From positions 682,001 to 746,000 of the forward strand of contig NZ_CP097800.1 in assembly GCF_000612545.2 (NCBI RefSeq): DNA of 64,000 nt. The letters are read 5' to 3'. The notes under the pieces are model-generated. The model was not told the origin of the DNA. It made no database searches and was given only the letters and a program-made list of their open reading frames with translations. This stretch comes from Streptomyces sp. PCS3-D2. Lineage in GTDB: Bacteria > Actinomycetota > Actinomycetes > Streptomycetales > Streptomycetaceae. The translations under genes and the position numbers were made by a program. Shown in pieces: positions 1-64,000 of the stretch; position 1 is the stretch's first letter; every line of letters begins with the position of its first letter.

Positions 1-364
1 CGTAGGCGATCAGTCCGAAGAGCGTCCACGCGACCAGGTAGCCACAGGCGAACTGCGCGACCCGGGCCGCCCGCCCCCACCCCGACGCCTGGCGCCCGAT
101 GGACCGGGCCCAGGTCACGGCGACCGGTGCCACGGAAGGAAACATCATCGCGGCCATCATGACCGCCCACAGCAGCAGGAAGAGCGGGAGAGCCATGCCC
201 ATCGTCCCCGCCGAGACCCCCATGTCACCGGACTGGGCCACGATGACGAGCCAGCAGAGCAGGGCGATCAGGGCCATCACCGACCAGGCGACGGCCATCG
301 TGCGTGCCGGGAGAAGGTTGCCGGGCCGCAACGGAGGCAGGCTACGGGCCGCGTCACGCGCCAT
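1..364 (-). CDS. DUF2182 predicted metal-binding membrane protein (partial, C-terminus beyond window)
   Basis: Translating the minus strand from an ATG at 364 gives about 121 residues before the window edge, so the C-terminus is missing. The segment WAVMMAAMMFPSVAP around residues 68-82 is the hallmark of DUF2182 integral membrane proteins, with a first membrane helix near residues 24-45 and another near 100-120. The biochemical role of DUF2182 is unproven; binding of a transition metal has been proposed from its conserved Met residues. It is divergent from a DUF1326 gene, a family often found beside it, so the two probably act together. No good Shine-Dalgarno precedes the ATG, so the start could be the internal ATG near codon 24. 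Confidence 0.8.
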   Translation of the reverse strand, partial: MARDAARSLPPLRPGNLLPARTMAVAWSVMALIALLCWLVIVAQSGDMGVSAGTMGMALPLFLLLWAVMMAAMMFPSVAPVAVTWARSIGRQASGWGRAARVAQFACGYLVAWTLFGLIAY

Positions 365-569
365 GGCTACAGCGCAGCACACGAACACGCGGCGCGCACG
401 CCGACGGCGGTGCCACGGAATGCGATCAACGGTCCGGGCGAGAAGGATGGGATCCAGAGCCCGGCATGCCGGGTAGGCACAGGGCTGGAACCTCCCCCTC
501 CCACCCGGTCGACCGGTGGCCGTGGCCGGTACCCGCATCACCCGGGTCCGGGCGCGAGGAGGTGGCGGC

Positions 570-1223
570 ATGACCGAGACGACACAGACGATTCCCGCCT
601 GGCACGTGTCCGGCGACTGGTTCGACACCTGCAGGTGCGACATTCCGTGCCCGTGCTCGTTCGCCCAGCCCCCCACCTACGGGGAGTGCGACGGGGTGCT
701 CGCCTGGCACGTCCGCGAGGGTCACTACGGGGACGTCCGACTGGACGGGCTCAACGTCCTCATGGTGGCCTCCTTCGTCGGCAACGTCTGGGCCGAGCAC
801 TCCGACGCGTACGGGGCGGTCTTCCTTGACGAGCGGGCCGACGAGCAGCAGCGCGAAGCCCTTCAGATGATCTTCGGTGGGCAGGCGGGCAGCTGGCCGC
901 AGCAGATGCTCACCATGTTCGCGGGCGAGATGAGGGGTATGGACGTCGCCCCCATCGCCTTCGAGGCCGACGACGACCTCGGCGGCTGGCGGGTCTCCGT
1001 ACCCGGAAAGGTCGAGGCGAGCGCCGTCGCCCTCACCGGCCCGACGACACCCGAGGGCGCGCGAGTGCAGTCGACCAACCTGCCCGGTTCCGAGACCGGC
1101 CCCGGCCAGGTGGCGACGTGGGGCCGCACCACGGTCAACCGCGCGGACGCGTTCGGCTTCCGGTGGGACCGCGAAGGCCGGTCGAGCAAGCACATCACCT
1201 TCGACTGGACCGGGCCCGACTGA
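570..1223 (+). CDS. DUF1326 domain-containing protein
   Basis: The product is a 217-residue soluble protein. The ATG at 570 is preceded by GAGGAGG at a good distance, so the longer open frame upstream is not needed. Near the N-terminus the motif TCRCDIPCPCSF packs four cysteines into nine residues, typical of DUF1326 and suggestive of metal binding. The body GDWFDTCRCDIPC...GECDGVLAWHV matches the family pattern. Function is unknown. The divergent neighbour is a DUF2182 membrane protein, its usual genomic partner, which suggests a two-component metal- or redox-handling pair. Family assignment is firm; role is inference. Confidence 0.85.
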   Translation: MTETTQTIPAWHVSGDWFDTCRCDIPCPCSFAQPPTYGECDGVLAWHVREGHYGDVRLDGLNVLMVASFVGNVWAEHSDAYGAVFLDERADEQQREALQMIFGGQAGSWPQQMLTMFAGEMRGMDVAPIAFEADDDLGGWRVSVPGKVEASAVALTGPTTPEGARVQSTNLPGSETGPGQVATWGRTTVNRADAFGFRWDREGRSSKHITFDWTGPD

Positions 1224-1243
1224 ACCCGTCCGGTGCCCGGTCG

Positions 1244-2053
1244 TCACCGGCCACCGGCCACCGGCTCGGGGTGAGCGCTGCAGAAGGCCCGGACGGCCAG
1301 GCCGAACTCCTCGGGCCGTTCCAGGTTGCTGACGTGCCCGGCGCCCGGAATCACGACGAGCTCGGCCGCCGGGATCGCCTGCCGGAACTGCCGTGCGACG
1401 GACAGCGGCGACCGTGCGTCCCGCTCTCCCCAGAGCAGGAGGGTGGGCACCGAGACGGTGGCCAGCACGTCCCGCAGGTCCGCCTCGGCCATGAGGGCCA
1501 GCTGTGTCCGGAAGGTCCGCGGCCGCACGGCGGCCGCCAGCTCGTCCAGCAGGGGCAGGTAGGCGGCGGGCGGCTCGCCGGCGAACAGGCCGGGCAGGGT
1601 CGGATCGAACGCGTCGCGCGGCGCGGCCAGCATCCGGCGCACGCCGGCGACCCGGGCCCGGACCTCGTCCGCCGGAAGGGAGCCCGCCCAGCCCGCGTAG
1701 GTGTCGGCGAGGATCAGCGTCCTCACGAGGTCCGGACGGCGGCGGTAGAACTCCAGGGCGACCGTGCCGCCCCAGGAGAGACCGGCGACGTGCGCCGGAC
1801 CCAGCCGCAGGGCCTCGACCACCGCCGCCAGACAGCGGGCGTAGTCGGCGAGCCCGAAGGACTCCGGAACGTCGCCGGAGCGGCCCGCTCCCGGTTCGTC
1901 CCAGGCCACGACCGTGAACGCGTCCGCCAGCGCTTCGACCTGCGGCCGCCAGACACGGGCGTCCTCTCCCGCGCCGTGGAGGAACACCAGGGGCGGTCCC
2001 TCGCCGGCCCGGTCGTACGCGACCTCCACCCCGTCGACCCGCACCGTCGCCAT
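1244..2053 (-). CDS. alpha/beta-fold hydrolase
   Basis: This 269-residue protein has the full alpha/beta hydrolase signature: an oxyanion HGAG motif at 26-29, nucleophile elbow GLSWG with Ser93, acid Asp212 in GERDARSP and catalytic His240 in GAGHVSN. Length is normal for a single-domain esterase, lipase or C-C hydrolase, with a cap region around residues 120-195. There is no signal peptide, so it is cytoplasmic. The substrate cannot be told from sequence. It converges on the DUF1326 gene and stands alone. Confidence 0.88.
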   Translation of the reverse strand: MATVRVDGVEVAYDRAGEGPPLVFLHGAGEDARVWRPQVEALADAFTVVAWDEPGAGRSGDVPESFGLADYARCLAAVVEALRLGPAHVAGLSWGGTVALEFYRRRPDLVRTLILADTYAGWAGSLPADEVRARVAGVRRMLAAPRDAFDPTLPGLFAGEPPAAYLPLLDELAAAVRPRTFRTQLALMAEADLRDVLATVSVPTLLLWGERDARSPLSVARQFRQAIPAAELVVIPGAGHVSNLERPEEFGLAVRAFCSAHPEPVAGGR

Positions 2054-2497
2054 GTGCTTCAGGATAGGCCCGTCCCTCCTCCGCGGCGCCGAACACCGGC
2101 CGCGGCCACGGGCGGAGCGCGCTCCGGCCGCCCCCGGCGGACCCGGGCGGCACCGATCCCCGCTCCGCCGTCACGGTATGGTGTCCGGTGGTGCGGACGG
2201 CCCGGCGGTCGTCCCGCCGGCTACCGTGCCGGGGCCTATGGCGCCCCCGGCGAGTTCCGATCCGTGCAGGAGGGAAGCGTGGGCGAGCGCATGACGTTCG
2301 ACGCCGCCTGCCCGCCGTGACGCTCCGCACCCGGTAGCACCCCCGTACTCCTCGCCCGCAGGGGCAGACATCCTTCCCCGGCATGCCCGCTCCGGGCCCG
2401 TCGGAGCCGCCCGGCGGTTGCCCCGCCGCCCGGCGCCCTCCTGCCCGCCCCGTCCCGCCGGGCAGGCTGCCCCCGAACACGACAGGTCCCGTCTCCT
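2054..2497. other. 444-bp divergent region upstream of the SulP transporter
   Basis: The interval separates the hydrolase from the transporter and holds no long gene. It contains a short leader ORF at 2279-2320 (listed separately) and, close to the transporter start, a CCTGCCCG/CGGGCAGG hairpin around 2440-2470. The distance between leader and transporter, with a hairpin between, could allow attenuation control, but that is inference. Confidence 0.4.
2279..2320 (+). CDS. possible 13-residue leader peptide upstream of the SulP gene
   Basis: A GTG at 2279 is preceded by AGGAGGGAAGC, the best Shine-Dalgarno in this region. It opens a 13-codon frame (VGERMTFDAACPP) ending in TGA at 2320. It contains one cysteine codon near its end. 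Cysteine-containing leader peptides upstream of sulfur genes are known in actinobacteria, where ribosome stalling controls the downstream gene. One Cys is weak support, and the transporter substrate is not shown to be sulfate. Confidence 0.3.
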   Translation: MGERMTFDAACPP

Positions 2498-4009
2498 TTG
2501 TCTTCTGCCGCCACTGCTGTGTCCCCGGCCGCCCGTCTGCGCGGCCTGAAGCCCGACTGGATCTCCGACCCGAAGGTCTGGCGCACCGAGGTGCTCGGCG
2601 GGCTGGTCGTCGCGCTGGCCCTGATCCCCGAGGCGATCTCCTTCTCGATCATCGCCGGCGTCGATCCGGCACTCGGCCTGTTCGCCTCGTTCACGATGGC
2701 CGTCGTCATCTCGATCGTCGGCGGTCGGCGGGCGATGATCTCCGCCGCCACGGGCGCCGTCGCACTCGTCATCGCCCCGCTGAACCGCGAGCACGGTCTG
2801 GGTTACCTCATCGCGGCCGTCATCCTGGCCGGCGTCTTCCAGATCGTGCTCGGCGCGCTGGGAGTGGCACGGCTGATGCGGTTCATCCCCCGTTCCGTCA
2901 TGGTCGGCTTCGTCAACTCGCTGGCCATCCTGATCTTCATGGCCCAGGTCCCCGAGATGCTGGACGTGCCCTGGGCCGTCTATCCGCTGATCGCCGCCGG
3001 CCTGGCGCTCATGGTGTTCTTCCCGAGGGTCACCACCGTGGTCCCGGCCCCGCTGGTCTCCATCGTCGTCCTGACCGTGATCACCGTCGCGGCCGCCATC
3101 TCGGTGCCCACGGTGGGCGACAAGGGCGAGCTGCCCTCGTCCCTCCCGGTGCCGGGCCTGCCGGACGTGCCGTTCACCCTGGACACGCTGTCGACGATCG
3201 CCCCGTACGCCTTCGCCATGGCCCTGGTCGGCCTGATGGAGTCGCTGATGACGGCGAAGCTGGTCGACGACATCACCGACACCCACTCCGACAAGACCCG
3301 CGAGTCGATCGGCCAGGGCATCGCGAACGTCGTCACCGGCTTCTTCGGCGGCATGGGGGGCTGCGCCATGATCGGCCAGACGATGATCAACGTGAAGGTC
3401 TCCGGCGCCCGTACCCGCCTGTCGACCTTCCTCGCGGGCGCGTTCCTGATGGTGCTGTGCATCGTCTTCGGCCCGGTCGTCTCCGACATCCCCATGGCCG
3501 CCCTGGTCGCGGTCATGATCATGGTGTCGCTGGCGACGTTCGACTGGCACTCGGTCGCGCCGAAGACGCTCCGGCGGATGCCCGCGGGTGAGATCTCGGT
3601 CATGGTGATCACCGTCGCGTGCGTGGTGGCCACCCACAACCTCGCCGTCGGCGTCGTCGTCGGCTCGGTGACCGCCATGATCATCTTCGCCAAGCGTGTC
3701 GCACACCTCGCCGAGGTCACCGCGCTGCCCGACCCCGACGGGAAGAGCGTTGTCTACCGCGTCACCGGTGAGCTGTTCTTCGCCTCCTCCAACGATCTCG
3801 TCGGTCGCTTCGGCTACGCCTCCGACCCCGACCGCATCGTCATCGACCTGAGTGGGGCGCACATCTGGGACGCCTCCTCCGTCGCCGCCCTGGACGCGAT
3901 CGAGACCAAGTACGCCCAGCGCGGCAAGACCGTCGAGATCACCGGCCTGAACGACCCGAGCTCCGACCTCCACGGCAAGCTCACCGGGGAACTCGCCGGC
4001 AGCCACTGA
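2498..4009 (+). CDS. SulP (SLC26) family anion transporter with STAS domain
   Basis: The 503-residue product has about 12 hydrophobic segments between residues 30 and 390 and a C-terminal STAS domain (about 405-500) containing VIDLSGAHIWDASSVAALD. This is the SulP layout for proton- or sodium-coupled uptake of sulfate, bicarbonate or dicarboxylates at the cytoplasmic membrane. The start is TTG at 2498; GTG at 2519 is an alternative and neither has a strong ribosome site. The STAS segment keeps the DASS sequence resembling the phosphorylatable loop of anti-sigma antagonists. A strong hairpin follows the gene. Substrate is undetermined. Confidence 0.88.
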   Translation: MSSAATAVSPAARLRGLKPDWISDPKVWRTEVLGGLVVALALIPEAISFSIIAGVDPALGLFASFTMAVVISIVGGRRAMISAATGAVALVIAPLNREHGLGYLIAAVILAGVFQIVLGALGVARLMRFIPRSVMVGFVNSLAILIFMAQVPEMLDVPWAVYPLIAAGLALMVFFPRVTTVVPAPLVSIVVLTVITVAAAISVPTVGDKGELPSSLPVPGLPDVPFTLDTLSTIAPYAFAMALVGLMESLMTAKLVDDITDTHSDKTRESIGQGIANVVTGFFGGMGGCAMIGQTMINVKVSGARTRLSTFLAGAFLMVLCIVFGPVVSDIPMAALVAVMIMVSLATFDWHSVAPKTLRRMPAGEISVMVITVACVVATHNLAVGVVVGSVTAMIIFAKRVAHLAEVTALPDPDGKSVVYRVTGELFFASSNDLVGRFGYASDPDRIVIDLSGAHIWDASSVAALDAIETKYAQRGKTVEITGLNDPSSDLHGKLTGELAGSH

Positions 4010-4031
4010 CACGGCGCGCGGACGGACGACC

Positions 4032-4060
4032 GGAGCCCCGGCCCCTGCGGCCGGGGCTCC
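4032..4060 (+). terminator. rho-independent-type hairpin after the SulP gene
   Basis: A perfect 12-bp inverted repeat (GGAGCCCCGGCC, loop CCTGC, GGCCGGGGCTCC) starts 23 bp after the transporter stop, with outer CGGAC/GTCCG pairing. No U-tract follows, as is usual in Streptomyces. Confidence 0.75.
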
Positions 4061-4195
4061 GTGCCGTCCGCGCCGCTCCCGTCCGCGCCGCCCCCGTCCG
4101 GGCCGGTGGGCGGGGTCCGGGCCGGGCCCGGTCCGATCGGGTGGATCCGCCCCGCGCGGCGCAGTGCGGGCCGGCCCCGCGGCTAGAGATGGGAC

Positions 4196-4852
4196 GTGAT
4201 CGTCCACGACCCCGAAGGATGGAACAGCGGCCCCTACGCGGCGGCGATCCGCACGCAGCAGGGTGATCTTTCGCTGCGGGACGCCGAGGGCTGGTGTCTG
4301 CCGCTGGACGTCGAGCGGTGGTGTGCACGGGCGGACGTCGGCGATCGTGCCGTGCTGCGGCGGTGCCGGGGCCGGGTGCTGGACATCGGCTGCGGGGCCG
4401 GCCGGCTCGTGGAGGCGCTGACACGCCGCGGGCACACCGTGCTCGGCATCGACGTGTGCTCGTCGGCGGTCAGCTCCACGGTGGGCCGAGGAGGCGCCGC
4501 GCTGCGCAGGTCGGTGTTCGACCCGCTGCCCGACGAGGGCGGATGGGGAACGGCTCTGCTGATCGACGGGAACATCGGCATCGGTGGTGATCCCCGCAGG
4601 CTGCTGCGCAGGATCAGGGGTCTGGTGCACGGACAGGGGCTGCTCCTGGTGGAGACCGCCGCGGCGGACGTGGACGAGCGTCGCCGGGTCCGCGTCCACG
4701 CAGGCCGCCACCCCGCGGGCGCCGTCTTCCCCTGGGCGGCCGTCGGCGCCTCGGCGCTGGACCGTCACGCCACCGCGGCGGGGTGGACGGCGACCGAGCG
4801 GTGGTCCTCCGCCGGGGGCCGTCACTTCGTGGCCCTGCGCGCCCGGGCCTGA
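4196..4852 (+). CDS. class I SAM-dependent methyltransferase (paralogue A)
   Basis: The 218-residue protein carries SAM motif I (VLDIGCGAGRLVEAL, about residues 61-75) and an acidic end of beta-2 (GIDV). It is a clear paralogue of the methyltransferase at 14554: both share LPLDVERWCA, SVFDPLP, GGWGT and DGNIGIGGDP. The GTG start at 4196 lies six bases after a -10-like TAGAGA (4184-4189) with no Shine-Dalgarno, so the mRNA may be leaderless. It converges on and overlaps by 31 bp the membrane gene of a molybdoenzyme module, the same neighbour type as in the second copy. Substrate unknown. Confidence 0.85.
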   Translation: MIVHDPEGWNSGPYAAAIRTQQGDLSLRDAEGWCLPLDVERWCARADVGDRAVLRRCRGRVLDIGCGAGRLVEALTRRGHTVLGIDVCSSAVSSTVGRGGAALRRSVFDPLPDEGGWGTALLIDGNIGIGGDPRRLLRRIRGLVHGQGLLLVETAAADVDERRRVRVHAGRHPAGAVFPWAAVGASALDRHATAAGWTATERWSSAGGRHFVALRARA

Positions 4853-5355
4853 GCCCGCGCGGCGCGCCTGCCGGCCCTGGTGCCGTGCCACATCCGTACG
4901 AGGAGGACGGCCGCCGAGGCAGCGAAGAGAGCGGCCGTGATCAGCAGCCAGCGCGTCAGGAAGACGTCGGCGGGAAGGGCCGTGGCCGCCGTGAAGTGGT
5001 CCACCCGGCGCAGGACGAGGGGCCACCAGACGAGCAGCAGGACACCGGCGACGAAAGCGGGGACCCGCACGTAGTTGACGCTCACCCGCACCGCGCCATG
5101 CCCGGCGCCCGAAGGCCCGCACCAGGCCTGCACCGCCCGGTCCGTCACCGAGTACAGCGGCAGCAGCACCAGGTCGTGCACCAGCGCCGCTCCGACGAAC
5201 CACAGGGCCACGCCGATGCTGTCTCCCCTGAGGAGTCGCACGCCCGCGTAGAGGGCGAGAGCGAAGGAGGCGAGGACGAGGAGGAGGTGGAGCGGGGAGG
5301 CGCCGTAGCGGCGGCGGAAGGCGAACGTGCCCGCGGGCGGGAGGCGGAATGTCAT
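4822..5355 (-). CDS. small integral membrane protein paired with molybdoenzyme A
   Basis: The 177-residue protein has about four hydrophobic segments (near 23-40, 48-70, 100-118 and 132-158) and a basic C-terminal tail rich in Arg and Ala. Its ATG at 5355 overlaps the stop of the upstream molybdoenzyme gene as ATGA, so the two are translationally coupled. A smaller membrane protein occupies the same position after the second molybdoenzyme (15296-15703), suggesting a conserved partner, perhaps a membrane subunit. No known family could be named from sequence. Confidence 0.7.
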   Translation of the reverse strand: MTFRLPPAGTFAFRRRYGASPLHLLLVLASFALALYAGVRLLRGDSIGVALWFVGAALVHDLVLLPLYSVTDRAVQAWCGPSGAGHGAVRVSVNYVRVPAFVAGVLLLVWWPLVLRRVDHFTAATALPADVFLTRWLLITAALFAASAAVLLVRMWHGTRAGRRAARAQARARRATK

Positions 5356-6917
5356 GCCTGCTCCCCGAAGGTGAGGCGGGTGACCCACTTCGTGTTGTGC
5401 ACACCGGGTGCACCGGGGACGATCACGCGGGCCGGGTAGCCGTGGTCGGCGGAGAGGACGGCACCGTTGACGCGCACGGCGAGGAGCGAGCGCGCGTCCC
5501 TGGCCTGGTTGTCGCGCAGGACCACGGAGCTGAACGACCCGCCGCGCTGCACCGACTCCACCAGGACCTTCGGGGTGTCCGTGCCGAGCCCGACAAGAGC
5601 CGCCAGGTCGGTGAGGCGGACCCCGGCCCAGTCCTGGTCGGATGTCGACCAGCCCTCCACGCAGGCGATCGGCAGGGACGATCGGCTCTGGGGCAGGGCC
5701 AGCAGCTGGCCGTAGGTCAGGTCCACCTGTCGGCCCGCACCGCGGACGGTCAGCCGCCAGGCGGGGCCGATGTCGCTGGGCCGGATGCCCACGGAGGCCG
5801 CGGTCTTGTTGATCTGAAAGCCGTTGGGCCCGGAGCCGGGCTCCTGTCCGTGCGGGGCGAGGAGCGCCGTCTGCCGGAACCAGCCGCCCACGCTCTGGCC
5901 GGCCGTGACCACCAGCAGCGCCAGTGATCCGAGCCCGACCATGCCCAGGGCGCCCCGGCGGGAGATCGTCGGCGCCGCCGGGCGGGGCGAGACCAGTCCG
6001 GCCGCCTCGGGCGCACCGGCCGCCGGCTCCCGCCCCCGGCGCCGCACCGCGCGCAGGGCCCTCGGCAGGCGGAAGACGACGTGGACCACGAAGGCCCCGA
6101 TGAACACCCAGGCCCCGTAGAAGTGCAGCACGTAGAAGGAGCCCGGGAAGATGTAGTGCAACTGGACGTTGAGGATGCCGGTGACGAACTCGAAACCGGC
6201 GCCTCCGACCAGCAGGAGCAGGGACAGCCGCTCGATGCCGTGGGCGACCGACCGCACCGGGGGCCACTCGAACAGCTTGGGGATCACCGACCACAGCTTC
6301 GCCAGGAGCACCGGTACCAGGACCACGCCGAGCGTGACGTGCACCCCCTGCGTGACCCGGTAGAGCCAGTACGGGGAGGTCGGCCAGGAGAACAGGTAGA
6401 AGCCGAGCCACCCCTTGTCCGGGGTCTGGTCGTTGCGGACCGCCAGGTCCGGGTTGTACGCCGCGTAGGAGACCAGCCCCGTCACGAACAGGACGGTGAT
6501 CCCGGCAAGGAGGACCAGCCCGAGCACCGAGGTCAGCCACGGGCCGCGCAGCGGGCTGCGCCAGAAGGCCGGACGCGAGGGTCCGGGCGGCGGACCGGCC
6601 GTCCGCGCGGCCTCCAGAGCCGATCGGAACCGCTCCGGCAAGCTGGGCCTGGACTCGTCCGGCTCCCCGCCCGCCGGGCGTGCCGACGTGTCCGCCTCGC
6701 CGTTCTCCCGCGGTCCCGGATGCCCTGGCCCCCTTGATTCCGGCGAGGACCGCGGCGCCTCCTCGGGACCGTGCCGCCCGCTACCGCTCGCGCCCAAGGG
6801 ACACCTCCGCAGACTCCCGCAATCGAGGGGTTCGGGACATCGCCCGCCGAGGAGAAGATGCCGCACCGGGGCCCTGAGCGCCCTCGTGACACGCCAGACC
6901 CGGGAGCGAGTCGCCAC
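5352..6917 (-). CDS. membrane-bound molybdopterin-dependent oxidoreductase with cytochrome b domain (A)
   Basis: The open frame gives 521 residues. A Pro/Arg-rich N-terminal 110 residues may be non-coding, so the true start is uncertain (GTG at 6917 or 6866). Four to five membrane helices with conserved His (residues about 125-310) resemble a di-haem cytochrome b561. Next come an internal twin-arginine segment (ISRRGALGMVG) and another hydrophobic stretch, then a sulfite-oxidase-type Moco domain (about 360-520). The Moco ligand Cys lies in IACVEGWS, and DHGYPARVIVPG and GVHNTKWV are family blocks. It probably passes electrons between an extracytoplasmic substrate and quinone; the substrate is unknown. 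It is coupled to the membrane gene downstream. Confidence 0.82.
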   Translation of the reverse strand: MATRSRVWRVTRALRAPVRHLLLGGRCPEPLDCGSLRRCPLGASGSGRHGPEEAPRSSPESRGPGHPGPRENGEADTSARPAGGEPDESRPSLPERFRSALEAARTAGPPPGPSRPAFWRSPLRGPWLTSVLGLVLLAGITVLFVTGLVSYAAYNPDLAVRNDQTPDKGWLGFYLFSWPTSPYWLYRVTQGVHVTLGVVLVPVLLAKLWSVIPKLFEWPPVRSVAHGIERLSLLLLVGGAGFEFVTGILNVQLHYIFPGSFYVLHFYGAWVFIGAFVVHVVFRLPRALRAVRRRGREPAAGAPEAAGLVSPRPAAPTISRRGALGMVGLGSLALLVVTAGQSVGGWFRQTALLAPHGQEPGSGPNGFQINKTAASVGIRPSDIGPAWRLTVRGAGRQVDLTYGQLLALPQSRSSLPIACVEGWSTSDQDWAGVRLTDLAALVGLGTDTPKVLVESVQRGGSFSSVVLRDNQARDARSLLAVRVNGAVLSADHGYPARVIVPGAPGVHNTKWVTRLTFGEQA

Positions 6918-7012
6918 GGGTGCGGTCCCCGGCTCCCGCCCGGCGGGACGGTGCGGTGCGCCGGCCGCGGTGGCGCCGGCCCCGCGGTGTCAGCGGGAGC
7001 GTCCGCGTACGG

Positions 7013-7330
7013 TCACCGCCTCCCCTCCGGATCCGGGCGACGGCCGCGCGCCGCGGCCTGCAGGAAGAACACCGCGGCCACGACGCCGAACGCCACCCCG
7101 ATGGCCGTGCACGCCGTGGTCAGACCGGCGGGGGCGTCCAGCATGCGCGGCACGGTGTTGAGGCATGCCTGGGCGTAGAGGCCGAGCATGGCGTAGGCGT
7201 AGGGCCTGGCCACGACTCGACTGTGGAACCTCGCCGGAGTCCACCCGCGCAGGAGTGCGACGGGGAGCGGAAGCAGGAGGAGCGTCGCCGCCGCCAGAAG
7301 GGCGGCGGGGACGGCCGGATGTGCGTTCAT
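7013..7330 (-). CDS. small three-helix membrane protein of unknown function
   Basis: The 105-residue product begins at ATG 7330, preceded by AGAGAGGT. Three hydrophobic segments (near 7-28, 50-65 and 74-97) are separated by short basic loops, and the tail is Arg-rich. The gene lies 95 bp upstream of the molybdoenzyme frame on the same strand and may be co-transcribed with it. No family is recognised. Confidence 0.6.
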   Translation of the reverse strand: MNAHPAVPAALLAAATLLLLPLPVALLRGWTPARFHSRVVARPYAYAMLGLYAQACLNTVPRMLDAPAGLTTACTAIGVAFGVVAAVFFLQAAARGRRPDPEGRR

Positions 7331-7489
7331 GGGTACCTCTCTGGTGCGGCTGCCCACACTAGGTCCGGACCACCTGCCGGCCCCATGCCGGAGTCCGGCA
7401 GTCTCGGCGCCCTGTCACTGCCCGTCGGTCACGGCCGCCGGTCACGGCCTCCCGGACGCTGCTGCCGCACGCCGGCCGGAGGAGCCGGC

Positions 7490-9430
7490 TCAGGTCCCGG
7501 AGGCGGAGACGGCGCCGCGGCCGAGCAGCTCGGCCAGTCCCCGGCGGGTGGCCGCCAGGACCACCCGGTCCTGCGCCTTGAGGACGTACCCGGGGTGCAG
7601 GTCCCAGACCAGGCCCGCCTGGGTGAGCCGGCTGTCCTCGGGTGCCGCGGCCAGGTCGGGACGCCGGTCCTCGGGGGCAGTGGTGTCCAGCGCGATCACA
7701 CGCCAGGCACCGGGCCGGAAGGACTCCGCGATGGTCCGCCCCTCCAGCTGTGGATGGCCGGCCACCACGAGCGCGGCGAACAGCAGCACGCGGCGCTCGA
7801 CCGGGATCGCCCCCAGGACCTGCCGGCCCATCATCGCGCCGGCGAAGGCGGGTGCCGCCAGGTGGGTCACGCTGCGGCTGCGGGTGAGAGCGGCGGGGTG
7901 GGTGGCGCGCAGGGTGCGGTAGACGGCGGTGGCGAAGTCGTCCTCGTACAGGCGCATCACGACACGCAGATCGGGCCGGACCGCCCGCGCGTACAGGGCG
8001 GCCTCCAGGTTGGTGATGTCCGCACTGGTCAGGGCGAGCAGGGAGTGCGCCCTGCCGACCCGTGCCGCGTCGAGCACCCCCTCTTCGGTGACGTCGCCGA
8101 GGACGACCGGTACGCGCAGCCGGCGGGCGAGTTCGATACCGCGGGCCTCCGGATCGGATTCCACGCACACCACGGGGATCTCCAGCTCCCGCAGTCGGGC
8201 CAGCACCCGTGTCCCGATCTTGCCGAGCCCCAGCAACACGACATGGCCGGAGGTCCTGCGGGCCGGCCGGCGCAGCGCGGTCGCGGTCCGGAAGGCCCCC
8301 AGGCCCTCAAGCGCCGCCGCCACGAGGACCGGCAGCAGGAGCAGGCCCACGAATCCTGCGAGGATCTGCAGCGTCTTGCGCTCGGGCGGCTCGTCCACCG
8401 CCGGGTCGTTGATCGCGAAGATGTCGAGGAGGGTGATGTAGGCCCCGTGCAAGAGGTGGTCCCCGGTGGTGATCCAGGACGCCACCGCCAGTGCGGCCAC
8501 GGCCGCGAGTATCCCTGCCAGGGACCAGCGCAGCCGTCGGGAGAACAACGAGGCGACGGGCAGGGACGCCCCCGCCAGACGGCCTGCCGCCATGGCGGGG
8601 CCGATGGGGGACACCGCTTCCAGGGCCACGATCCCGCGGCCGGTCGCGCCGGCGACCGCCCGGTCGTCGGGCAGCAGTTGCGGTCCGCGGTCACCGCTGT
8701 GTTCCGAGCCCTCCGTGCCGGCCGGGTCGCCCGTGGTCGCCGACAGCAGGGCGAGGGTGCACAGGCCCGGGTCCGCGACCTGGCCCGGGCCCGGCGGCGT
8801 GCGTTCGACCGCCCTCAGCAGCAGGCCGTCAGCCTGCACGATCTTGCTGGTGCCGGCGACGGCAGAGGCGGCCAGGGCCGGTGCGGCGGTGTCGGCGTCG
8901 GACAGGACCGTGGTCGACACGTCCAGTTCCTGCGGGTCCAGTCCGGGCTCGGCGATGATCGCCGCCTGGTCGAACAGCTCCTCCAGGTGCTGTCCCAACT
9001 TGCGGTTGTAGAGCCTGATCACCAGCCGGAGCCGGGGGTTGAGGCGTCGGGCCACCAGCGCCGCCCGTACGTTGGTCTCGTCGTCCTCGTACACCAGCGC
9101 CAGGGCGGCGGCCCGCCGCACTCCGGCCTCGGCCAGCAACTCCTCGTCCGGTTCGGCCCCTTGCACGACACGCAGGTACGGTTCCGTCTGCTCGGTCCCC
9201 GGCAGACGGGAGCTCCGGGCCACGGGTACCCGCCCGAGCAGTCCGAGGGCCCGCCCGGACCGCCGCCCCACCGCCGGCTGCGGTGCGCGGGCCTCGGGCA
9301 CCACGAGCGTCACCCGCTCGCGGTAGACGTCGCGGAGTTCGCCGGCGAGCCGCCTGGCCAGACCGTCGTCGCCGCAGACGACCATCCAGCCGCCGGGCGT
9401 GGGAAGGGGGGACCGAGAGAGATTCGACAC
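7490..9430 (-). CDS. two-Rossmann (TrkA/RCK-type) NAD-binding protein with central membrane domain
   Basis: The 646-residue protein has one NAD-binding domain near the N-terminus (VVCGDDGLARRL, about 17-28). Two hydrophobic helices follow at about 313-335 and 365-385, then a second Rossmann domain (HVVLLGLGKIGTRVL, about 402-416). The layout resembles potassium channels or transport regulators that carry RCK domains inside and outside the pore. The loop between the two helices, LLHGAYITLLDIFAI, lacks the TVGYG selectivity filter, so it is not a standard K+ channel. GTG at 9430 is the likely start. A role in ion homeostasis is inferred. Confidence 0.75.
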   Translation of the reverse strand: MSNLSRSPLPTPGGWMVVCGDDGLARRLAGELRDVYRERVTLVVPEARAPQPAVGRRSGRALGLLGRVPVARSSRLPGTEQTEPYLRVVQGAEPDEELLAEAGVRRAAALALVYEDDETNVRAALVARRLNPRLRLVIRLYNRKLGQHLEELFDQAAIIAEPGLDPQELDVSTTVLSDADTAAPALAASAVAGTSKIVQADGLLLRAVERTPPGPGQVADPGLCTLALLSATTGDPAGTEGSEHSGDRGPQLLPDDRAVAGATGRGIVALEAVSPIGPAMAAGRLAGASLPVASLFSRRLRWSLAGILAAVAALAVASWITTGDHLLHGAYITLLDIFAINDPAVDEPPERKTLQILAGFVGLLLLPVLVAAALEGLGAFRTATALRRPARRTSGHVVLLGLGKIGTRVLARLRELEIPVVCVESDPEARGIELARRLRVPVVLGDVTEEGVLDAARVGRAHSLLALTSADITNLEAALYARAVRPDLRVVMRLYEDDFATAVYRTLRATHPAALTRSRSVTHLAAPAFAGAMMGRQVLGAIPVERRVLLFAALVVAGHPQLEGRTIAESFRPGAWRVIALDTTAPEDRRPDLAAAPEDSRLTQAGLVWDLHPGYVLKAQDRVVLAATRRGLAELLGRGAVSASGT

Positions 9431-9939
9431 CGCCCAAGAATGCCTCGTCAGGAGGGCAGTCGTCGCCGCGGGTCCGGATCATGCGCCGGTCGCCGCAGGG
9501 CCATGCCGGCCCCGGGAACGGATCCCCCGGCTGCCCGCGCCGGACCGCCTTCGGTCGGGCGGGCAGCCCCCTGCCCATGGGGCTGCCCTACTTGGGCGGC
9601 AGTCGGGGACAGCGGAACGCCCCGTGCGAGCTCTGCCGGGGCAGAGCGGCGTTCACCCACACGAGAGTGCGGCGCCGCGGCGGCCCCGGGTACGGCTACC
9701 GTGGGGCCCGGGCCGGAGCCGAACCAGTCCGCGGTGTCCGGCCCACCGGCGGGGAACGGCCCCGAACCGTGCCCCGGCGGCGTGGCCCCGGCGGCGAGCC
9801 GGGGCCATCAGCGGCTGCGCGACCGCGTCCCCCGACCGGCCCCGCACCGCGGGCGGATCCCCGGCACCGGTATGACGGAACTCTTACGTCCGCGCGTGGG
9901 AGGTGCCCCGGCGGCCCCGCACTGCGTAGCGTCCGGAGC
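9431..9939. other. 509-bp divergent intergenic region with a strong hairpin
   Basis: No gene is apparent between the NAD-binding protein and the epimerase. A hairpin spans 9615-9654: inner GCTCTGCC-GG-GGCAGAGC and outer GAACGCC/GGCGTTC. At 9876-9888, CGGAACTCTTACG resembles, with a one-base gap, the box found at 13171 and 16882. A -10-like TAGCGT at 9927-9932 sits seven bases before the epimerase ATG. Confidence 0.45.
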
Positions 9940-11004
9940 ATGCGCGTACTCGTCACCGGAGGGGCCGGGTTCATCGGCTCCCACATCGTCACCGCCCTCA
10001 CCGACCGTGGGCACGAGCCCGTCGTCCTCGACGCCCTGCTGCCCGCCGCCCACCCCGGTACCCCGCCCCTGCCCGAGGCCGAGTTCGTCCATGCCGACGT
10101 ACGGGACGCGGACGCCGTCCGGGTAGCGCTGCGCGGAGTGGACGCGGTGTGCCACCAGGCGGCGATGGTCGGCCTCGGGAAGGACTTCGCCGATGCCCCC
10201 GCGTACGTCGGCTGCAACGACCTCGGCACGGCGGTCCTGCTGGCCGAGATGGCGGGGGCGGGGGTCCGGGAACTCGTCCTCGCCGGGTCGATGGTGGTCT
10301 ACGGCGAGGGTCGGTACACGTGCGAAAGGCACGGAACGGTGCGCCCCGGAGCACGCCGGACCGAGGACCTGGCGGCCGGCCGGTTCGAGCCCCGCTGTCC
10401 CGACTGCGGGGCCGAGCTGACGCCGGGTCTGGTCGGCGAGGACGCGGCGACCGATCCGCGCAACGTGTACGCGTCGACGAAACTGGCGCAGGAGCACCTG
10501 GCGGCGTCCTGGGCCCGCTGCGTGGAGGGCCGTGCGGTGTCGTTGCGCTACCACAACGTGTACGGGCCGGGCATGCCCCGCGACACCCCGTACGCCGGCG
10601 TCGCGTCCTTCTTCCGCTCCTCTCTCGCCCGCGGCGAGGCCCCGCGGGTCTTCGAGGACGGCGCCCAGCGCCGAGATTTCGTCCACGTCCGGGACGTGGC
10701 CGCGGCGAACGCGGTGGCGCTGGAGGCCGCCGGCACCCGGCCGGCGGGTGCCCTGACGGCGTACAACACCGGCAGCGGGGATCCGCACACGGTCGGCGAG
10801 ATGGCCGCCGCGCTGGCCTCGGCGCACGGCGGACCGGCCCCGGTGGTCACGGGCGAGTTCCGACTCGGCGACGTCCGGCACATCACCGCCGACTCCGCAC
10901 GGCTGCGCGAGGAGCTCGGCTGGCGCCCGGTGGTCGACTTCACCGACGGCATGGCCGAGTTCGCACGGGCGGGTCAGCGCGCATCGGCCGGCCTGCCCGG
11001 CTGA
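9940..11004 (+). CDS. NAD-dependent sugar epimerase/dehydratase with zinc-ribbon insertion
   Basis: The 354-residue extended SDR protein starts with TGGAGFIGSHIV (NAD-binding GxxGxxG). It has the catalytic YxxxK in NVYASTKLAQEH and the substrate-side motif RYHNVYGPGMP. Between the core strands, YTCERHG and RCPDCG supply Cys-x2-His and Cys-x2-Cys pairs that look like a zinc ribbon (about residues 125-155). A subset of dTDP-L-rhamnose 4-epimerase-like enzymes carries such an insertion. It probably makes a nucleotide sugar for the glycosyltransferases nearby. ATG 9940 lacks a clear Shine-Dalgarno but follows a -10-like TAGCGT by seven bases, so a leaderless message is possible. Confidence 0.85.
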   Translation: MRVLVTGGAGFIGSHIVTALTDRGHEPVVLDALLPAAHPGTPPLPEAEFVHADVRDADAVRVALRGVDAVCHQAAMVGLGKDFADAPAYVGCNDLGTAVLLAEMAGAGVRELVLAGSMVVYGEGRYTCERHGTVRPGARRTEDLAAGRFEPRCPDCGAELTPGLVGEDAATDPRNVYASTKLAQEHLAASWARCVEGRAVSLRYHNVYGPGMPRDTPYAGVASFFRSSLARGEAPRVFEDGAQRRDFVHVRDVAAANAVALEAAGTRPAGALTAYNTGSGDPHTVGEMAAALASAHGGPAPVVTGEFRLGDVRHITADSARLREELGWRPVVDFTDGMAEFARAGQRASAGLPG

Positions 11005-11007
11005 TGC

Positions 11008-11038
11008 CGGAACCGGCCGGCGCGGCCGGCCGGTTCCG
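11008..11038. terminator. perfect hairpin after the epimerase gene
   Basis: CGGAACCGGCCGG and its exact complement CCGGCCGGTTCCG are separated by CGCGG, starting three bases after the stop codon. It lies between convergent genes and may serve the epimerase and the histidine kinase gene. Confidence 0.75.
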
Positions 11039-11201
11039 CGCCCGCCGGGCACCGTGGGCGTCCGGCCGCCGGCGTCGAGGACGTTCGGCCGCGCGTCGCC
11101 GGTACGCGGGCGGTCCCGTGATCCCCGGCGGGCTCGGGCGTGCTCGGGGGCGGGCTCCGCAGGGTTCCGGCGAAGCCCCTCCCGCTCCCGCCCGGTGCGC
11201 C

Positions 11202-12303
11202 CTACGCGGGGGCCGGGAGGGTCAGTTCGAAGCGGCACCCGCCGGGCACGTTGTGCACGTCCGCGTGGCCCGAGTGCGCCTCCACGATGCCCCGGACGAT
11301 GGCCAGACCGAGGCCCGCGCCCGAAGGGGGCGTACGCGCCGGGGAGCCTCGCCATCCGGTGTCGAAGACGCGGGGCAGGTCCTCCTCGGGGATGCCGCCG
11401 CAGGCGTCGGTGACGGACAGCACCACCGCGTCCGCGCGGCGTTCGGCGGCGACGGCGACCGTCCCGTCGGCCGGGGTGTGACGGATGGCGTTGACCAGCA
11501 GGTTGGACAGCACTCGGGTCATCTCCTTGCCGTCGACCTCCACCGGCAGCGGGGCGACGCTGCCGCCGGCCAGGCGCACCCCGTGCTCGCGGGCGAGTGC
11601 GTCCGCGCCCGCCAGCGCGTCACCGACCAGGTCGTACAGGGACATGCGGGTGGGGCTGAGGGAGAGCGCGCCGGCATGGATCCGGGACAGCTCGAAGAGG
11701 TCGGTGACCATGGAGTTGAGGCGCTCCACCTCGGCGCGCATCTGCTGGTGGTAGCGGGCGGGGTCGGCCACCACTCCGTCCTCCAACGCCTCCGACATCG
11801 CGCGCAGCCCCGCCAGCGGGGTCCGCAGGTCGTGGGAGATCCAGGCCACGAGCTCACGCCGGGAGGTCTCCAGGGCCCGCTCGCGTTCGCGTGAGGCCAG
11901 CAGCCGGTCACTGGTGAGGGCCAGTTCGCGGCTCAGCGCGGCCAGTTCGGCGGGGGCCGGCACCAGGGGGACCCGGAAGGTGCCTTCTTCTCCGAAGTCG
12001 CGAGCGGCGCCGACGAGTTCCCGACAGCGCAGCACCACCTGGCGGCCCAGCAGCAGCGCCGTTCCCAGCGATACGGCGGCGGCCACCGCGACGACCGTGG
12101 TCACCACGGCCAGGTCGTGGGAGGACAGGAACATGGCCCACGCCACCATGAGGGTGCCGGCGAGCATCGCGGACACCGCGACCGCGGCGACGACCGCGAG
12201 GGAGACGGCGACGCTGCGCCGCCGCAGTATCCGCAGCGCGAGGGCGCCGAGGAGTCCCGCGGCCGCCGCGCCGAGGAAGGCGTACAGGGCTATCAGCAGC
12301 AGG

Positions 12304-12311
<8 letters not shown>
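11202..12311 (-). CDS. sensor histidine kinase (HisKA type)
   Basis: The 369-residue membrane kinase has two N-terminal helical regions (about 1-30 and 35-95) with almost no extracytoplasmic domain. A HAMP-like linker follows, then the H-box [12 protein letters not shown], and a HATPase_c domain with N box [11 protein letters not shown] and G box [12 protein letters not shown] 12311 is chosen because GGAGGACGGCC precedes it and it overlaps the response regulator stop by eight bases. It should phosphorylate the OmpR-type regulator encoded just upstream. The short external part suggests sensing within or at the membrane. Confidence 0.9.
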
Positions 12312-13104
<793 letters not shown>

Positions 13105-13170
13105 GCCCCCAGGGTGCACCACGCCGCGACGTCCGGAGCCGGGCCGTCCGCCGTACGGCACGGCGTCCGC

Positions 13171-13190
13171 GTTTCGTAAGGTCTTCGGGC
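13171..13190 (+). promoter_or_regulatory. putative response-regulator box, copy 1
   Basis: GTTTCGTAAGGTCTTCGGGC lies in the 122-bp region between the divergent response-regulator and GT2 genes. An 18-of-20 match occurs inverted at 16882-16901. TTTCG and CTTCG recur 11 bp apart, as in direct-repeat sites of OmpR-family regulators. The box ends 36 bases before the GT2 start codon. A -10-like TACGGT (13214-13219) is seven bases before that GTG. Confidence 0.6.
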
Positions 13191-13226
13191 GCCTTTGGGC
13201 GCCTTCCGGTTCCTACGGTGTGGAGG

Positions 13227-13940
13227 GTGACTCCTTCTGCTCGTCCGCCCCGCGCGGACCTCGTACTTCCCTGCCTCGACGAGGCCGAGGCACTGCCCTG
13301 GGTTCTGGCGCGGGTGCCGTCCGGCTGGCGGGCCATCGTCGTCGACAACGGCTCCTCCGACGGCTCGGCCGACATCGCCCGCTCCCTCGGCGCCACCGTC
13401 GTCCACGAGGCCCGGCGCGGTTTCGGCGCCGCCTGCCACGCCGGGCTGCGTGCCGCCCGCGCCGAGTTCGTCTGCTTCTGCGACTGCGACGCCTCCATGG
13501 ACCCCGGCCTGCTCGCCCCGATGGCCGAGCGGGTCGCCGCCGGCGAGGTGGACCTGCTGCTCGGCCGCCGCCGCCCACAGGGACGCGGCGCCTGGCCCGC
13601 GCACGCGCGGGCCGGAAACATCGCACTGTCCCGGATGCTGCGCCACCGGACCGGCCTGCGCCTGCACGACCTCGGCCCGATGCGGGTCGCGCGCCGCGAG
13701 GCACTGCTCGGCCTGGAGCTGACGGACCGGCGCAGCGGCTATCCGCTCCAGATGGTCGTACGGGCCGCCGACGCCGGCTGGCGGGTGGCCGAGACCGATG
13801 TCCCCTACCTGCCGCGCTCCGGCAAGTCGAAGGTGACGGGGACCTGGCGGGGCACCTGGCACGCCGTGCGCGACATGCGCCGGGTCCTGGCCGAGCCACC
13901 GGTCACCCACGGCGCACCGACCGAGGGGATCTCCGCATGA
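13227..13940 (+). CDS. GT2-family (dolichyl-phosphate-mannose-synthase-like) glycosyltransferase
   Basis: The 237-residue protein shows the GT-A pattern of family 2: LVLPCLDEAEAL near the N-terminus, VVDNGSSDGSADIARS, and CDCDASMDPG supplying the metal-binding DxD-like acidic cluster. There is no membrane helix, so it is probably a cytoplasmic or peripheral enzyme using a nucleotide sugar. The likely start is GTG 13227, directly after a GGAGG too close to act as a ribosome site, so leaderless translation is plausible. It overlaps the DUF2064 gene by ATGA and begins a three-gene operon. Confidence 0.85.
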   Translation: MTPSARPPRADLVLPCLDEAEALPWVLARVPSGWRAIVVDNGSSDGSADIARSLGATVVHEARRGFGAACHAGLRAARAEFVCFCDCDASMDPGLLAPMAERVAAGEVDLLLGRRRPQGRGAWPAHARAGNIALSRMLRHRTGLRLHDLGPMRVARREALLGLELTDRRSGYPLQMVVRAADAGWRVAETDVPYLPRSGKSKVTGTWRGTWHAVRDMRRVLAEPPVTHGAPTEGISA

Positions 13941-14557
13941 GCACCGTCCTCGTCATCGCCAAGGCTCCCGTCGCCGGCCGGGTGAAGACCCGGCTGACCA
14001 CGCGGTTCACCCCGCAGCAGGCCGCCGACCTGGCGCGTGCCGCGTTGGAGGACACCCTCGCGGCGGTCCTGGCGGCGCCGGCCCGGCGCCGCGTCCTGGT
14101 CCTGGACGGAGAGCCCGGGCCCTGGGTCCCGCCCGGCATCGAGGTCGTCCCCCAGTGCACGGGAGGCCTGGACGTGCGGCTGGCGGCAGCCTTCGCCCTG
14201 GCGGCGGGGCCCGCCTTGCTGATCGGGATGGACACCCCGCAGGTGGCCCCCGGCCTGCTCGCGCTCGGGCTCGACTTCACGGAGGCGGACGCCTGGTTCG
14301 GGCCCGCCGACGACGGCGGGTTCTGGGCGCTCGGCCTGGCCGCACCCGACCCGGCGCTCCTGCTCGGCGTCCCCATGTCGGCGGCTCACACGGGTGAGGT
14401 GCAACGGCAACGGCTGACCGGCGCGGGGCTGACCGTACGGGACCTCCCCGAGCTCTGCGACGTGGACACCCCCGACGACGCGCAGCGGGTGGCCGCGGCC
14501 GCGCCGGGGACCCGGTTCGCCGCGCTGCACGCCGGACTGTGTGCGGTGACACGATGA
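13937..14557 (+). CDS. DUF2064 / TIGR04282-type nucleotidyl- or glycosyltransferase-like protein
   Basis: The 206-residue product starts MSTVLVIAKAPVAGRVKTRL, the typical opening of DUF2064 (CofC-like GT-A fold). It keeps LLIGMDTPQV and the acidic FGPADDGGFW motif. TIGR04282 members are linked by name to arsenosugar biosynthesis, but that link comes from family naming and there is no arsenic gene here. Its place between a GT2 enzyme and a methyltransferase, overlapping both by ATGA, suggests a shared substrate. It probably activates or transfers a sugar; the exact reaction is unknown. Confidence 0.82.
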   Translation: MSTVLVIAKAPVAGRVKTRLTTRFTPQQAADLARAALEDTLAAVLAAPARRRVLVLDGEPGPWVPPGIEVVPQCTGGLDVRLAAAFALAAGPALLIGMDTPQVAPGLLALGLDFTEADAWFGPADDGGFWALGLAAPDPALLLGVPMSAAHTGEVQRQRLTGAGLTVRDLPELCDVDTPDDAQRVAAAAPGTRFAALHAGLCAVTR

Positions 14558-15213
14558 CCGCCCAGCTCACCGAGCCGGCCGCGCGGGCCTGGCAGGCCGA
14601 CCCGTACGCCGACGCGCTGCGCGCCGGGCAGGGCCCGCTCTACCTCCGGCGTCACGACGGCTGGCTGCTCCCCCTGGACGTCGAGCGGTGGTGCGCCGAG
14701 CCCGACGCGGCCGACCACACCGTGCTGGCCCGGTGCACCGGGCCCGTCCTCGACATCGGCTGCGGACCGGGCCGTCTGGTCGCCGCGCTCGCCGAACTGG
14801 GACACACCGCGCTCGGTGTGGACGTCACTCCCGAGGCGGTGACGCGCACCGTGCGGGCGGGCGGCAGCGCGCTGTGCCGGTCCGTCTTCGACCCGCTTCC
14901 CCGTGAGGGCGGTTGGGGCACGGTCCTGCTCATGGACGGCAACATCGGCATCGGCGGCGACCCGGCCGCCCTGCTGCGCCGGGCGGCCGAACTGACCGCG
15001 CCCGGCGGCTCCCTGCTGGTCGAGGCGGCCTCCTCCGACGTGGACGAGCGCGTGGAGGTCTCCGTCGAGGACGGCGCGGGCGGCCGCGGTGCTTCCTTCT
15101 GGTGGGCGCGGCTCGGGACCCGCGCCCTGCGGGCGGAGGCGGGGGCTGCGGGCTGGACCCCGTACGACACCTGGCAGGTGGCGGGCCGGCATTTCGTGCA
15201 CCTGACGCACTGA
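14554..15213 (+). CDS. class I SAM-dependent methyltransferase (paralogue B)
   Basis: The 219-residue enzyme has SAM motif I (VLDIGCGPGRLVAAL) and the blocks LPLDVERWCAE, SVFDPLPREGGWGT and DGNIGIGGDPAALL, which it shares with the gene at 4196. Its start overlaps the DUF2064 stop as ATGA, so it is the last gene of the GT2 operon. As in the first copy, it converges on the small membrane gene of a molybdoenzyme module. The conserved pairing suggests methyltransferase and molybdoenzyme act on the same molecule. Substrate unknown. Confidence 0.87.
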   Translation: MTAQLTEPAARAWQADPYADALRAGQGPLYLRRHDGWLLPLDVERWCAEPDAADHTVLARCTGPVLDIGCGPGRLVAALAELGHTALGVDVTPEAVTRTVRAGGSALCRSVFDPLPREGGWGTVLLMDGNIGIGGDPAALLRRAAELTAPGGSLLVEAASSDVDERVEVSVEDGAGGRGASFWWARLGTRALRAEAGAAGWTPYDTWQVAGRHFVHLTH

Positions 15214-15234
15214 CCGGTGGACCGAAGGGGGAAG

Positions 15235-15274
15235 CCGGGGGCGGAATCCGCAGTGGTACGGATTCCACCCCCGG
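15235..15274. terminator. bidirectional terminator hairpin between convergent genes
   Basis: A 16-bp stem with one mismatch (CCGGGGGCGGAATCCG and CGGATTCCACCCCCGG, loop CAGTGGTA) sits between the methyltransferase and the convergent membrane gene, well placed to end both transcripts. Confidence 0.8.
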
Positions 15275-15295
15275 TTTCTCCGCGCCGGCCGGTCC

Positions 15296-15703
15296 TCAGC
15301 GGCCCGCGCGGCGGACCCTGCCCACCATGGCGCGCACACCGGTGTACGCCGCGGTCAGCACCGCGATGGCCGCCATGAGGAGGAGCCAGTTGCGCAGGTA
15401 GTCGAGCGGGAGCACGGTGGGGTTGGCCACGCCTGCCGGACGCAGCAGCGGGGGAAGCGCGATCGCGGTCAGGGAGCCCGCGACGATCAGGGCTCCGCGC
15501 ACGACACCGCGCAGTCGCAGCCCGACCGCGCCGACGAGTGCGGCGACGGCCAGCACGAGCGGCGCGACGAGTCCGTCGTGCACCACGACCGCTCCCCCGA
15601 GCCACACGGCGATCCGCCACGGCTCGCGCTGCTGGAGCAGCAGCCAGCCTCCCCAGGCCGCACACATGGCCCCCGAGACTCCCACCGCGTACCGGATGCC
15701 CAT
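15296..15703 (-). CDS. small integral membrane protein paired with molybdoenzyme B
   Basis: This 135-residue protein has about four hydrophobic segments across nearly its whole length and a basic C-terminus (RAMVGRVRRAGR). Its ATG overlaps the upstream stop as TGATG, so it is coupled to the molybdoenzyme. Its position matches the 177-residue protein at 4822, although similarity is limited to the hydrophobic pattern and a conserved HD(L/G)-L-P/A-L segment. A membrane-anchor or electron-transfer partner role is inferred. Confidence 0.7.
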   Translation of the reverse strand: MGIRYAVGVSGAMCAAWGGWLLLQQREPWRIAVWLGGAVVVHDGLVAPLVLAVAALVGAVGLRLRGVVRGALIVAGSLTAIALPPLLRPAGVANPTVLPLDYLRNWLLLMAAIAVLTAAYTGVRAMVGRVRRAGR

Positions 15704-16845
15704 CACACGACCTCCAGCCGGCCGACCCACTTGGTCTGCAGAACACCGGGCCGGTTCGGGGCGATGATCCGTGCCGGATAGCCGTGGTCCAGGGACAGCA
15801 CCTCGCCGTTCAGCCGCAACGCCAGCAGGGTGAGCGGATCCTGCGCGTAGTGCCGGCCCATCTCCATGACCCGGTAGGCGCCCGCCTCCTCCACCGAGAC
15901 CACGCGGGCCCGCGCGCCGGGACCACCGCCGGCCCTCTCCAGGAGGTCCCGTACCCGTACCCCGGTCCACCGCGCGGACTTGCTCCAGCCCTCGACGCAG
16001 GCGATCGGCAGGGTCGCGTGGTGCTGGGGCATGGCGCGCAGTTCCTCCAGCGTGAGGGTGTACGGGCGCGGCCCGTCCACGGTCAGCCGCCAGTCGGCCA
16101 GCGAGGCCCGGGAGACGCGCGCGGCTGCCGCCGTCCGGTTCACGGGCAGCCCCTGCACCCCGTGGGCGGGGCTGCGCGGGCCGAACAGCTCCAGTGCGCC
16201 GAGTGCGGTGACGGACTGTCCGGCGGTGGTGACCGTCACCGCTCCGACCGCGGCGGTGACACCGAGGAGGAGCTGGCGCCGGTCCGGACCGTCGGCCGCG
16301 GGCAGGGCCAGGGTTCCGGGGGATCGACGGGTGAAGTGGTCGCGGATCTGCGGCCATCGCACGGCCAGGTGCAGGAGCAGCGATCCGAGCAGGAGCCAGG
16401 CGACCGCGTAGTGCACGGGAACGAAGTTGAAGGGCCAGGGGTACCACTGGAAAGTGTTCAGCAGCCCGGTGAACAGTTCGAACAGTGCGGCCGCGACGAG
16501 GACGGCCACGGAGATCCGCTCCAGGGCGTGGCGCAGCGAGCGGACCGGCGGCCACGCGAACAGCCGCGGGTAGACGGCCCACAGCTTCGCCAGCAGCAAC
16601 GGGACGGCCGCGATCCCGGACGCCACGTGGAGTCCCTGGGTGAGCCGGTAGCCCCAGTACGGGCGGCTCGGCAGCCGGTCGGCCAGCCAGCCCGGCGGGT
16701 GCTGGAGGTAGTGGCTCAGCACACCGGTCGCGAAGCAGACGACCATGGCCAGGCCGAGCCAGCGGCCGATCGCGGTCGCGGTACGGGCATCGTGCAGGCG
16801 CCCTTTGAAGGTGACGGGCGGCCCGGAATTCAAAGTCCAACGCAT
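15703..16845 (-). CDS. membrane-bound molybdopterin-dependent oxidoreductase with cytochrome b domain (B)
   Basis: The 380-residue protein has four or five membrane helices (about 23-190) with His residues suited to haem. A twin-arginine segment (DRRQLLLGV, about 203-211) leads into another hydrophobic stretch, and a sulfite-oxidase-type Moco domain with ligand Cys in IACVEGWS completes it. Blocks SLDHGYPARIIAPN and GVLQTKWVGRLE match copy A. ATG 16845 follows GGGGG and lies 36 bases from a regulatory box at 16882, so this gene is probably under the local response regulator. It should be quinone-linked with an extracytoplasmic active site; substrate unknown. Confidence 0.88.
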   Translation of the reverse strand: MRWTLNSGPPVTFKGRLHDARTATAIGRWLGLAMVVCFATGVLSHYLQHPPGWLADRLPSRPYWGYRLTQGLHVASGIAAVPLLLAKLWAVYPRLFAWPPVRSLRHALERISVAVLVAAALFELFTGLLNTFQWYPWPFNFVPVHYAVAWLLLGSLLLHLAVRWPQIRDHFTRRSPGTLALPAADGPDRRQLLLGVTAAVGAVTVTTAGQSVTALGALELFGPRSPAHGVQGLPVNRTAAAARVSRASLADWRLTVDGPRPYTLTLEELRAMPQHHATLPIACVEGWSKSARWTGVRVRDLLERAGGGPGARARVVSVEEAGAYRVMEMGRHYAQDPLTLLALRLNGEVLSLDHGYPARIIAPNRPGVLQTKWVGRLEVV

Positions 16846-16881
16846 GCCCCCATCACACCCCCGGCGAGGGCCGCGCAGGTG

Positions 16882-16901
16882 GCCGGAACACCTTACGAAA
16901 C
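16882..16901 (-). promoter_or_regulatory. putative response-regulator box, copy 2
   Basis: On the minus strand this reads GTTTCGTAAGGTGTTCCGGC, matching copy 1 at 13171 in 18 of 20 bases. It lies in the 114-bp divergent region between molybdoenzyme B and the GT-C gene. The distance from the box to the molybdoenzyme ATG equals that from copy 1 to the GT2 start (36 intervening bases), which supports a common activator geometry. Confidence 0.6.
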
Positions 16902-16959
16902 ACGGACGTCCGAGGTGGCGAGGCCCCCGGACGGGCCGATACCTGGAACGCTTCCGCAG

Positions 16960-18408
16960 GTGAAACCCCTTACCGCCATCTCCTCTCGCGCCGCACTCGT
17001 GACCACCGCCCTCGCCCTCGCCGCACTCACGGCGGTGCTCGCCCTCACCGTCATGTACGGGGGCTACTTCAGCGATCCCGGCGGACTCTTCGGGTGGTAC
17101 GCGGTCTGCTGGGCGCTCTTCGCGGTCGCTCTGCTCGCGCTGCGCCGGGTCCCGCCCCGCCGTGTCGCGGGGCTGATCGTCGCGGGGGCGGTCGCCGTCA
17201 CGATGACCGGCCTGCTGGCTCCCCCGCGGACCAGCACCGACTCCTACCGCTATGCCTGGGACGGCCGTGTCCAGTCGGCCGGCGTCTCCCCGTACGACCA
17301 TCCTCCGCAGGACCCGGCTCTCGCCCGGCTGCGCGACCCCTGGCTCTTCCCCACCGGGGCCGCCTGCCAGGGCCCCGACCTCGCCCGCATCCCGTCCGCC
17401 GAGGGCACGGGCCAGTGCACGCGCATCAACCGGCCCGCCGTCCACACCATCTACCCGCCCGTCGCCGAGGCGTACTTCCTGGCCGTCGACCGGCTGTCCC
17501 CCGAGGACGCCCGGCACAAGCCGCTCCAGACCGGTGCCGCCCTGATCTCCCTCGGCGTCACGGGCGCCGTCCTCCTGGTCCTGCGACGGCGCGGCGACGA
17601 CCTGCGCACGGCGGCGTACTGGGCCTGGTGTCCGGCCGTTCCGCTGGAGGCGGTCAACAACGCGCACGTGGACGTGCTGGGCGTGCTCCTCACGGTCGCC
17701 GGACTCGGCCTCGTCGCGTCCCGGGCCCTGGCCGGGCGGACGGCGGGCGGCGTGCTGATCGGCGCCGCGGTCGCGACGAAGCTGATGCCTGCCGTCGTCC
17801 TTCCCGGTGCGCTGTCGGGGGTCCGGCGCCTGCGCGACGCGGTCGCGGTGCTGCTGCCGGTGGCGGCGTTCACCCTGCTCTCCTACCTGCCCTACGTCCT
17901 GCTGTCGCACGGCTCGGTCTTCGGATACCTCGGCGGCTACGTCGAGGAGGAGGGCTACGACGACCCCTCGGCCGGATCCCGCTACTCGCTCCTGCGACTG
18001 GTCCTGCCCGACAGTTGGGCGTTTCCCGTACTGCTCGTCATCGTCGCGGCCGTGTCCCTCCACGTCATCCGGCGCGGCGATCCGCAGCGCCCCTGGAGCG
18101 GCGCCCTGCAGGTCACCGGCTGGTCCTTCGTCCTCCTCACTCCGGGCTACTCCTGGTACGCGCTGCTGCTGATCGCCCTCGTCGCCCTCGACGGCCGCTG
18201 GGAATGGCTCGGCATCCCCCTGGCGGGCGCCGCCGTCTACGTCCTCGGCCCGACCTTCGACTACCAGCCGGCCCTGAGCAACATCGCCTACGGAGCGGCG
18301 ACCGTCCTCGTTCTCGTGAGGGGCCGCATCCGACGGCGGCCGTGCCCACCGGGGGCCGGCGGGTCCGAGCCGCTGCCCTCGCCCGGTGCCGCCCGCTCCC
18401 CGCGCTGA
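16960..18408 (+). CDS. GT-C membrane glycosyltransferase (GT87/mannosyltransferase-like)
   Basis: The 482-residue protein has about 10-12 hydrophobic segments. A large loop after the first helices contains TSTDSYRYAWDGR, the acidic-motif region of GT-C enzymes that use polyprenyl-phosphate sugars. Later segments include NNAHVDVLGVLL and ATKLMPAVVLP, seen in related mannosyl- and arabinosyltransferases. The active site should face outside the membrane. GTG 16960 is the chosen start; the ribosome site is weak. With the GT2 enzyme, which could make the lipid-linked sugar, it suggests a surface glycan pathway. Confidence 0.8.
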   Translation: MKPLTAISSRAALVTTALALAALTAVLALTVMYGGYFSDPGGLFGWYAVCWALFAVALLALRRVPPRRVAGLIVAGAVAVTMTGLLAPPRTSTDSYRYAWDGRVQSAGVSPYDHPPQDPALARLRDPWLFPTGAACQGPDLARIPSAEGTGQCTRINRPAVHTIYPPVAEAYFLAVDRLSPEDARHKPLQTGAALISLGVTGAVLLVLRRRGDDLRTAAYWAWCPAVPLEAVNNAHVDVLGVLLTVAGLGLVASRALAGRTAGGVLIGAAVATKLMPAVVLPGALSGVRRLRDAVAVLLPVAAFTLLSYLPYVLLSHGSVFGYLGGYVEEEGYDDPSAGSRYSLLRLVLPDSWAFPVLLVIVAAVSLHVIRRGDPQRPWSGALQVTGWSFVLLTPGYSWYALLLIALVALDGRWEWLGIPLAGAAVYVLGPTFDYQPALSNIAYGAATVLVLVRGRIRRRPCPPGAGGSEPLPSPGAARSPR

Positions 18409-18868
18409 GGGGCGGGCCCGCACGGTGGCACCCGCCGCGGGTGGTCGGCCGCATGCGACGGCGGCCGGGGACCGGCCCGCACCGCGCCCAACTGCCCGAC
18501 GGCCCAACTGCCCGACGGACCGACTGCCCGACGGCCCGACCGTCCGACGACCCGACCGCACCGCATCACCGGCAATCCGCCCGGCCCTCGGCTGCGAAGT
18601 ACGGGTGAACCAGCCGCTCACCAGCGGCGTGTCGAGTGGCGGGAGCGGCAGTGGCGGAACACCGGAAAGCGGCGGACACCGGCGGGGCGGGGCCGGCCGC
18701 CGCCGGCGTGTGGACGATCTCGCGCGGGAGGACCCCGTACGGGGCGGGCGGACGCCTCGGCAGCCGGGCCCACCGGCGTGCGCTTCCCCGCCCCGCGGGG
18801 CGGGCCGGGCTCTCCCGTGCGGTCGCCGGCGGCGCCCGCCGGCCCCTCCTCGCCGCAGGAGACCACCG
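18409..18868. other. 460-bp intergenic region with tandem repeat
   Basis: No gene was found between the GT-C gene and the methyltransferase-fold gene at 18869. A GCCCGCTCCCC/GGGGCGGGC hairpin with flanking GGTGCC/GGCACC lies at about 18385-18430 and may terminate the GT-C transcript. The 16-bp tandem repeat at 18491-18554 is listed separately. The promoter of the downstream gene must lie in the last 250 bp. Confidence 0.4.
18491..18554. repeat. four-unit 16-bp tandem repeat
   Basis: Four consecutive units of the form ACTGCCCGACGGCCCA occur; the second and third differ by one or two bases and the fourth is more diverged. The array lies in non-coding DNA. It may be simple slippage expansion. 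Confidence 0.8.
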
Positions 18869-20155
18869 ATGAAGCCCGCGGCCGAACGCCTGACCGCTCT
18901 GATGGGCCACCTCTTCACCGGCCCCCTCCCGGTACGGCTGCGCGACTGGGACGGCGCCGAGTCCGGACCCGCCGACGCGCCCGTGGTCGTGCTGCGCTCC
19001 CCCGACGCCCTGCGCCGACTGCTCTGGCAGCCCGGCGAACTGGGTCTGGCCGAGGCCTACATCAGCGGCGACCTCGATGTCGAGGGCGACCTCGCCGGCG
19101 CTCTCTCCCAGGCCCGTCGGGCTGTCCGCGACCAGGGCATCACACGACCGCGGCCGGCCCGGATGGCGTCGGCCGCAGCGCTCGCCGTCTCCCTGGGCGC
19201 GGCCTCTCTGCCGCCGCGCCGACCCGACGGGCGCGCACGGCTGACCGGCCGCCTGCACAGCTCTTCCCGGGACCGCGCCGCGATCAGCCACCACTACGAC
19301 GTGTCCAACGACTTCTACGCGCTGCTGCTCGACGAGTCGATGGCGTACTCGTGCGCCTACTGGGCCCGGCCCGCGGACGCCTCGTACGGCCTGGCCGAGG
19401 CCCAGCGGGACAAGCTGGAGCTGATCTGCCGCAAGCTCGGGCTGGGGGCCGGCGACCGGCTGCTGGACGTCGGGTGCGGCTGGGGCTCCCTGGCCGTGCA
19501 CGCCGCCCGGGAACACCGGGTGCGCGTCACCGCGGTCACCCTGTCGCGGCAGCAGCGGGACTTCGTCGCCGCGCGGGTCGTGCGCGAGGGCGTGGCCGGA
19601 CTGGTGGAGGTCCAGCTGCGGCACTGGCGCCACATCGACGGCGGGGGCCACGACGCGGCTGCCGCCGTCGAGATGGGCGAACACGTGGGCGACACCGAGT
19701 ACCCGGCCTTCGCCGCCAAGCTGCACGACGCACTGCGCCCCGAGGGCCGGCTCCTGATCCAGCAGATGTCGCGCGGAGCCGACGCACCCGGCGGAGGGCC
19801 CTTCATCGAGACCTACATCGCGCCCGACATGCACATGCGCCCCGTCGGACGCACCGCCGACCTGTTGGAGGCAGCGGGTCTGGAGATCCGCTCCGTCGAG
19901 TCCCTGCGCGAGCACTACGCGGCCACCATCGACGCCTGGCGCACCCGTCTGGAAGACCGCTGGTCCGAGGTGGAGAACCTCGTCGGCGAGACCACCGGCC
20001 GGGTGTGGCGCCTCTACCTGGCCGGCGCCTCCCTGGCCTTCACCGAACGCCGCATGGGTGTCGACCAGCTGCTCGCGGTGCGCCCCACCCGCGACGGCGG
20101 ATCAGGCATGCCCGCCACGCCCACCGCCTGGTACCCGTCGGCGGGCCGCCGGTGA
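18869..20155 (+). CDS. cfa: cyclopropane-fatty-acyl-phospholipid synthase family protein
   Basis: The 428-residue protein matches CFA synthases. An N-terminal lipid-binding part contains LGLAEAYISGDLDVEGDL. The catalytic Rossmann domain has RAAISHHYDVSNDFYALLL, the active-site Cys in SMAYSCAYW, SAM motif I in LLDVGCGWGSLAVHA and catalytic Glu in VEMGEHVGD. It would transfer a methylene from SAM to unsaturated acyl chains of membrane lipids. ATG 18869 follows AGGAG at a good distance. Membrane cyclopropanation is a common stationary-phase or stress response, fitting the island that follows. Other fatty-acid methyltransferases share the fold. Confidence 0.88.
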   Translation: MKPAAERLTALMGHLFTGPLPVRLRDWDGAESGPADAPVVVLRSPDALRRLLWQPGELGLAEAYISGDLDVEGDLAGALSQARRAVRDQGITRPRPARMASAAALAVSLGAASLPPRRPDGRARLTGRLHSSSRDRAAISHHYDVSNDFYALLLDESMAYSCAYWARPADASYGLAEAQRDKLELICRKLGLGAGDRLLDVGCGWGSLAVHAAREHRVRVTAVTLSRQQRDFVAARVVREGVAGLVEVQLRHWRHIDGGGHDAAAAVEMGEHVGDTEYPAFAAKLHDALRPEGRLLIQQMSRGADAPGGGPFIETYIAPDMHMRPVGRTADLLEAAGLEIRSVESLREHYAATIDAWRTRLEDRWSEVENLVGETTGRVWRLYLAGASLAFTERRMGVDQLLAVRPTRDGGSGMPATPTAWYPSAGRR

Positions 20156-20192
20156 GCGGCCGGGCCGGCGCTCGGCGCGCGCCGGGGGGCGC

Positions 20193-21161
20193 TCACGCCG
20201 GGCGCCGGCCGACACGGGTCTCCAGCAGCCACAGGTTGCCGTGTTCGATCGTGAACTCGATGTCGCACACGTCGCGGTAGTGCTCCTCCAACTGCTGCGC
20301 GTACGTGCACAGGCGATCGAACGCCGCCGGGTCCAGCGTGGCCAGCTCCCGAAGCGGCAGGCTCTCGCGGGCGCCCGCGACGACCTCCTCGCCCTGGGCG
20401 TTCGGGAGGTACGTACCGTACGGCCCGGGGCGGCCGTCGGCCGGACCGCCGCAAGACACGACGCCGCTGCCGGAGTCGGCTCCGGAATTGCCGAAGACCA
20501 TGCTCTGAACGGTGACGGCCGTCCCGGAGCGCAACGCGTTGAGGACCGCCTGCCACAACTGCTCGGCCGGATCCTGCGGAAACGCCCTGCCGGTACGTTC
20601 GAGAACGAGGTCCTTGAACGTTTCCACGACCCGGATGAGGTCGCAGGCGTCCAGCCGGGAGTCGTCCGCGACGCGGTGTTGGACCCTGATGCGCCGGAGC
20701 GCGTCCTCGAACGCGGAACTCTCGACGCCCATGACCGTGCTGCCGAACATCTGAACGAGACGCCGGTAGGAATCCCAGCCGAACCTCTCCCGATCGGGCA
20801 TCCTGGCCAGCCCCAGCACGGACAGGTCGTTCAGGCCGATGTCCAGGATCGTCTCCGGCACACCCGGCACGGAGTGCCCGGCCCCCGCCCTGACCGACAG
20901 CAGAAGCGGCTTGTCCACCTGTCCCAGCCGCTTGCCGGCAGCCCGCTCCAGCGCCGCCAGGTGCTCGCCGACCTCCTCTTCCAGGCCCTCCGGCGGCTCG
21001 CCGGTGGCCAGGAGCACGGCGCCGGCTTCGGCGGTGATGGTGAAGCCCGGCGGTACGGGCAGGCCCATGGCCGCCATCTCCGCGAGGTTCGCGCCCTTGC
21101 TTCCGAGAAGCTCGGCCATGCCCCGGTCGCCCTCGCTGAAGTCGTACACATACACGCCCAT
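20193..21161 (-). CDS. solitary PEP/pyruvate-binding (PPDK N-terminal) domain protein
   Basis: The 322-residue product begins MGVYVYDFSEGDRGMAELLG like pyruvate, phosphate dikinase, with GSKGANLAEM and SVRAGAGHSVPGVPETILDIG. It ends with LWLLETRVGRRPA, the end of the ATP-grasp-like nucleotide domain. The phosphohistidine swivel and the PEP/pyruvate barrel are absent, so it cannot be a complete dikinase. It might phosphorylate a separate His domain or be regulatory. Start is ATG 21161; GTG 21182 with AGGAG nearby is equally possible. A full PEP synthase is encoded at 43191. Confidence 0.8.
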   Translation of the reverse strand: MGVYVYDFSEGDRGMAELLGSKGANLAEMAAMGLPVPPGFTITAEAGAVLLATGEPPEGLEEEVGEHLAALERAAGKRLGQVDKPLLLSVRAGAGHSVPGVPETILDIGLNDLSVLGLARMPDRERFGWDSYRRLVQMFGSTVMGVESSAFEDALRRIRVQHRVADDSRLDACDLIRVVETFKDLVLERTGRAFPQDPAEQLWQAVLNALRSGTAVTVQSMVFGNSGADSGSGVVSCGGPADGRPGPYGTYLPNAQGEEVVAGARESLPLRELATLDPAAFDRLCTYAQQLEEHYRDVCDIEFTIEHGNLWLLETRVGRRPA

Positions 21162-21303
21162 GCCTGCCACCGGCTTCTTCACCCACTCCTGCCCGTCGGG
21201 TCGCTGATCACTCAGGCGCGGCAGAATGCCGCCTTCCCGTTTCCTCTTCTGTGCGGCGGGTGCCGACGCCGGGCCCGCCCCGCCCCGTCCCGGTGGGATC
21301 GGT

Positions 21304-21588
21304 TCAGCTCTCTCTCGGTCCCGGTCGACCTCGGCTCGGCCCGTGCGCGCGCAGCGTGTCCAGACGCTGTTCGTACTCCTCTTCGTCGATCTCCCCCCGG
21401 GCGAACCGATCGGCGAGCACCTGCTGGGCGGACGGCGTAGCCGGAGGCCGCGCCGGGCCCGAAGCGAGACGGTCGACGCTGCGAAGGAGCAGGACGACTC
21501 CCGCGACGGCCAGGGCCGCGACGAGGACCATGCCGAGCGACATGGCGACCCAGCCCCATCCGCCCATTCCGTGGTCGTACCAGAACAT
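21304..21588 (-). CDS. SHOCT-domain membrane protein
   Basis: The 94-residue protein has one membrane helix (about 14-36) and a C-terminal SHOCT motif (AQQVLADRFARGEIDEEEYEQ, split here as AQQVLADRFARGE and IDEEEYEQ). SHOCT is a short oligomerisation or bundling element. The N-terminus has a Gly/Trp/Met-rich stretch (MFWYDHGMGGWGW) common in this family. It is divergent from a universal stress gene across a region with three palindromic sites, so it is probably part of the same regulon. Function unknown. Confidence 0.8.
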   Translation of the reverse strand: MFWYDHGMGGWGWVAMSLGMVLVAALAVAGVVLLLRSVDRLASGPARPPATPSAQQVLADRFARGEIDEEEYEQRLDTLRAHGPSRGRPGPRES

Positions 21589-21679
21589 GGCTCACGCTCC
21601 CTGTGCGGTGGCCCGGGACACGACCGGCAGGGCGTGTCCCCCGTGCCCTCACTGTCACCCGGCGCGTGCCGTCCGGGCA

Positions 21680-21813
21680 TGGGCCGGTCGGGTCCCGGCC
21701 GGGGACGACAGGCCCATCGCGCTCGCCCCGTCTCCCCGTCCGGGGAGCGGGAGACGCGCACGGTGGCGGGCAGGGGCGGGGCTGATCGGTCCCACATGGG
21801 GCCACTCGGCCCC
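21680..21813. promoter_or_regulatory. three DosR-box-like palindromes between SHOCT and universal stress genes
   Basis: Sites TGGGCCGGTCGGGTCC (21680-21695), GGGGCTGATCGGTCCC (21778-21793) and GGGGCCACTCGGCCCC (21798-21813) share the consensus GGGGCCGGTCGGCCCC found in nine places. The last two are 20 bp apart start to start, two helical turns, and end about 74 bp before the stress gene. The GGG-N8-CCC spacing equals that of the mycobacterial DosR box. Confidence 0.6.
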
Positions 21814-21886
21814 TGCTCGGTCGGCGCGCCGCGGGTGACGCTGGAAGAGAGCCGCTGGTCCGCGGCACCGCGAGGAGGTTTACGTC

Positions 21887-22756
21887 ATGAAGCACCATGT
21901 GACCGTCGGCATTGACGGCTCGCCCGAGAGCCGGGCCGCGGCCCGCTGGGGGGCCCGGGAAGCGGCCCTGCGGGACGTACCGCTGAGGCTCGTCCACGCC
22001 GTCGACTGGCTCATCAGCCCGGCGGTGCCGCGGCCGGGCCGCGAAGTGGCCGACCGCTGGGCCGACGAAGCGCTCGCCGAGGCGGTGGAGGACGTGCGAC
22101 GCCGGCATCCCGGGCTGGACGTCTCGACGAGATGCCTCTCCGGCAGGCCCGCGGCAGCCCTGGCCGCGGAGGCGGCCGACGCCGGACTGCTCGTCCTCGG
22201 CTCGCGAGGGGTGGGAGGCCTGGTCGGATTCCTCATCGGTTCGGTGAGCCTGTCGACACTGGTGGCCACCGAGACGCCGGTGGTGCTCGTACGCGTGTCG
22301 GACACGCCCGAGGAGGCCCGGCCCACCCGCTACGGGGAGATCGTCCTGGGCGTCGACATCCACGAGGCGGCGGACAGGGTTCTGGCGTTCGCCTTCGAGG
22401 AGGCCGAGCGCCGCGGCTGCGCCCTGCGTGCGATCCACAGCTGGAAGATGCCGTCGATGTACCGGTACGCACCGTTCTTCGACCCGGAGAACGAACGGGA
22501 GGTCGGCCGGAGTGTCACCGTGATGCTCGACGACATGCTGATGCCGTGGCGCCACAAGTTCCCGTCCGTGAGCGTCACCCACGAGGCGTTCGAGGGATCC
22601 GCGGGTGAGCGGCTCGTCCAGGCCGCGGCAAGGGCGGACCTGGTCGTCGTGGGCCGACGCCTGCGCCGCTCGCCTCTGGGCGTGCATCTGGGGTCCGCTG
22701 CCCACGCGGTGGTGCACCACGCCGCTGCGCCCGTCGCGGTCGTCGCCCACGACTGA
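21887..22756 (+). CDS. tandem-domain universal stress protein
   Basis: The 289-residue protein has two Usp domains (about 1-140 and 148-289). The first begins VTVGIDGSPESRAAARW and has the ATP-loop-like GSRGVGGLVGFLIGSVS, ending in TPVVLVRV. The second begins IVLGVDIHEAADRV and has VVGRRLRRSPLGVHLGS. Domain two lacks a clear G-x2-G-x9-G loop. Such tandem USPs are abundant in the mycobacterial DosR regulon. ATG 21887 follows GAGGAGG. Two palindromic sites lie upstream. It heads a run of five same-strand genes. Confidence 0.92.
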   Translation: MKHHVTVGIDGSPESRAAARWGAREAALRDVPLRLVHAVDWLISPAVPRPGREVADRWADEALAEAVEDVRRRHPGLDVSTRCLSGRPAAALAAEAADAGLLVLGSRGVGGLVGFLIGSVSLSTLVATETPVVLVRVSDTPEEARPTRYGEIVLGVDIHEAADRVLAFAFEEAERRGCALRAIHSWKMPSMYRYAPFFDPENEREVGRSVTVMLDDMLMPWRHKFPSVSVTHEAFEGSAGERLVQAAARADLVVVGRRLRRSPLGVHLGSAAHAVVHHAAAPVAVVAHD

Positions 22757-22781
22757 CGGCCCCTCACAAGGAGATCGGACC

Positions 22782-23468
22782 ATGTCCCATCGCACTGTTG
22801 CAGACGTCATGACCCGGAACGTGGCCACGGTGAGCCCCGAAGCGCCCCTCAAGACGGTCGCCCGGAGCCTCAACGACCACGAGGTCTCCGCCCTGCCCGT
22901 CGTGGACCCCCGCCGCCGTCCGGTCGGCATCGTCTCCGAAGCCGACCTGCTGCGCAGGCAGGCCGGGCTGCCCGATACCGAAGGGCGCGACGCCCTGCAC
23001 GCCACGGCATCCGCGGTCCGGGCCTCCATGGAGGCCCGGACCGCCGGCGATCTGATGTCCGCCCCCGTCCTGACCGCCCGGCCGGAATGGGGCATCGTCG
23101 AGACGGCCCGCTTCCTGCACGAGCGAGGCGTCAAGCGTCTGCCCGTGGTTGACGAGACCGGGACCCTGGTGGGCATCGTCAGCCGCACCGACCTGCTGCG
23201 CCCCATGCTCCGCCACGACGACGCCATCCGCGACGAGATCGTCGACGACGTGCTGGGCCGTACCCTCAGGATGACCCCGGGAGGGGTTGCGGTGACCGTG
23301 AGCCAAGGCGTCGTCTCGTTGAGCGGGCGGGTCGAGGAGCGGTCGGCCATTCCGATCGTCGAACGACTGTGCCAGTCGGTCGACGGGGTCGTCAGCGTGG
23401 ACCAGGCCCTCGGCTACGCGGTCGACGACCTGTCCGGGGTCGCCGCCCCTCGCCGTGCCGCGCAGTGA
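22782..23468 (+). CDS. CBS-CBS-BON domain protein 1
   Basis: The 228-residue protein has two CBS motifs, VADVMTRNVATVSPEAPLKT to ADLL (about 5-60) and AGDLMSAPVLTARPEW to DLLRP (about 85-145). A C-terminal BON domain (about 150-215) contains VTVSQGVVSLSGRVEERS. CBS pairs bind adenosyl ligands; BON domains associate with membranes or lipids. ATG 22782 has AAGGAG nine bases upstream and follows the USP gene by 25 bp, so the two form an operon. It is the first of four tandem paralogues. Hrp1 of the DosR regulon is a CBS-pair protein without BON. Confidence 0.9.
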   Translation: MSHRTVADVMTRNVATVSPEAPLKTVARSLNDHEVSALPVVDPRRRPVGIVSEADLLRRQAGLPDTEGRDALHATASAVRASMEARTAGDLMSAPVLTARPEWGIVETARFLHERGVKRLPVVDETGTLVGIVSRTDLLRPMLRHDDAIRDEIVDDVLGRTLRMTPGGVAVTVSQGVVSLSGRVEERSAIPIVERLCQSVDGVVSVDQALGYAVDDLSGVAAPRRAAQ

Positions 23469-23481
23469 GCGCACAGGACGA

Positions 23482-23579
23482 GGGGCGGAAAGAGCCCGCC
23501 CGCTTCTCGCGGAACCCGATCGTGCGGTGCACGGCCACCAGCCGCTTCTCCACATCCTCTCGGGAACTCTTTCCGCCCC
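23482..23579. repeat. 13-bp inverted repeat enclosing 72 bp between CBS genes 1 and 2
   Basis: GGGGCGGAAAGAG at 23482-23494 is exactly complementary to CTCTTTCCGCCCC at 23567-23579. The enclosed 72 bp contain smaller repeats (CGCTTCTC twice) but no reading frame. It could be a structured terminator, a small-RNA-like element or the remnant of a tiny mobile element; no clear target duplication flanks it. Confidence 0.6.
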
Positions 23580-23611
23580 ATCCATGACAGCACGCCCGGT
23601 TTCGGGAGAAC

Positions 23612-23627
23612 AGGGCCGACCGGTCCC
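23612..23627 (-). promoter_or_regulatory. DosR-box-like palindrome upstream of CBS gene 2
   Basis: On the minus strand the site reads GGGACCGGTCGGCCCT, 13 of 16 matching the window consensus. It lies 81 bp before the start of the second CBS gene, which is separated from the first by 240 bp and so probably has its own promoter. Confidence 0.5.
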
Positions 23628-23708
23628 GGACGGCCCCCTGACGGCCCTACCTCCGACGGGCACGGGGGTCCATGCTCGAACCTGCCGGGACGCCGCGCTG
23701 GAGGCATC

Positions 23709-24314
23709 ATGAAGCACCTTCGCACGGTCGAGGACGTCATGACCCACGCCGTCATCTCCGTCGATCGCAGAACACCGTTCAAGGAGGTCGTGGAGGCCAT
23801 GCGGCAGTGGCGAATCAGCGCTCTGCCCGTCCTGTCGGAGGAAGGTCGAGTGGCCGGCGTGGTCTCGGAAGCGGATCTGCTGCTCAAGGCCCAGGGTGCG
23901 GACGAGTCCCGCGCCGTCACTGCCGGGCAGCTGATGACCGTACCGGCGGTCACCGTGACCCAGGACGCCACCATCGCCGGCGCCGCCCGCCTGATGGCCC
24001 GCGGCCACCTCAAGCGACTCCCGGTCGTCGACGGCGACGGCCGCCTCATCGGCGTGGTCAGCCGGGGCGACCTCCTCAAGATCTATCTCCGCCCCGACGC
24101 CGACATCGCCGAGGAACTCCGGGAGCTGATCGTGGCGAAGCTCATCCCCGCGGGATCGGCCGTGGTGCAGGTCCACGTGGCCGACGGCATCGTGCACCTG
24201 CGCGGTTCCGTCCCCGACCCGGCGCTGAAGGACGTGCTGGTGCGTATCGCACGGACCGTACCGGGCGTCGTGGACGCCACGGCCGTGCATCTCGACACCG
24301 AAGTCCGCGCGTGA
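23709..24314 (+). CDS. CBS-CBS-BON domain protein 2
   Basis: The 201-residue product has CBS motifs VEDVMTHAVISVDRRTPFKE (about 6-60) and AGQLMTVPAVTVTQDATI (about 70-130), then a BON domain (about 135-198) with VQVHVADGIVHLRGSV. The BON half ends differently from its neighbours (RTVPGVVDATAVHLDTEVRA), so it is the most diverged of the four. ATG 23709 has no strong Shine-Dalgarno. It is the first gene of a second transcription unit and is 11 bp from the next CBS gene. Confidence 0.9.
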   Translation: MKHLRTVEDVMTHAVISVDRRTPFKEVVEAMRQWRISALPVLSEEGRVAGVVSEADLLLKAQGADESRAVTAGQLMTVPAVTVTQDATIAGAARLMARGHLKRLPVVDGDGRLIGVVSRGDLLKIYLRPDADIAEELRELIVAKLIPAGSAVVQVHVADGIVHLRGSVPDPALKDVLVRIARTVPGVVDATAVHLDTEVRA

Positions 24315-24325
24315 GGGAGGCCGCG

Positions 24326-24952
24326 ATGAGGCACCGCAGTGTCGCCGACCTGATGACCCCGACAGCGGTCAGCGTCCAACGGGGCACTCCGTTCAAGGAG
24401 ATCGCCAGGCTCCTCAAGGAGTTCGACATTTCCGCGGTGCCCGTGGTCGACGAGGCCGAACGTCCGGTGGGCGTCGTCTCGGAAGCGGATCTGCTCCGCA
24501 AGCGGGGCCCCGGCAGCGGCGCGAACACCGCCGCCGAGCTCATGACCAGCCCCGCCGTCACGGCCCGGACCGAATGGAGCGCCGTCCGGGCGGCGCGGGT
24601 CATGCGGGGGCGGCAGGTCAAGAGACTGCCCGTGGTGGACGCCGCCGGCCGGCTGGTCGGCATCCTGAGCCGCAGCGACCTGCTCCAGCTCTTCCTGCGC
24701 AGGGACCACGCGATCCAGGAGGAGATCCTCGAAGACGTGGTGACCCGCACCCTCGGGCTCAGCCCGTCGTCCTTGACCGTCGAGGTCGACGACGGGCTGG
24801 TGACCCTCAGCGGCACCGTGAGCCGGCGCAGCCTGGTCCCGATCGTGCTGCGCCTGTGCCAGAGCGTCGACGGCGTCGTCGACGTGGTCAACCGGCTCGA
24901 CTACGCGCAGGACGACGTGTCGGTCGGCGCCCCGACGCCCTCCGAGCGGTAG
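24326..24952 (+). CDS. CBS-CBS-BON domain protein 3
   Basis: This 208-residue paralogue has CBS motifs VADLMTPTAVSVQRGTPFKE and AAELMTSPAVTARTEWSAVR. Its BON domain contains LTVEVDDGLVTLSGTVSRRS and VDGVVDVVNRLDY. The start at 24326 is supported by GGGAGG; a longer frame upstream overlaps CBS gene 2 and is rejected. The linker between CBS repeats is short (RGPGSGAN), unlike proteins 1 and 4, which have 20-30 extra residues there. Confidence 0.9.
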   Translation: MRHRSVADLMTPTAVSVQRGTPFKEIARLLKEFDISAVPVVDEAERPVGVVSEADLLRKRGPGSGANTAAELMTSPAVTARTEWSAVRAARVMRGRQVKRLPVVDAAGRLVGILSRSDLLQLFLRRDHAIQEEILEDVVTRTLGLSPSSLTVEVDDGLVTLSGTVSRRSLVPIVLRLCQSVDGVVDVVNRLDYAQDDVSVGAPTPSER

Positions 24953-24961
24953 GAGAGGAAC

Positions 24962-25618
24962 ATGAAGCATCGGGAAGTCCGCGAGCTGATGACCCGCGAG
25001 GTCGTCACCGTCCCCAGCAGCGCTCCGTTCAAGGAGGTCGCGCGCACCCTGACGGAGCACGGGGTGTCGGCCGTTCCCGTCGTCGACGCGGCGGGGCGGC
25101 CGCTCGGCGTGATCTCGGAACGGGACCTGCTACCGAAGTCCGCCGGCCAGAGCGACTACTTCCGGTCGCTTCCCGCACGGGAGGCCTGGGAGGAGGACAA
25201 GGCCGCGGGTACGCGCGCCGAGGAGCTGATGTCCTCGCCGCCCGTGTGCGCCCGACCCGACTGGACCGTCGCCGAGGCCGCCAGGCTGATGGAGGCCCAG
25301 GGAGTCAAGCGGCTCCTGGTCGTGGACGGCTCGGACGTGCTGATCGGGATCGTCAGCCGCCGGGACCTGCTGCGGATCTTCCTCCGCGACGACGAGGACA
25401 TCCGTCGCGAGATCATGGGTGAGGTGCTCGGACTCGGCGCACCCCAGAACCCCTCGGCCATCACCGTGACCGTCACCGACGGCCGGGTGGAACTGGACGG
25501 GACCGTCGGCCTCAGGAGCCTCATCCCCCTCGTCGAACGCCTCTGCCGAACCGTGGACGGTGTGGTCTCGGTGACCCAGCGTCTCGGATACTCCACCGAC
25601 GACACGAATCCGGGCTGA
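24962..25618 (+). CDS. CBS-CBS-BON domain protein 4
   Basis: The 218-residue protein has CBS motifs VRELMTREVVTVPSSAPFKE and AEELMSSPPVCARPDWTVAE. A charged linker (AREAWEEDKAAGTRA) separates them, and the BON domain contains ITVTVTDGRVELDGTVGLRS. ATG 24962 follows AGGAGAGGA, nine bases after the stop of gene 3. It ends 46 bp from the convergent hydrogenase large-subunit gene. The conserved order suggests different ligand ranges on one scaffold, which is inference. Confidence 0.9.
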   Translation: MKHREVRELMTREVVTVPSSAPFKEVARTLTEHGVSAVPVVDAAGRPLGVISERDLLPKSAGQSDYFRSLPAREAWEEDKAAGTRAEELMSSPPVCARPDWTVAEAARLMEAQGVKRLLVVDGSDVLIGIVSRRDLLRIFLRDDEDIRREIMGEVLGLGAPQNPSAITVTVTDGRVELDGTVGLRSLIPLVERLCRTVDGVVSVTQRLGYSTDDTNPG

Positions 25619-25664
25619 GGGAACGCCGCGCCACCTGTGGCCGACCGGCCGCGCCGGGGCGTCG

Positions 25665-27029
25665 TCAGTGGGTGCGTTGGATGTCCAGTTCCAGGAAGTG
25701 GGCCGAACACGAGATGCACGGGTCGTGGTTGCGGACGGCCCGCTCGCACAGCCGCGTGAGCTCGGCCTCGGAACCCTCACCGCGGTCGAGCCCCGCCTGC
25801 ACCAGCCGACGCAGGTCCTCCTCGATGGCGCCCTGGTTCTGGGCGGTCGGCGGCACGATGCGGGCACCGGTGACCCGGCCCCCGCCGTCGAGCGCGTAAC
25901 GGTGGTAGAGCAGGCCGCGCGGTGCCTCCGTGGCACCGTGCCCGGTGCCGGCCCGGGGCGGTACCTCTGTGTACGGGCGGGCCGGACGCTCGTACTCGGC
26001 GATGATCCGGAGTGCCTCTTCCACCGCGTACAGGACTTCCACCGCCCGGACGAGGATGCTGCGGTAGGGGTTCCTGCAGGCCTCCCCCCGCCCCGTGCCC
26101 GCGCGCGACGGGGGGTCGCCGAGGCCGGCCGCCCGTGCCGCTTCCAGCGCCAGCGGGGACAGCAGATGGCCGCTGACCGCCCAGCGGGCGAGCGAGCCGG
26201 TGAGGTGCCTGCGGCCGTCCAGCCGGGAGTGCAGGGCTGTGGAGTGGGGGACCTGCTCCTCGGCCACGTGGTCGGTGAAGTCGCGCAGGGGGAAACCGTA
26301 CGGCGGGGGCGTCGCGGCGTACGGGAGCACGGTGGGGACGCCGGACTCGATGGCGTAGGTGCCGGGCTCGGCGAGGGCGAGCAGGTCGGCGTCGCACTCG
26401 GCGTCGGGGAACTCGAAGCCGGCGACCCAGCGCACCGTGTCCCACGCGTCGTCGAGGGCGGTGCGCAGCCGCTCCTCCAGGGGGCGGAGCTCAGCACGGG
26501 TCGGGGCGCGGTGAAAGCCTCCGAGCCGGACGTTGACGGGGTGGATGGCCCGTCCCCCGAGCAGTTCGACCACGGCGTTCCCGGTCTGCTTCAGGCGCAG
26601 TCCGCGCCTGACGTGCTCCAGATGGGAGCGGGACAGACCGATGACGTCATCCTCGCCGAGGAAGTCCGGTGCGTGCAGCATGTGGATGTGCAGCGTCTGG
26701 CTCTCGATCCATTCGCCGCAGTACAGCAGGCGGCGCAGGGCGGCCAGTTGTCCGTCGACGACGACGCCGCACGCGTCCTCGATGGCGCGGCAGGCACTCA
26801 TCTGGTAGGCGACGGGACAGATCCCGCAGATCCGGGAGGTGAGATCGGGTGGCTCCGTGTGCGCCCTGCCCCTGAGGAAGGCTTCGAAGAACCGCGGCGG
26901 TTCATAGATGCTGAGCCGCGCCTCGGTGACGGTGCCGTGGCGGATCCTCAGGTGCAGCGCGGTCTCGCCCTCGACACGGGCGAGGGAGGGGATGCGGAGC
27001 TCCCGGGCGGGGGGCGTGGGCTCGCTCAT
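25665..27029 (-). CDS. hydA: [NiFe]-hydrogenase large (alpha) subunit, group 3b type
   Basis: The 454-residue catalytic subunit carries both nickel-binding motifs: N-terminal RICGICP (about 67-73) and C-terminal DPCISCSAH near the end. The ten residues after that His ([10 protein letters not shown]) are a typical cleaved extension, and a maturation protease gene lies in the same cluster. The subunit order beta, gamma, delta, alpha matches soluble group 3b NADP-linked (sulf)hydrogenases. It should oxidise or evolve H2 in the cytoplasm. No hyp metal-insertion genes are in this window, so these must lie elsewhere. It overlaps the small subunit gene by four bases. Confidence 0.93.
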
Positions 27030-27844
27030 CCGGGTCCTTCCGCGTCGGCCGTGCCGGGTTGCGCCTGTTCCTCCACGGCGGTGAAGGCGGTCACGTTGAA
27101 GGTGTGCAGGAACCTGGCGATGTCCTCCTCGCCCATCCCGTCACGCTGCATCAGCGGGACCAGCGCGGGCAGGTTCGTGGTTCCGGCCGGCCCGAAGCAG
27201 CCGTAGCAGCCCCGCCCGTACGTCGGGCACAGGGCTCCGCAGCCCGCGTGGGTGACGGGGCCGAGGCAGGGCGTTCCCTGGGCGACGGTGACACAGACGT
27301 TGCCACGCCGCTTGCAGGAGAAGCAGACGCTGTGGTTCGCGATGGCGGGCTTGCGCCCGGCGAGGAACGCGGTGATGACCTCGACGAGCTGACCGCGATC
27401 GATGGGACAGCCGCGCAGTTCGAAGTCGACCGGCACGTGGGCCGAGACCGGCGTGGACGTCGCGAGCGTCTCGATGTACGCGGGGCGGGCGTAGACGGCC
27501 GCCAGGTACCCCTCGACGTCGGCGTAGTTGCGCAGCGCCTGCACGCCGCCGGCCGTGGCGCAGGCGCCGATGGTGACAAGGTGGCGGGCATCCGCGCGGA
27601 TGCGACGGATGCGCTCCAGGTGCTCGGGCGTGCTGACCGACCCTTCGACCAGGACGAGGTCGTAGGGGCCGGGAGCGATGTCGCCGGACGCTTCCAGGAA
27701 GTGGGCGATGTCCAGTTCGGCGGCGATGCCGAGCAGTTCGTCCTCGCAGTCGAGGAGGGTGAGCTGGCAGCCGTCGCAGGAGGCGAGCTTGAACACGCCG
27801 AGTCGGGGGCGGGCGGGAGGCTGGGGTGGGGTGGGGGTGCTCAT
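27026..27844 (-). CDS. hydD: [NiFe]-hydrogenase small (delta) subunit, group 3b type
   Basis: The 272-residue electron-transfer subunit has the proximal-cluster motif [12 protein letters not shown] (about 22-33), then [25 protein letters not shown] and a Cys-rich [19 protein letters not shown]. These provide ligands for three Fe-S clusters, as in the 20-kDa NADH-dehydrogenase-like family. There is no Tat signal, consistent with a cytoplasmic enzyme. It lies one base after the gamma gene and overlaps the alpha gene, so it is translated in step with both. Confidence 0.93.
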
Positions 27845-27845
27845 C

Positions 27846-28652
27846 TCACAGTTCCCGGACGGTGAGCAGGGGTTCGGCCTGGTCGTAGCGGACGACCGGG
27901 CCGTCGCGGCAGAGGAGGAGGGGCCCGAGCTGGCAGTGCCCGCAGTGGCCGGTGGCGCAGCGCATGTTGCGTTCGAGGGAGACCTGGATGCGGTCGGGGC
28001 GTACCCCTCGGTGGATCAGTGCCCGTGCGGTCGCGCGCATCATCACCTCGGGACCACAGACGAAGGCCACCGTGTCCGACGGCGTGAACCGGGCCTCGCG
28101 CAGCAGGGTGGTGACCACGCCGACCCGGCCGGTCCAGCCGCTGGAGGGCCGGTCGACGGTGACGGCGCCGAACGGCCTCTCCCAGCCGGGGAACTCGTCC
28201 GTGTACAGCAGATCGGCGGGGGTCCGGGCCCCTGCGAGGACGTTCAGCCGCCCGAAGGCGCGGGGGTCGGCCAGAACGGTGTCGACGAGGGGACGCAGTG
28301 GGGCCAGCCCGATGCCGCCGGCGATGACGAGCAGGTCGTTGCCGTGAGCGGCGGCCGTGTCCCAGGCGGTGCCGAAGGGACCGCGCACGCCGACCCACCC
28401 GCCGCTGCGCAGGCCGTACAACGCGCGGGAGACGGCTCCGACGGCGCGCACCGTGTGCGCCAGCCGGTAGCCGCCCTCGATCCGGGATACGGATACCGGG
28501 ATCTCGCCGACGCCGAACGCGTACAGCATCGCGAACTGGCCGGGTGCGAAGGGATCCAGGGCGTCCCCGGCAGGCTCCACCACGAGCGTGACCGTGTCGT
28601 GCGTCTCGTCGCGGCGGTCCACCACGCGGCAGGGAACCGGTGCCGACGTCAC
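27846..28652 (-). CDS. hydG: FAD/NAD(P)-binding oxidoreductase, hydrogenase gamma subunit
   Basis: The 268-residue protein is a ferredoxin-NADP reductase-type module. It has a FAD barrel with [22 protein letters not shown], a nucleotide domain with [16 protein letters not shown] and FVCGPEVMM, and a C-terminal [2Fe-2S] motif ([19 protein letters not shown]) as in PyrK and sulfhydrogenase gamma. It would exchange electrons between NAD(P)H and the hydrogenase core. GTG 28652 is chosen because it overlaps the upstream stop as GTGA. Confidence 0.9.
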
Positions 28653-29134
28653 GGTGCGGCTCCGCTTCCCCGCGGTCCCGGCGGTCCGTAGAGGTCGAGC
28701 AGCCGGGTCCGGGTGGCCCGCAGCCGGTCGCCGATGGTCTCGGCGACGGCGGTGACCAGCGACAGGCCCAGTGCCGTGTCCTCGGCGCACAGGTCCTGGA
28801 CGGCGTCGGCATCGAACTCCCAGGCGCGGACGGGCTCCCGGGTCTCGGCCGCCAGGTGCCACTGGCGCGGGGGACACAGCCAGGACCAGCCGAGCAGGCT
28901 GCCCGCGCCGACGGTCTCGACGACCGCACGGCCCCGACCGGGCACGTGGATGTCGAGCGCGACCGTGCCCGAGCGAATGATCCAGAAGCGGTCGGCCTCC
29001 TCCCCTTCCTCGAAGATCCGGGTGCTGCCCGGAAGGGCGACGTCACGGGCGAGGGCCATCAGCCTCCCGCGGTGCTCCGCCGTCAGCGCGGCGAGCACGC
29101 CCTCGCCGGGAGGCCCACCCGGATGCGCGGTCAC
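28649..29134 (-). CDS. cyclic-nucleotide-binding domain protein without DNA-binding domain (hydrogenase operon)
   Basis: The 161-residue protein is one cNMP-binding fold (about 25-120) with FEEGEEADRFWIIRSGTVALDI. The usual ligand-loop sequence GE-x5-RSA is replaced by AGSLLGWSWLCPPRQWHLAA. It has no helix-turn-helix, so it cannot act as a CRP-type repressor. Its gene overlaps both neighbours by GTGA between the beta and gamma genes, implying a role in the hydrogenase complex or its regulation. A close paralogue stands alone at 31699. Confidence 0.85.
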   Translation of the reverse strand: MTAHPGGPPGEGVLAALTAEHRGRLMALARDVALPGSTRIFEEGEEADRFWIIRSGTVALDIHVPGRGRAVVETVGAGSLLGWSWLCPPRQWHLAAETREPVRAWEFDADAVQDLCAEDTALGLSLVTAVAETIGDRLRATRTRLLDLYGPPGPRGSGAAP

Positions 29135-30300
29135 GGCGTGTCCTCGCGCCGCGCGGCCTCCTGGTGCAGGGCGTGGGCTTCCTCGGTGAGGTCGATCCCC
29201 GTGGGACACCACACGATGCACCGGCCGCAGCCGACACACCCCGAACTGTCGAACTGGTCGTGCCAGGTGCCCAGCTTGTGGGTGAGCCACTGACGGTAGC
29301 GGCTGCGGGGAGAGGACCGGACGGGGCCGCCGTGCAGGAGCGAGAAGTCCAGGTCGTAGCAGGAGTCCCAGAGGCGCCAGCGCTCGGCGTGATCGCCGGT
29401 CAGGTCGGTCACGTCCTCCGTGGTGGTGCAGAAGCAGGTGGGGCAGACCATGGTGCAGTTGCCGCAGCTCAGGCAGCGGGCGGCGACGTCGTCCCAGCGA
29501 TCCGCCTCCAGGTTGTCCCGCATCAGGGTGCGCAGGTCCACCGGCGGCATGGAGCGGCCCATGCGTTCGGCGGCGGCGCCCACGGCCCGGACCGCGGCCG
29601 TCCGGGTGGCGTCGTCGGGGCTCCGCCGCGGCAGTTCCGCGAGGACCGCGGCGCCCTCCTCGCTCCCGCTCCGACACAGGAAGCGGTGGCCCGCATCGTC
29701 CACGATCTCGGTGAGGGCGAGGTCATACCCGGCGTCGGCGGCCGGCCCCCCGCCCATGGAGACGCAGAAGCAGGTGGCACCCGGCTCGGTGCACTCGGCC
29801 GCGATCAGGAAGGCACCCGTCCGCCGGGACAGATAGGTGGGGTCCCGGTACCTGCCTGCGCCCATCACCCGGTCCAGGATCCGAACGGCGCGCAGGTCGC
29901 AGGGCCGCACGCCGAGGAACGCGTACGACGTGCCCGGCCGCTCCTCCTCGCGGACGACGGGAGTACCGTCCGGACCCCGGTCCGCGGACCACTGGCGGAC
30001 GCGCTGCGGGTGCAGGAACGACTTCCACGACTGGGGTCCCGCGCTGTGCGCGAAGGCCGCCCCGTCCTCGCGGGGGCGGAGCCGGTACCGCCCGGCCTCC
30101 AGCTCGACCCCCCAGCCGTAGGGGAGTGCGTCGGCGGAGTCCAGTTCGTCGAGGACGATCGCGCCGTCGCGGACGGTCGGGCCGATCACCGTGCGGCCGC
30201 GCCGCTTCAGGACACGTACGAGGGCGTCCAGCCCGTCGCGGTCCAGGACCGCCTCGGCCTGATGGTCGGGGACGGCTCCGGCGTCCGAAGCGTCGGTCAT
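29131..30300 (-). CDS. hydB: 4Fe-4S dicluster protein, hydrogenase beta subunit
   Basis: The 389-residue protein resembles HydB/AsrA. An N-terminal globular part includes FLGVRPCDLRAVRILD and ECTEPGATCFC, and two ferredoxin motifs follow: CLSCGNCTMVCPTCFC (about 290-305) and GCVGCGRCIVWCPTGID (about 357-373). It should relay electrons between the gamma flavoprotein and the NiFe core. ATG 30300 has GAGAGGTGC upstream; the frame extends seven codons further but without a ribosome site. Confidence 0.9.
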   Translation of the reverse strand: MTDASDAGAVPDHQAEAVLDRDGLDALVRVLKRRGRTVIGPTVRDGAIVLDELDSADALPYGWGVELEAGRYRLRPREDGAAFAHSAGPQSWKSFLHPQRVRQWSADRGPDGTPVVREEERPGTSYAFLGVRPCDLRAVRILDRVMGAGRYRDPTYLSRRTGAFLIAAECTEPGATCFCVSMGGGPAADAGYDLALTEIVDDAGHRFLCRSGSEEGAAVLAELPRRSPDDATRTAAVRAVGAAAERMGRSMPPVDLRTLMRDNLEADRWDDVAARCLSCGNCTMVCPTCFCTTTEDVTDLTGDHAERWRLWDSCYDLDFSLLHGGPVRSSPRSRYRQWLTHKLGTWHDQFDSSGCVGCGRCIVWCPTGIDLTEEAHALHQEAARREDTP

Positions 30301-30342
30301 GGTGCACCTCTCGGTTTCCACGTGCCTGGATCCGGCAGCATG

Positions 30343-30879
30343 TCAGACCTGCGGGCTCAGGCGGTCGAACCCGGTCCGGCGAGTCCGATCGCCGTGCCGG
30401 TGGGCGTCCGCCTCGATGCGTCGGGCCAGCAGCGGCAGGGCTCCCTCCACCGCCGGGGTGAGCCCGGGGCCCAGCGAGCGGTCCGCGCCCTCGACCGCGT
30501 ACACGATGAGACGGCCGGGGCCCCGCCCGACGCGCTCTGCGAGGACCAGGGCCTCGGCGAGCCCCAGGCCGTGGGTGCTCTGCCGGCCCGCGGCGGCCGG
30601 GTGGGGCGTCCCACCGGGAGTCGCGCACCACCGGTGCGTCCGCCCGGGCTGCGCCGCGGGCGGGAAGCAGGCGTCGACGACGACGGCGAGGGCCCTGCCG
30701 TCCCACAGGCCGATCAGCCGGCCGGGATCTCCGTCGCACTGTGCGAGCTCGGTGCCGGGAGGGAGGGGCCGCCGCGCCCTCCGTGCGCGCAGCAGCGCGA
30801 TCGTCGCCCACCCCGCGCCGTCATCACGTCTGAACTCGTTTCCGATCCCGATGATCGCCGTACCGGCGAGGGGCTTCAT
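30343..30879 (-). CDS. [NiFe]-hydrogenase maturation protease (HycI/HoxM family)
   Basis: The 178-residue protein starts IIGIGNEFRRDDGAG, where Glu and Asp are nickel ligands. It contains VVVDACFPP (second acidic site) and THGLGLAEAL (His ligand). These are the three conserved elements of endopeptidases that trim the large subunit C-terminus after metal insertion; the matching extension is seen on the alpha subunit encoded at 25665. It is the first gene of the hydrogenase operon, 42 bp before the beta gene. Confidence 0.88.
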   Translation of the reverse strand: MKPLAGTAIIGIGNEFRRDDGAGWATIALLRARRARRPLPPGTELAQCDGDPGRLIGLWDGRALAVVVDACFPPAAQPGRTHRWCATPGGTPHPAAAGRQSTHGLGLAEALVLAERVGRGPGRLIVYAVEGADRSLGPGLTPAVEGALPLLARRIEADAHRHGDRTRRTGFDRLSPQV

Positions 30880-31000
30880 GGGTACCCGCTTTCCTCTTCC
30901 GGGTGTCTGCGGGCACAGCCTGCCCTGCGCGCGGGACGGTCACCTGCGCCACGGGCCGAACGGCGTACGGCGCGGGCGCCGGGTCGGGGGACGGGCCTGC

Positions 31001-31045
31001 GGGTCGGGCCTCGACGGGTCGGGCCTCGACGGGTTGGCCCTCGAC
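31001..31045. repeat. three-unit 15-bp tandem repeat
   Basis: GGGTCGGGCCTCGAC occurs twice exactly, followed by GGGTTGGCCCTCGAC. It lies in the 180-bp gap between the PPOX gene and the protease gene, just after the PPOX stop. Its period keeps a reading frame open but no gene is supported. Confidence 0.75.
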
Positions 31046-31059
31046 GGTGGCGGCCGTGG

Positions 31060-31518
31060 TCAGGATCCGAGGCGGAAGCCCGTGACGAGTTCGGACCGGA
31101 TGCGCAGGACGTCGGCCATCGGTCGGTCCCTCCACGGGTCGAGCAGGGCCGCCAGCCGTTCGGCTTCGTCGCGGTTCACGATGAGCTCGGCGTGACCGAT
31201 CACGACGACGCTCCAGCCGAGATGGGTGCAGGCGTCGATGGCGTCGGCTTCGTAGCCGAGGACGAGACCGGGTTCGCCGGGCGTGGGCGCCAGCGACGCG
31301 CGTGAAACGCCCTCGTCCACGCGGACGAGAACGTCCTCCCCGTCGACGTGGTGGCTCGTCGGCCGGATGGCCGGCAGCGCCCGGTGGGTGAAGACGAGGC
31401 GGCCGAGCGAGACGGTGGCCAGGAGCCGCAGCGCCTCGGTACGGTCCAGTTGCCGTGTGGGCCGCACCCGGTTCGCCGCGGGGCCGTCGGCCGGTCTCCT
31501 GCTGGTTTCCTGATCCAT
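31060..31518 (-). CDS. pyridoxamine 5'-phosphate oxidase-like (PPOX) FMN/F420-binding protein
   Basis: The 152-residue split-barrel protein has EALRLLATVSLGRLVFTH, ALPAIRPTSHHVDGEDVLV and LGWSVVVIGHAELI, the typical PPOX/F420-type pattern. Such proteins are frequent in DosR-like regulons and bind flavin, F420 or haem. ATG 31518 follows GGAGGG. Two palindromic sites lie upstream in the region shared with the divergent gene at 31699. It may be the first gene of the hydrogenase transcript, 180 bp upstream of the protease gene. Confidence 0.85.
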   Translation of the reverse strand: MDQETSRRPADGPAANRVRPTRQLDRTEALRLLATVSLGRLVFTHRALPAIRPTSHHVDGEDVLVRVDEGVSRASLAPTPGEPGLVLGYEADAIDACTHLGWSVVVIGHAELIVNRDEAERLAALLDPWRDRPMADVLRIRSELVTGFRLGS

Positions 31519-31595
31519 TCCGCGGCCCTCCGCTCCGGCCCCGTGACCTCGGCCTCGGCTCCACCCAGCGTCCGTTCCGGTCCGTACCCCGGGCC

Positions 31596-31643
31596 AGGGC
31601 CGAATGGGCCCCTGTCCCGGGGAACCGGGGGCCGGTCGGCCCA
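31596..31643. promoter_or_regulatory. two DosR-box-like palindromes in a divergent promoter
   Basis: On the minus strand, 31596-31611 reads GGGCCCATTCGGCCCT; on the plus strand, 31628-31643 reads GGGGCCGGTCGGCCCA. They are 32 bp apart start to start, three helical turns. They lie 78 bp before the PPOX gene and 55 bp before the cNMP-binding gene. Confidence 0.6.
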
Positions 31644-31698
31644 TCCCCGCCGCCGGCGGTACCGCCCAGACTTGAACCGGAACCGACCGGAGGCCGCC

Positions 31699-32163
31699 AT
31701 GAGGACCACTCCCCCTACGAAAGTCGCCGGTGCGCTGCCGGCTGAACACCGTTCCCGGCTGATGGGTGTTGCCCGGGAGGTCAACTTCCCCGAGAGCGCA
31801 CGCCTCTTCGACGAGGGCGGGCGCGCGGACAGGTTCTGGATCGTCCGTACGGGCCTCGTGGCCCTGGACGTGCCCGTGCCCGGCAGACCGCCTGCGGTGA
31901 TCGAAAGCCTCGGGCCGGGTGAACTCGTCGGGTGCTCGTGGATGTTGGAGCCCCGTTCCTGGAGGCTGGGGGCCGTGGCCACGACGCCGGTTCGCACCTA
32001 CGAGTTCGACGCCGCCGCCGTGCGCACGATGATGGACGCCGACCCTGCCTTCGGCTCCGCGATGGGCCACTGGGTCGCGCAGGTGCTCGCGCACCGGCTG
32101 CACTCCGCCCGGGTACGGCTGCTCGACCTCTACGCCCCGCACGGCAGCGGCAGCCGTGTCTGA
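31699..32163 (+). CDS. cyclic-nucleotide-binding domain protein without DNA-binding domain (solitary)
   Basis: This 154-residue protein is a paralogue of the one at 28649: both share EHR-x-RLM, ARLFDEGGRADRFWIVRTG (here) and a C-terminal ARVRLLDLY helix. It has one cNMP-binding fold and no helix-turn-helix. ATG 31699 follows CGGAGG. It is divergent from the PPOX gene over two palindromic sites and convergent with the GAF kinase gene. It may sense a small ligand or redox state together with the hydrogenase-linked copy. Confidence 0.85.
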   Translation: MRTTPPTKVAGALPAEHRSRLMGVAREVNFPESARLFDEGGRADRFWIVRTGLVALDVPVPGRPPAVIESLGPGELVGCSWMLEPRSWRLGAVATTPVRTYEFDAAAVRTMMDADPAFGSAMGHWVAQVLAHRLHSARVRLLDLYAPHGSGSRV

Positions 32164-32193
32164 CGGCCGTAGCCGTGTGACGGCGGGCAGCAC

Positions 32194-33945
32194 TCACCCG
32201 GAAGGCGGGCGGTGTCCCACGGCGTCCAAGGGGACCCGCCAGCGCAGCGTCGTGCCCTGACCGTTCGGCCCGGGCGCGGACACGGAGAGTTCGCCTCCCA
32301 GGCGTTCGGCCCGTTCCGCAAGGTTGCGGAGCCCGCTGCGGCGGCCTCCCTCCGCCATCCCGACTCCGTCGTCGCCGACCAGTACGGTCAGGACTCCTTC
32401 GGCGGCCGAGATCGAGACGTCCGCCCGGCGCGCCTTGGCGTGCCGGGCGACGTTGGTGAGCCCTTCCGTGATCACGGCGAGCACCTCGTCGGCGGTCTCG
32501 TCGGACACCTCGGTGTCGATCAGGCCCTCCATCCGCAGGGCCGGGGTGAAGCCGAGTACCGGGGCGGCTTCCTCCACCGCCCGTACGGCGCGGACGCGCA
32601 ACTTCGGAGGACCTCCGGGAGCCTCGTGTTCCCGGAGCCCGAAGATCGTCGAACGGATGATCTTGATGGTGGCGTCCAGATCGTCGATCGCCCGCGCGAG
32701 ACGCTCGGAAGCCTCGGGGTGCTCCACGAAGCGCTGGGCGCTCTGGAGGGTCATGCCCGTGGCGAAGAGCCGCTGGATGGCGAGATCGTGGAGGTCGCGG
32801 GCGATGCGGTCGTGGTCCTCCAGCATGCTCGTCTGCTCGGCTTCCCGGCGGCGGGCGGCGAGCTCCAGCGCCACCGCGGCCTGGCCGGCGAACCCGGGCA
32901 GTGCCGCGATCTGCGCGCGGGCGAACCCCGGGCGACCGCGCCTGCGGGCCAGGGTGAGGACGCCGCTCACCCGCTGCCTGGTGCCGAACGTGACGACGAC
33001 GGCGGGGCCGAATCCCCGCCACCGTTCCGGCTGCACGGTGATCCGGTCGTCGGCCTCGACGTCGGCCACGGCGATCAGTCGGTCCTGCTCGCCGAGGGCG
33101 ACGGCTGCCAGTGTGCCGCCGCTGCTGGGCAGCACGACGCCGCGGTGCGCATCGGCGCCCTCCCCCACGGCCAGCGAGTCGCGCAGTTCACCGCTCTGGC
33201 CCACGACGGAGAAGACACCGAGGTCGGCGCCGGTGATGTCGCGGGCACGCTCCAGCATCCCTTCCAGCACCTCCGTCTCGGCCGAGCCGGAGAGCAGGGC
33301 ACTGGTGAATGCGGAGCTGGCGGCCAGCCAGCGCTCCCGGAGGCGCACCTCTTCGAAGAGGCGGGCGTTCTCGATGGCGATGCCGGCCGCCACCGCCAAG
33401 GTGGACAGAACGCCCTCGTCCTCCTCGTCGAAGGCCATGCCCCCGCGCTTCTCGGTCATGTAGAGGTTGCCGAACACGGCCTCGCGGACCCGGATGGGAA
33501 CCCCGAGGAAGGAGTGCATCGGGGGGTGGTGGGCCGGGAAGCCGTAGGAGGCGGGATGATCGGACAGTTCGGCGAGGCGGAGCGGCTCGGGGTGGCGGAT
33601 GAGCTCGCCGAGGAGTCCGTGGCCGGAGGGCAGGTCGCCGATCTCGGCCCGGAGGTCGTCGCCGATGCCGACGGGGAGGAACTGGGCGAGCTTCCGGTCG
33701 TCGCCGATGACCCCCAGCGCTCCGTACTCCGCGTCCACCAGCACGACGGCGGCTTCGACGATGCGCCTCAGGACCTGCGGCAGGTCCAGCTCCCGGCCGA
33801 CGGACATCACGGCGTCGAGGAGGCCGTTGAGACGGTCCCTCGCCCCACGGACCTCGTCGATGCGGACCTGGAGCTCCGCGAGCAGTTCGTCCAGCCGCAA
33901 CCCCGGGAGCCCCGGGCGCGCGGGATCCCGCTCGTCCCCGCCCAT
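32194..33945 (-). CDS. GAF-domain sensor histidine kinase, DevS/DosT-like
   Basis: The 583-residue soluble kinase has two GAF domains (about 50-200 and 225-365), a HisKA_3 dimerisation domain with the H-box IARDLHDLAIQRL (His386), and a NarL-type ATPase domain ending TTLRWRVPL. The first GAF contains FPAHHPPMHSFLGVPIRVRE; His139 or His140 sits where the haem-binding His of mycobacterial DevS/DosT lies. It may therefore sense O2, NO, CO or redox. Start ATG 33945 follows GGAGG. No NarL-type response regulator is in the window. It closes a long co-directional block. Confidence 0.9.
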   Translation of the reverse strand: MGGDERDPARPGLPGLRLDELLAELQVRIDEVRGARDRLNGLLDAVMSVGRELDLPQVLRRIVEAAVVLVDAEYGALGVIGDDRKLAQFLPVGIGDDLRAEIGDLPSGHGLLGELIRHPEPLRLAELSDHPASYGFPAHHPPMHSFLGVPIRVREAVFGNLYMTEKRGGMAFDEEDEGVLSTLAVAAGIAIENARLFEEVRLRERWLAASSAFTSALLSGSAETEVLEGMLERARDITGADLGVFSVVGQSGELRDSLAVGEGADAHRGVVLPSSGGTLAAVALGEQDRLIAVADVEADDRITVQPERWRGFGPAVVVTFGTRQRVSGVLTLARRRGRPGFARAQIAALPGFAGQAAVALELAARRREAEQTSMLEDHDRIARDLHDLAIQRLFATGMTLQSAQRFVEHPEASERLARAIDDLDATIKIIRSTIFGLREHEAPGGPPKLRVRAVRAVEEAAPVLGFTPALRMEGLIDTEVSDETADEVLAVITEGLTNVARHAKARRADVSISAAEGVLTVLVGDDGVGMAEGGRRSGLRNLAERAERLGGELSVSAPGPNGQGTTLRWRVPLDAVGHRPPSG

Positions 33946-34030
33946 GCGCACCTCCAAGCGACGCCCGGGGAAGTCCGGCCTGCCTCCTCACCGTATCCCC
34001 GCCCCCGCGTTCCCGCTCAGGCCGTGGGCG

Positions 34031-34266
34031 TCATGCGGAGTCGTCCGGGCCCAGATGCCGGATGTGGGCGTCGGGCCCGGGGAAGTACAGCGTCGTCCTG
34101 CCGGTGTCCGACCAGCGGACGTCGTAGGGCGGAGTGCCGTCGTCGTGGTGCAGGCCGACGACTTCGCCGTCCCGGCCCGGCTTGCCCACCGTCGGCCCTC
34201 CCACGACTATCTCGTCGCCGAGACGGGCCCGGGTGCCGTGCCCTGACATGCGCTTCTCCATGACCA

Positions 34267-34267
<1 letters not shown>
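34031..34267 (-). CDS. DUF1918 domain-containing protein
   Basis: The 78-residue protein matches DUF1918: LGDEIVVGGPTVG, RDGEVVGLHHDDGTPPYDVRW and LYFPGPDAHI. The family is a small beta-barrel (SH3-like) of unknown role, common in actinobacteria. ATG 34267 overlaps the ATPase stop as TGATG with AAGGAGC upstream, so it is coupled to the pump. Confidence 0.85.
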
Positions 34268-36849
<2,582 letters not shown>

Positions 36850-36856
36850 GGGGGTC

Positions 36857-37717
36857 CTATCCGGCGGGAACCGTGATCACCGGGCAGACCGCCCGGTGCA
36901 GCAGTCCGTGGACGACGGAACCCAGGCGCATGCCGGTGTAGCCTCCCTGTCCGCGACGGCCCACCACCACGGCCAGGGCGTGCTCGGCGGCCCGCGCGAG
37001 CTCTTCCACCGGATGCCCGATCGGCACCTCGTGGGAGACCACCACGTCCGGGTACTTCTGCGACCATCCGGCCGTGGTCTCGTACAGCATCCGCCGCTGT
37101 GCCCGCAGCGCGACCTCCTCGTCGTGGAGCAGGAAGACCGGCGGCTGCCACACCGCGACGGCGCGCAGCACGGCGCCGCGCAGATCGGCCTCCTCGTAGG
37201 CGAGCGCGAGCGCGGCCCTGGAGGACTCGCTGCCGTCGATGCCCACGACCAGTGAGGGTGGCTGCCGGGTGGTGTCCTCCGGGTTCGCGACCACGACGAC
37301 GGGGCAGGGCGCCTGGGCCGTGACCGGGACCACCGTGGAGCCGGCGCTGAGGATCTCCGCGGTCCGGCTCAGTCGGCGCGATCCCAGCACGAGCATGCGG
37401 GCCCGGCGGGACATGCGGCCGATGGCCGGGACGGGAGGTCCTTCGATCAGATCGGCGGCGACGTCCGCTCCCGGGTGCCGTTCCCTCGCCCAGTCGGAAG
37501 CGGCCGCGAGGGCTTCGGCGCCCTCGCGGCGCCGAGCCTTCACTCGGGGGGTGTCGTCGACCTGCCGCGTGTGGGGCGGCGCGGGGACCGCCACGACGAG
37601 CCGGAGCCCAAGCCCGCGGCGGTGGGCCTCGTCCGACGCCCAGGCGAGGGGCAGGTGCCAGTCCCTGGCCGGGTCGATGCCGACGGCGATCTCGCGGTGT
37701 TCGGCGGGTGCCCTCAC
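36857..37717 (-). CDS. tandem-domain universal stress protein
   Basis: The 286-residue protein has two Usp domains. The first (about 1-145) starts IAVGIDPARDW and has LVLGSRRLSRTAEILSAGST, lacking the full ATP-binding loop. The second (about 150-286) starts LVVGIDGSESSRAAL and has the complete VVGRRGQGGYTGMRLGSV loop, so it probably binds ATP. GTG 37717 overlaps the upstream stop as GTGA with GGAGA before it. It lies between two P-type ATPase genes. Confidence 0.9.
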   Translation of the reverse strand: MRAPAEHREIAVGIDPARDWHLPLAWASDEAHRRGLGLRLVVAVPAPPHTRQVDDTPRVKARRREGAEALAAASDWARERHPGADVAADLIEGPPVPAIGRMSRRARMLVLGSRRLSRTAEILSAGSTVVPVTAQAPCPVVVVANPEDTTRQPPSLVVGIDGSESSRAALALAYEEADLRGAVLRAVAVWQPPVFLLHDEEVALRAQRRMLYETTAGWSQKYPDVVVSHEVPIGHPVEELARAAEHALAVVVGRRGQGGYTGMRLGSVVHGLLHRAVCPVITVPAG

Positions 37718-38616
37718 GATGCGCTCTCCTTCTCGTCCTTGTGGCGCGGAACGAGCAGCACCGGACAGTGTGAGTGGTGCACGAGGCTGTGGGTGTGCCG
37801 CCCGAGGGTGGGGCCCAGGTACGCGGACGCCCTCCGCCCGCCCATGACCAGCAGGTCGGCGTGCCGGGAGGCCTCGACCAGAGCGGCGGCGACGGACGTG
37901 CTCTTCTCGGCGTCCGCCCGGACGGTGAGGTCCGGGAATTCCCGGCGGATCTGCTCGGTCACCGCCGTCAGGTGCCGGACGTACTCGTCGGCGATCTCCG
38001 TGAGGTCGTCCATCATGGTCACGACGTCGCCGACGGACTGGAGCACGTTCCACACGTGGAGCAGCCTCAGCTCGGCCTTGCGGAGCTCTGCCTCGTGCGC
38101 CGCGTGGCGCACACAGTCCAGATCGTGCGCGTCGCGGACCCCGGCGAGGACCGTCCCGTTCTCCGGGCCGCTGCCGGTTCCCCTGACGACGATGACGGGC
38201 GTCCTCGCACCGGCGGCGACTTTCAGGCCCACCGAACCGAGCATCAGGGAGCTGAACCCTCCCAGCCCCCGGTTGCCGACCACGATGGTGCCGCGGAGAC
38301 CGGCGGCCCGGTGCAGGCCGGCCGCTGCGTCGCCCCGACTGAGTTCCGTGGTGACCACCAGGCCTGGGTACGTGTCCTTGACCGCGACCACGGTTTCGTC
38401 GAGCAGTTCGCGGCCGGCGGCACGGACGCGCTCGATGGTCTCGGCCGATGCGTAGAGGGCCCGGCCGTCCGTGTCGGCGCCGTACACGATGCGCAGGGGG
38501 CGCCCGCGACGCTCGGCCTCTCCGGCTGCCCAGAGCGCGGCCTGACGGGCGGGCTCGGAGCCGTCGACACCGACGACGACGGGGCCGGGCTCCGGGCCGC
38601 TGACGGTGTTCTTCAT
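37714..38616 (-). CDS. tandem-domain universal stress protein
   Basis: This 300-residue protein has a first Usp domain (about 12-145) with VVVGVDGSEPARQAAL and the intact loop VVGNRGLGGFSSLMLGSV. The second domain (about 152-290) has VMGGRRASAYLGPTLGRHTH, a degenerate loop. The arrangement is opposite to that in the next gene, where only the second domain is intact. ATG 38616 follows GAGGAGG. It sits 44 bp after the second P-type ATPase gene on the same strand. Confidence 0.9.
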   Translation of the reverse strand: MKNTVSGPEPGPVVVGVDGSEPARQAALWAAGEAERRGRPLRIVYGADTDGRALYASAETIERVRAAGRELLDETVVAVKDTYPGLVVTTELSRGDAAAGLHRAAGLRGTIVVGNRGLGGFSSLMLGSVGLKVAAGARTPVIVVRGTGSGPENGTVLAGVRDAHDLDCVRHAAHEAELRKAELRLLHVWNVLQSVGDVVTMMDDLTEIADEYVRHLTAVTEQIRREFPDLTVRADAEKSTSVAAALVEASRHADLLVMGGRRASAYLGPTLGRHTHSLVHHSHCPVLLVPRHKDEKESAS

Positions 38617-38660
38617 GATTCCTCCTCGCCCGGGGCCACTCAGGGTGTGACCTCACGCTG

Positions 38661-41498
38661 TCACCACGGATCGTGCTGCGAAGAGGGCCGCTCAGGACCC
38701 TCCTGGGGGCCGAAGGTCCCGGTCGGACCCCCTGCGTGCGCACGCTTCGCTGTCCGGCCACCCGCGGTACGCGGTGCGGGAGGCCTCCGGACCGTCGGGA
38801 CGTCCGTGGTCCGGCGGGTCCGCCGGGCCCAGCGCCGCAGTTCGTCGGTGCCCCATACGAGAACCGGGAAGGTCGCGATGAGCGCGACGACGTCGGGGGA
38901 GAGGGCGGCGGTGCCGAACAGGTCCTGCAGCGGCGGCGCGTAGACGAGCGCTGCGGTGAAGGCGAGCTCGAAGGCGATGCCCGCCAGGAGCAGGCGGTTG
39001 GTGAACAGGCCGATCTCGCGCAGGGCTGCGTGGTCGGTGCGGGCGGCCATCGCCGTGCCGACCTGGCAGGTGACGATGCCGGCGAACGTGGCCGTGGTCG
39101 CGGTGACGTACGCGTGGTGGAGCGGGGTGCCGGGGCCCGTGGGGTCGCCGGGGTGCCACCCCGCCCGCCACAGCACGGAGAAGAACGCGGTCATGACCAG
39201 GGCGGCGGACACCGTCCCGAGCCATCCCCAGCTCCGGATGAGCATGTCGCGGGAGATGACGCCCTGCGAGCTCGGCCGGGGCGGTCGGCTCATGACGCCG
39301 GGCTCGGCGCGTTCCCGGCCGAGGGCGAGGGCGGGGAGGGTCTCGGTGCCGAGGTCGATGGCGAGGATCTGCAGGACGGTCAGGGGCAGCGGGACGGCGC
39401 CGGCCGAGAGCGCGAACACCAGGAACGGAACGACCTCGGGGGTGGTGTGGGCGAAGATGTAGACGATGAACTTGCGGACGTTGTCGTAGACGCGGCGCCC
39501 CGACTCGATGGCGGCGACGATGGTGGCGAAGTTGTCGTCGGTCAGCACCATCGTGGCGGCCTCGCGTGCCACGTCCGTCCCGGAGCGTCCCATCGCGACC
39601 CCGATGTGCGCGCGGTGAAGCGCGGGGGCGTCGTTGACGCCGTCGCCGGTCATGGCCACGATCTGCCCGTGTGCGCGCAGGGTGTCCGCCACGTGCAGCT
39701 TGGTCTCGGGCGAGGAGCGGGCGAAGACGACTTCGGCATCACCGGGGGCCAGGAGCCGGTCGAGTTCCTGGTCGCCCACCGTCTCGGCCTGCGCCACCAG
39801 CGCGAGGCCGGGGACGCCGATCCCGACCTCCCGCGCGACGGCGGCCGCGGTGGCGCCGTTGTCACCGGTGACGACATGGACCCGGACGCCCGCCTCGTGG
39901 CATCGGCGGACGGCCTCCGCGACCTCGGGCCGCGGAGGGTCGTACAGGCCGACGAGCCCCAGCAGGCGCAGGCCGCTCTCCGCTTCATCGCGCCGCGCCG
40001 GTATGGCGGCCCCTTTCGGCAGGTCGCGCACGGCGACGGCCAGCACCCGCATGCCGTCGTGGGCGAGCCGGTCCGCGGCGGCGAGAGCGGCGTCGCCGCC
40101 CCCGGCGTCGCCCTCTCCCCCGGCGTCGAGAGCACGCGCCACCGCCTCCGGTGCGCCCTTGACGACGACGCGGGCGCCGCGTGGCGCCGTCTCCTGCACG
40201 ACGGACATCAGGCGCAGCCGGGGGTCGAACCGGAAGACCGCCCGACGGCCGGAGTCCCGGTCGGCGAGGTCGACTGGGGCGCCGCGGGCGGCAGCTCCCT
40301 CGACCAGGGCCACCTCGGTCGGATCGCCGTGCAGGTGCCCCTCGGCATCCCGCGTGACCGTGGTGCACAGGGCACCGGCGCGGGCGAGTCCGGCTGCCCA
40401 GGGACCGTCGTCCGTACCGTGTCCAGGTGTCCACACGGTCTGGAGCCGCATGCGGTTGCGGGTGAGGGTGCCGGTCTTGTCGGTGCAGATCACGTTGGTG
40501 GACCCGAGCGTCTCCACGGCGCTCAGCCGCTTGACCACGGCTCCCTGGCGGGCGAGGGACCGTACCCCGACGGCGAGGGCGAGGGTGATGATCGGCAGCA
40601 GGCCCTCGGGCACATTGGCCACCAGCAGGCCGATGGCGAAGACCAGCGAGTCGGTCAGCGGGAGTCCCACGGCCATCCCTGCCAGGAGGAACACCACGCC
40701 CATGGCGCCCGCGACCGCGGCGATCAGCCAGGCGACCTTCTTGACCTGCCGTTCCAGGGGGCTGGGGTCGCGCCGGGTGCGCTGGCTGAGCGCCGCGATC
40801 CGTCCCAGCTCGGTGTGGCCGCCCGTGGCGAACACGATCGCCCTGGCCTGCCCTTCGGTGCAGGTCGTACCGCTGAAGACGAGGTTCGGCTCCTGAAGCG
40901 GCGGTGCCCCTGCGAGGCCGGGGCCGGCGACGCGTTCGGCGGGGGCGGACTCCCCGGTCAGCATCGACAGGTCGACCTCGATGCCGCCGTCGGTCAGGCG
41001 CGCGTCGGCGGGCACTTTGGCACCCTCGTCGAGGACGATGAGGTCGCCTGGCACGAGTTCGCGCGACTCGACGGCCGACGGTTGTCCGTCGCGGATCACC
41101 CATGCGCGCTCGGGCAGATACCGGGCCAGGGTCTCCACCGCCTGCTCCGCCTGGCGCTCCTGCAGCAGCGCGAAGGCGGCGTTGACGACGACCACGGCGA
41201 CGATGGCGCAGCCGAGGACGGCCGTGTCCGCCACGAAGGCCAGTGCGGCAGCCGCCCAGAGCAGCAGGGCGAGCGGGTGGACGAGCTGGCGGACGAGTTC
41301 GCGGCCCAGGGAGGTACGGGCCTTGCGGTGGACCTCGTTGGGGCCGTACACGGCGAGGCGGCGGGCCGCCTCGCGTGCGGACAGTCCGCTCGGCCCGGTA
41401 CCGAGTTCGCGCCGCAGGAGCGGCAGCGGTTCGAGAGGGTCGGGGCTCGGGGGCGGACCATCGGCCGGAAAGCGGGGCCGGCCGGCCGGCTCAGTCAT
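38661..41498 (-). CDS. cation-transporting P-type ATPase (P2-type) 2
   Basis: The 945-residue pump has [22 protein letters not shown] in helix 4, Asp340 in [16 protein letters not shown], and [11 protein letters not shown]. The helix 4 and following sequence resembles Na,K-ATPase and related P2C enzymes more than SERCA, so Na+, K+ or Ca2+ are candidate ions. The last 40 residues form an Arg/Pro-rich tail. It overlaps the Rv1733c-like gene by eight bases. Only about 30 percent of it, mostly around the motifs, looks shared with the ATPase at 34267, so it is not a recent duplicate. Confidence 0.92.
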
Positions 41499-42147
41499 CG
41501 CCGGGGCCCTGCTCGCGCCGCAGCCGGCCGGACCAGCGTGGCTCCACGGCCTCCCACTCGTGCTCCCACCCGGCCAGGCTGCGGGCATCGGCGAGGAGCA
41601 GGCGCAGGCGGACCGTTGCCCCCGAGGCAAGGACGAGCACGCCGAAGGAGCCGGCTCCGGCGACCGCGGCCGTGAAGACGCGCTGGGCGCGGGACGCCGG
41701 GGGCTTCGCTTCCATGCCCGCGTCATCGACCCAGACCGTGACCGTCCGGCCTGGCGGTGTGCCCGGCGGAACGGAGACCGTCCCGGTGTGCCGTTGGGCG
41801 GCCGGGTACTGCCAGACGGCCGGCGCAACCGTCCCAGAGGCGGTGCCGGAGCGGTCGGAGACGGTGTGCTCCGCAGCGCCGACCGTCGTCGCTTCGATCC
41901 GGTGGCGATGGCGGGCGGCTTCCCGCGCCGTCCGGTCTTCCGCGTCGTGGACGGCCGTGGCCACGGCGACGCCGCAGGACAGGGCGATCAGGAAGGAGAG
42001 CACGAAGGCGATGTGCCACCGGCGCCGGGTCCGGTCGACCGGACGGCGCAGCGCGTTCGCGCGTCCGCCGAGCAGTCGGCGGACCCGGCCGCCCGTCGCC
42101 GGACGCGCTCGTGCGGGCCCGTCTCCGGGTGTGCCTGCCTCGGGCAT
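41491..42147 (-). CDS. Rv1733c-like membrane protein
   Basis: The 218-residue protein has two membrane helices (about 45-66 and 157-180) flanking an extracytoplasmic segment that contains [24 protein letters not shown]. This layout matches the Rv1733c family, a DosR-regulon membrane protein of unknown function in Mycobacterium tuberculosis. ATG 42147 follows GGAGGTG. It is coupled to the pump gene by an eight-base overlap. Confidence 0.82.
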
Positions 42148-42181
42148 CGTGCACCTCCGCGCTCGGACGCCGTCCGGCCGC

Positions 42182-42685
42182 TCAGTGGGGAGCGGCGAGT
42201 TCGGCGCTGATGTGGTGGGCCCACGTCCGAATCCGTTCGGGATTGCGGAAGTCTCCTCCCTTCCCCGCCCGGACCATGGCCCGGGCGATGAACCCCGGGG
42301 TACTGGCCGTGACGCTGCCGCCGAAGGTGACGTGCTCGCGTGCACCGAGGCGCTCCATCTCCCGGGCCACCGCGGGCACCGGCGCAATGTCGTGCGTCTC
42401 GGCGGAACGGTCGACCGGGCCGCTGCTGAACAGGTAGACCGGGCGGTGCTGGAGATCACCGGCGTTGCGCTCCGCGCAACGTCTGGCCTTCCCGCTCCAG
42501 TGTCCCGCGTACAGGGCGCCGCCGAGCACCACGGCGTCGTAGCCGCGGACGTCCTCCACGTCGTCGGCCGGGACCACGACGGCGTCGAGGCCGTCCTCAC
42601 GCAGAGTCTGGCCGATCTCGGAGGCGATGCCGGCGGTGGCACCGTGCTTGGTGCCGTAGGCGACGAGGACACGCTTGGACGTCAT
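42182..42685 (-). CDS. flavodoxin-domain protein
   Basis: The 167-residue product starts VLVAYGTKHGATAGIASEIG, the FMN phosphate-binding loop of flavodoxins. It contains VEDVRGYDAVVLGGALYAGHW, typical of protoporphyrinogen oxidase-like (HemG) flavodoxins. It would be a small electron carrier or FMN oxidoreductase in the cytoplasm. Its ATG overlaps the Hsp20 stop as ATGA, so the two are made together. Confidence 0.88.
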   Translation of the reverse strand: MTSKRVLVAYGTKHGATAGIASEIGQTLREDGLDAVVVPADDVEDVRGYDAVVLGGALYAGHWSGKARRCAERNAGDLQHRPVYLFSSGPVDRSAETHDIAPVPAVAREMERLGAREHVTFGGSVTASTPGFIARAMVRAGKGGDFRNPERIRTWAHHISAELAAPH

Positions 42686-43140
42686 GACGACTCTCCCTTG
42701 CCGTCTGCCGCGGTACGTCGGACGGGGATGCTGCGCCTGGACTCCTCGGGCGCGGCCGGCATGGGCACGCGCACGGTGAGGATGCCGTCCTCGTACGCCG
42801 CCTCGACGTCGTCGGAGGGGATCGGCCCGGGCAGCCGGACCGTCCTCTGGAAGGAGCCGTAGCGGAACTCCGAGTGGTCCTTCTCCTCCTTGCTCTCGGT
42901 GTGCTCGGCGCTGACGGTGAGGGTGTCTCCCTCGACCGTGATCCGGATGTCCCGGTCGGGGTCCATCCCGGGAAGTTCGGCGCGCAGCGTGTACCGGCCC
43001 TCCTTGTTGGTCACCTCGATCGGGATCGGGAGGGTGTCGAACGAGGACCGCCACAGCGGGAACCGGGGGAAGTCGGTGCCGAACCAGTCCCTGAAGTCGG
43101 GGAACGGGCTGCGCCTGCGCTCCAGGTGCGTTGCTGACAT
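42682..43140 (-). CDS. hsp20: Hsp20/alpha-crystallin family chaperone
   Basis: The 152-residue small heat-shock protein has an N-terminal arm with WFGTDFPRFP and the alpha-crystallin domain (about 40-130) with YTLRAELPGMDPDRDIRITV. The sheet ends in GILTVRVPMPAAPE, followed by the RRSIPVRR tail with an I-x-V contact motif. It resembles HspX/Acr, the dominant dormancy chaperone of mycobacteria. A palindromic site lies about 100 bp upstream, inside the 3' end of the PEP synthase gene, suggesting its own promoter. Confidence 0.92.
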   Translation of the reverse strand: MSATHLERRRSPFPDFRDWFGTDFPRFPLWRSSFDTLPIPIEVTNKEGRYTLRAELPGMDPDRDIRITVEGDTLTVSAEHTESKEEKDHSEFRYGSFQRTVRLPGPIPSDDVEAAYEDGILTVRVPMPAAPEESRRSIPVRRTAADGKGESS

Positions 43141-43190
43141 GGTGTGCTCCGTTCCGGCGCCCGGTCAGCGCCTTCATGCGTCGTCTCCCT

Positions 43191-45632
43191 TCACTGTCCC
43201 GAGGGGGAGGCTGCGCCGCTTGAGACCATCGGGTCCCCGATGGGGCCGTTCGGCCCTCCCTGGGCCGGTTCGGCGGCGGCGACGTGCTGCTTGACGGCGG
43301 CGAAGCTGTCCGGGGCCACGGAGACGGAGTCGACCCCGGCCCCGACCAGGAACTCCGTGAAGGCGGGGTCGTCGCTGGGACGCTGGCCGCAGAGGCCGAC
43401 GGGGCGGCCGGCGGCCCGGGCGCGGTGGACGAGGGTTTCGATGCTCCGGGTGACCGCCGGATCGGTCTCGTCGAAGACGTGGGCGAGGGCTTCGGAGTCG
43501 CGGTCGACGCCCAGGGTGAGCTGGGTCAGGTCGTTGCTGCCGATGGAGAAGCCGTCGAAGCGTGCGGCGAATTCCCGGGCCAGGATGACGTTGGCCGGGA
43601 TCTCCGCCATGACGTAGACCTTCAGCCCGTTCTCCCCGCGCCGGAGGCCCTCCTCCGCCATGACGCCCAGCACCCGGTCGGCCTCGTCGAGGCTCCGGCA
43701 GAAGGGAATCATGACGATGACGTTGGTCAGGCCCATCTCGTCGCGGACCCGGCGCAGGGCCCGGCATTCGAGGGCGAAGCCCTCCCGGTATCCGTCGCTG
43801 TAGTAGCGGCTCGCGCCGCGCCAGCCGATCATCGGGTTGGCCTCGGCCGGTTCGAACGGCCCGCCGCCGACCAGGCGCGCGTACTCGTTCGTCTTGAAGT
43901 CGCTGGTCCGTACGACGACCGGGGCGGGCCACCGGGAGGCGGCGATCCGGGCGATACCGTACGCCAGGCGGTCACTGAAGTACCGCGTGCGGTCGAGGTG
44001 TCCCCGTGTCAGCCGGTCGACGGCGGCACGGTCGGCGGCGTCCAGGCGTTCGGGGTGCAGCAGGGCCATGGGGTGGACCTTGACCTGGTGCGCCACGATG
44101 AACTCCAGCCGGGCCAGGCCGACGCCGTCGGCGGGCAGGCGCCACCACCGGAAGGCCGCGGAGGGATCGGCGAGGTTGAGCATGACGCGTGTCCGGGTGG
44201 CGGGGATGTCCGCGAGGTCGGTCTCGGTCTCCTCGTAGGCGAGAAGCCCGTCATAGACCATGCCGCGTGCGCCTTCGGCGCAGGAGACCGTCACCTTCTG
44301 ACCGTCGTGCAGGGCGTCGGTCGCACGGCCGGTGCCGACGACGGCGGGGACTGCGAGTTCGCGGCTGACGATCGCGGCGTGGGAGGTACGGCCGCCGTGG
44401 TCGGTGACCACGGCGGAGGCCCGCTTCATGATCGGTTCCCAGTCCGGGTCGGTGATGCCGGTGACGAGTACCCCGCCGGCGGGGAAGCGGTCGAGATCGA
44501 CGGGCGAGTCCAGGACGACGACCGGCCCGCTGCCGATGGCTTCGCCGACGGCGATGCCGTCCACGACGGGGGCGTCGGGCACGGCCGTCAGGCGGCAGCG
44601 GCGCAGGGTGGAGGCGGCACGACGGGACTGCACGGTCTCGGGCCGGGCCTGCACGATCCACAGCTCTCCGGTGAGGCCGTCCTTGGCCCATTCCAGGTCC
44701 ATGGGGCAGCCGTAGTGTCCTTCGACCACCAGTGCCCACTCGGCGAGGAGCCGTACCTCGGCGTCGGTCAGCACCCGCTGCGAGCGCTCCTCGGCAGTGG
44801 TGTCGACGGTCCGGGTCAGGCCGTGTTCGGCGTAGACCGCCTTCCGCCGCTTCGCTCCGACGCGGACGTCGATCAGCGGGTCCAGCCGGGGGTCCTTCAG
44901 GCTCGGCTTGAAGACGGTGTATTCATCGGGGTCGACCTGCCCGCTGACGACCGTCTCCCCCAGTCCGTACGCCGCACTGATGACGACGACCTCGGGGAAT
45001 CCGCTCTCCGGGTCGAGGGTGAAGATCACCCCGGCTCCGGCCAGGTCCGACCGGACCATGGCCTGGACACCGACGGAGAGGGCGACCTGGAGGTGGTCGA
45101 AGCCCATCCGCTCCCGGTAGTCGATGGCACGGTCGGTGTACAGGGAGGCGTAGCAGCGGTGCACCGACTCCAGCAGCCGGGCTGCCCCGCGCACGTTCAG
45201 GTACGTCTCCTGCTGGCCGGCGAAGCTCGCCTCCGGCAGGTCCTCGGCGGTGGCACTGCTGCGTACGGCGACCTCGGGATCCTCCCTGCCTTCGTCGCGC
45301 CCCAGCTGCTCGTAGGCCGCGACGATCTCGGCCCGCAGCGCCGGGGGCAGCGGCTCGGCGAGGGTCATCGACCGGATCGCTGCCCCGACCTCGTCGAGCG
45401 CGGCGCCTTCGCGCAGGCGCGCGATCTGCTCCTCGATCCGCCCCCGCAGTCCGTGCCCGTCGAGCAGCTCTCCGTACGCGTCGGCCGTCGTCGCGAACCC
45501 GGGGGGCACGCGCACGCCGGCACCGGCCAGGTGGGCCGTCATCTCCCCCAGTGAGGCGTTCTTGCCCCCCACACTGCCGACGTCCTGCCGGCCGATCTCC
45601 GCGAACGGGACGACACGCCGGGTGCTTGCCAT
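43191..45632 (-). CDS. ppsA: phosphoenolpyruvate synthase
   Basis: The 813-residue enzyme has the N-terminal ATP-binding domain (VGGKNASLGEM; AVRSSATAEDLPEASFAGQQ), the phosphohistidine swivel (GGRTSHAAIVSRELAVPAVVG), and the C-terminal PEP barrel with SNDLTQLTLGVDRD and catalytic VGLCGQRPSDDP. It makes PEP from pyruvate and ATP, supporting gluconeogenesis. ATG 45632 follows GGAGG; the TTG six codons upstream is rejected. The C-terminal tail is Gly/Pro-rich and contains a regulatory palindrome in its DNA. It sits in the stress block, consistent with metabolic re-routing. Confidence 0.92.
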   Translation of the reverse strand: MASTRRVVPFAEIGRQDVGSVGGKNASLGEMTAHLAGAGVRVPPGFATTADAYGELLDGHGLRGRIEEQIARLREGAALDEVGAAIRSMTLAEPLPPALRAEIVAAYEQLGRDEGREDPEVAVRSSATAEDLPEASFAGQQETYLNVRGAARLLESVHRCYASLYTDRAIDYRERMGFDHLQVALSVGVQAMVRSDLAGAGVIFTLDPESGFPEVVVISAAYGLGETVVSGQVDPDEYTVFKPSLKDPRLDPLIDVRVGAKRRKAVYAEHGLTRTVDTTAEERSQRVLTDAEVRLLAEWALVVEGHYGCPMDLEWAKDGLTGELWIVQARPETVQSRRAASTLRRCRLTAVPDAPVVDGIAVGEAIGSGPVVVLDSPVDLDRFPAGGVLVTGITDPDWEPIMKRASAVVTDHGGRTSHAAIVSRELAVPAVVGTGRATDALHDGQKVTVSCAEGARGMVYDGLLAYEETETDLADIPATRTRVMLNLADPSAAFRWWRLPADGVGLARLEFIVAHQVKVHPMALLHPERLDAADRAAVDRLTRGHLDRTRYFSDRLAYGIARIAASRWPAPVVVRTSDFKTNEYARLVGGGPFEPAEANPMIGWRGASRYYSDGYREGFALECRALRRVRDEMGLTNVIVMIPFCRSLDEADRVLGVMAEEGLRRGENGLKVYVMAEIPANVILAREFAARFDGFSIGSNDLTQLTLGVDRDSEALAHVFDETDPAVTRSIETLVHRARAAGRPVGLCGQRPSDDPAFTEFLVGAGVDSVSVAPDSFAAVKQHVAAAEPAQGGPNGPIGDPMVSSGAASPSGQ
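43242..43257 (+). promoter_or_regulatory. DosR-box-like palindrome upstream of hsp20
   Basis: GGGGCCGTTCGGCCCT lies 101 bp before the Hsp20 start, within the last codons of the PEP synthase gene. A partial second site (TGGGCCGGTTCGGC) follows at 43261. The location in coding DNA makes chance more likely than for the intergenic sites. Confidence 0.45.
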
Positions 45633-45646
45633 GACGACCTCCGGGC

Positions 45647-45751
45647 TCAATACGGGAGCGGGCGGCCGGACGGGGTGCGCAGGTCCGGCGGCGCGGGCTC
45701 GATGGGCTGCTTCGGGCGGGACCGGATCCGGATGTCTCGCTGCCCGCTCAC
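45647..45751 (-). CDS. possible 34-residue coupled small protein
   Basis: A GTG at 45751 overlaps the stop of the XRE-PPOX gene as GTGA and opens a 34-codon frame ending TGA 14 bp before the PEP synthase start. The peptide is basic and Pro-rich (SGQRDIRIRSRPKQP then IEPAPPDLRTPSGRPLPY). The codons are typical for the genome. It matches no family I know. Its position between coupled genes supports translation, but it may be a chance frame. Confidence 0.4.
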   Translation of the reverse strand: MSGQRDIRIRSRPKQPIEPAPPDLRTPSGRPLPY

Positions 45752-46428
45752 TGCCTGACCACCCGGCGCCCGGTGATCCGGATCGCGGTGACCTTCATCC
45801 AGTGGGTCCGCGGACCGCCGGCCCAGGGCAGGGAGTACGCGACGGCGTCGAGCCGGGCGAGCTCCTCCGCATCCGTGACCCCCTCCGCCTCGCCCACGGC
45901 CAGGACGCTCCAGCCCAGGCGCGTGACGTCGTCCACATGGTCGACCTCGAAGGCCACCTCGGTGCCGGCGGCCCGCGCGAGCACCGCCTCGCCCGAGGTC
46001 CGGAACGCGATGTCGCGGCCCGCCACGACGTAGTTGACCGGCAGTATGGCCGGGCCCTCCGGCGTGAAGACGGCGACCCTGCCCACACCGTGCGTGGACA
46101 GCAGCCGCCGGCACTCGCCCTCGGACAACTCGACCAGCCTGGCATCCGACATGGCCGTCCCCCGACCCGGCGGGAATTCCGTCGTCGCGCCCGAGAGTTC
46201 GGCGGCGGTCGTCCCCAGCGCATCGGCGAGTCGCAGGAGGGAGCCGATCGCCGGCGCTGCCGCGTGCTCCTCCAGGTAGGTGATGTAGGCGCCGTCAGCC
46301 CCGCAGCGCTCGCCCAGTTCGTCCCGGGTGAGGCCGAGTTCCTCACGGCGCAGGGCGATCCGCCGCCCGAGGTCGGTACGTCCGGCCGGCGCCTCCGCGG
46401 CGCCCGGCCCGTGCTGGGTTCTGCTCAT
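45748..46428 (-). CDS. XRE helix-turn-helix plus PPOX fusion protein
   Basis: The 226-residue protein joins a Cro/C1-type helix-turn-helix (about 20-75, with GLTRDELGERCGADGAYITYLE) to a PPOX split barrel (about 95-220, with RLLSTHGVGRVAVFTPEGPAILPVN, shown in part, and TRLGWSVLAVGEAE). The fusion suggests a flavin- or F420-sensing regulator, perhaps of the adjoining genes. ATG 46428 has only a weak ribosome site. Its PPOX half is related to the single-domain protein at 31060. Confidence 0.88.
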   Translation of the reverse strand: MSRTQHGPGAAEAPAGRTDLGRRIALRREELGLTRDELGERCGADGAYITYLEEHAAAPAIGSLLRLADALGTTAAELSGATTEFPPGRGTAMSDARLVELSEGECRRLLSTHGVGRVAVFTPEGPAILPVNYVVAGRDIAFRTSGEAVLARAAGTEVAFEVDHVDDVTRLGWSVLAVGEAEGVTDAEELARLDAVAYSLPWAGGPRTHWMKVTAIRITGRRVVRQ

Positions 46429-46511
46429 CGTCTTCCCGTCCTCTCGGAGTCGCAGTTGTGTGGGGTGGCCCGGACCGTCGCAGCGCGTGCTGCGGCCGGG
46501 GAGACCGGTGG

Positions 46512-46673
46512 TCACGGTGGGTGCCCGTCCGATGCGTCCCGTGCCGGCCACGACGGCGGGGTCCTCGGGCCGACGTCCCCGTTCAGGACCCGGCCGCGCA
46601 CGGTGACGGCTTCGGCGCGGACGACCGCGTCGGCTGCGGTCCGTCCGGAGTCCTGGAAGACGACTGCCTTCAC
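46512..46673 (-). pseudogene. short remnant of a zinc-type alcohol dehydrogenase N-terminus
   Basis: A GTG at 46673 with a strong AGGAGGG site opens a 53-residue frame that begins VKAVVFQDSGRT, very like the start of MDR alcohol dehydrogenases (MKAVVFxxxG). The similarity fades within about 30 residues and no zinc or NAD motifs follow. The intact ribosome site next to two palindromic sites suggests that a once-regulated gene has been truncated, or that this is a new small ORF. Confidence 0.35.
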
Positions 46674-46746
46674 GACACTGCCCTCCTGACTCACGTGCCT
46701 CGGGAGTTTTCACCGCCAGGCTGGGCCGGGCCCGACCGCCCGCGCA

Positions 46747-46783
46747 TGGGCCGGTCGGGCCCCTGGACGGGCCTGTCGGCCCC
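46747..46783. promoter_or_regulatory. two DosR-box-like palindromes in a divergent promoter
   Basis: TGGGCCGGTCGGGCCC (46747-46762) and CGGGCCTGTCGGCCCC (46768-46783) are 21 bp apart start to start, two helical turns. They lie in the region between the ADH remnant and the beta-CASP gene, about 66 bp before the latter. A weaker inverted copy overlaps 46722-46737. Confidence 0.6.
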
Positions 46784-46848
46784 CTGCACGTCCGTGCGCG
46801 CGGTGCCATGGTGGAAACCGGATCCCCTCACCGAAGGGAGGGCGGGTC

Positions 46849-48276
46849 ATGTCCGGGACAGCCCCGCGCCCCGCTGCCGCGTCGCCCAGACCCGCACTCC
46901 TGCGGTTGCTCGGTGCGGTACGCACGGTCACCGGTAGCAAGTTCCTCGTCGAGAGCGACCACGCCCGCGTCCTGGTCGACTGCGGGCTCTTCCAGGGTTT
47001 CGCGGATCTGCGCCGGCGCAACTGGGACAAGCCCGGATTCGATGCCGCGGACCTCCGCGCCGTCGTGGTGACCCACGCCCACCTGGACCACTGCGGCTAC
47101 TTGCCGCGGCTGGTCCGTCACGGCTTCCGCGGTCCGATCCTCAGCACCCCCGGAACGGCCCGCCTCGCCGAGATCGTGCTCCGCGACAGCGCGCGCCTCC
47201 AGATGGAGGCCGCCGAGCACGCCAACAGCCACGGCTGGTCCAAGCACCGCCCCGCAAAGCCGCTCTACGACGACACGGACGTCGAGAACACCTTGAAGTT
47301 CTTCGACCCGGTCGAGGTCGGCGGCGAAGTCGAGATCATGGCCGGAACGAAGCTGCGGCTGCACCACGGGGGGCACATCCTCGGTTCCGCCTGGGCCCGC
47401 CTCACGCTGGAGGACGGCCACACCCTGGCCGTCAGTGGCGACCTCGGCCGCCCCGGACACCCCCTGCTGCTGCCTCCGGAGCCGTTCACCGGTGCCGACG
47501 TGCTGCTGCTGGAGTCCACCTACGGCGACCGCCACCACGACCACGAGACGGCTCGGCGCGAGTTCGCCGGCGTGATCACCCGCACGCTGGCGCGGGGCGG
47601 GACCGTGGTCATCCCGGCGTTCGCGATCGACCGGACCGAGGTGGTCCTGCACGAGCTGGCCGCGCTGCGCCGGGAGGGCACGCTGCCGCGGAGCGTACCG
47701 GTGTACGTGGACAGCCCCATGGCGCTGGCCGCCCTGGACGTGTACCGCGCCGCCCTGCGCTCCCGCGCTCCCGAGCTGCGGCCCGAGATCCTGGCCCAGG
47801 GCGAGGCGGCGCTCAGCCCGGAGCCCTTCCTGGCCGCCCGTACCGTCCAGGAGTCCATCGACATCAACAGCACCACGGGCCCCGCGGTCATCGTCTCCTC
47901 CGCCGGCATGGCCACCGGCGGCCGGGTCCTGCACCACCTGCACCGGCTCCTGCCCGACCGCCGCAACGCCGTCGTCATCGTCGGCTTCGCGGCCGCCGGC
48001 ACCCGGGCGCGTGACCTCGTCGACGGCGCCCGCACGCTGAAGATGTTCGGCGAGTACGTTCCCGTACGCGCCGAGGTGGCCGACGTACCCCACTTCTCCG
48101 CCCACGCGGATGCCGACCAGATCATCGACTGGCTGCGCTCCGCACCGCCACCGCACACCACCTACCTCGTCCACGGTGAGGAGACGGCCGCCGAGACACT
48201 CCGGGACCGCATCGACCGCGAGCTGGGCTGGACGGCCGTCGTGCCCAAGCCCGGGGAGGCCGTCCTGGTCCGCTGA
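46849..48276 (+). CDS. beta-CASP metallo-beta-lactamase-fold RNA hydrolase
   Basis: The 475-residue protein has the zinc motif [11 protein letters not shown] (about 80-90), [11 protein letters not shown] and SGDLGR. A beta-CASP segment includes VYVDSPMAL, and the C-terminal RMMBL motif contains [17 protein letters not shown]. The order matches CPSF73-like RNA-specific nucleases (YSH1 type), different from RNase J. It probably cuts RNA. ATG 46849 has AAGGGAGGG upstream. Two palindromes upstream place it in the stress regulon. Homologues occur in mycobacterial hypoxia regulons (Rv2752-like proteins belong to the broader fold). Confidence 0.88.
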
Positions 48277-48345
48277 CCGGGGCGATACGGACCCTGCCCC
48301 ACGCACCGCACGCACCGCGGACACCCCAGACACCCCAGACACCGA

Positions 48346-49167
48346 CTAGGGAGCCAGGTCCCGCCTCTTCAGCAACACGTGGCCCAGGGCGAATCCCGCC
48401 ACTCCGACTCCGACCAGGACTCCCAGCTGCGCCCACAGCGGGTGGCCCTGTGCCAGCGCGTCACCCGGCGTGTAGTAGTGGAAGGGGCTGACGAACCGCA
48501 GGGGCGCCGCCGCGGACCAGGCCAGCGCGATGAAGTTCACCGCGAAACCGACCGCGCCGAGGGCGATCGTCGCACCGATCACCTGGGCGCGCCGGCTCCC
48601 CCACGCCGACACCGCCAGCGCCGGTCCGGCCAGGCACAGTGCGAAGCCGAAGCCCATCAGCCCCGCGGCGAAAACACCGCCCAGCGGCACGTCCCGGTGG
48701 ATGTCCGGCGACAGCCAGACGCCCGCCGCGACCGTCAGCGTCGCCGCGGCGTTGAGGGCGAAGGCGGCGATCACCACGGCGGCCGTCCGCTCGGCGAGGA
48801 GTCGGCTGCGGCTCACCGGGCGCACCATGACCAGCTCGATCGTCCCGGATTCCACGTCGGCCGCCACCGCGGCCGCGGCCAGCGCCCCGATCGCGGTCAA
48901 CTGCATGGCGATCCAGAACGGATGCACCAGTCCGGCCCCGAGCAACCCGGGATAGCTGGCGATCGAAACGGCACCGCCCGACCCGCTGAACGCCCGGTAC
49001 GCCGATGGCGGACCCTTGCCCCCCGCCGAGAACAGCTGCCCCGGCGCGATGGTGTTCGCCACCACCACGATCAGGGCCTCGAAGACGACCATCCCGGCCA
49101 GGAGGGCCAGCAGCATCCGCCGGCGCCGGTGCAGCGCCAGCCACAGCAGGGGCCACCGCGTCGTCAC
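48346..49167 (-). CDS. ABC-2 type transporter permease
   Basis: The 273-residue membrane protein has six hydrophobic segments (about 20-40, 80-107, 130-152, 165-185, 193-215 and 245-265) in the ABC-2 pattern, with ESGTIELVMVRPVSRSRLL in the second loop. It is coupled by a GTGA overlap to the ATPase gene, so both form one exporter. Export of a drug, lipid or antibiotic is possible; the substrate cannot be predicted. It ends 69 bp from the convergent beta-CASP gene. Confidence 0.87.
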   Translation of the reverse strand: MTTRWPLLWLALHRRRRMLLALLAGMVVFEALIVVVANTIAPGQLFSAGGKGPPSAYRAFSGSGGAVSIASYPGLLGAGLVHPFWIAMQLTAIGALAAAAVAADVESGTIELVMVRPVSRSRLLAERTAAVVIAAFALNAAATLTVAAGVWLSPDIHRDVPLGGVFAAGLMGFGFALCLAGPALAVSAWGSRRAQVIGATIALGAVGFAVNFIALAWSAAAPLRFVSPFHYYTPGDALAQGHPLWAQLGVLVGVGVAGFALGHVLLKRRDLAP

Positions 49168-50084
49168 GGCGCGGCCCCCTCGGCGCTGCCCTTGCGGTAG
49201 AGGTCCAGGAACGCCTCGTCCAGCCCCGCCTCCTCCACGATGACGTCGGCCACTCCCAAGGACAGCAGTGCACGCAGGGCTTCCACCACTTCGCTCGGGG
49301 GGACGAGGAGCTCCACCCGGTCGCCCTCCCAACCCAGCACCCACCGGTCCGCGCTCCCGAGCGGGCGCACCCCTCTCCCGTCGTCGAAGGCCAGCCGGAT
49401 CCGGCGTGCCCGCGCCTCGCGGAGGGCAGCCACGCTCTCCACCGTGACCAGGCGCCCGTCCCGGACGATCGCCACGCGTCCGCAGGCCCGCTGCACCTCC
49501 GGCAGCACGTGGCTGGACAACAACACGGTACGGCCGTCGGCCGCGGCCTCCTCCATCAGCTCGAAGAAGGTCTGCTGCACCAGGGGGTCCAGCCCCTCGG
49601 TCGGCTCGTCGAGGACCACCAGCCGCGGATCGTGCTGCAGCGCCTGCACCAGGCCCAGCTTCTGCTTCATGCCGCGCGAGTACCCGCCCACCGTGCGCCG
49701 CAGGACCGCGGGCGTCAGGCCCAGCCGCTCGCACAGTTCCGCTCGCCGGGAACACGGACGGCCCTGGAGCGCGCACAGGAGGTCGAGGGTCTGTGCTCCG
49801 GTGAGCTCCGGGTACAGCCGCAGCTCGCCCGGCAGGTAGCCGAGTTCCCGAGCCACCCGGCGGTGATCTCCGAGCGGGTCCATCCCCAGCACCCTGACGT
49901 GCCCGGCGGTCGGGCGCAGGAATCCCGTCAGGCACCTGAGCGTCGTGGTCTTCCCCGCCCCGTTCGGCCCGAGGAAGCCGAACACCTCGCCGGGGCCGAT
50001 GCCGAGGGTGAGGTCCTCCACCCCGACCACCGTTCCGTAGCGCTTGGTCAGTCCCCTGAGCTCGATCACATCCACGGTGCCCAC
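49164..50084 (-). CDS. ABC transporter ATP-binding protein
   Basis: The 306-residue ATPase has Walker A GPNGAGKTT (about 38-46), signature YSRGMKQKLGL in place of LSGGQ, Walker B LVVLDEPTEGLDP and the H-loop SSHVLPE. The family is DRA/CcmA-like. The start is a GTG, at 50084 or nine bases inside. A C-terminal domain of about 90 residues binds no known motif. It is the first gene of the two-gene exporter unit. Confidence 0.92.
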   Translation of the reverse strand: MGTVDVIELRGLTKRYGTVVGVEDLTLGIGPGEVFGFLGPNGAGKTTTLRCLTGFLRPTAGHVRVLGMDPLGDHRRVARELGYLPGELRLYPELTGAQTLDLLCALQGRPCSRRAELCERLGLTPAVLRRTVGGYSRGMKQKLGLVQALQHDPRLVVLDEPTEGLDPLVQQTFFELMEEAAADGRTVLLSSHVLPEVQRACGRVAIVRDGRLVTVESVAALREARARRIRLAFDDGRGVRPLGSADRWVLGWEGDRVELLVPPSEVVEALRALLSLGVADVIVEEAGLDEAFLDLYRKGSAEGAAP

Positions 50085-50270
50085 CCCACCAGTCTGTGCC
50101 CTGGCCCGGACCGACGCGCGTGCGGCATCGCGGCGGGTGCCCCGGCACGGGTGCGCCGGTGGGTGCGGCTCCCGTCCCGGGGCCGGTGCGGGAAGCCGGC
50201 GCCCGCTCCGCTGTCGGCCGTCTTTCCCCGCAGTGGTGGCATGATGCCGACCGGCGGGTTGTCATGAGCC

Positions 50271-52619
50271 ATGCTTCCAGACCGATCGGTTGACCGCGGC
50301 ATCCCCGCGGAAACGACGAGCCTCGTGGGGCGGAGCCATGACCTGGCCCTGGCCCGCCTGCTCCTGACACGGACACGCCTGCTGACCGTGACGGGGACCG
50401 CCGGCATCGGCAAGACCCGTGTCGCCCGCCGGGCAGCGCGCGACCTCCAGTCCTCCTACCCGCACGGGGTCTGTCCGGTGGACCTCTCGCTCGTCCGGGA
50501 CGGCTCCCTTCTTGTACAGGTCATCGCCCAGGCCCTGGATCTCCGGTGCCCGGACGCCGGCCGGGAGGGCTCTTTGACCGAGTACCTCGCCGACCGCCAC
50601 CTGCTCCTGTTCCTCGACAACTGCGAACATCTCGCCGCCCACTGCGCACCGCTGGTCGGCGCCCTGCTCGCGGCAGCCCCGGACCTGAGGGTCCTGGCGA
50701 CCAGCCGACACCAGTTGGGGGTGTACGGGGAGCACATCCTGGACCTGCGTCCGCTGGCCACCCCCGACCCGGACCGGTTGCCCGCGCCCGATTCCCTGCC
50801 CCGGTACGCCTCCGTGCAGCTCTTCGCCGAGCGTGCGGCGGCAGCGTCCGGAGGATTCCCGCGCCACCACGACGACTGGACGGCGGCCGGGCTGCTCTGC
50901 TCCAGGCTCGACGGCATCCCGCTGGCCATCGAACTCGCCGCCGCCTGGTTGCGCGTCCTGCCGGTCCGGCAGATCCTCGACCGCCTCGACCAGTGCACCC
51001 GTCTGCCCGCGCGGTCGGCCCCGACCGGCTCCGCCAGGCACCGGACGCTCCACGACGCGATCGACTGGAGCTTTCAGCTCTGCACCCCCGAAGAACGCCG
51101 CATGTGGACCGAACTGTGCGTCTTCCACGGCGGGTTCGGGCTCTGTGCGGTGGAGGCGGTGTGTTCCGTGGCCGGCCCCGCGCGCCACCACGCGCTCACC
51201 ACCCTCGCGGCGCTGGTCGACAAGTCCCTGCTGATCCGGGAGGACCATCCGGATGAAGCCCGCTACCGCATGCTGGAGACCATTCGCTGCTACGGCCTCG
51301 GCCGACTGCGTGCGGACGGCCGTGAAGCACAGACCCGTCGACGCCACCTCGATCACTACCGCAGCCTCGTCGCGGACGGCGAGACGGACTGGTTCAGCCC
51401 CCGGCAGAGCGCCTGGTTCGCCCGCCTGCACCGGGACCAGGCCAACCTGCGGTCGGCCGTCGAGTTCGCGCTGACCGCTCCGGGTGAGGGAGAGGATGCC
51501 CTGGAACTGGTCGCCTCCCTCTGGAGCCACCACCTCGGCAGCGGCAGCCTGGAGGAGGAACGGCACTGGCTCGCACGCGCTCTCGCCCGCCACACCGCTC
51601 CGACTCCGGAGCGGGCCAAGGCCCTGTGGGCCGACTGCTGGCTTGCCCTGCTACGAGGCGACACGTCCACCGTCACCACCCGCATGGCCGAGTGCCTGGC
51701 TGTCTCCGAGGACCTGGGCCACGCGCCGATCCGGGCCCACGCACGGCAACTCATCGGCCTGCGCGCTCTATTACTGGACGATCTGAGCGGCGCGGTCGCC
51801 TCTCTCGAAGAGGCTCTGGAGCTCTACGCGACCGCAGGCGACCACGGCAACCAGTGGACGACCCTCTTCCTGCTCGCGGTCGCCTGCTCCCTGACCGGGC
51901 ATCCTGATGCCGCCGACCGGGCACGCCAGAGCCTGGCTCTGTGCGACAGCCACGGTGCTCGCTGGTCGCGCTGCTACGCGTTGTGGCTGATCGGCCTCCA
52001 GGCCTGGTTACGGTCGGACACGGGCGAGGCCGTCGACGCGCTCAAGGACGCGTTGCGCACCGAAGAGCCGGAGCGCAACCTGCTGGCCGTCGCACAGTCA
52101 CTGGAGCTGCTTGCCTGGATCGCCGCGGCCGACGGGTCCGCGGGGCACAGTGCCACCTTGTTGGGAGTGGTCAGAGCCCTGTGGCGACGGATCGGTATCG
52201 CGCGGCCTGCGCTCGGCCGCCTGCTGCGGCACCGCGGCGCCTGCGAGGAGCAGCTGCGGCGCGCCCTCGGCGCGCAACCGCTGGAGGACGCGCTGCGTGC
52301 CGGTGCGGAGATGCCCTTGGCCCGGGGTGTGGAAGCCGCCCTGGCATGGGAGCCCGCCGACACGTCGCAGGAGGGCGGCCCGCCGTCGCCGCTGACCCGG
52401 CGCGAGACGGAAGTGGTCGAGCTCCTCGTCCAGGGGTTGGCGGACAAGCAGATCGCCGCCCGACTGGTCATCTCGCCGCGCACCGTCGAGGGCCACGTCC
52501 AGCGGATCCTGGCCAAACTCGACCTGTCCTCCCGGGTCCAGGTCGTCACGTGGGCCGTCGGACTCGATCCGGCCGGAGAGCGGCGGGCCGCCGAAGCGCC
52601 CCCCTGGCAGAGTGCGTAG
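50271..52619 (+). CDS. large LuxR-family regulator with NTPase domain
   Basis: The 782-residue protein has an N-terminal STAND/AAA NTPase (GTAGIGKTRVARR, about 42-54; LLLFLDNCEHL Walker B). A long alpha-helical, TPR-like middle (about 350-690) follows, then a C-terminal LuxR helix-turn-helix (PLTRRETEVVELLVQGLADKQ, in part; SPRTVEGHVQRILAKL). Such regulators often sense a ligand through the helical part and activate secondary or stress metabolism. ATG 50271 lacks a strong ribosome site. The target genes are unknown; the neighbouring lipase is one candidate. Confidence 0.88.
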   Translation: MLPDRSVDRGIPAETTSLVGRSHDLALARLLLTRTRLLTVTGTAGIGKTRVARRAARDLQSSYPHGVCPVDLSLVRDGSLLVQVIAQALDLRCPDAGREGSLTEYLADRHLLLFLDNCEHLAAHCAPLVGALLAAAPDLRVLATSRHQLGVYGEHILDLRPLATPDPDRLPAPDSLPRYASVQLFAERAAAASGGFPRHHDDWTAAGLLCSRLDGIPLAIELAAAWLRVLPVRQILDRLDQCTRLPARSAPTGSARHRTLHDAIDWSFQLCTPEERRMWTELCVFHGGFGLCAVEAVCSVAGPARHHALTTLAALVDKSLLIREDHPDEARYRMLETIRCYGLGRLRADGREAQTRRRHLDHYRSLVADGETDWFSPRQSAWFARLHRDQANLRSAVEFALTAPGEGEDALELVASLWSHHLGSGSLEEERHWLARALARHTAPTPERAKALWADCWLALLRGDTSTVTTRMAECLAVSEDLGHAPIRAHARQLIGLRALLLDDLSGAVASLEEALELYATAGDHGNQWTTLFLLAVACSLTGHPDAADRARQSLALCDSHGARWSRCYALWLIGLQAWLRSDTGEAVDALKDALRTEEPERNLLAVAQSLELLAWIAAADGSAGHSATLLGVVRALWRRIGIARPALGRLLRHRGACEEQLRRALGAQPLEDALRAGAEMPLARGVEAALAWEPADTSQEGGPPSPLTRRETEVVELLVQGLADKQIAARLVISPRTVEGHVQRILAKLDLSSRVQVVTWAVGLDPAGERRAAEAPPWQSA

Positions 52620-53044
52620 TTCCACCCGGTCGGGTCTGCCGGGTGAAACGGGTGGTAACGCGCTGCTGCGGCCCGCTGTCCGTGACGCAGACTGTGCCGT
52701 GCCTCCGGGTCCGAGCCAGGATCCGGTCCTGCCCCCTGGGCGTTCCGCGGAACGCCTCCCCGGGGCCGGAGCACGACCGGCTTCTCCCGGGGCGCCCCCG
52801 GCCGAGGCCGTGCGGGCACGTGCCTGCGCTCCCGCTGTGCCGAACCCTTCCCGTGCCGCGCAACGGGACCGCCCGGAGTGGACCACGTACCGGTGGTCTT
52901 CGAAGGCGGTCCCCACGTCGGTCGAAGAGCAGCGCATCCCCATGGTTGTCATGCACGCGACCGTCGTCGCGGATCTTCCCGACGGCGGCACCACCCCCAC
53001 ACCCGCCGGGCCGCGCCGCCCGGCACATCCCCGAGGAGTTCGCC
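52620..53044. other. 425-bp intergenic region upstream of the lipase
   Basis: A CCACCCG/CGGGTGG hairpin with a 20-base loop (52622-52655) follows the regulator. At 52881-52898, GACCACGTACCGGTGGTC is an 18-bp near-palindrome (GACCAC/GTGGTC arms) typical of a dimeric repressor site. No gene is seen. Confidence 0.4.
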
Positions 53045-54208
53045 TTGCCCGCGAGCCGTCGCACACTCCGCCTCCTCACGCCGCTGACCGCGGCTGCGCT
53101 CGCCCTGCCGCTCGTCGTCATGGCGCCACCCGCCGGCGCCGCCCCCGCGCCGGATCCCAAGCCCACGGCCTCGGTCGCTCTCGGCGACAGCTATATCTCC
53201 GGTGAAGCCGGCCGCTGGAAGGGCAACAGCCTGACCAACGCCCAGGACCGCGCCGGGACCGACCGGGCCTGGACCGGAAGCGGCTACGACCCGGCCCGGA
53301 TCTACGGCGGGTCCGCAGCCAACGGCTGCGACCGCTCCGACGTTTCGGAGGTCCTCAGCGCGCCCACCGTCGCCGAGAAACAGATCAACCTCTCCTGCTC
53401 CGGTGCCGTCACCGCCAACGTTCCGCGCGCGACCCACGGCGGTCAGCCCCTCAAGGGCGAGGCGCCGCAGGCCGATCAGCTGGCCGCGGTGGCCGAACGG
53501 TACGACGTGCGGTTGATCACCCTGTCGATCGGCGGGAACGACCTCGGGTTCGCCGACATCATCTCCACCTGCGTGCAGGACTACCTGATCTGGTGGTCCT
53601 ACTGCCATGACGACCAGCAGGACGCCGTCGACGCCCGCATGGGCAGGGCGATGGCGGGAGTGCGCCAGGCGATCGACGAGATCCGTGCGGTGATGACCAC
53701 GGCCGGATACGCCGGCAACAGCTACCGGATCGTCCTGCAGTCCTACCCCTCGCCCATACCGCGCAGTTCGGAGAACCGCTACCCGGAGAGCGGGTGGAGC
53801 CGCTACAGCACCGGCGGCTGCCCGTTCTGGAACCTGGACTCCGACTGGGCCCGGGACCGCCTCGTCCCGCAGATCTCGCGCGAGATCTCCAAGGTCGCTG
53901 CCGCCAAGGGCGTCCAGTTCCTCGACCTGCGCGACATGCTGCAGGGACGGGAGGTCTGCTCCAGGGCCACCCGCATGGCCACCCCGAACACCCCGCCGAC
54001 CGCGACCACCAGCGACTGGGCCCGCTTCCTCGACATCGGCTCCAGCACCCAGGGCACCATCGAGGAATCCTTCCACCCCAACTACTTCGCCCAACAGGCC
54101 CTCGGGCGTTGCCTCACGCTGCTCCACGCCGAACCGAACGGCAACTGGTCCTGCCGCAACACCAGCGGCCGCGACGCGAGCGGCATGTACCTCACGGCCG
54201 CCCCGTAG
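53045..54208 (+). CDS. secreted SGNH/GDSL lipase or esterase
   Basis: The 387-residue protein starts with TTG 53045, preceded by AGGAG. A Sec signal (basic start, helix to about 33, AGAA cleavage) leads into an SGNH hydrolase: block I VALGDSYISGE with nucleophilic Ser, block III SIGGNDLGF, and block V SFHPNYF with catalytic His. Eight Cys in pairs fit disulfides of secreted Streptomyces lipases. Substrate may be lipid or an acyl ester. A near-palindrome upstream could be its operator. Confidence 0.88.
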   Translation: MPASRRTLRLLTPLTAAALALPLVVMAPPAGAAPAPDPKPTASVALGDSYISGEAGRWKGNSLTNAQDRAGTDRAWTGSGYDPARIYGGSAANGCDRSDVSEVLSAPTVAEKQINLSCSGAVTANVPRATHGGQPLKGEAPQADQLAAVAERYDVRLITLSIGGNDLGFADIISTCVQDYLIWWSYCHDDQQDAVDARMGRAMAGVRQAIDEIRAVMTTAGYAGNSYRIVLQSYPSPIPRSSENRYPESGWSRYSTGGCPFWNLDSDWARDRLVPQISREISKVAAAKGVQFLDLRDMLQGREVCSRATRMATPNTPPTATTSDWARFLDIGSSTQGTIEESFHPNYFAQQALGRCLTLLHAEPNGNWSCRNTSGRDASGMYLTAAP

Positions 54209-54874
54209 AACCACCGCCGAGGAGACGGCCGCCAAGGCGGTCGACGGCGACACCGGCGGAGGGAACAGCGACCCGTGGACGACGCAGGCAGGCGCGCGGC
54301 TCCGCGGATTCCACACCCCTCTTCCGCTCCAACGGAAGCCGGCCCCGGGGATCGGATGGAGCGGTGGGATTCGTGGGGCGCATCGTTGCCCTTCCCCCTG
54401 TTCGTGTATGCGGCCAAGGGGTGAATGCAGCGGCCACGGAAATGTGGGCGTGCGTCCGTAACGGGCCCAACCGATCACGGGACGGGGCGTGGTGCGGTGT
54501 GCGCTGTCGACGGCGGCGCACACCCCCGAGGGTCAGTCGTCCGAGCCCTGCCGAGCAGGAGGTGGACGGACCCGGCGGCGACCCTCCCGGCGATGGCCGC
54601 GGGCGCAGTGATCGCGGGGGACTTCGCACGGCGGGTCTCCGCCCGGTGACCGGCCGAGCGGAAATCCGCCAGGTGCCGAGAACCGGTGGGCGGACGGCAC
54701 CACCCGCCGGTCACGGCGCCTCCTGCCCCCCTTGGGCTGCCGGTGCGCGTCCCATCGGGTGAAGACCCGGGGATGCGTGAATCCGCGGAGGCGAGGACCG
54801 GGGAAGGCACTGGTGGTCACACCCGCTCAGGGTGAGGCGACCACCCCTGTCCCCACACCGGAAAGCACACGCAC
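54209..54874. other. 666-bp intergenic region between two secreted-protein genes
   Basis: A short GGCCGCC-AA-GGCGGTC hairpin follows the lipase at about 54226-54245. Near the 3' end, GGTGGTC (54812-54818) and GACCACC (54839-54845) flank an inner ACCC/GGGT pair, forming a hairpin in the 5' region of the next gene. No credible gene is seen. The base composition is somewhat less skewed than in coding regions. Confidence 0.4.
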
Positions 54875-55369
54875 ATGCCTCTGAGGAAGACCACCCGCGC
54901 CGGGCGAGCACTGATGGCGCTCGGTGCCCTGACCATGGCGGGGCTCCTGCCTGCCACCGCTGACGCCGCCATCCTCAATTCCGACCTCGAAGTCATCAGG
55001 CTCGACCCCGACCCGGCCACACCCGGCTCCCTTACGACAGTGCACGCCATGATCGCCAATCTGGGGCCCGCCACGACCACGGCACGCTTCACCGTGAACG
55101 TCCAGTTGCCGGAGGGAACCACCGCGGAGGCGCCGTTCTACCCGGACAACTGCCACGTTCTTCCCGGCAGCCGGGGCAGGCGTGTCCGCTGCACCATGCC
55201 CGCAAGGCTCGCCCCGGAAAAGACGGTCACTGCGCTGATCCCTGCCCGGATCGGCGAAGACACCGCACTCGGAATCCTCAGCGGTGGCCTGGTACAGATC
55301 GTCGCTCCTCTCGACGACCGCACTCCCGACAACAACGAGGCACCCTTCACCGTCGCGGTCGTAGAGTAG
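54875..55369 (+). CDS. small secreted protein with DUF11/CARDB-like beta fold
   Basis: The 164-residue protein has a Sec signal (residues about 1-32, ATADA cleavage). The mature part resembles a DUF11 or CARDB beta-sandwich (LDPDPATPGSLTTVHAMI, FTVNVQLPEGTTAEAPF). Two Cys (in DNCHV and VRCTM) could form a disulfide. It is a single domain, much shorter than usual repeat-containing proteins. Function unknown, likely extracellular. A hairpin in the 5' region may affect expression. Confidence 0.75.
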   Translation: MPLRKTTRAGRALMALGALTMAGLLPATADAAILNSDLEVIRLDPDPATPGSLTTVHAMIANLGPATTTARFTVNVQLPEGTTAEAPFYPDNCHVLPGSRGRRVRCTMPARLAPEKTVTALIPARIGEDTALGILSGGLVQIVAPLDDRTPDNNEAPFTVAVVE

Positions 55370-55693
55370 GCGGATCCTGGCGGGTCCGACAGGTCGCTGC
55401 CGATTCGATCCCGCTGATCACGACTTGGATCGCCACGGCCCGGTCGGGTGACCCTGCCGCCCGCCCGGCATGCGGGCACAGCCGCCGGGTGCGGCTCGGC
55501 TTCACCGGTTTCCTCCCCGCACGGGTCGGTTCCGGCCCGGGAAGCGGGGGGGCCTGCCGAGCGACCGGTTTCGAGGCGATGGTGATCCGTTCCCGCCGGA
55601 TGGCGGCCGCCTCCTTGGGCCGGGCGACGGCCTCCTCCCCGGAGATGGCCTGGTCGTTCGCCGAGGGCGGGTCATAGGCCTGCAGAGGCTGTG
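55370..55693. other. 324-bp intergenic region with no supported gene
   Basis: On the minus strand a frame reads SANDQAISGEEAVARPKEAA with good codon use but has no plausible start codon, and on the plus strand a 62-codon frame (55489-55677) has none of the expected features. This could be a decayed gene. No promoter or terminator is clear. Confidence 0.3.
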
Positions 55694-56218
55694 TCAGAGC
55701 ACCCGACGGGGTCCGGGCCGTTGGACGCGCACGCGGATGCGGGTCTTCAGGTGCCGGGGGGAGAGCACGGCCGCAATCTGCGTGAGGACGCCGTGCGTCA
55801 CCGCGGCCAGGACCTCACCGGGGTGGGCTCTGCTGTCCACGGTGAGGGTGACGGCCAGGGTCATCGTGGGCCCACGACCGGTCAGCCGGCAGCGGGCCCG
55901 CACGATCCCTGGGACGGCCGAGCATCCCGTTCGGACGGCACGGCGGACGGCCGCGCTGTCCAGGTGGCAGCCTGGCGCCAAAAGGGCCAGGCGGCGCGGA
56001 GCGCGGCGCGGGATCTGTGCGGTGAGCAGAACCAGGGAGGCCGCGAGGGCCAGCAAGCACACGAGGATCAGCAGCCCGGGCCCCGCTTGCCGCACCTGCC
56101 GGACTGCGGCGTCTGCGGCCTCGCTCTCGACCCTGCCTGCCATGGCGGCCGCGGCAGTGAGAAGGGCGAGGCCGGCGACGGCGAGCACCATCCGGTTGAA
56201 CACCGTGCGGCTACCCAT
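55694..56218 (-). CDS. amaP: AmaP-like alkaline-shock response membrane anchor protein
   Basis: The 174-residue protein has two membrane helices (about 8-28 and 48-66) followed by a cytoplasmic domain with MTLAVTLTVDSRAHPGEVL. This is the layout of AmaP, which tethers Asp23 to the membrane in Staphylococcus. It ends in a basic tail. It overlaps the upstream gene by eight bases, closing the four-gene Asp23 operon. Confidence 0.82.
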   Translation of the reverse strand: MGSRTVFNRMVLAVAGLALLTAAAAMAGRVESEAADAAVRQVRQAGPGLLILVCLLALAASLVLLTAQIPRRAPRRLALLAPGCHLDSAAVRRAVRTGCSAVPGIVRARCRLTGRGPTMTLAVTLTVDSRAHPGEVLAAVTHGVLTQIAAVLSPRHLKTRIRVRVQRPGPRRVL

Positions 56219-57134
56219 CTGCGACCTCCGCTCCAGGCCGGACGGTTCCCACAGGACGTGCCTCCCGGGCGCCGATGAGCACGAGCCGCACCTCGGGTTC
56301 CCCTGCCAGGCCCATGGACTCGACGGTCCGCGAGAGGACCTCGGCCGTCGCCTGGCGGAGTTCTGCAGGCCTGCCGAAGGCTGCTCGGGCCCGTACGGTG
56401 ATCTTGCGGGTGGTGAAGCGGACGCTGCTCACCCGCAGTCCGGGTACTTCGGCGACGGCCGCCAGCACCCGACGGGCGGCGTGTTTCCGCGTCATCCGGG
56501 CCAGGACCGGGACCGGCTGCGGGCATCCGAGTGCCGACGTGCGCCGATGGCCGGGGGTGAGCGCCAGGAGGATCAGCCAACCCCCGGCGACGGCCGCCGC
56601 GAGGGCCGCAGCCGGGCGCACGAAGGAATGGCTTGCGGACGTGCGCGCCAGTTCCTCCGCCTGTTTCCAGGGTGGTGGGGGCATGCCGGGGGCATACCTG
56701 TGGCAGACGGTCCACAGCAGCAGGACCGACACGACCGCCGCGGCGGCACCCAGTCCTGCGGCGGCGGTCCCGCGTCGGGACCACGGCCGGCGTCCCGTGA
56801 ACGGTGCCGGGACGGCGGCCTCCGAGCCGGGGCGGCCCGGTTCGGCGGTGAGCTTACGGACCCGGATGTACGCGGGCGCGACGTCCAGACCGGTCAAGTG
56901 CCGGGTCCGCCCGACCAGGTGGTCGTGGAGGTGGGCCATCCGGTTGATGCCGTCCGGCGGCGTGAGCGGCAGGTCCACGTCCACGGTCACCTCCACGGAA
57001 CGTCCGGTCCTGCTCGCGGTGCTGCGAAGGACGTGCCCACCGGCCGGTACGGCGATTTCGGCGCAGGCCTGCCGGGCGATCTTGGCCGCCACCCGGTCGG
57101 ACACGACGGTGACACCCCGCTGGGCGGGGCTCAC
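56211..57134 (-). CDS. Asp23-like plus DUF6286 membrane protein
   Basis: The 307-residue protein begins with an Asp23/Gls24-like domain (about 5-110: VTVVSDRVAAKIARQACAE and VEVTVDVDLPLTPPDG). Two membrane helices follow (about 130-147 and 175-195), then a C-terminal DUF6286-like domain with AAVAEVPGLRVSSVRF. It joins membrane anchoring and Asp23-type features in one chain. GTG 57134 overlaps the small upstream gene as GTGA. Confidence 0.78.
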   Translation of the reverse strand: MSPAQRGVTVVSDRVAAKIARQACAEIAVPAGGHVLRSTASRTGRSVEVTVDVDLPLTPPDGINRMAHLHDHLVGRTRHLTGLDVAPAYIRVRKLTAEPGRPGSEAAVPAPFTGRRPWSRRGTAAAGLGAAAAVVSVLLLWTVCHRYAPGMPPPPWKQAEELARTSASHSFVRPAAALAAAVAGGWLILLALTPGHRRTSALGCPQPVPVLARMTRKHAARRVLAAVAEVPGLRVSSVRFTTRKITVRARAAFGRPAELRQATAEVLSRTVESMGLAGEPEVRLVLIGAREARPVGTVRPGAEVADG

Positions 57135-57313
57135 CGCTGCCCGCGCTCGGCGACCAGGAGATCACGCAGATCCCCGCCCCGCTCGGTGTAGCGGCCGGCC
57201 GCGTAGCCGAGCCCGCCCAGGGCTGCGACCAAGAGGAACGCGCCGAAGCCGCCGAACCAGCCGGCGAAACCCAACGCCATCCCGACCACCATCCCGAGAA
57301 CGTCCCTGCCCAT
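57131..57313 (-). CDS. small membrane protein of Asp23 cluster (DUF2273-like)
   Basis: The 60-residue protein has two helices with GxxxG-like packing (GMVVGMALGFAGWFGGFGAF, LLVAALGGLGYAAGRY) and a charged C-terminus. This matches the short DUF2273 protein that often accompanies Asp23 and AmaP. ATG 57313 follows AGGGAAG; an upstream ATG has no ribosome site. It overlaps the next gene. Confidence 0.75.
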   Translation of the reverse strand: MGRDVLGMVVGMALGFAGWFGGFGAFLLVAALGGLGYAAGRYTERGGDLRDLLVAERGQR

Positions 57314-57378
57314 GACCGTCTTCCCTTCCCTCATCGACGACGTGCCGTACCGTCCGCAGACGGATCCAGGTGCGGGCG

Positions 57379-57858
57379 TCAGGACACCCGCGCCTCGGCG
57401 GTGTCGTCCCCGTCATCGCCGGGCAGGTGGACGTCGGTGATCGCGATGTTCACCTCCACCACCTCCAGTCCGGTGATGCGCTCCACCGCGGCGATCACGT
57501 TCTCCCGGACATCGCGGGCCACGTCGGGGGCCGGGACGCCGTACTCCAGCACCAGCTCCACGTCGATGGCGGCCTGGCGTTCACCGACCTCGACCTTCAC
57601 CCCGCGTCCGACGTTGGGCCGCCCGCCGGGCACCCGGTCGCGTACGGCGCCGAGCGTCCGGGACAGGCCGCCGCCCATGTCGTGGACACCGGGGATCTCC
57701 CGGGCCGCCCGTCCAGCGATCTTGACCACCACGGTGTCCGCGATCGACGTCCTGCCGCGGGTACCTGCGGGTTCGCTCACTTCGGTCCGGCCCGCCCCGG
57801 GCACCGTGCCGTTGGCGTGTTCCGGGCGGGCCAGAGTCTTCTCCTGCGGTGCGGTCAT
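57379..57858 (-). CDS. Asp23/Gls24 family envelope stress response protein
   Basis: The 159-residue protein has a Pro/Gly-rich N-terminal 35 residues and a full Asp23 domain (about 38-150) with IADTVVVKIAGRAAREIPGV, VKVEVGERQAAIDVELVLEY and VNIAITDVHL. Asp23 coats the inner membrane face in Gram-positives and is linked to cell-wall stress. ATG 57858 follows GGGAGAAG. It is the first gene of the operon read from the ECF-type promoter at 57974-58001. Confidence 0.9.
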   Translation of the reverse strand: MTAPQEKTLARPEHANGTVPGAGRTEVSEPAGTRGRTSIADTVVVKIAGRAAREIPGVHDMGGGLSRTLGAVRDRVPGGRPNVGRGVKVEVGERQAAIDVELVLEYGVPAPDVARDVRENVIAAVERITGLEVVEVNIAITDVHLPGDDGDDTAEARVS

Positions 57859-57899
57859 CGCTTCTCCCTGGACTGGTGCGTCTGCGGTTCGTACTCCTT

Positions 57900-57927
57900 T
57901 GACACCGCGAGACCGCCGTTCGTTACG
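57900..57927 (+). promoter_or_regulatory. ECF-type promoter for the sigma factor gene
   Basis: TGACACC (57900-57906) and CGTTACG (57921-57927) are 14 bp apart and about 100 bp before the sigma start. The spacing and the -35-like TGACAC fit promoters read by ECF sigma factors. An identical copy on the other strand lies at 57974-58001. Confidence 0.7.
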
Positions 57928-57973
57928 GGACCTTTTGCCGTGAACGGGTGAACAGCAGTGCGGATCGGTGCGG

Positions 57974-58001
57974 CGTAACGAAAGCCGGGCAGGCGGTGTC
58001 A
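57974..58001 (-). promoter_or_regulatory. mirror-image ECF-type promoter for the Asp23 operon
   Basis: Read on the minus strand, TGACACC (58001-57995) and CGTTACG (57980-57974) are again 14 bp apart. It drives toward the Asp23 gene, about 116 bp away. The two promoters face each other, so their transcripts overlap by several dozen bases at the 5' ends. Confidence 0.7.
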
Positions 58002-58026
58002 AAGCAGTGGAGGCTGGAAGGAGCTC

Positions 58027-58605
58027 GTGTTGAACGCTCGGTGGGGTCCGGACGACGATGAGGCCGAGGCGGGTGACCGGCTGTTGGCCGTCCGGGCGGC
58101 GGAAGGGGACGAGGAGGCGTTCGAGGTGCTGGTACACCGTCACTCCCCGGCCGTGCTGCAGCTCGCCGAACGCCTCATGGGCAGTCGGTCCGAAGCCGAG
58201 GACGCCGTCCAGGACGCCTTCGTCAGTGCCTGGCGCAGCCTGCCCGAGTACCGGGGCGAGGCCGGGTTCGGCACCTGGCTGCACCGCATCGTCACCAACC
58301 GGTGCCTGAACCTGCTGCGGGCCCGCAGACACGCCGCCGACCTCGACACCATCACCGAGCCCGCGGCACCCGAACACCAGTCCTCGCCCGCCCGCGCCGC
58401 CGAGTCGCACGCGGCCGTACGCGACCTCGCCCAGGCCATGGGTGCACTCTCCGCGGAACAGAAGGTCTGCTGGGTGCTGCGGGAGATCGAGGGCCAGCCC
58501 TACGAGACGATCGCCCACACGGTGGGGATCCGGCCCGAAGCGGCCCGCGCACGCGTCTTCAGGGCCCGCCGCATGCTGACGGAGGCGATGGCCGCATGGC
58601 GATGA
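58027..58605 (+). CDS. ECF-type RNA polymerase sigma factor
   Basis: The 192-residue protein has sigma region 2 (about 20-95: AFEVLVHRHSPAVLQLAERL, in part; DAFVSAWRSLPEYRGEAGFGTWLHRIVTN) and region 4 (about 135-190: LSAEQKVCWVLREIEGQPYE, in part; EAARARVFRARRMLTEAM). There is no region 1 or 3, so it is ECF class. GTG 58027 follows AAGGAGCTC. It almost certainly reads the two TGACACC-N14-CGTTACG promoters nearby and is therefore autoregulated. Confidence 0.9.
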   Translation: MLNARWGPDDDEAEAGDRLLAVRAAEGDEEAFEVLVHRHSPAVLQLAERLMGSRSEAEDAVQDAFVSAWRSLPEYRGEAGFGTWLHRIVTNRCLNLLRARRHAADLDTITEPAAPEHQSSPARAAESHAAVRDLAQAMGALSAEQKVCWVLREIEGQPYETIAHTVGIRPEAARARVFRARRMLTEAMAAWR

Positions 58606-59213
58606 ACACCCCCGATTCCCACGACCCGTTCGAGGACGAAGACCTCGAACTCCTCGCCTGCGGGCGGGACCTGGCGACCGTGTGGGAGCAGGCCGGCACG
58701 GCGGAGACCGACCCCCACAACGCCGACTGCACCTACTGCCGGCAGGCCGTCGCGGACCTGGAACACCTGCGCGCCGCCCTTCCCCCGACGACCGCATCGT
58801 CCGCCGACATCGACACCGCCACCGTGGTGCGGCGGGTCATGGACGCGGTCCGCATGGAGCTGCGCCCGGGACGCAACCTGCCGCTGGGCGAGGCGGACGA
58901 GGACAGCTGGATCTATGAATCCGTGGCCGCCCGCACCCTGCGCACCGCCGCCGAGGAAGTGCCCGGAGTACTGGCCGCCAGTTGCCGCATCACCCCGCCC
59001 GGCAGCCGCACCAGCCCGGCACGCGGTCCCGTCTCCGTCCGCCTCGGCATCACCGCCGCCTACGGGCTCGACCTGCAGGCCACCACCCGTGCGGTATGCG
59101 AGAGCCTCGCCCGCGCCGCCCGGGACCGACTCGGCCTGGCCGTCGCGGACCTGCACGTCACCGTCACCGACCTCCACGAACCCTCCGACCCGTCACAGGA
59201 GGCCGGGCCATGA
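58596..59213 (+). CDS. zinc-finger (ZAS-like) plus Asp23-like domain fusion, candidate anti-sigma factor
   Basis: The 205-residue protein has an N-terminal segment with HNADCTYC (about 44-51), matching the His-x3-Cys-x2-Cys zinc motif of anti-sigma factors. An Asp23/Gls24-like region (about 105-195) follows, with SWIYESVAARTLRTAAEEV, VSVRLGITAAYGLDL and LHVTVTDLH. No membrane helix is present. Encoded directly after the sigma gene and overlapping it, it is the best anti-sigma candidate; the fusion would tie it to Asp23 proteins. ATG 58596 or 58602 may be the start; GGAGG favours 58596. Confidence 0.75.
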   Translation: MAMNTPDSHDPFEDEDLELLACGRDLATVWEQAGTAETDPHNADCTYCRQAVADLEHLRAALPPTTASSADIDTATVVRRVMDAVRMELRPGRNLPLGEADEDSWIYESVAARTLRTAAEEVPGVLAASCRITPPGSRTSPARGPVSVRLGITAAYGLDLQATTRAVCESLARAARDRLGLAVADLHVTVTDLHEPSDPSQEAGP

Positions 59214-59539
59214 AGAGCGAACGGGCCAAGGACCTCGCCCTGATCGTCGCCGAAGCCGTCCTCGCCGTCCCGGGCGTCGCATGCCTGCGCCCCGGCCTGC
59301 GCAGCTTCCTGCACACAGCGGGCACCCGACCGTCCGCCGCCCGTGGCCCCGGGGCACCGGGGGCCGCGGTGCGCATCACCTTCGACTCCCAGGGGTCGGT
59401 TGCCGGGCTGCAGGTCGATGTGGTCGTCCGCGCACCACAGCAGGCGGCCCGTACGGCCAGGGCCGTACGGGCGGCGGCCGCCGAGGCGGCAGCGGCCACA
59501 CCGGAGACGGTGAAGGTCACCGTCACCGGCATGGTGTAA
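59210..59539 (+). CDS. small Asp23/Gls24-like protein
   Basis: The 109-residue protein resembles a single Asp23-like domain: DLALIVAEAVLAVPGVACLRPG, VRITFDSQGSVAGLQVDVVV and ETVKVTVTGMV. It has no signal or helix and lacks the Gly/Pro-rich N-terminus of the larger Asp23 protein. ATG 59210 overlaps the stop of the fusion gene, with AGGAGG upstream. It closes the sigma operon. Confidence 0.72.
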   Translation: MKSERAKDLALIVAEAVLAVPGVACLRPGLRSFLHTAGTRPSAARGPGAPGAAVRITFDSQGSVAGLQVDVVVRAPQQAARTARAVRAAAAEAAAATPETVKVTVTGMV

Positions 59540-59646
59540 CCCTCCCCGCACAGCCGGCACCGCGCTCAGGGGAATCCGGGCCCCTTGTCGGCCGTGACGG
59601 CCGACGGGGGGGCCGTTGCCCGCCGGTGCGGGGGAAGGGCTGGTCC

Positions 59647-59685
59647 GGGTGGCCCGTGCCCGTCGAGTGCGGGCACGGGCCACCC
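59647..59685. terminator. perfect 16-bp hairpin terminator after the sigma operon
   Basis: GGGTGGCCCGTGCCCG and its complement CGGGCACGGGCCACCC are separated by seven bases, about 108 bp after the last stop. It may also end transcription of the convergent STAS gene. Confidence 0.82.
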
Positions 59686-59805
59686 GTTCAGGAGCGCCTC
59701 AGCTTGCTCTGCCGCTCGCGCGATGGCGGCGCGCGGGATGTCTCGGTTCCCTGAGCGTCAGGAAGAGCGCGAGGAGAAGGGGCACGGTCGTCATCACAAC
59801 GAACG

Positions 59806-60186
59806 TCATCGTCCGGTTGCTCCCCGCGCGCAGGGGGCTTTCCGCAAGACCAGATCGCGGTCCAGGGCCAAGAGCCGGTGGACGGTCACGGATGTGGCCG
59901 TGTGGGACAGCGTGCGGCCGCGGCTGCACCAGCCGGAGAGGGCGCTGAGCAGCGCGGAGTCGCAGAAGGTGACGGCAGTGGTGTCGAGCTCGACATGCCG
60001 GTAGCCGTAGACGGCGGCCGCCGCCAGCGTGATCCGCAGGGGCGCGGCAGTGAAGTGGTCGACCTCACCCGTGAGCCGCACCCTCAGGACGTCGCCACCG
60101 GAAGTACAGCCGAGCTCTATGCCGGAGGTCTCCGTCTCGTCCGGGTCCGGCGGGGCAGCTATCGGGGAACTGATCAGGATGCTCAC
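59806..60186 (-). CDS. STAS-domain protein (anti-sigma factor antagonist-like)
   Basis: The 126-residue protein has a STAS fold (about 32-115) with VLRVRLTGEVDHFTAAPLR and VELDTTAVTFCDSALLSALS. The Asp-Ser pair in FCDSALL matches the phosphorylatable Ser of SpoIIAA-like antagonists (usually DSxGL). The change SALL for SxGL is minor. It might act on an anti-sigma kinase elsewhere. GTG 60186 is the start. Convergent with the sigma operon. Confidence 0.8.
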   Translation of the reverse strand: MSILISSPIAAPPDPDETETSGIELGCTSGGDVLRVRLTGEVDHFTAAPLRITLAAAAVYGYRHVELDTTAVTFCDSALLSALSGWCSRGRTLSHTATSVTVHRLLALDRDLVLRKAPCARGATGR

Positions 60187-60433
60187 GCACCCACAACACC
60201 ACCGGCCGGGCCCTGGGAAACGATGAAAACGCCCGCTTCACCCGGCCGGTGAGCAAGACGTGCGCACACGAGGGACCGCCCTTCCCGGCGCGTCACAAAC
60301 CCGAGGCTGCGGTGTCGCCCCTCCCACCGGTGGGTGAAGCCGCTCCGCGGCCGCGTCACCCGGCATTTCGGTCAGGGCGCGCCGGTGTGCCCGTGCAGTG
60401 GCGCGCCGGCGGGTGGCGCTCCGCCCGGGCGGC

Positions 60434-62284
60434 TCAGGCCTGGCGGGCCGCGTCCCAGGAGCGCCACAGGGCGGCATAGGCACCGCCGGCCGCCAGCAGT
60501 TCGTCGTGGCTGCCGAGCTCGACGATGCGTCCGCCGTCCATGACCGCGATGCGGTCCGCGTCGCGTACCGTGTCCAGGCGGTGCACGATCGAGATGACCG
60601 TACGGCCCTCGATGAGCGCGGCGAGCGAGCGTTCCACCCGGCGCGACGCCGTGGAATCCAGCAGGGCGGTGGCCTCGTCGAGGACCAGCGCGCAGGGGTC
60701 GGACAACAGCAGCCGGGCGAGGGCAAGTTGCTGAGCCTGCGAGGGGGACACCAAGGCCGCGCCCGGCCCGATCTCGCTGTTCAGGCCGTCCGGCAGGGAG
60801 CGCACCCAGTCCGCGAGGAGGACGGTCTCCAGCGCCTTCCACAGCCGCGCGTCCGCCGCACTCGGCCCGGTGCCGTGCTCGGCGCCGCCCTCGGTACCGT
60901 GCTCCTTGCCGTCGGCCAGCAGCAGGTTGTCCTTCACCGTCCCGGTGAACACGTGCTGTTCCTGGGTGACGAGCACGATCTCCCGCCTCAGCTGGCCCAC
61001 CGGCAGGCTGGTGATGTCGGCGCCGCCGATCCGCACGGTCCCCCGGGTGGCGTGGTGTACGCCTGCGAGCAGCTTGCCGAGAGTGGACTTGCCCGCGCCG
61101 GAGGCACCGACGACCACCAATCGTTCACCGGCGGCGATGTCGAGGTTGATGCCGGTGAGGACCTCGCGGCCCGGTCCGTACCCGAAGCGGACCTCTTCGA
61201 GGCTGATGGCATGGCCGTCGGTGGGGGCCGGCGGCTGCGGCACCTCGCGGGGCAACCGCTCGACGCCGAGGATCCGGCGCAGCGCGGCGTTGCCGATCTG
61301 GAGTTCGTCGGTCCAGGTGAGGAGGTCGTTCAGCGGCTCGCCGAGGGCCTGGACGTAGAGCACGACCGCGGTCAGCTCCGCCAGCCCGACCTCGCCCCGC
61401 TGGTAGGCGAGTCCGCCGATGAGCAGGGTGAGCGCCATCGGGACCATGGTGGCCAGGTCCAGGCTCGGGAACCAGATGGTCTGCAGCCACGTGGTGCGCT
61501 GCCGGGTGCGCACCACCCGGTCGACCGCCGTGCCGTGCCGCCGGAGCTGGCGCGGACCGAGCCCGAGGGCCTCGACGGTGGCGGCGCCGCGTGTGGTCTC
61601 GTGGGTGACGGCCAGCACGTCGGCCTCCTGCGCGAGGAGGAGCTCGTACGCGCGGGTGGCGCGCGGCCGGTACCACCACGTGGAGAGGACGGCGAAGGGT
61701 ACGCCGGCCAGCAGGCCGAGGGCGAGCAGCGGTGAGGCCAGCAGGATGGCCGCGAAGGTGAAGAGCAGGGTGACGGCGGCCAGCGCGATGCGCGGGACGG
61801 CCTGCCGGATGCTCTCGTTCAGGCGGTCGGCGTCGGTGGTGGCGCGGCTGAGCAGATCGCCGGTGCCGACCGCCTCCACCTCGGACAGCGGAAGCCCGAG
61901 CACTCGGCGGACGAAGTTCTCACGGGTGCGGGCGAGGACGCGTTCGCCGAGCAGCGTGGCCCGGGTGCGGGCGGCGCGGGCGAGGAGGGCATGGCCGACC
62001 AGGATGGCGACGAAGGCGAGGGCGAGCATGTCGACGCGGCCGGTGGTGGTGCCGTCCTTGACCGACTCGACCAGGTGTCCCAGCAGTCGGGGGCCGATCA
62101 GACTCGCCACCAGAGCCGCGGCGAACAGCAGGAAGGTCGCGGCCAGTCGGCAGCCCTCGCCGCGGAGGAAGACGCGGGTCCAGGCGCGGACCTCGGCCCG
62201 GCCGGCGAGCGGGAGCCTGCCGCCGCCGGACGGTGCGGCGGCGGGGTCCGGGGCGGCTTCCAGGCGGGTGGGGGTGGTGGTCAT
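60434..62284 (-). CDS. ABC exporter half-transporter with degenerate signature motif
   Basis: The 616-residue protein joins a six-helix exporter domain (about 35-320) to a nucleotide domain with a perfect Walker A (GASGAGKST, about 409-417), Walker B CALVLDEATALLD and H-loop IVHRLD. The signature, normally LSGGQ, reads VSPSQAQQLALAR, a degenerate form. It overlaps the partner gene by ATGA and should form a heterodimer in which this chain supplies ATP-binding but not the signature for the working site. Substrate is probably a peptide, drug or lipid. Confidence 0.9.
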   Translation of the reverse strand: MTTTPTRLEAAPDPAAAPSGGGRLPLAGRAEVRAWTRVFLRGEGCRLAATFLLFAAALVASLIGPRLLGHLVESVKDGTTTGRVDMLALAFVAILVGHALLARAARTRATLLGERVLARTRENFVRRVLGLPLSEVEAVGTGDLLSRATTDADRLNESIRQAVPRIALAAVTLLFTFAAILLASPLLALGLLAGVPFAVLSTWWYRPRATRAYELLLAQEADVLAVTHETTRGAATVEALGLGPRQLRRHGTAVDRVVRTRQRTTWLQTIWFPSLDLATMVPMALTLLIGGLAYQRGEVGLAELTAVVLYVQALGEPLNDLLTWTDELQIGNAALRRILGVERLPREVPQPPAPTDGHAISLEEVRFGYGPGREVLTGINLDIAAGERLVVVGASGAGKSTLGKLLAGVHHATRGTVRIGGADITSLPVGQLRREIVLVTQEQHVFTGTVKDNLLLADGKEHGTEGGAEHGTGPSAADARLWKALETVLLADWVRSLPDGLNSEIGPGAALVSPSQAQQLALARLLLSDPCALVLDEATALLDSTASRRVERSLAALIEGRTVISIVHRLDTVRDADRIAVMDGGRIVELGSHDELLAAGGAYAALWRSWDAARQA

Positions 62285-63972
62285 GAGGGCACTCCTGCCG
62301 GGCGGTCGGTGCCGCCGGGGGCGGACTCCGCGTCGAGGCGGACCACGTGGTCGGCGGCGGCTCGCCACAGTGGGCTGTCGGTGAGGACCACGGTGGTCCG
62401 ACCCGAGCGCAGGGCGGCGACCCGGTCGACGATGCGGGCCTCGGTGTGGGCGTCGACCGAGGCGGTGGGGTCCTCCAGAATCAGCAGGTCGGGTGCCGCG
62501 AACAGGGCGCGGGCGAGGATCAACCGCTGGCGTTGGCCGCCCGACAGGGCGCGGCCTCCCTCGTCCAGCCAGGCCTCCGGACCGCCGGGCAGGGCAGCGA
62601 CGACGTCGGCGGCGTCGGCGGCGAACAGGGCCCGGTCCAGGGCCTCCCGCGAGCGGGCGGACCCGGCCGTCAGTTCCTCCCGTACGGTGCCGCTGAAGAG
62701 GACGTCGGCCGGACCGGAGCGCAGCAGCCTGGCGGACAGCTCCTCGGGATCCGCCCGGTCCAGGGCTACCCCGCCGAGCCGGACGGCCGAGGGGCCGCCG
62801 CGGGCGCCGGGGCGGCTGAGGCGGTCGGCGAGCTCGCCCGTACGGTCGGCGGGAGCGGTGACCACGGTGAGGCGGCCGGCGGCGGCGGTCAGGCCGGTGT
62901 CCGCATCGGCCAGTGCGAGGGCCCCGGGCGGCAGGGCAACGGGATGGGCGGGGCGGACGGTCTCGGGGGCCAGCCGCAGCAGGTTGCAGACCCGGCCGGC
63001 CGCGACCTTGGCGAGGCTGAGGGTCTCGGCGGCTTCGGTGGCCGTGCTGACCGGCAGGGTGAGGAAGGCGGAGGCGCCGTAGAACGCGACGAGTTCACCG
63101 GCGGTGATGGTGCCGTTCAGGGCGAGACGGGCGCCGAGCCAGACGATGCCGACGGTGACCAGTCCCGGCAGGAGGACTCCGGCCGCCTGGAGCCAGGCCT
63201 CCATCCGGCCGGCCGACTCACCGGCCCGGCGCACCTGCTGGCTGGTGCGCCGGAAGCGCTCGGCGAAGCCGGCCTCTCCGCCGATGCCGCGCAGGATGCG
63301 CAGCCCGGCCACGATGTCGCCGGCCTGGGAGGTGGCGATGCCCATCTGCTCGCGCTGGGCTTCGTCGCGTTCCTGGAGGGGCCTCAGCAGGGGGCCGATC
63401 CCAAGGACGGCGGCGGGGACACCGATGAGCACGGCCAGCCCGAGGACCGGCGAGGTGAGGGTGAGGGCGACGGCCACCACCACGGCGGCGACCACCGCCC
63501 CGACGGTGCGGCCGACGACCTCGAAGGCGTTGCCGATGCTCTCCACGTCGGCCGTGGCGGAGGCGGCCACGTCCCCTGAGCGGGCCTTGCCGCGCAGGGT
63601 GGCGCCGAGCCGCACGACCTGACGCATCAGCACCCGGTGCGTGACCGACAGGGCGTGGGCCTCGGCGCCGACGGCGGCCTGGATGAGGCCGGCGCCGGCG
63701 AGGGCCTGGAGGAGGCCGAGGCCGAGGGCGAGCAGCGACCACAGGTAGAGCCCGGTCTGACCGGTGTTGCGCCCGGCTTCGTCGATGGCCCGCCCGAGGA
63801 CCAGCGGGATCAGCGCCAGGGGGACCATCCAGAGGGCGCCGAGCACAGCGGCGAGGACCAGCGGCCGGGGGCGGATCCGTGCCAGCCACCACAGGTAGGC
63901 CCAGGGGCCGCCGGCCTGCGCCTCGGGGACGGCGGCAGGGGCGACCGAGGCGTCGAAGAGTCGGTTGGTCAC
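62281..63972 (-). CDS. ABC exporter half-transporter with degenerate Walker A motif
   Basis: The 563-residue protein has an exporter domain (about 35-310) and a nucleotide domain with an intact signature LSGGQRQRLILARAL. The Walker A position reads TAPADRTGE instead of GxxGxGKS/T, Walker B ends LILEDPTAS (usual DE is ED), and the H-loop His is absent (VLTDSPL). Its ATP site is therefore dead, while its signature is good. Combined with the 60434 protein, one composite site is functional and one is not. GTG 63972 is the start. Confidence 0.9.
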   Translation of the reverse strand: MTNRLFDASVAPAAVPEAQAGGPWAYLWWLARIRPRPLVLAAVLGALWMVPLALIPLVLGRAIDEAGRNTGQTGLYLWSLLALGLGLLQALAGAGLIQAAVGAEAHALSVTHRVLMRQVVRLGATLRGKARSGDVAASATADVESIGNAFEVVGRTVGAVVAAVVVAVALTLTSPVLGLAVLIGVPAAVLGIGPLLRPLQERDEAQREQMGIATSQAGDIVAGLRILRGIGGEAGFAERFRRTSQQVRRAGESAGRMEAWLQAAGVLLPGLVTVGIVWLGARLALNGTITAGELVAFYGASAFLTLPVSTATEAAETLSLAKVAAGRVCNLLRLAPETVRPAHPVALPPGALALADADTGLTAAAGRLTVVTAPADRTGELADRLSRPGARGGPSAVRLGGVALDRADPEELSARLLRSGPADVLFSGTVREELTAGSARSREALDRALFAADAADVVAALPGGPEAWLDEGGRALSGGQRQRLILARALFAAPDLLILEDPTASVDAHTEARIVDRVAALRSGRTTVVLTDSPLWRAAADHVVRLDAESAPGGTDRPAGVPS

Positions 63973-64000
63973 AGGTACCGGTCCCGGGTGCCCGCACGGT

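Follow-up and report, generated by a model that had tools for sequence, protein, structure and literature searches.

Predicted OsdR operators near stress genes and a sulfhydrogenase-type hydrogenase operon in Streptomyces sp. PCS3-D2

The window analysed here, a stretch of 64,000 nucleotides from Streptomyces sp. PCS3-D2, carries a repeated 16-bp palindrome close to stress genes and to a hydrogenase operon, which raises the question of which regulator reads the palindromes and whether the hydrogenase falls under its control. A first-pass annotation had listed nine copies as marks of a DosR/DevR-like regulon. All nine 16-mers are indeed where it had placed them, with the GGG-N8-CCC spacing and with pairs 20, 21 and 32 bp apart, and by our gene models eight of the nine are intergenic, as proposed, the exception being 43242. 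The TCGG said to lie centre-right in every copy is found on the plus strand in seven only; the copies at 23612 and 31596 have it on the minus strand, so that it occurs in 9/9 if either strand is allowed. The regulon reading was also borne out, its Streptomyces version being the published OsdR regulon (PMC5069765): as judged from sequence, the palindromes are predicted to serve as operators for OsdR, the DosR/DevR orthologue of Streptomyces. According to the available text of that study, the box AGGGCCGATCGGCCCT, common to the window and the S. coelicolor OsdR regulon (SCO0167-0219), has been in print since 2016 with EMSA binding by OsdR, which extends to mycobacterial DevR targets, and with promoter data for OsdR targets alongside. 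The regulon is therefore already known rather than new, and the main value of the present analysis lies in its confirmation from raw sequence.

Sites were scored in bits with a matrix built solely on 25 OsdR sites published for S. coelicolor (Table 1). Seven of the nine listed copies reached at least 10 bits, whereas 21680 and 21798 were weak, and the boxes at 21701 and 38706 had been missed.

Table 1. Predicted OsdR boxes and genes of the cluster (window coordinates).
Feature	Position	Strand	Remarks
Weak box-like sequence, secondary site at most	21680..21695		4.35 bits; 21 bp from 21701
OsdR box, absent from first list	21701..21716		10.1 bits; 178 bp before USP start
OsdR box	21778..21793		10.83 bits; 101 bp before USP gene 21887
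Weak secondary box	21798..21813		7.46 bits; 20 bp from 21778, spacing class 20-22 bp
OsdR box	23612..23627		14.83 bits; 89 bp before CBS-BON gene 23709
Half-match claimed before hycI	30952..30967		6.87 bits; position partly conserved, no box in relatives
OsdR box, divergent cNMP / PPOX-hydrogenase promoter	31596..31611		12.39 bits
OsdR box, divergent cNMP / PPOX-hydrogenase promoter	31628..31643		15.15 bits
OsdR box, absent from first list	38706..38721		11.69 bits; 98 bp before USP gene 37714-38616(-)
OsdR box, window's strongest	43242..43257		20.03 bits; 110 bp before hsp20
OsdR box	46747..46762		11.4 bits; 94 bp before beta-CASP nuclease gene 46849; 21 bp from 46768
OsdR box	46768..46783		11.41 bits; 73 bp before 46849
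Universal stress protein (USP)	21887..22756	+	Pfam Usp
CBS-BON protein	22782..23468	+	frame 22605-23468; start revised
CBS-BON protein	23709..24314	+
CBS-BON protein	24962..25618	+
hyhL, [NiFe] large (alpha) subunit	25665..27029	-	motifs CGIC and DPCISCSAH
hyhS, small (delta) subunit	27026..27844	-	sulfhydrogenase ShyD/HydD, below equivalog cut-offs
hyhG, flavin/NAD-binding (gamma) subunit	27846..28877	-	NAD_binding_1, DHODB_Fe-S_bind; true start inside frame
Second cNMP-binding-domain gene, within hydrogenase operon	28655..29119	-	52% identical to 31699-32163
hyhB, iron-sulfur (beta) subunit	29131..30321	-	Fer4_22; sulfhydrogenase HydB/ShyB, below equivalog cut-offs
hycI, hydrogenase maturation protease	30343..30879	-	TIGR00072 over cut-off
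PPOX-like flavin protein, heads leftward string	31060..31518	-	Pfam Pyridox_ox_2
cNMP-binding-domain protein	31699..32163	+	Pfam; start picked by ribosome site
DosT/DevS/OsdK-like sensor histidine kinase	32194..33957	-	GAF-GAF-HisKA_3-HATPase (Pfam)
Universal stress protein	36857..37714	-
Universal stress protein	37714..38616	-
Rv1733c-family protein	41491..42147	-	NF050032 over cut-off, on longer frame 41491-42672
Hsp20	42682..43140	-
Pyruvate phosphate dikinase (PPDK)	43191..45632	-	Pfam
HTH-PPOX protein	45748..46428	-
Beta-CASP metallo-beta-lactamase-fold nuclease	46849..48276	+

Conceivably, such palindromes could be chance products of DNA with 73% G+C, or of G+C-rich features such as terminators and coding bias. 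Some counts would allow this: the exact degenerate pattern showed no genome-wide excess over a reversed control (24 vs 21), a comparison with too little power, in our judgement, for DNA so rich in G+C; matches to the literal consensus with three mismatches were common and only modestly in excess (34 vs 19.3 on average and at most 32 in shuffled sequence); and the whole-window count of 16 sites was equalled by 4 of 100 permuted matrices. The strong sites of the cluster argue otherwise. Between 20 and 48 kb, 11 sites reach at least 10 bits, whereas 100 column-permuted matrices gave 2.4 (at most 10) and 100 first-order simulations 1.9 (at most 5). The contrast is less clear at other thresholds, the number of sites being equalled by 2/100 permuted matrices at 9 bits and by 1/100 at 11 bits. 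Within 200 bp of 16 gene starts (3020 bases), nine sites of at least 10 bits stand against a permuted-matrix mean of 0.24 (maximum 3); comparison with random DNA, by which the first-pass annotation could have been refuted, thus came out in its favour. Moreover, in relatives the orthologous genes are preceded by boxes at similar distances. The permuted matrices and simulations lead us to reject a chance origin of the strong sites, for which it is hard to hold; as an account of the palindromes at large it is highly improbable, though possible for 21680. In 13 other genome stretches of 20 kb each, sites numbered 3.7 per 64 kb, and this low density, together with the lack of genome-wide excess, indicates that the enrichment is local. 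Among distinct box pairs with a spacing of 12-60 bp, 23 of 42 were 20-22 bp apart; permuted matrices (n=40) gave 3.2 pairs each over all distances, and the literature searched yielded nothing on box-pair spacing in DevR targets.

Conservation was followed in the closest relatives, those with an hyhB at least 90% identical (L033, L034, L169, L170 and L171; L034 and L172 are the same record, counted once). The 31628 box has an identical score in each of them and the partner box 32 bp from 31596 is conserved, so that the pair is retained in 5/5, including L169, where the cNMP gene is reduced to a remnant, and L033, where no PPOX gene was matched. The 38706 box, located within the terminal part of the ATPase gene upstream, has a counterpart of 11.22 bits at -97 in both L033 and L034, and the 43242 box, within the last 70 bp (3' end) of the PPDK gene, has one at -110 in L034. 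The half-match at 30952-30967, suggested to serve the hydrogenase operon, was rejected as an OsdR box: its score is at background level, and the aligned place stays below 5 bits in L079-L082, L033 and L034.

The available text of PMC5069765 describes like gene kinds in S. coelicolor (USP, PPDK, PPOX and Crp-like; here cNMP), all represented in the window cluster by Pfam, as well as similar box-to-start distances and an orthologous regulator and kinase. Nitrate reductase and nitrate transport genes also belong to that regulon (PMC5069765), and nitroreductase, another of its gene kinds, occurs in strain PCS3-D2 at a second locus. Unlike in S. coelicolor, the window kinase lies at the other end of the chromosome from the regulator, and the window carries a hydrogenase operon, whereas the word 'hydrogenase' is absent from the main text of PMC5069765.

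Although the window encodes a kinase, it holds no regulator gene. An OsdR orthologue, RR1, is nevertheless present in the genome at C1:7350384 (7.35 Mb), on the opposite chromosome arm from the window kinase. Its best PDB hit is DevR (5.8e-72), and it keeps the EKTVKN stretch and the aligned Asp, which we take to be the phosphorylation site. No regulator adjoins the window kinase, so that osdR does not lie beside osdK here; this is a matter of arrangement and is not essential to the regulon. The kinase itself has the features of DevS/DosT, namely a predicted haem-GAF domain with a His before PPM, presumably the haem ligand, followed by HisKA_3 and HATPase domains. Its best PDB hits are the GAF domain 2vzw (1.9e-50), which we take to be that of DosT, and the DevS GAF domain (6e-43). 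A second kinase, 58% identical to it, is encoded 5 kb from RR1.

The boxes might be real and yet be read mainly by a paralogous NarL-type regulator, or be shared by both regulators, in which case the window kinase need not feed OsdR. This second DevR-like regulator, RR2 (C1:6674696), is 71% identical to RR1 and is preceded, at a distance of about 100 bp, by a perfect box of 22.6 bits; near a further kinase match in L042 there is also a regulator of the RR2 type. In all five closest relatives, however, the orthologous kinase adjoins a regulator 84-90% identical to RR1. Reading mainly by RR2, or by both, seems to us unlikely.

The mycobacterial DosR/DevR regulon likewise includes Rv1733c-type and CBS genes and paired boxes, and it shares with the window a homologous regulator and kinase, the GGG-N8-CCC palindrome, and USP and Hsp20-type genes. 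Its core GGGACTWWAGTCCC is not found here: GGG-N8-CCC is kept, but the inner letters differ, being CCGNNCGG in the window versus ACTWWAGT in the mycobacterial core as given by the first-pass annotation.

By its gene content, the window hydrogenase is predicted to be a complete sulfhydrogenase-type enzyme, presumably of group 3b: alpha, beta, gamma and delta subunits and CxxC nickel ligands are all encoded, with NCBIfam scores below the equivalog cut-offs, and the best PDB hits of hyhL are to sulfhydrogenase 1 alpha (1.4e-59). The four subunits correspond in kind to those of M. smegmatis Hyh, which shares the Ni-binding cysteine motifs and the maturation protease; unlike the M. smegmatis operon, that of the window has a cNMP-binding-domain gene separating the beta gene from the gamma gene, and in 29/29 related loci hyhB is followed by a cNMP match. 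In the passages available, the M. smegmatis Hyd3/Hyh genes (MSMEG_3931-3927), numbered next to the Dos cluster 3932-3955, are described as rising in low oxygen (PMC2799521), and the Hyh operon as being under DosR control (PMC8125079, PMC13098282).

None of the window hydrogenase genes has a good box directly upstream; the 32-bp box pair precedes the co-directional gene string that takes in the hydrogenase. No terminator-like site was found in 30850-31720, which is weak evidence because shuffles give only 0.2, and no RNA family scored above threshold in the window. The operon could instead obey another regulator, acting at a conserved stretch about 30-80 bp before hycI (GCCGTT-GCCCC and AGGGCAGGCTGT), which is kept in close relatives and is not a box. 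In line with this, of 12 hycI-first relatives examined, 5 have nothing scoring 9.5 bits in the roughly 6 kb ahead of hycI, and in 2 others the only boxes are more than 1 kb away. Against it stand the box pair, which precedes the co-directional string both in the window and in L169-L172; one relative, G269 (L079/L169), in which a box of 12.2 bits lies 166 bp ahead of hycI; the DosR control of the M. smegmatis operon; and the situation in other hydrogenase operons of the genus. Homologues of hyhB occur in 76/393 genomes, and 75 upstream regions were examined from 81 match rows, leaving out the window itself and five partial matches (G097, G080, the second of G280 and two fragments of G230). A box lies within 100 bp upstream of hyhB in 25/75 operons, and the next five 100-bp bins held 2, 6, 1, 2 and 0; on the other side, 48/75 operons lacked a 10-bit box within 200 bp of hyhB, and one permuted matrix reached 19/75. 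Control of the window operon by another regulator is a tentative alternative, somewhat doubtful in our view.

An OsdR-like regulator (E<=1e-80, a cut-off that RR2-type proteins pass as well) was counted by eye in 74/76 genomes with hyhB versus 218/317 without it (Fisher p 8e-9, uncorrected for kinship). OsdR may control the hydrogenase in part of the genus. In the titles and abstract openings searched, among the matches listed and mostly outside subscription papers, no link between OsdR and a Streptomyces hydrogenase was found; the texts naming both concerned spinach, or S. lividans with a single use of 'NADH hydrogenase'.

We propose that low oxygen or a redox change would be sensed by the haem-GAF-type window kinase, and probably also by its relative near osdR. 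The kinase would phosphorylate OsdR, encoded elsewhere in the genome, and OsdR~P would occupy the 16-bp boxes, in many cases with a pair of dimers bound at a distance of two helical turns, and mostly 60-120 bp before start codons, activating the stress genes for USP, CBS-BON, Hsp20, the cNMP-domain protein, PPOX and the beta-CASP nuclease. The divergent pair 31596/31628 would probably also drive the leftward string PPOX-hycI-hyhB-cNMP-hyhG-hyhS-hyhL, so that the sulfhydrogenase-type hydrogenase would be made when oxygen falls. This explanation by OsdR operators seems to us very probable: the boxes with their enrichment and conservation, the gene content and the presence of the regulator were observed, while OsdR binding, the signal, activation and read-through into the hydrogenase genes are inferred.

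A wider reading, for and against which we see about equal grounds, is that Streptomyces OsdR, like the DosR-type system of M. smegmatis, induces an NADP-linked sulfhydrogenase-type hydrogenase at low oxygen, by which an aerobic genus would vent reductant as H2. During evolution the control point would have shifted, lying now at the hyhB promoter and now at a distant pair of divergent boxes, and would have been lost in some lineages, surviving in this strain with the regulator gone from beside the kinase and acting from the far chromosome arm. What is added to the published regulon is a testable link, in that a stress/dormancy-type regulator, its box and an M. smegmatis-type hypoxia hydrogenase co-occur in part of the genus; this link predicts H2 turnover in hypoxic mycelium.

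The predicted boxes in the window match the published sites of OsdR, the Streptomyces counterpart of DosR, in S. coelicolor. This upholds the reading of the first-pass annotation that the stretch carries a DosR/DevR-like regulon, and the cluster is the same kind of system as the S. coelicolor OsdR regulon. The nine 16-mers on which that reading was based were all found as written, while the TCGG tetramer assigned to every copy was present on the forward strand in seven and on the reverse strand in the remaining two. The literal consensus pattern was only modestly above chance, giving 34 matches at three mismatches in the window (G+C 73.3%) as compared to a shuffle mean of 19.3. Since the exact degenerate pattern showed no excess over its reversed control (24 versus 21) across the 7.63-Mb genome, in which the window occupies C1:682001-746000, pattern counting alone was unable to show enrichment. 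We scored the sequence with a symmetric matrix built from the 25 distinct predicted S. coelicolor sites listed by Urem et al. 2016 (PMC5069765), who derived the OsdR box AGGGCCGATCGGCCCT; the window sequence contributed nothing to the matrix. According to the EMSA passage of that study, every predicted site was bound, one at lower affinity.

Features of the window, with scores from the published-site matrix
Feature	Position	Strand	Score (bits)	Content
Hydrogenase genes	25665-30879	-		maturation protease, beta, cNMP-domain protein, gamma, delta, alpha
Sensor kinase	32194-33957	-		two GAF, HisKA_3, HATPase domains
Predicted OsdR box	43242		20.0	
Predicted OsdR box	31628		15.2	
Predicted OsdR box	23612		14.8	
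Predicted OsdR box	31596		12.4	
Predicted OsdR boxes	46768 and 46747		11.4 each	
Predicted OsdR box	21778		10.8	
Site claimed among the nine	21798		7.5	
Site claimed among the nine	21680		4.4	
Site extra to the nine	38706		11.7	
Site extra to the nine	21701		10.1	

Near promoters, the sites proved commoner than chance, as the regulon reading supposes: nine sites of at least 10 bits lay within 200 bp of 16 gene starts, against a mean of 0.24 and a maximum of 3 for 100 half-site-permuted matrices. The 20-48 kb segment held 11 such sites, versus a mean of 2.4 (maximum 10) for permuted matrices and 1.9 (maximum 5) in first-order simulation. For the whole window the count was 16, which 4 of 100 permuted matrices equalled or passed, and thirteen 20-kb stretches elsewhere in the genome gave a matrix rate of 3.7 per 64 kb. 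A lone box-like site at 5674 (14.4 bits), distant from the cluster, is perhaps due to chance, the background at a threshold of 12 bits being 1.0 site per 64 kb.

The boxes recur before orthologous genes in relatives at similar distances. The hsp20 box lies at -110 in both the window and the related locus L034, the box of the universal stress protein (USP) gene 38616 at -98 in the window and -97 in both L033 and L034. The window, L033, L034 and L169-L171 share a promoter carrying a box pair with 32-bp spacing. The window cluster, L013, 23 related loci and 75 hydrogenase promoters together gave 42 distinct neighbouring pairs of at least 7.5 bits lying 12-60 bp apart. Of these, 23 were spaced 20-22 bp, a spacing that would be compatible with two dimers sharing one helix face; 40 permuted matrices yielded 3.2 pairs per matrix, all distances pooled.

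The hydrogenase alpha subunit carries CGIC and DPCISCSAH, its nearest solved chain is sulfhydrogenase 1, and we take the enzyme to be of class 3b. The half-site at 30952 proposed for this operon had to be abandoned: it scored 6.9 bits, and the aligned place in relatives is not a box. The box pair 31596/31628 precedes the PPOX gene at 31518, which is co-directional with the maturation protease gene hycI and the hydrogenase genes. No terminator-like site was found in the 180 bp between PPOX and hycI, and we infer read-through from PPOX into the hydrogenase genes. At 30950-31040 within this gap, short direct repeats (CCCGTCGAGGCCCGA) were observed that were not found in nine aligned relatives. 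In addition, two short cNMP-binding-domain proteins (28655-29119 and 31699-32163) are 52% identical to each other; the gene of the former sits between hyhB (beta) and hyhG (gamma) within the operon, and a cNMP match follows hyhB in all 29 related loci.

Homologues of hyhB occurred in 76 of 393 genomes, and upstream regions of up to 600 bp were taken for 75 of the 81 match rows. In 27 of these 75, a box of at least 10 bits lay within 200 bp upstream of hyhB, against a mean of 1.5 and a maximum of 19 for 60 permuted matrices. In 25 regions a box fell inside the 100 bp nearest to hyhB; the next five bins outward had boxes in 2, 6, 1, 2 and 0. The regions form 65 sequence groups, with a box in 25. 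Nevertheless, the 48 regions lacking a 10-bit box within 200 bp count against a link between OsdR and the hydrogenase. When 12 relatives with hycI first were scanned ~6 kb further upstream at 9.5 bits, four (L169-L172) had a divergent box pair, one (L174) had nearer boxes, two (L177, L178) had boxes solely beyond 1 kb from hycI, and five had none over that distance. An OsdR-like regulator (E<=1e-80) was counted by eye in 74 of 76 hyhB genomes versus 218 of 317 others (Fisher p 8e-9, uncorrected for kinship). In M. smegmatis, two studies place Hyh under DosR control (PMC8125079, PMC13098282), and a third, which numbers the Hyd3 genes next to the Dos cluster, reports that their levels go up at low oxygen (PMC2799521). 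No OsdR-hydrogenase link in Streptomyces was found in the literature searched; such a link would extend the already known OsdR regulon.

The window kinase shares 84-85% identity with its counterparts in Streptomyces xanthophaeus and Streptomyces sp. NBC_01214 and retains the His preceding PPM. Its closest solved structures are GAF domains, namely 2vzw (1.9e-50), presumably that of DosT, and DevS (6e-43). No response regulator adjoins this kinase. In L033, L034 and L169-L171, the order is kinase, convergent OsdR, CBS, cNMP, box pair, PPOX, channel and hydrogenase genes, with the cNMP gene reduced to a remnant in L169 and a channel gene without PPOX between box pair and hydrogenase genes in L033. 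In the window, the cNMP gene directly follows the kinase, and therefore the OsdR and CBS genes have probably been lost from beside it. L035 is arranged likewise at this junction, and no match to OsdR was found across its 21.7 kb.

The top DevR-like protein of the genome (C1:7350384; DevR, 5.8e-72) is encoded in a second cluster, together with genes for USP, phosphoketolase, PPOX, cNMP and nitroreductase proteins and for a second kinase, 58% identical to the window kinase; the boxes there score 20.0, 20.7 and 17.1 bits. In the tree, this protein falls in a group with the L037, L040 and L042 regulators (support 91/94, under the starred level). A second DevR-like protein (C1:6674696) is 71% identical to it, and its gene has a perfect consensus box upstream. 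In L164 (G000:C1:6665001-6685000), a COX1-type oxidase gene lies ~0.7 kb from this second regulator gene, with boxes at 7149 and 7182, 33 bp apart, inside the first 65 bp of its predicted frame; the true start of that frame is uncertain, and the oxidase gene is a possible additional target of OsdR.

Within the window cluster, a pair of USP genes has a cation-transporting P-type ATPase on either side (34267-41498), and neither ATPase start has a box of at least 10 bits within the preceding 320 bp. The protein encoded at 20193-21182 has PPDK_N as its only domain, seen as three partial matches, and may be degenerate or represent a separate type of kinase; a longer pyruvate phosphate dikinase is encoded at 43191-45632.
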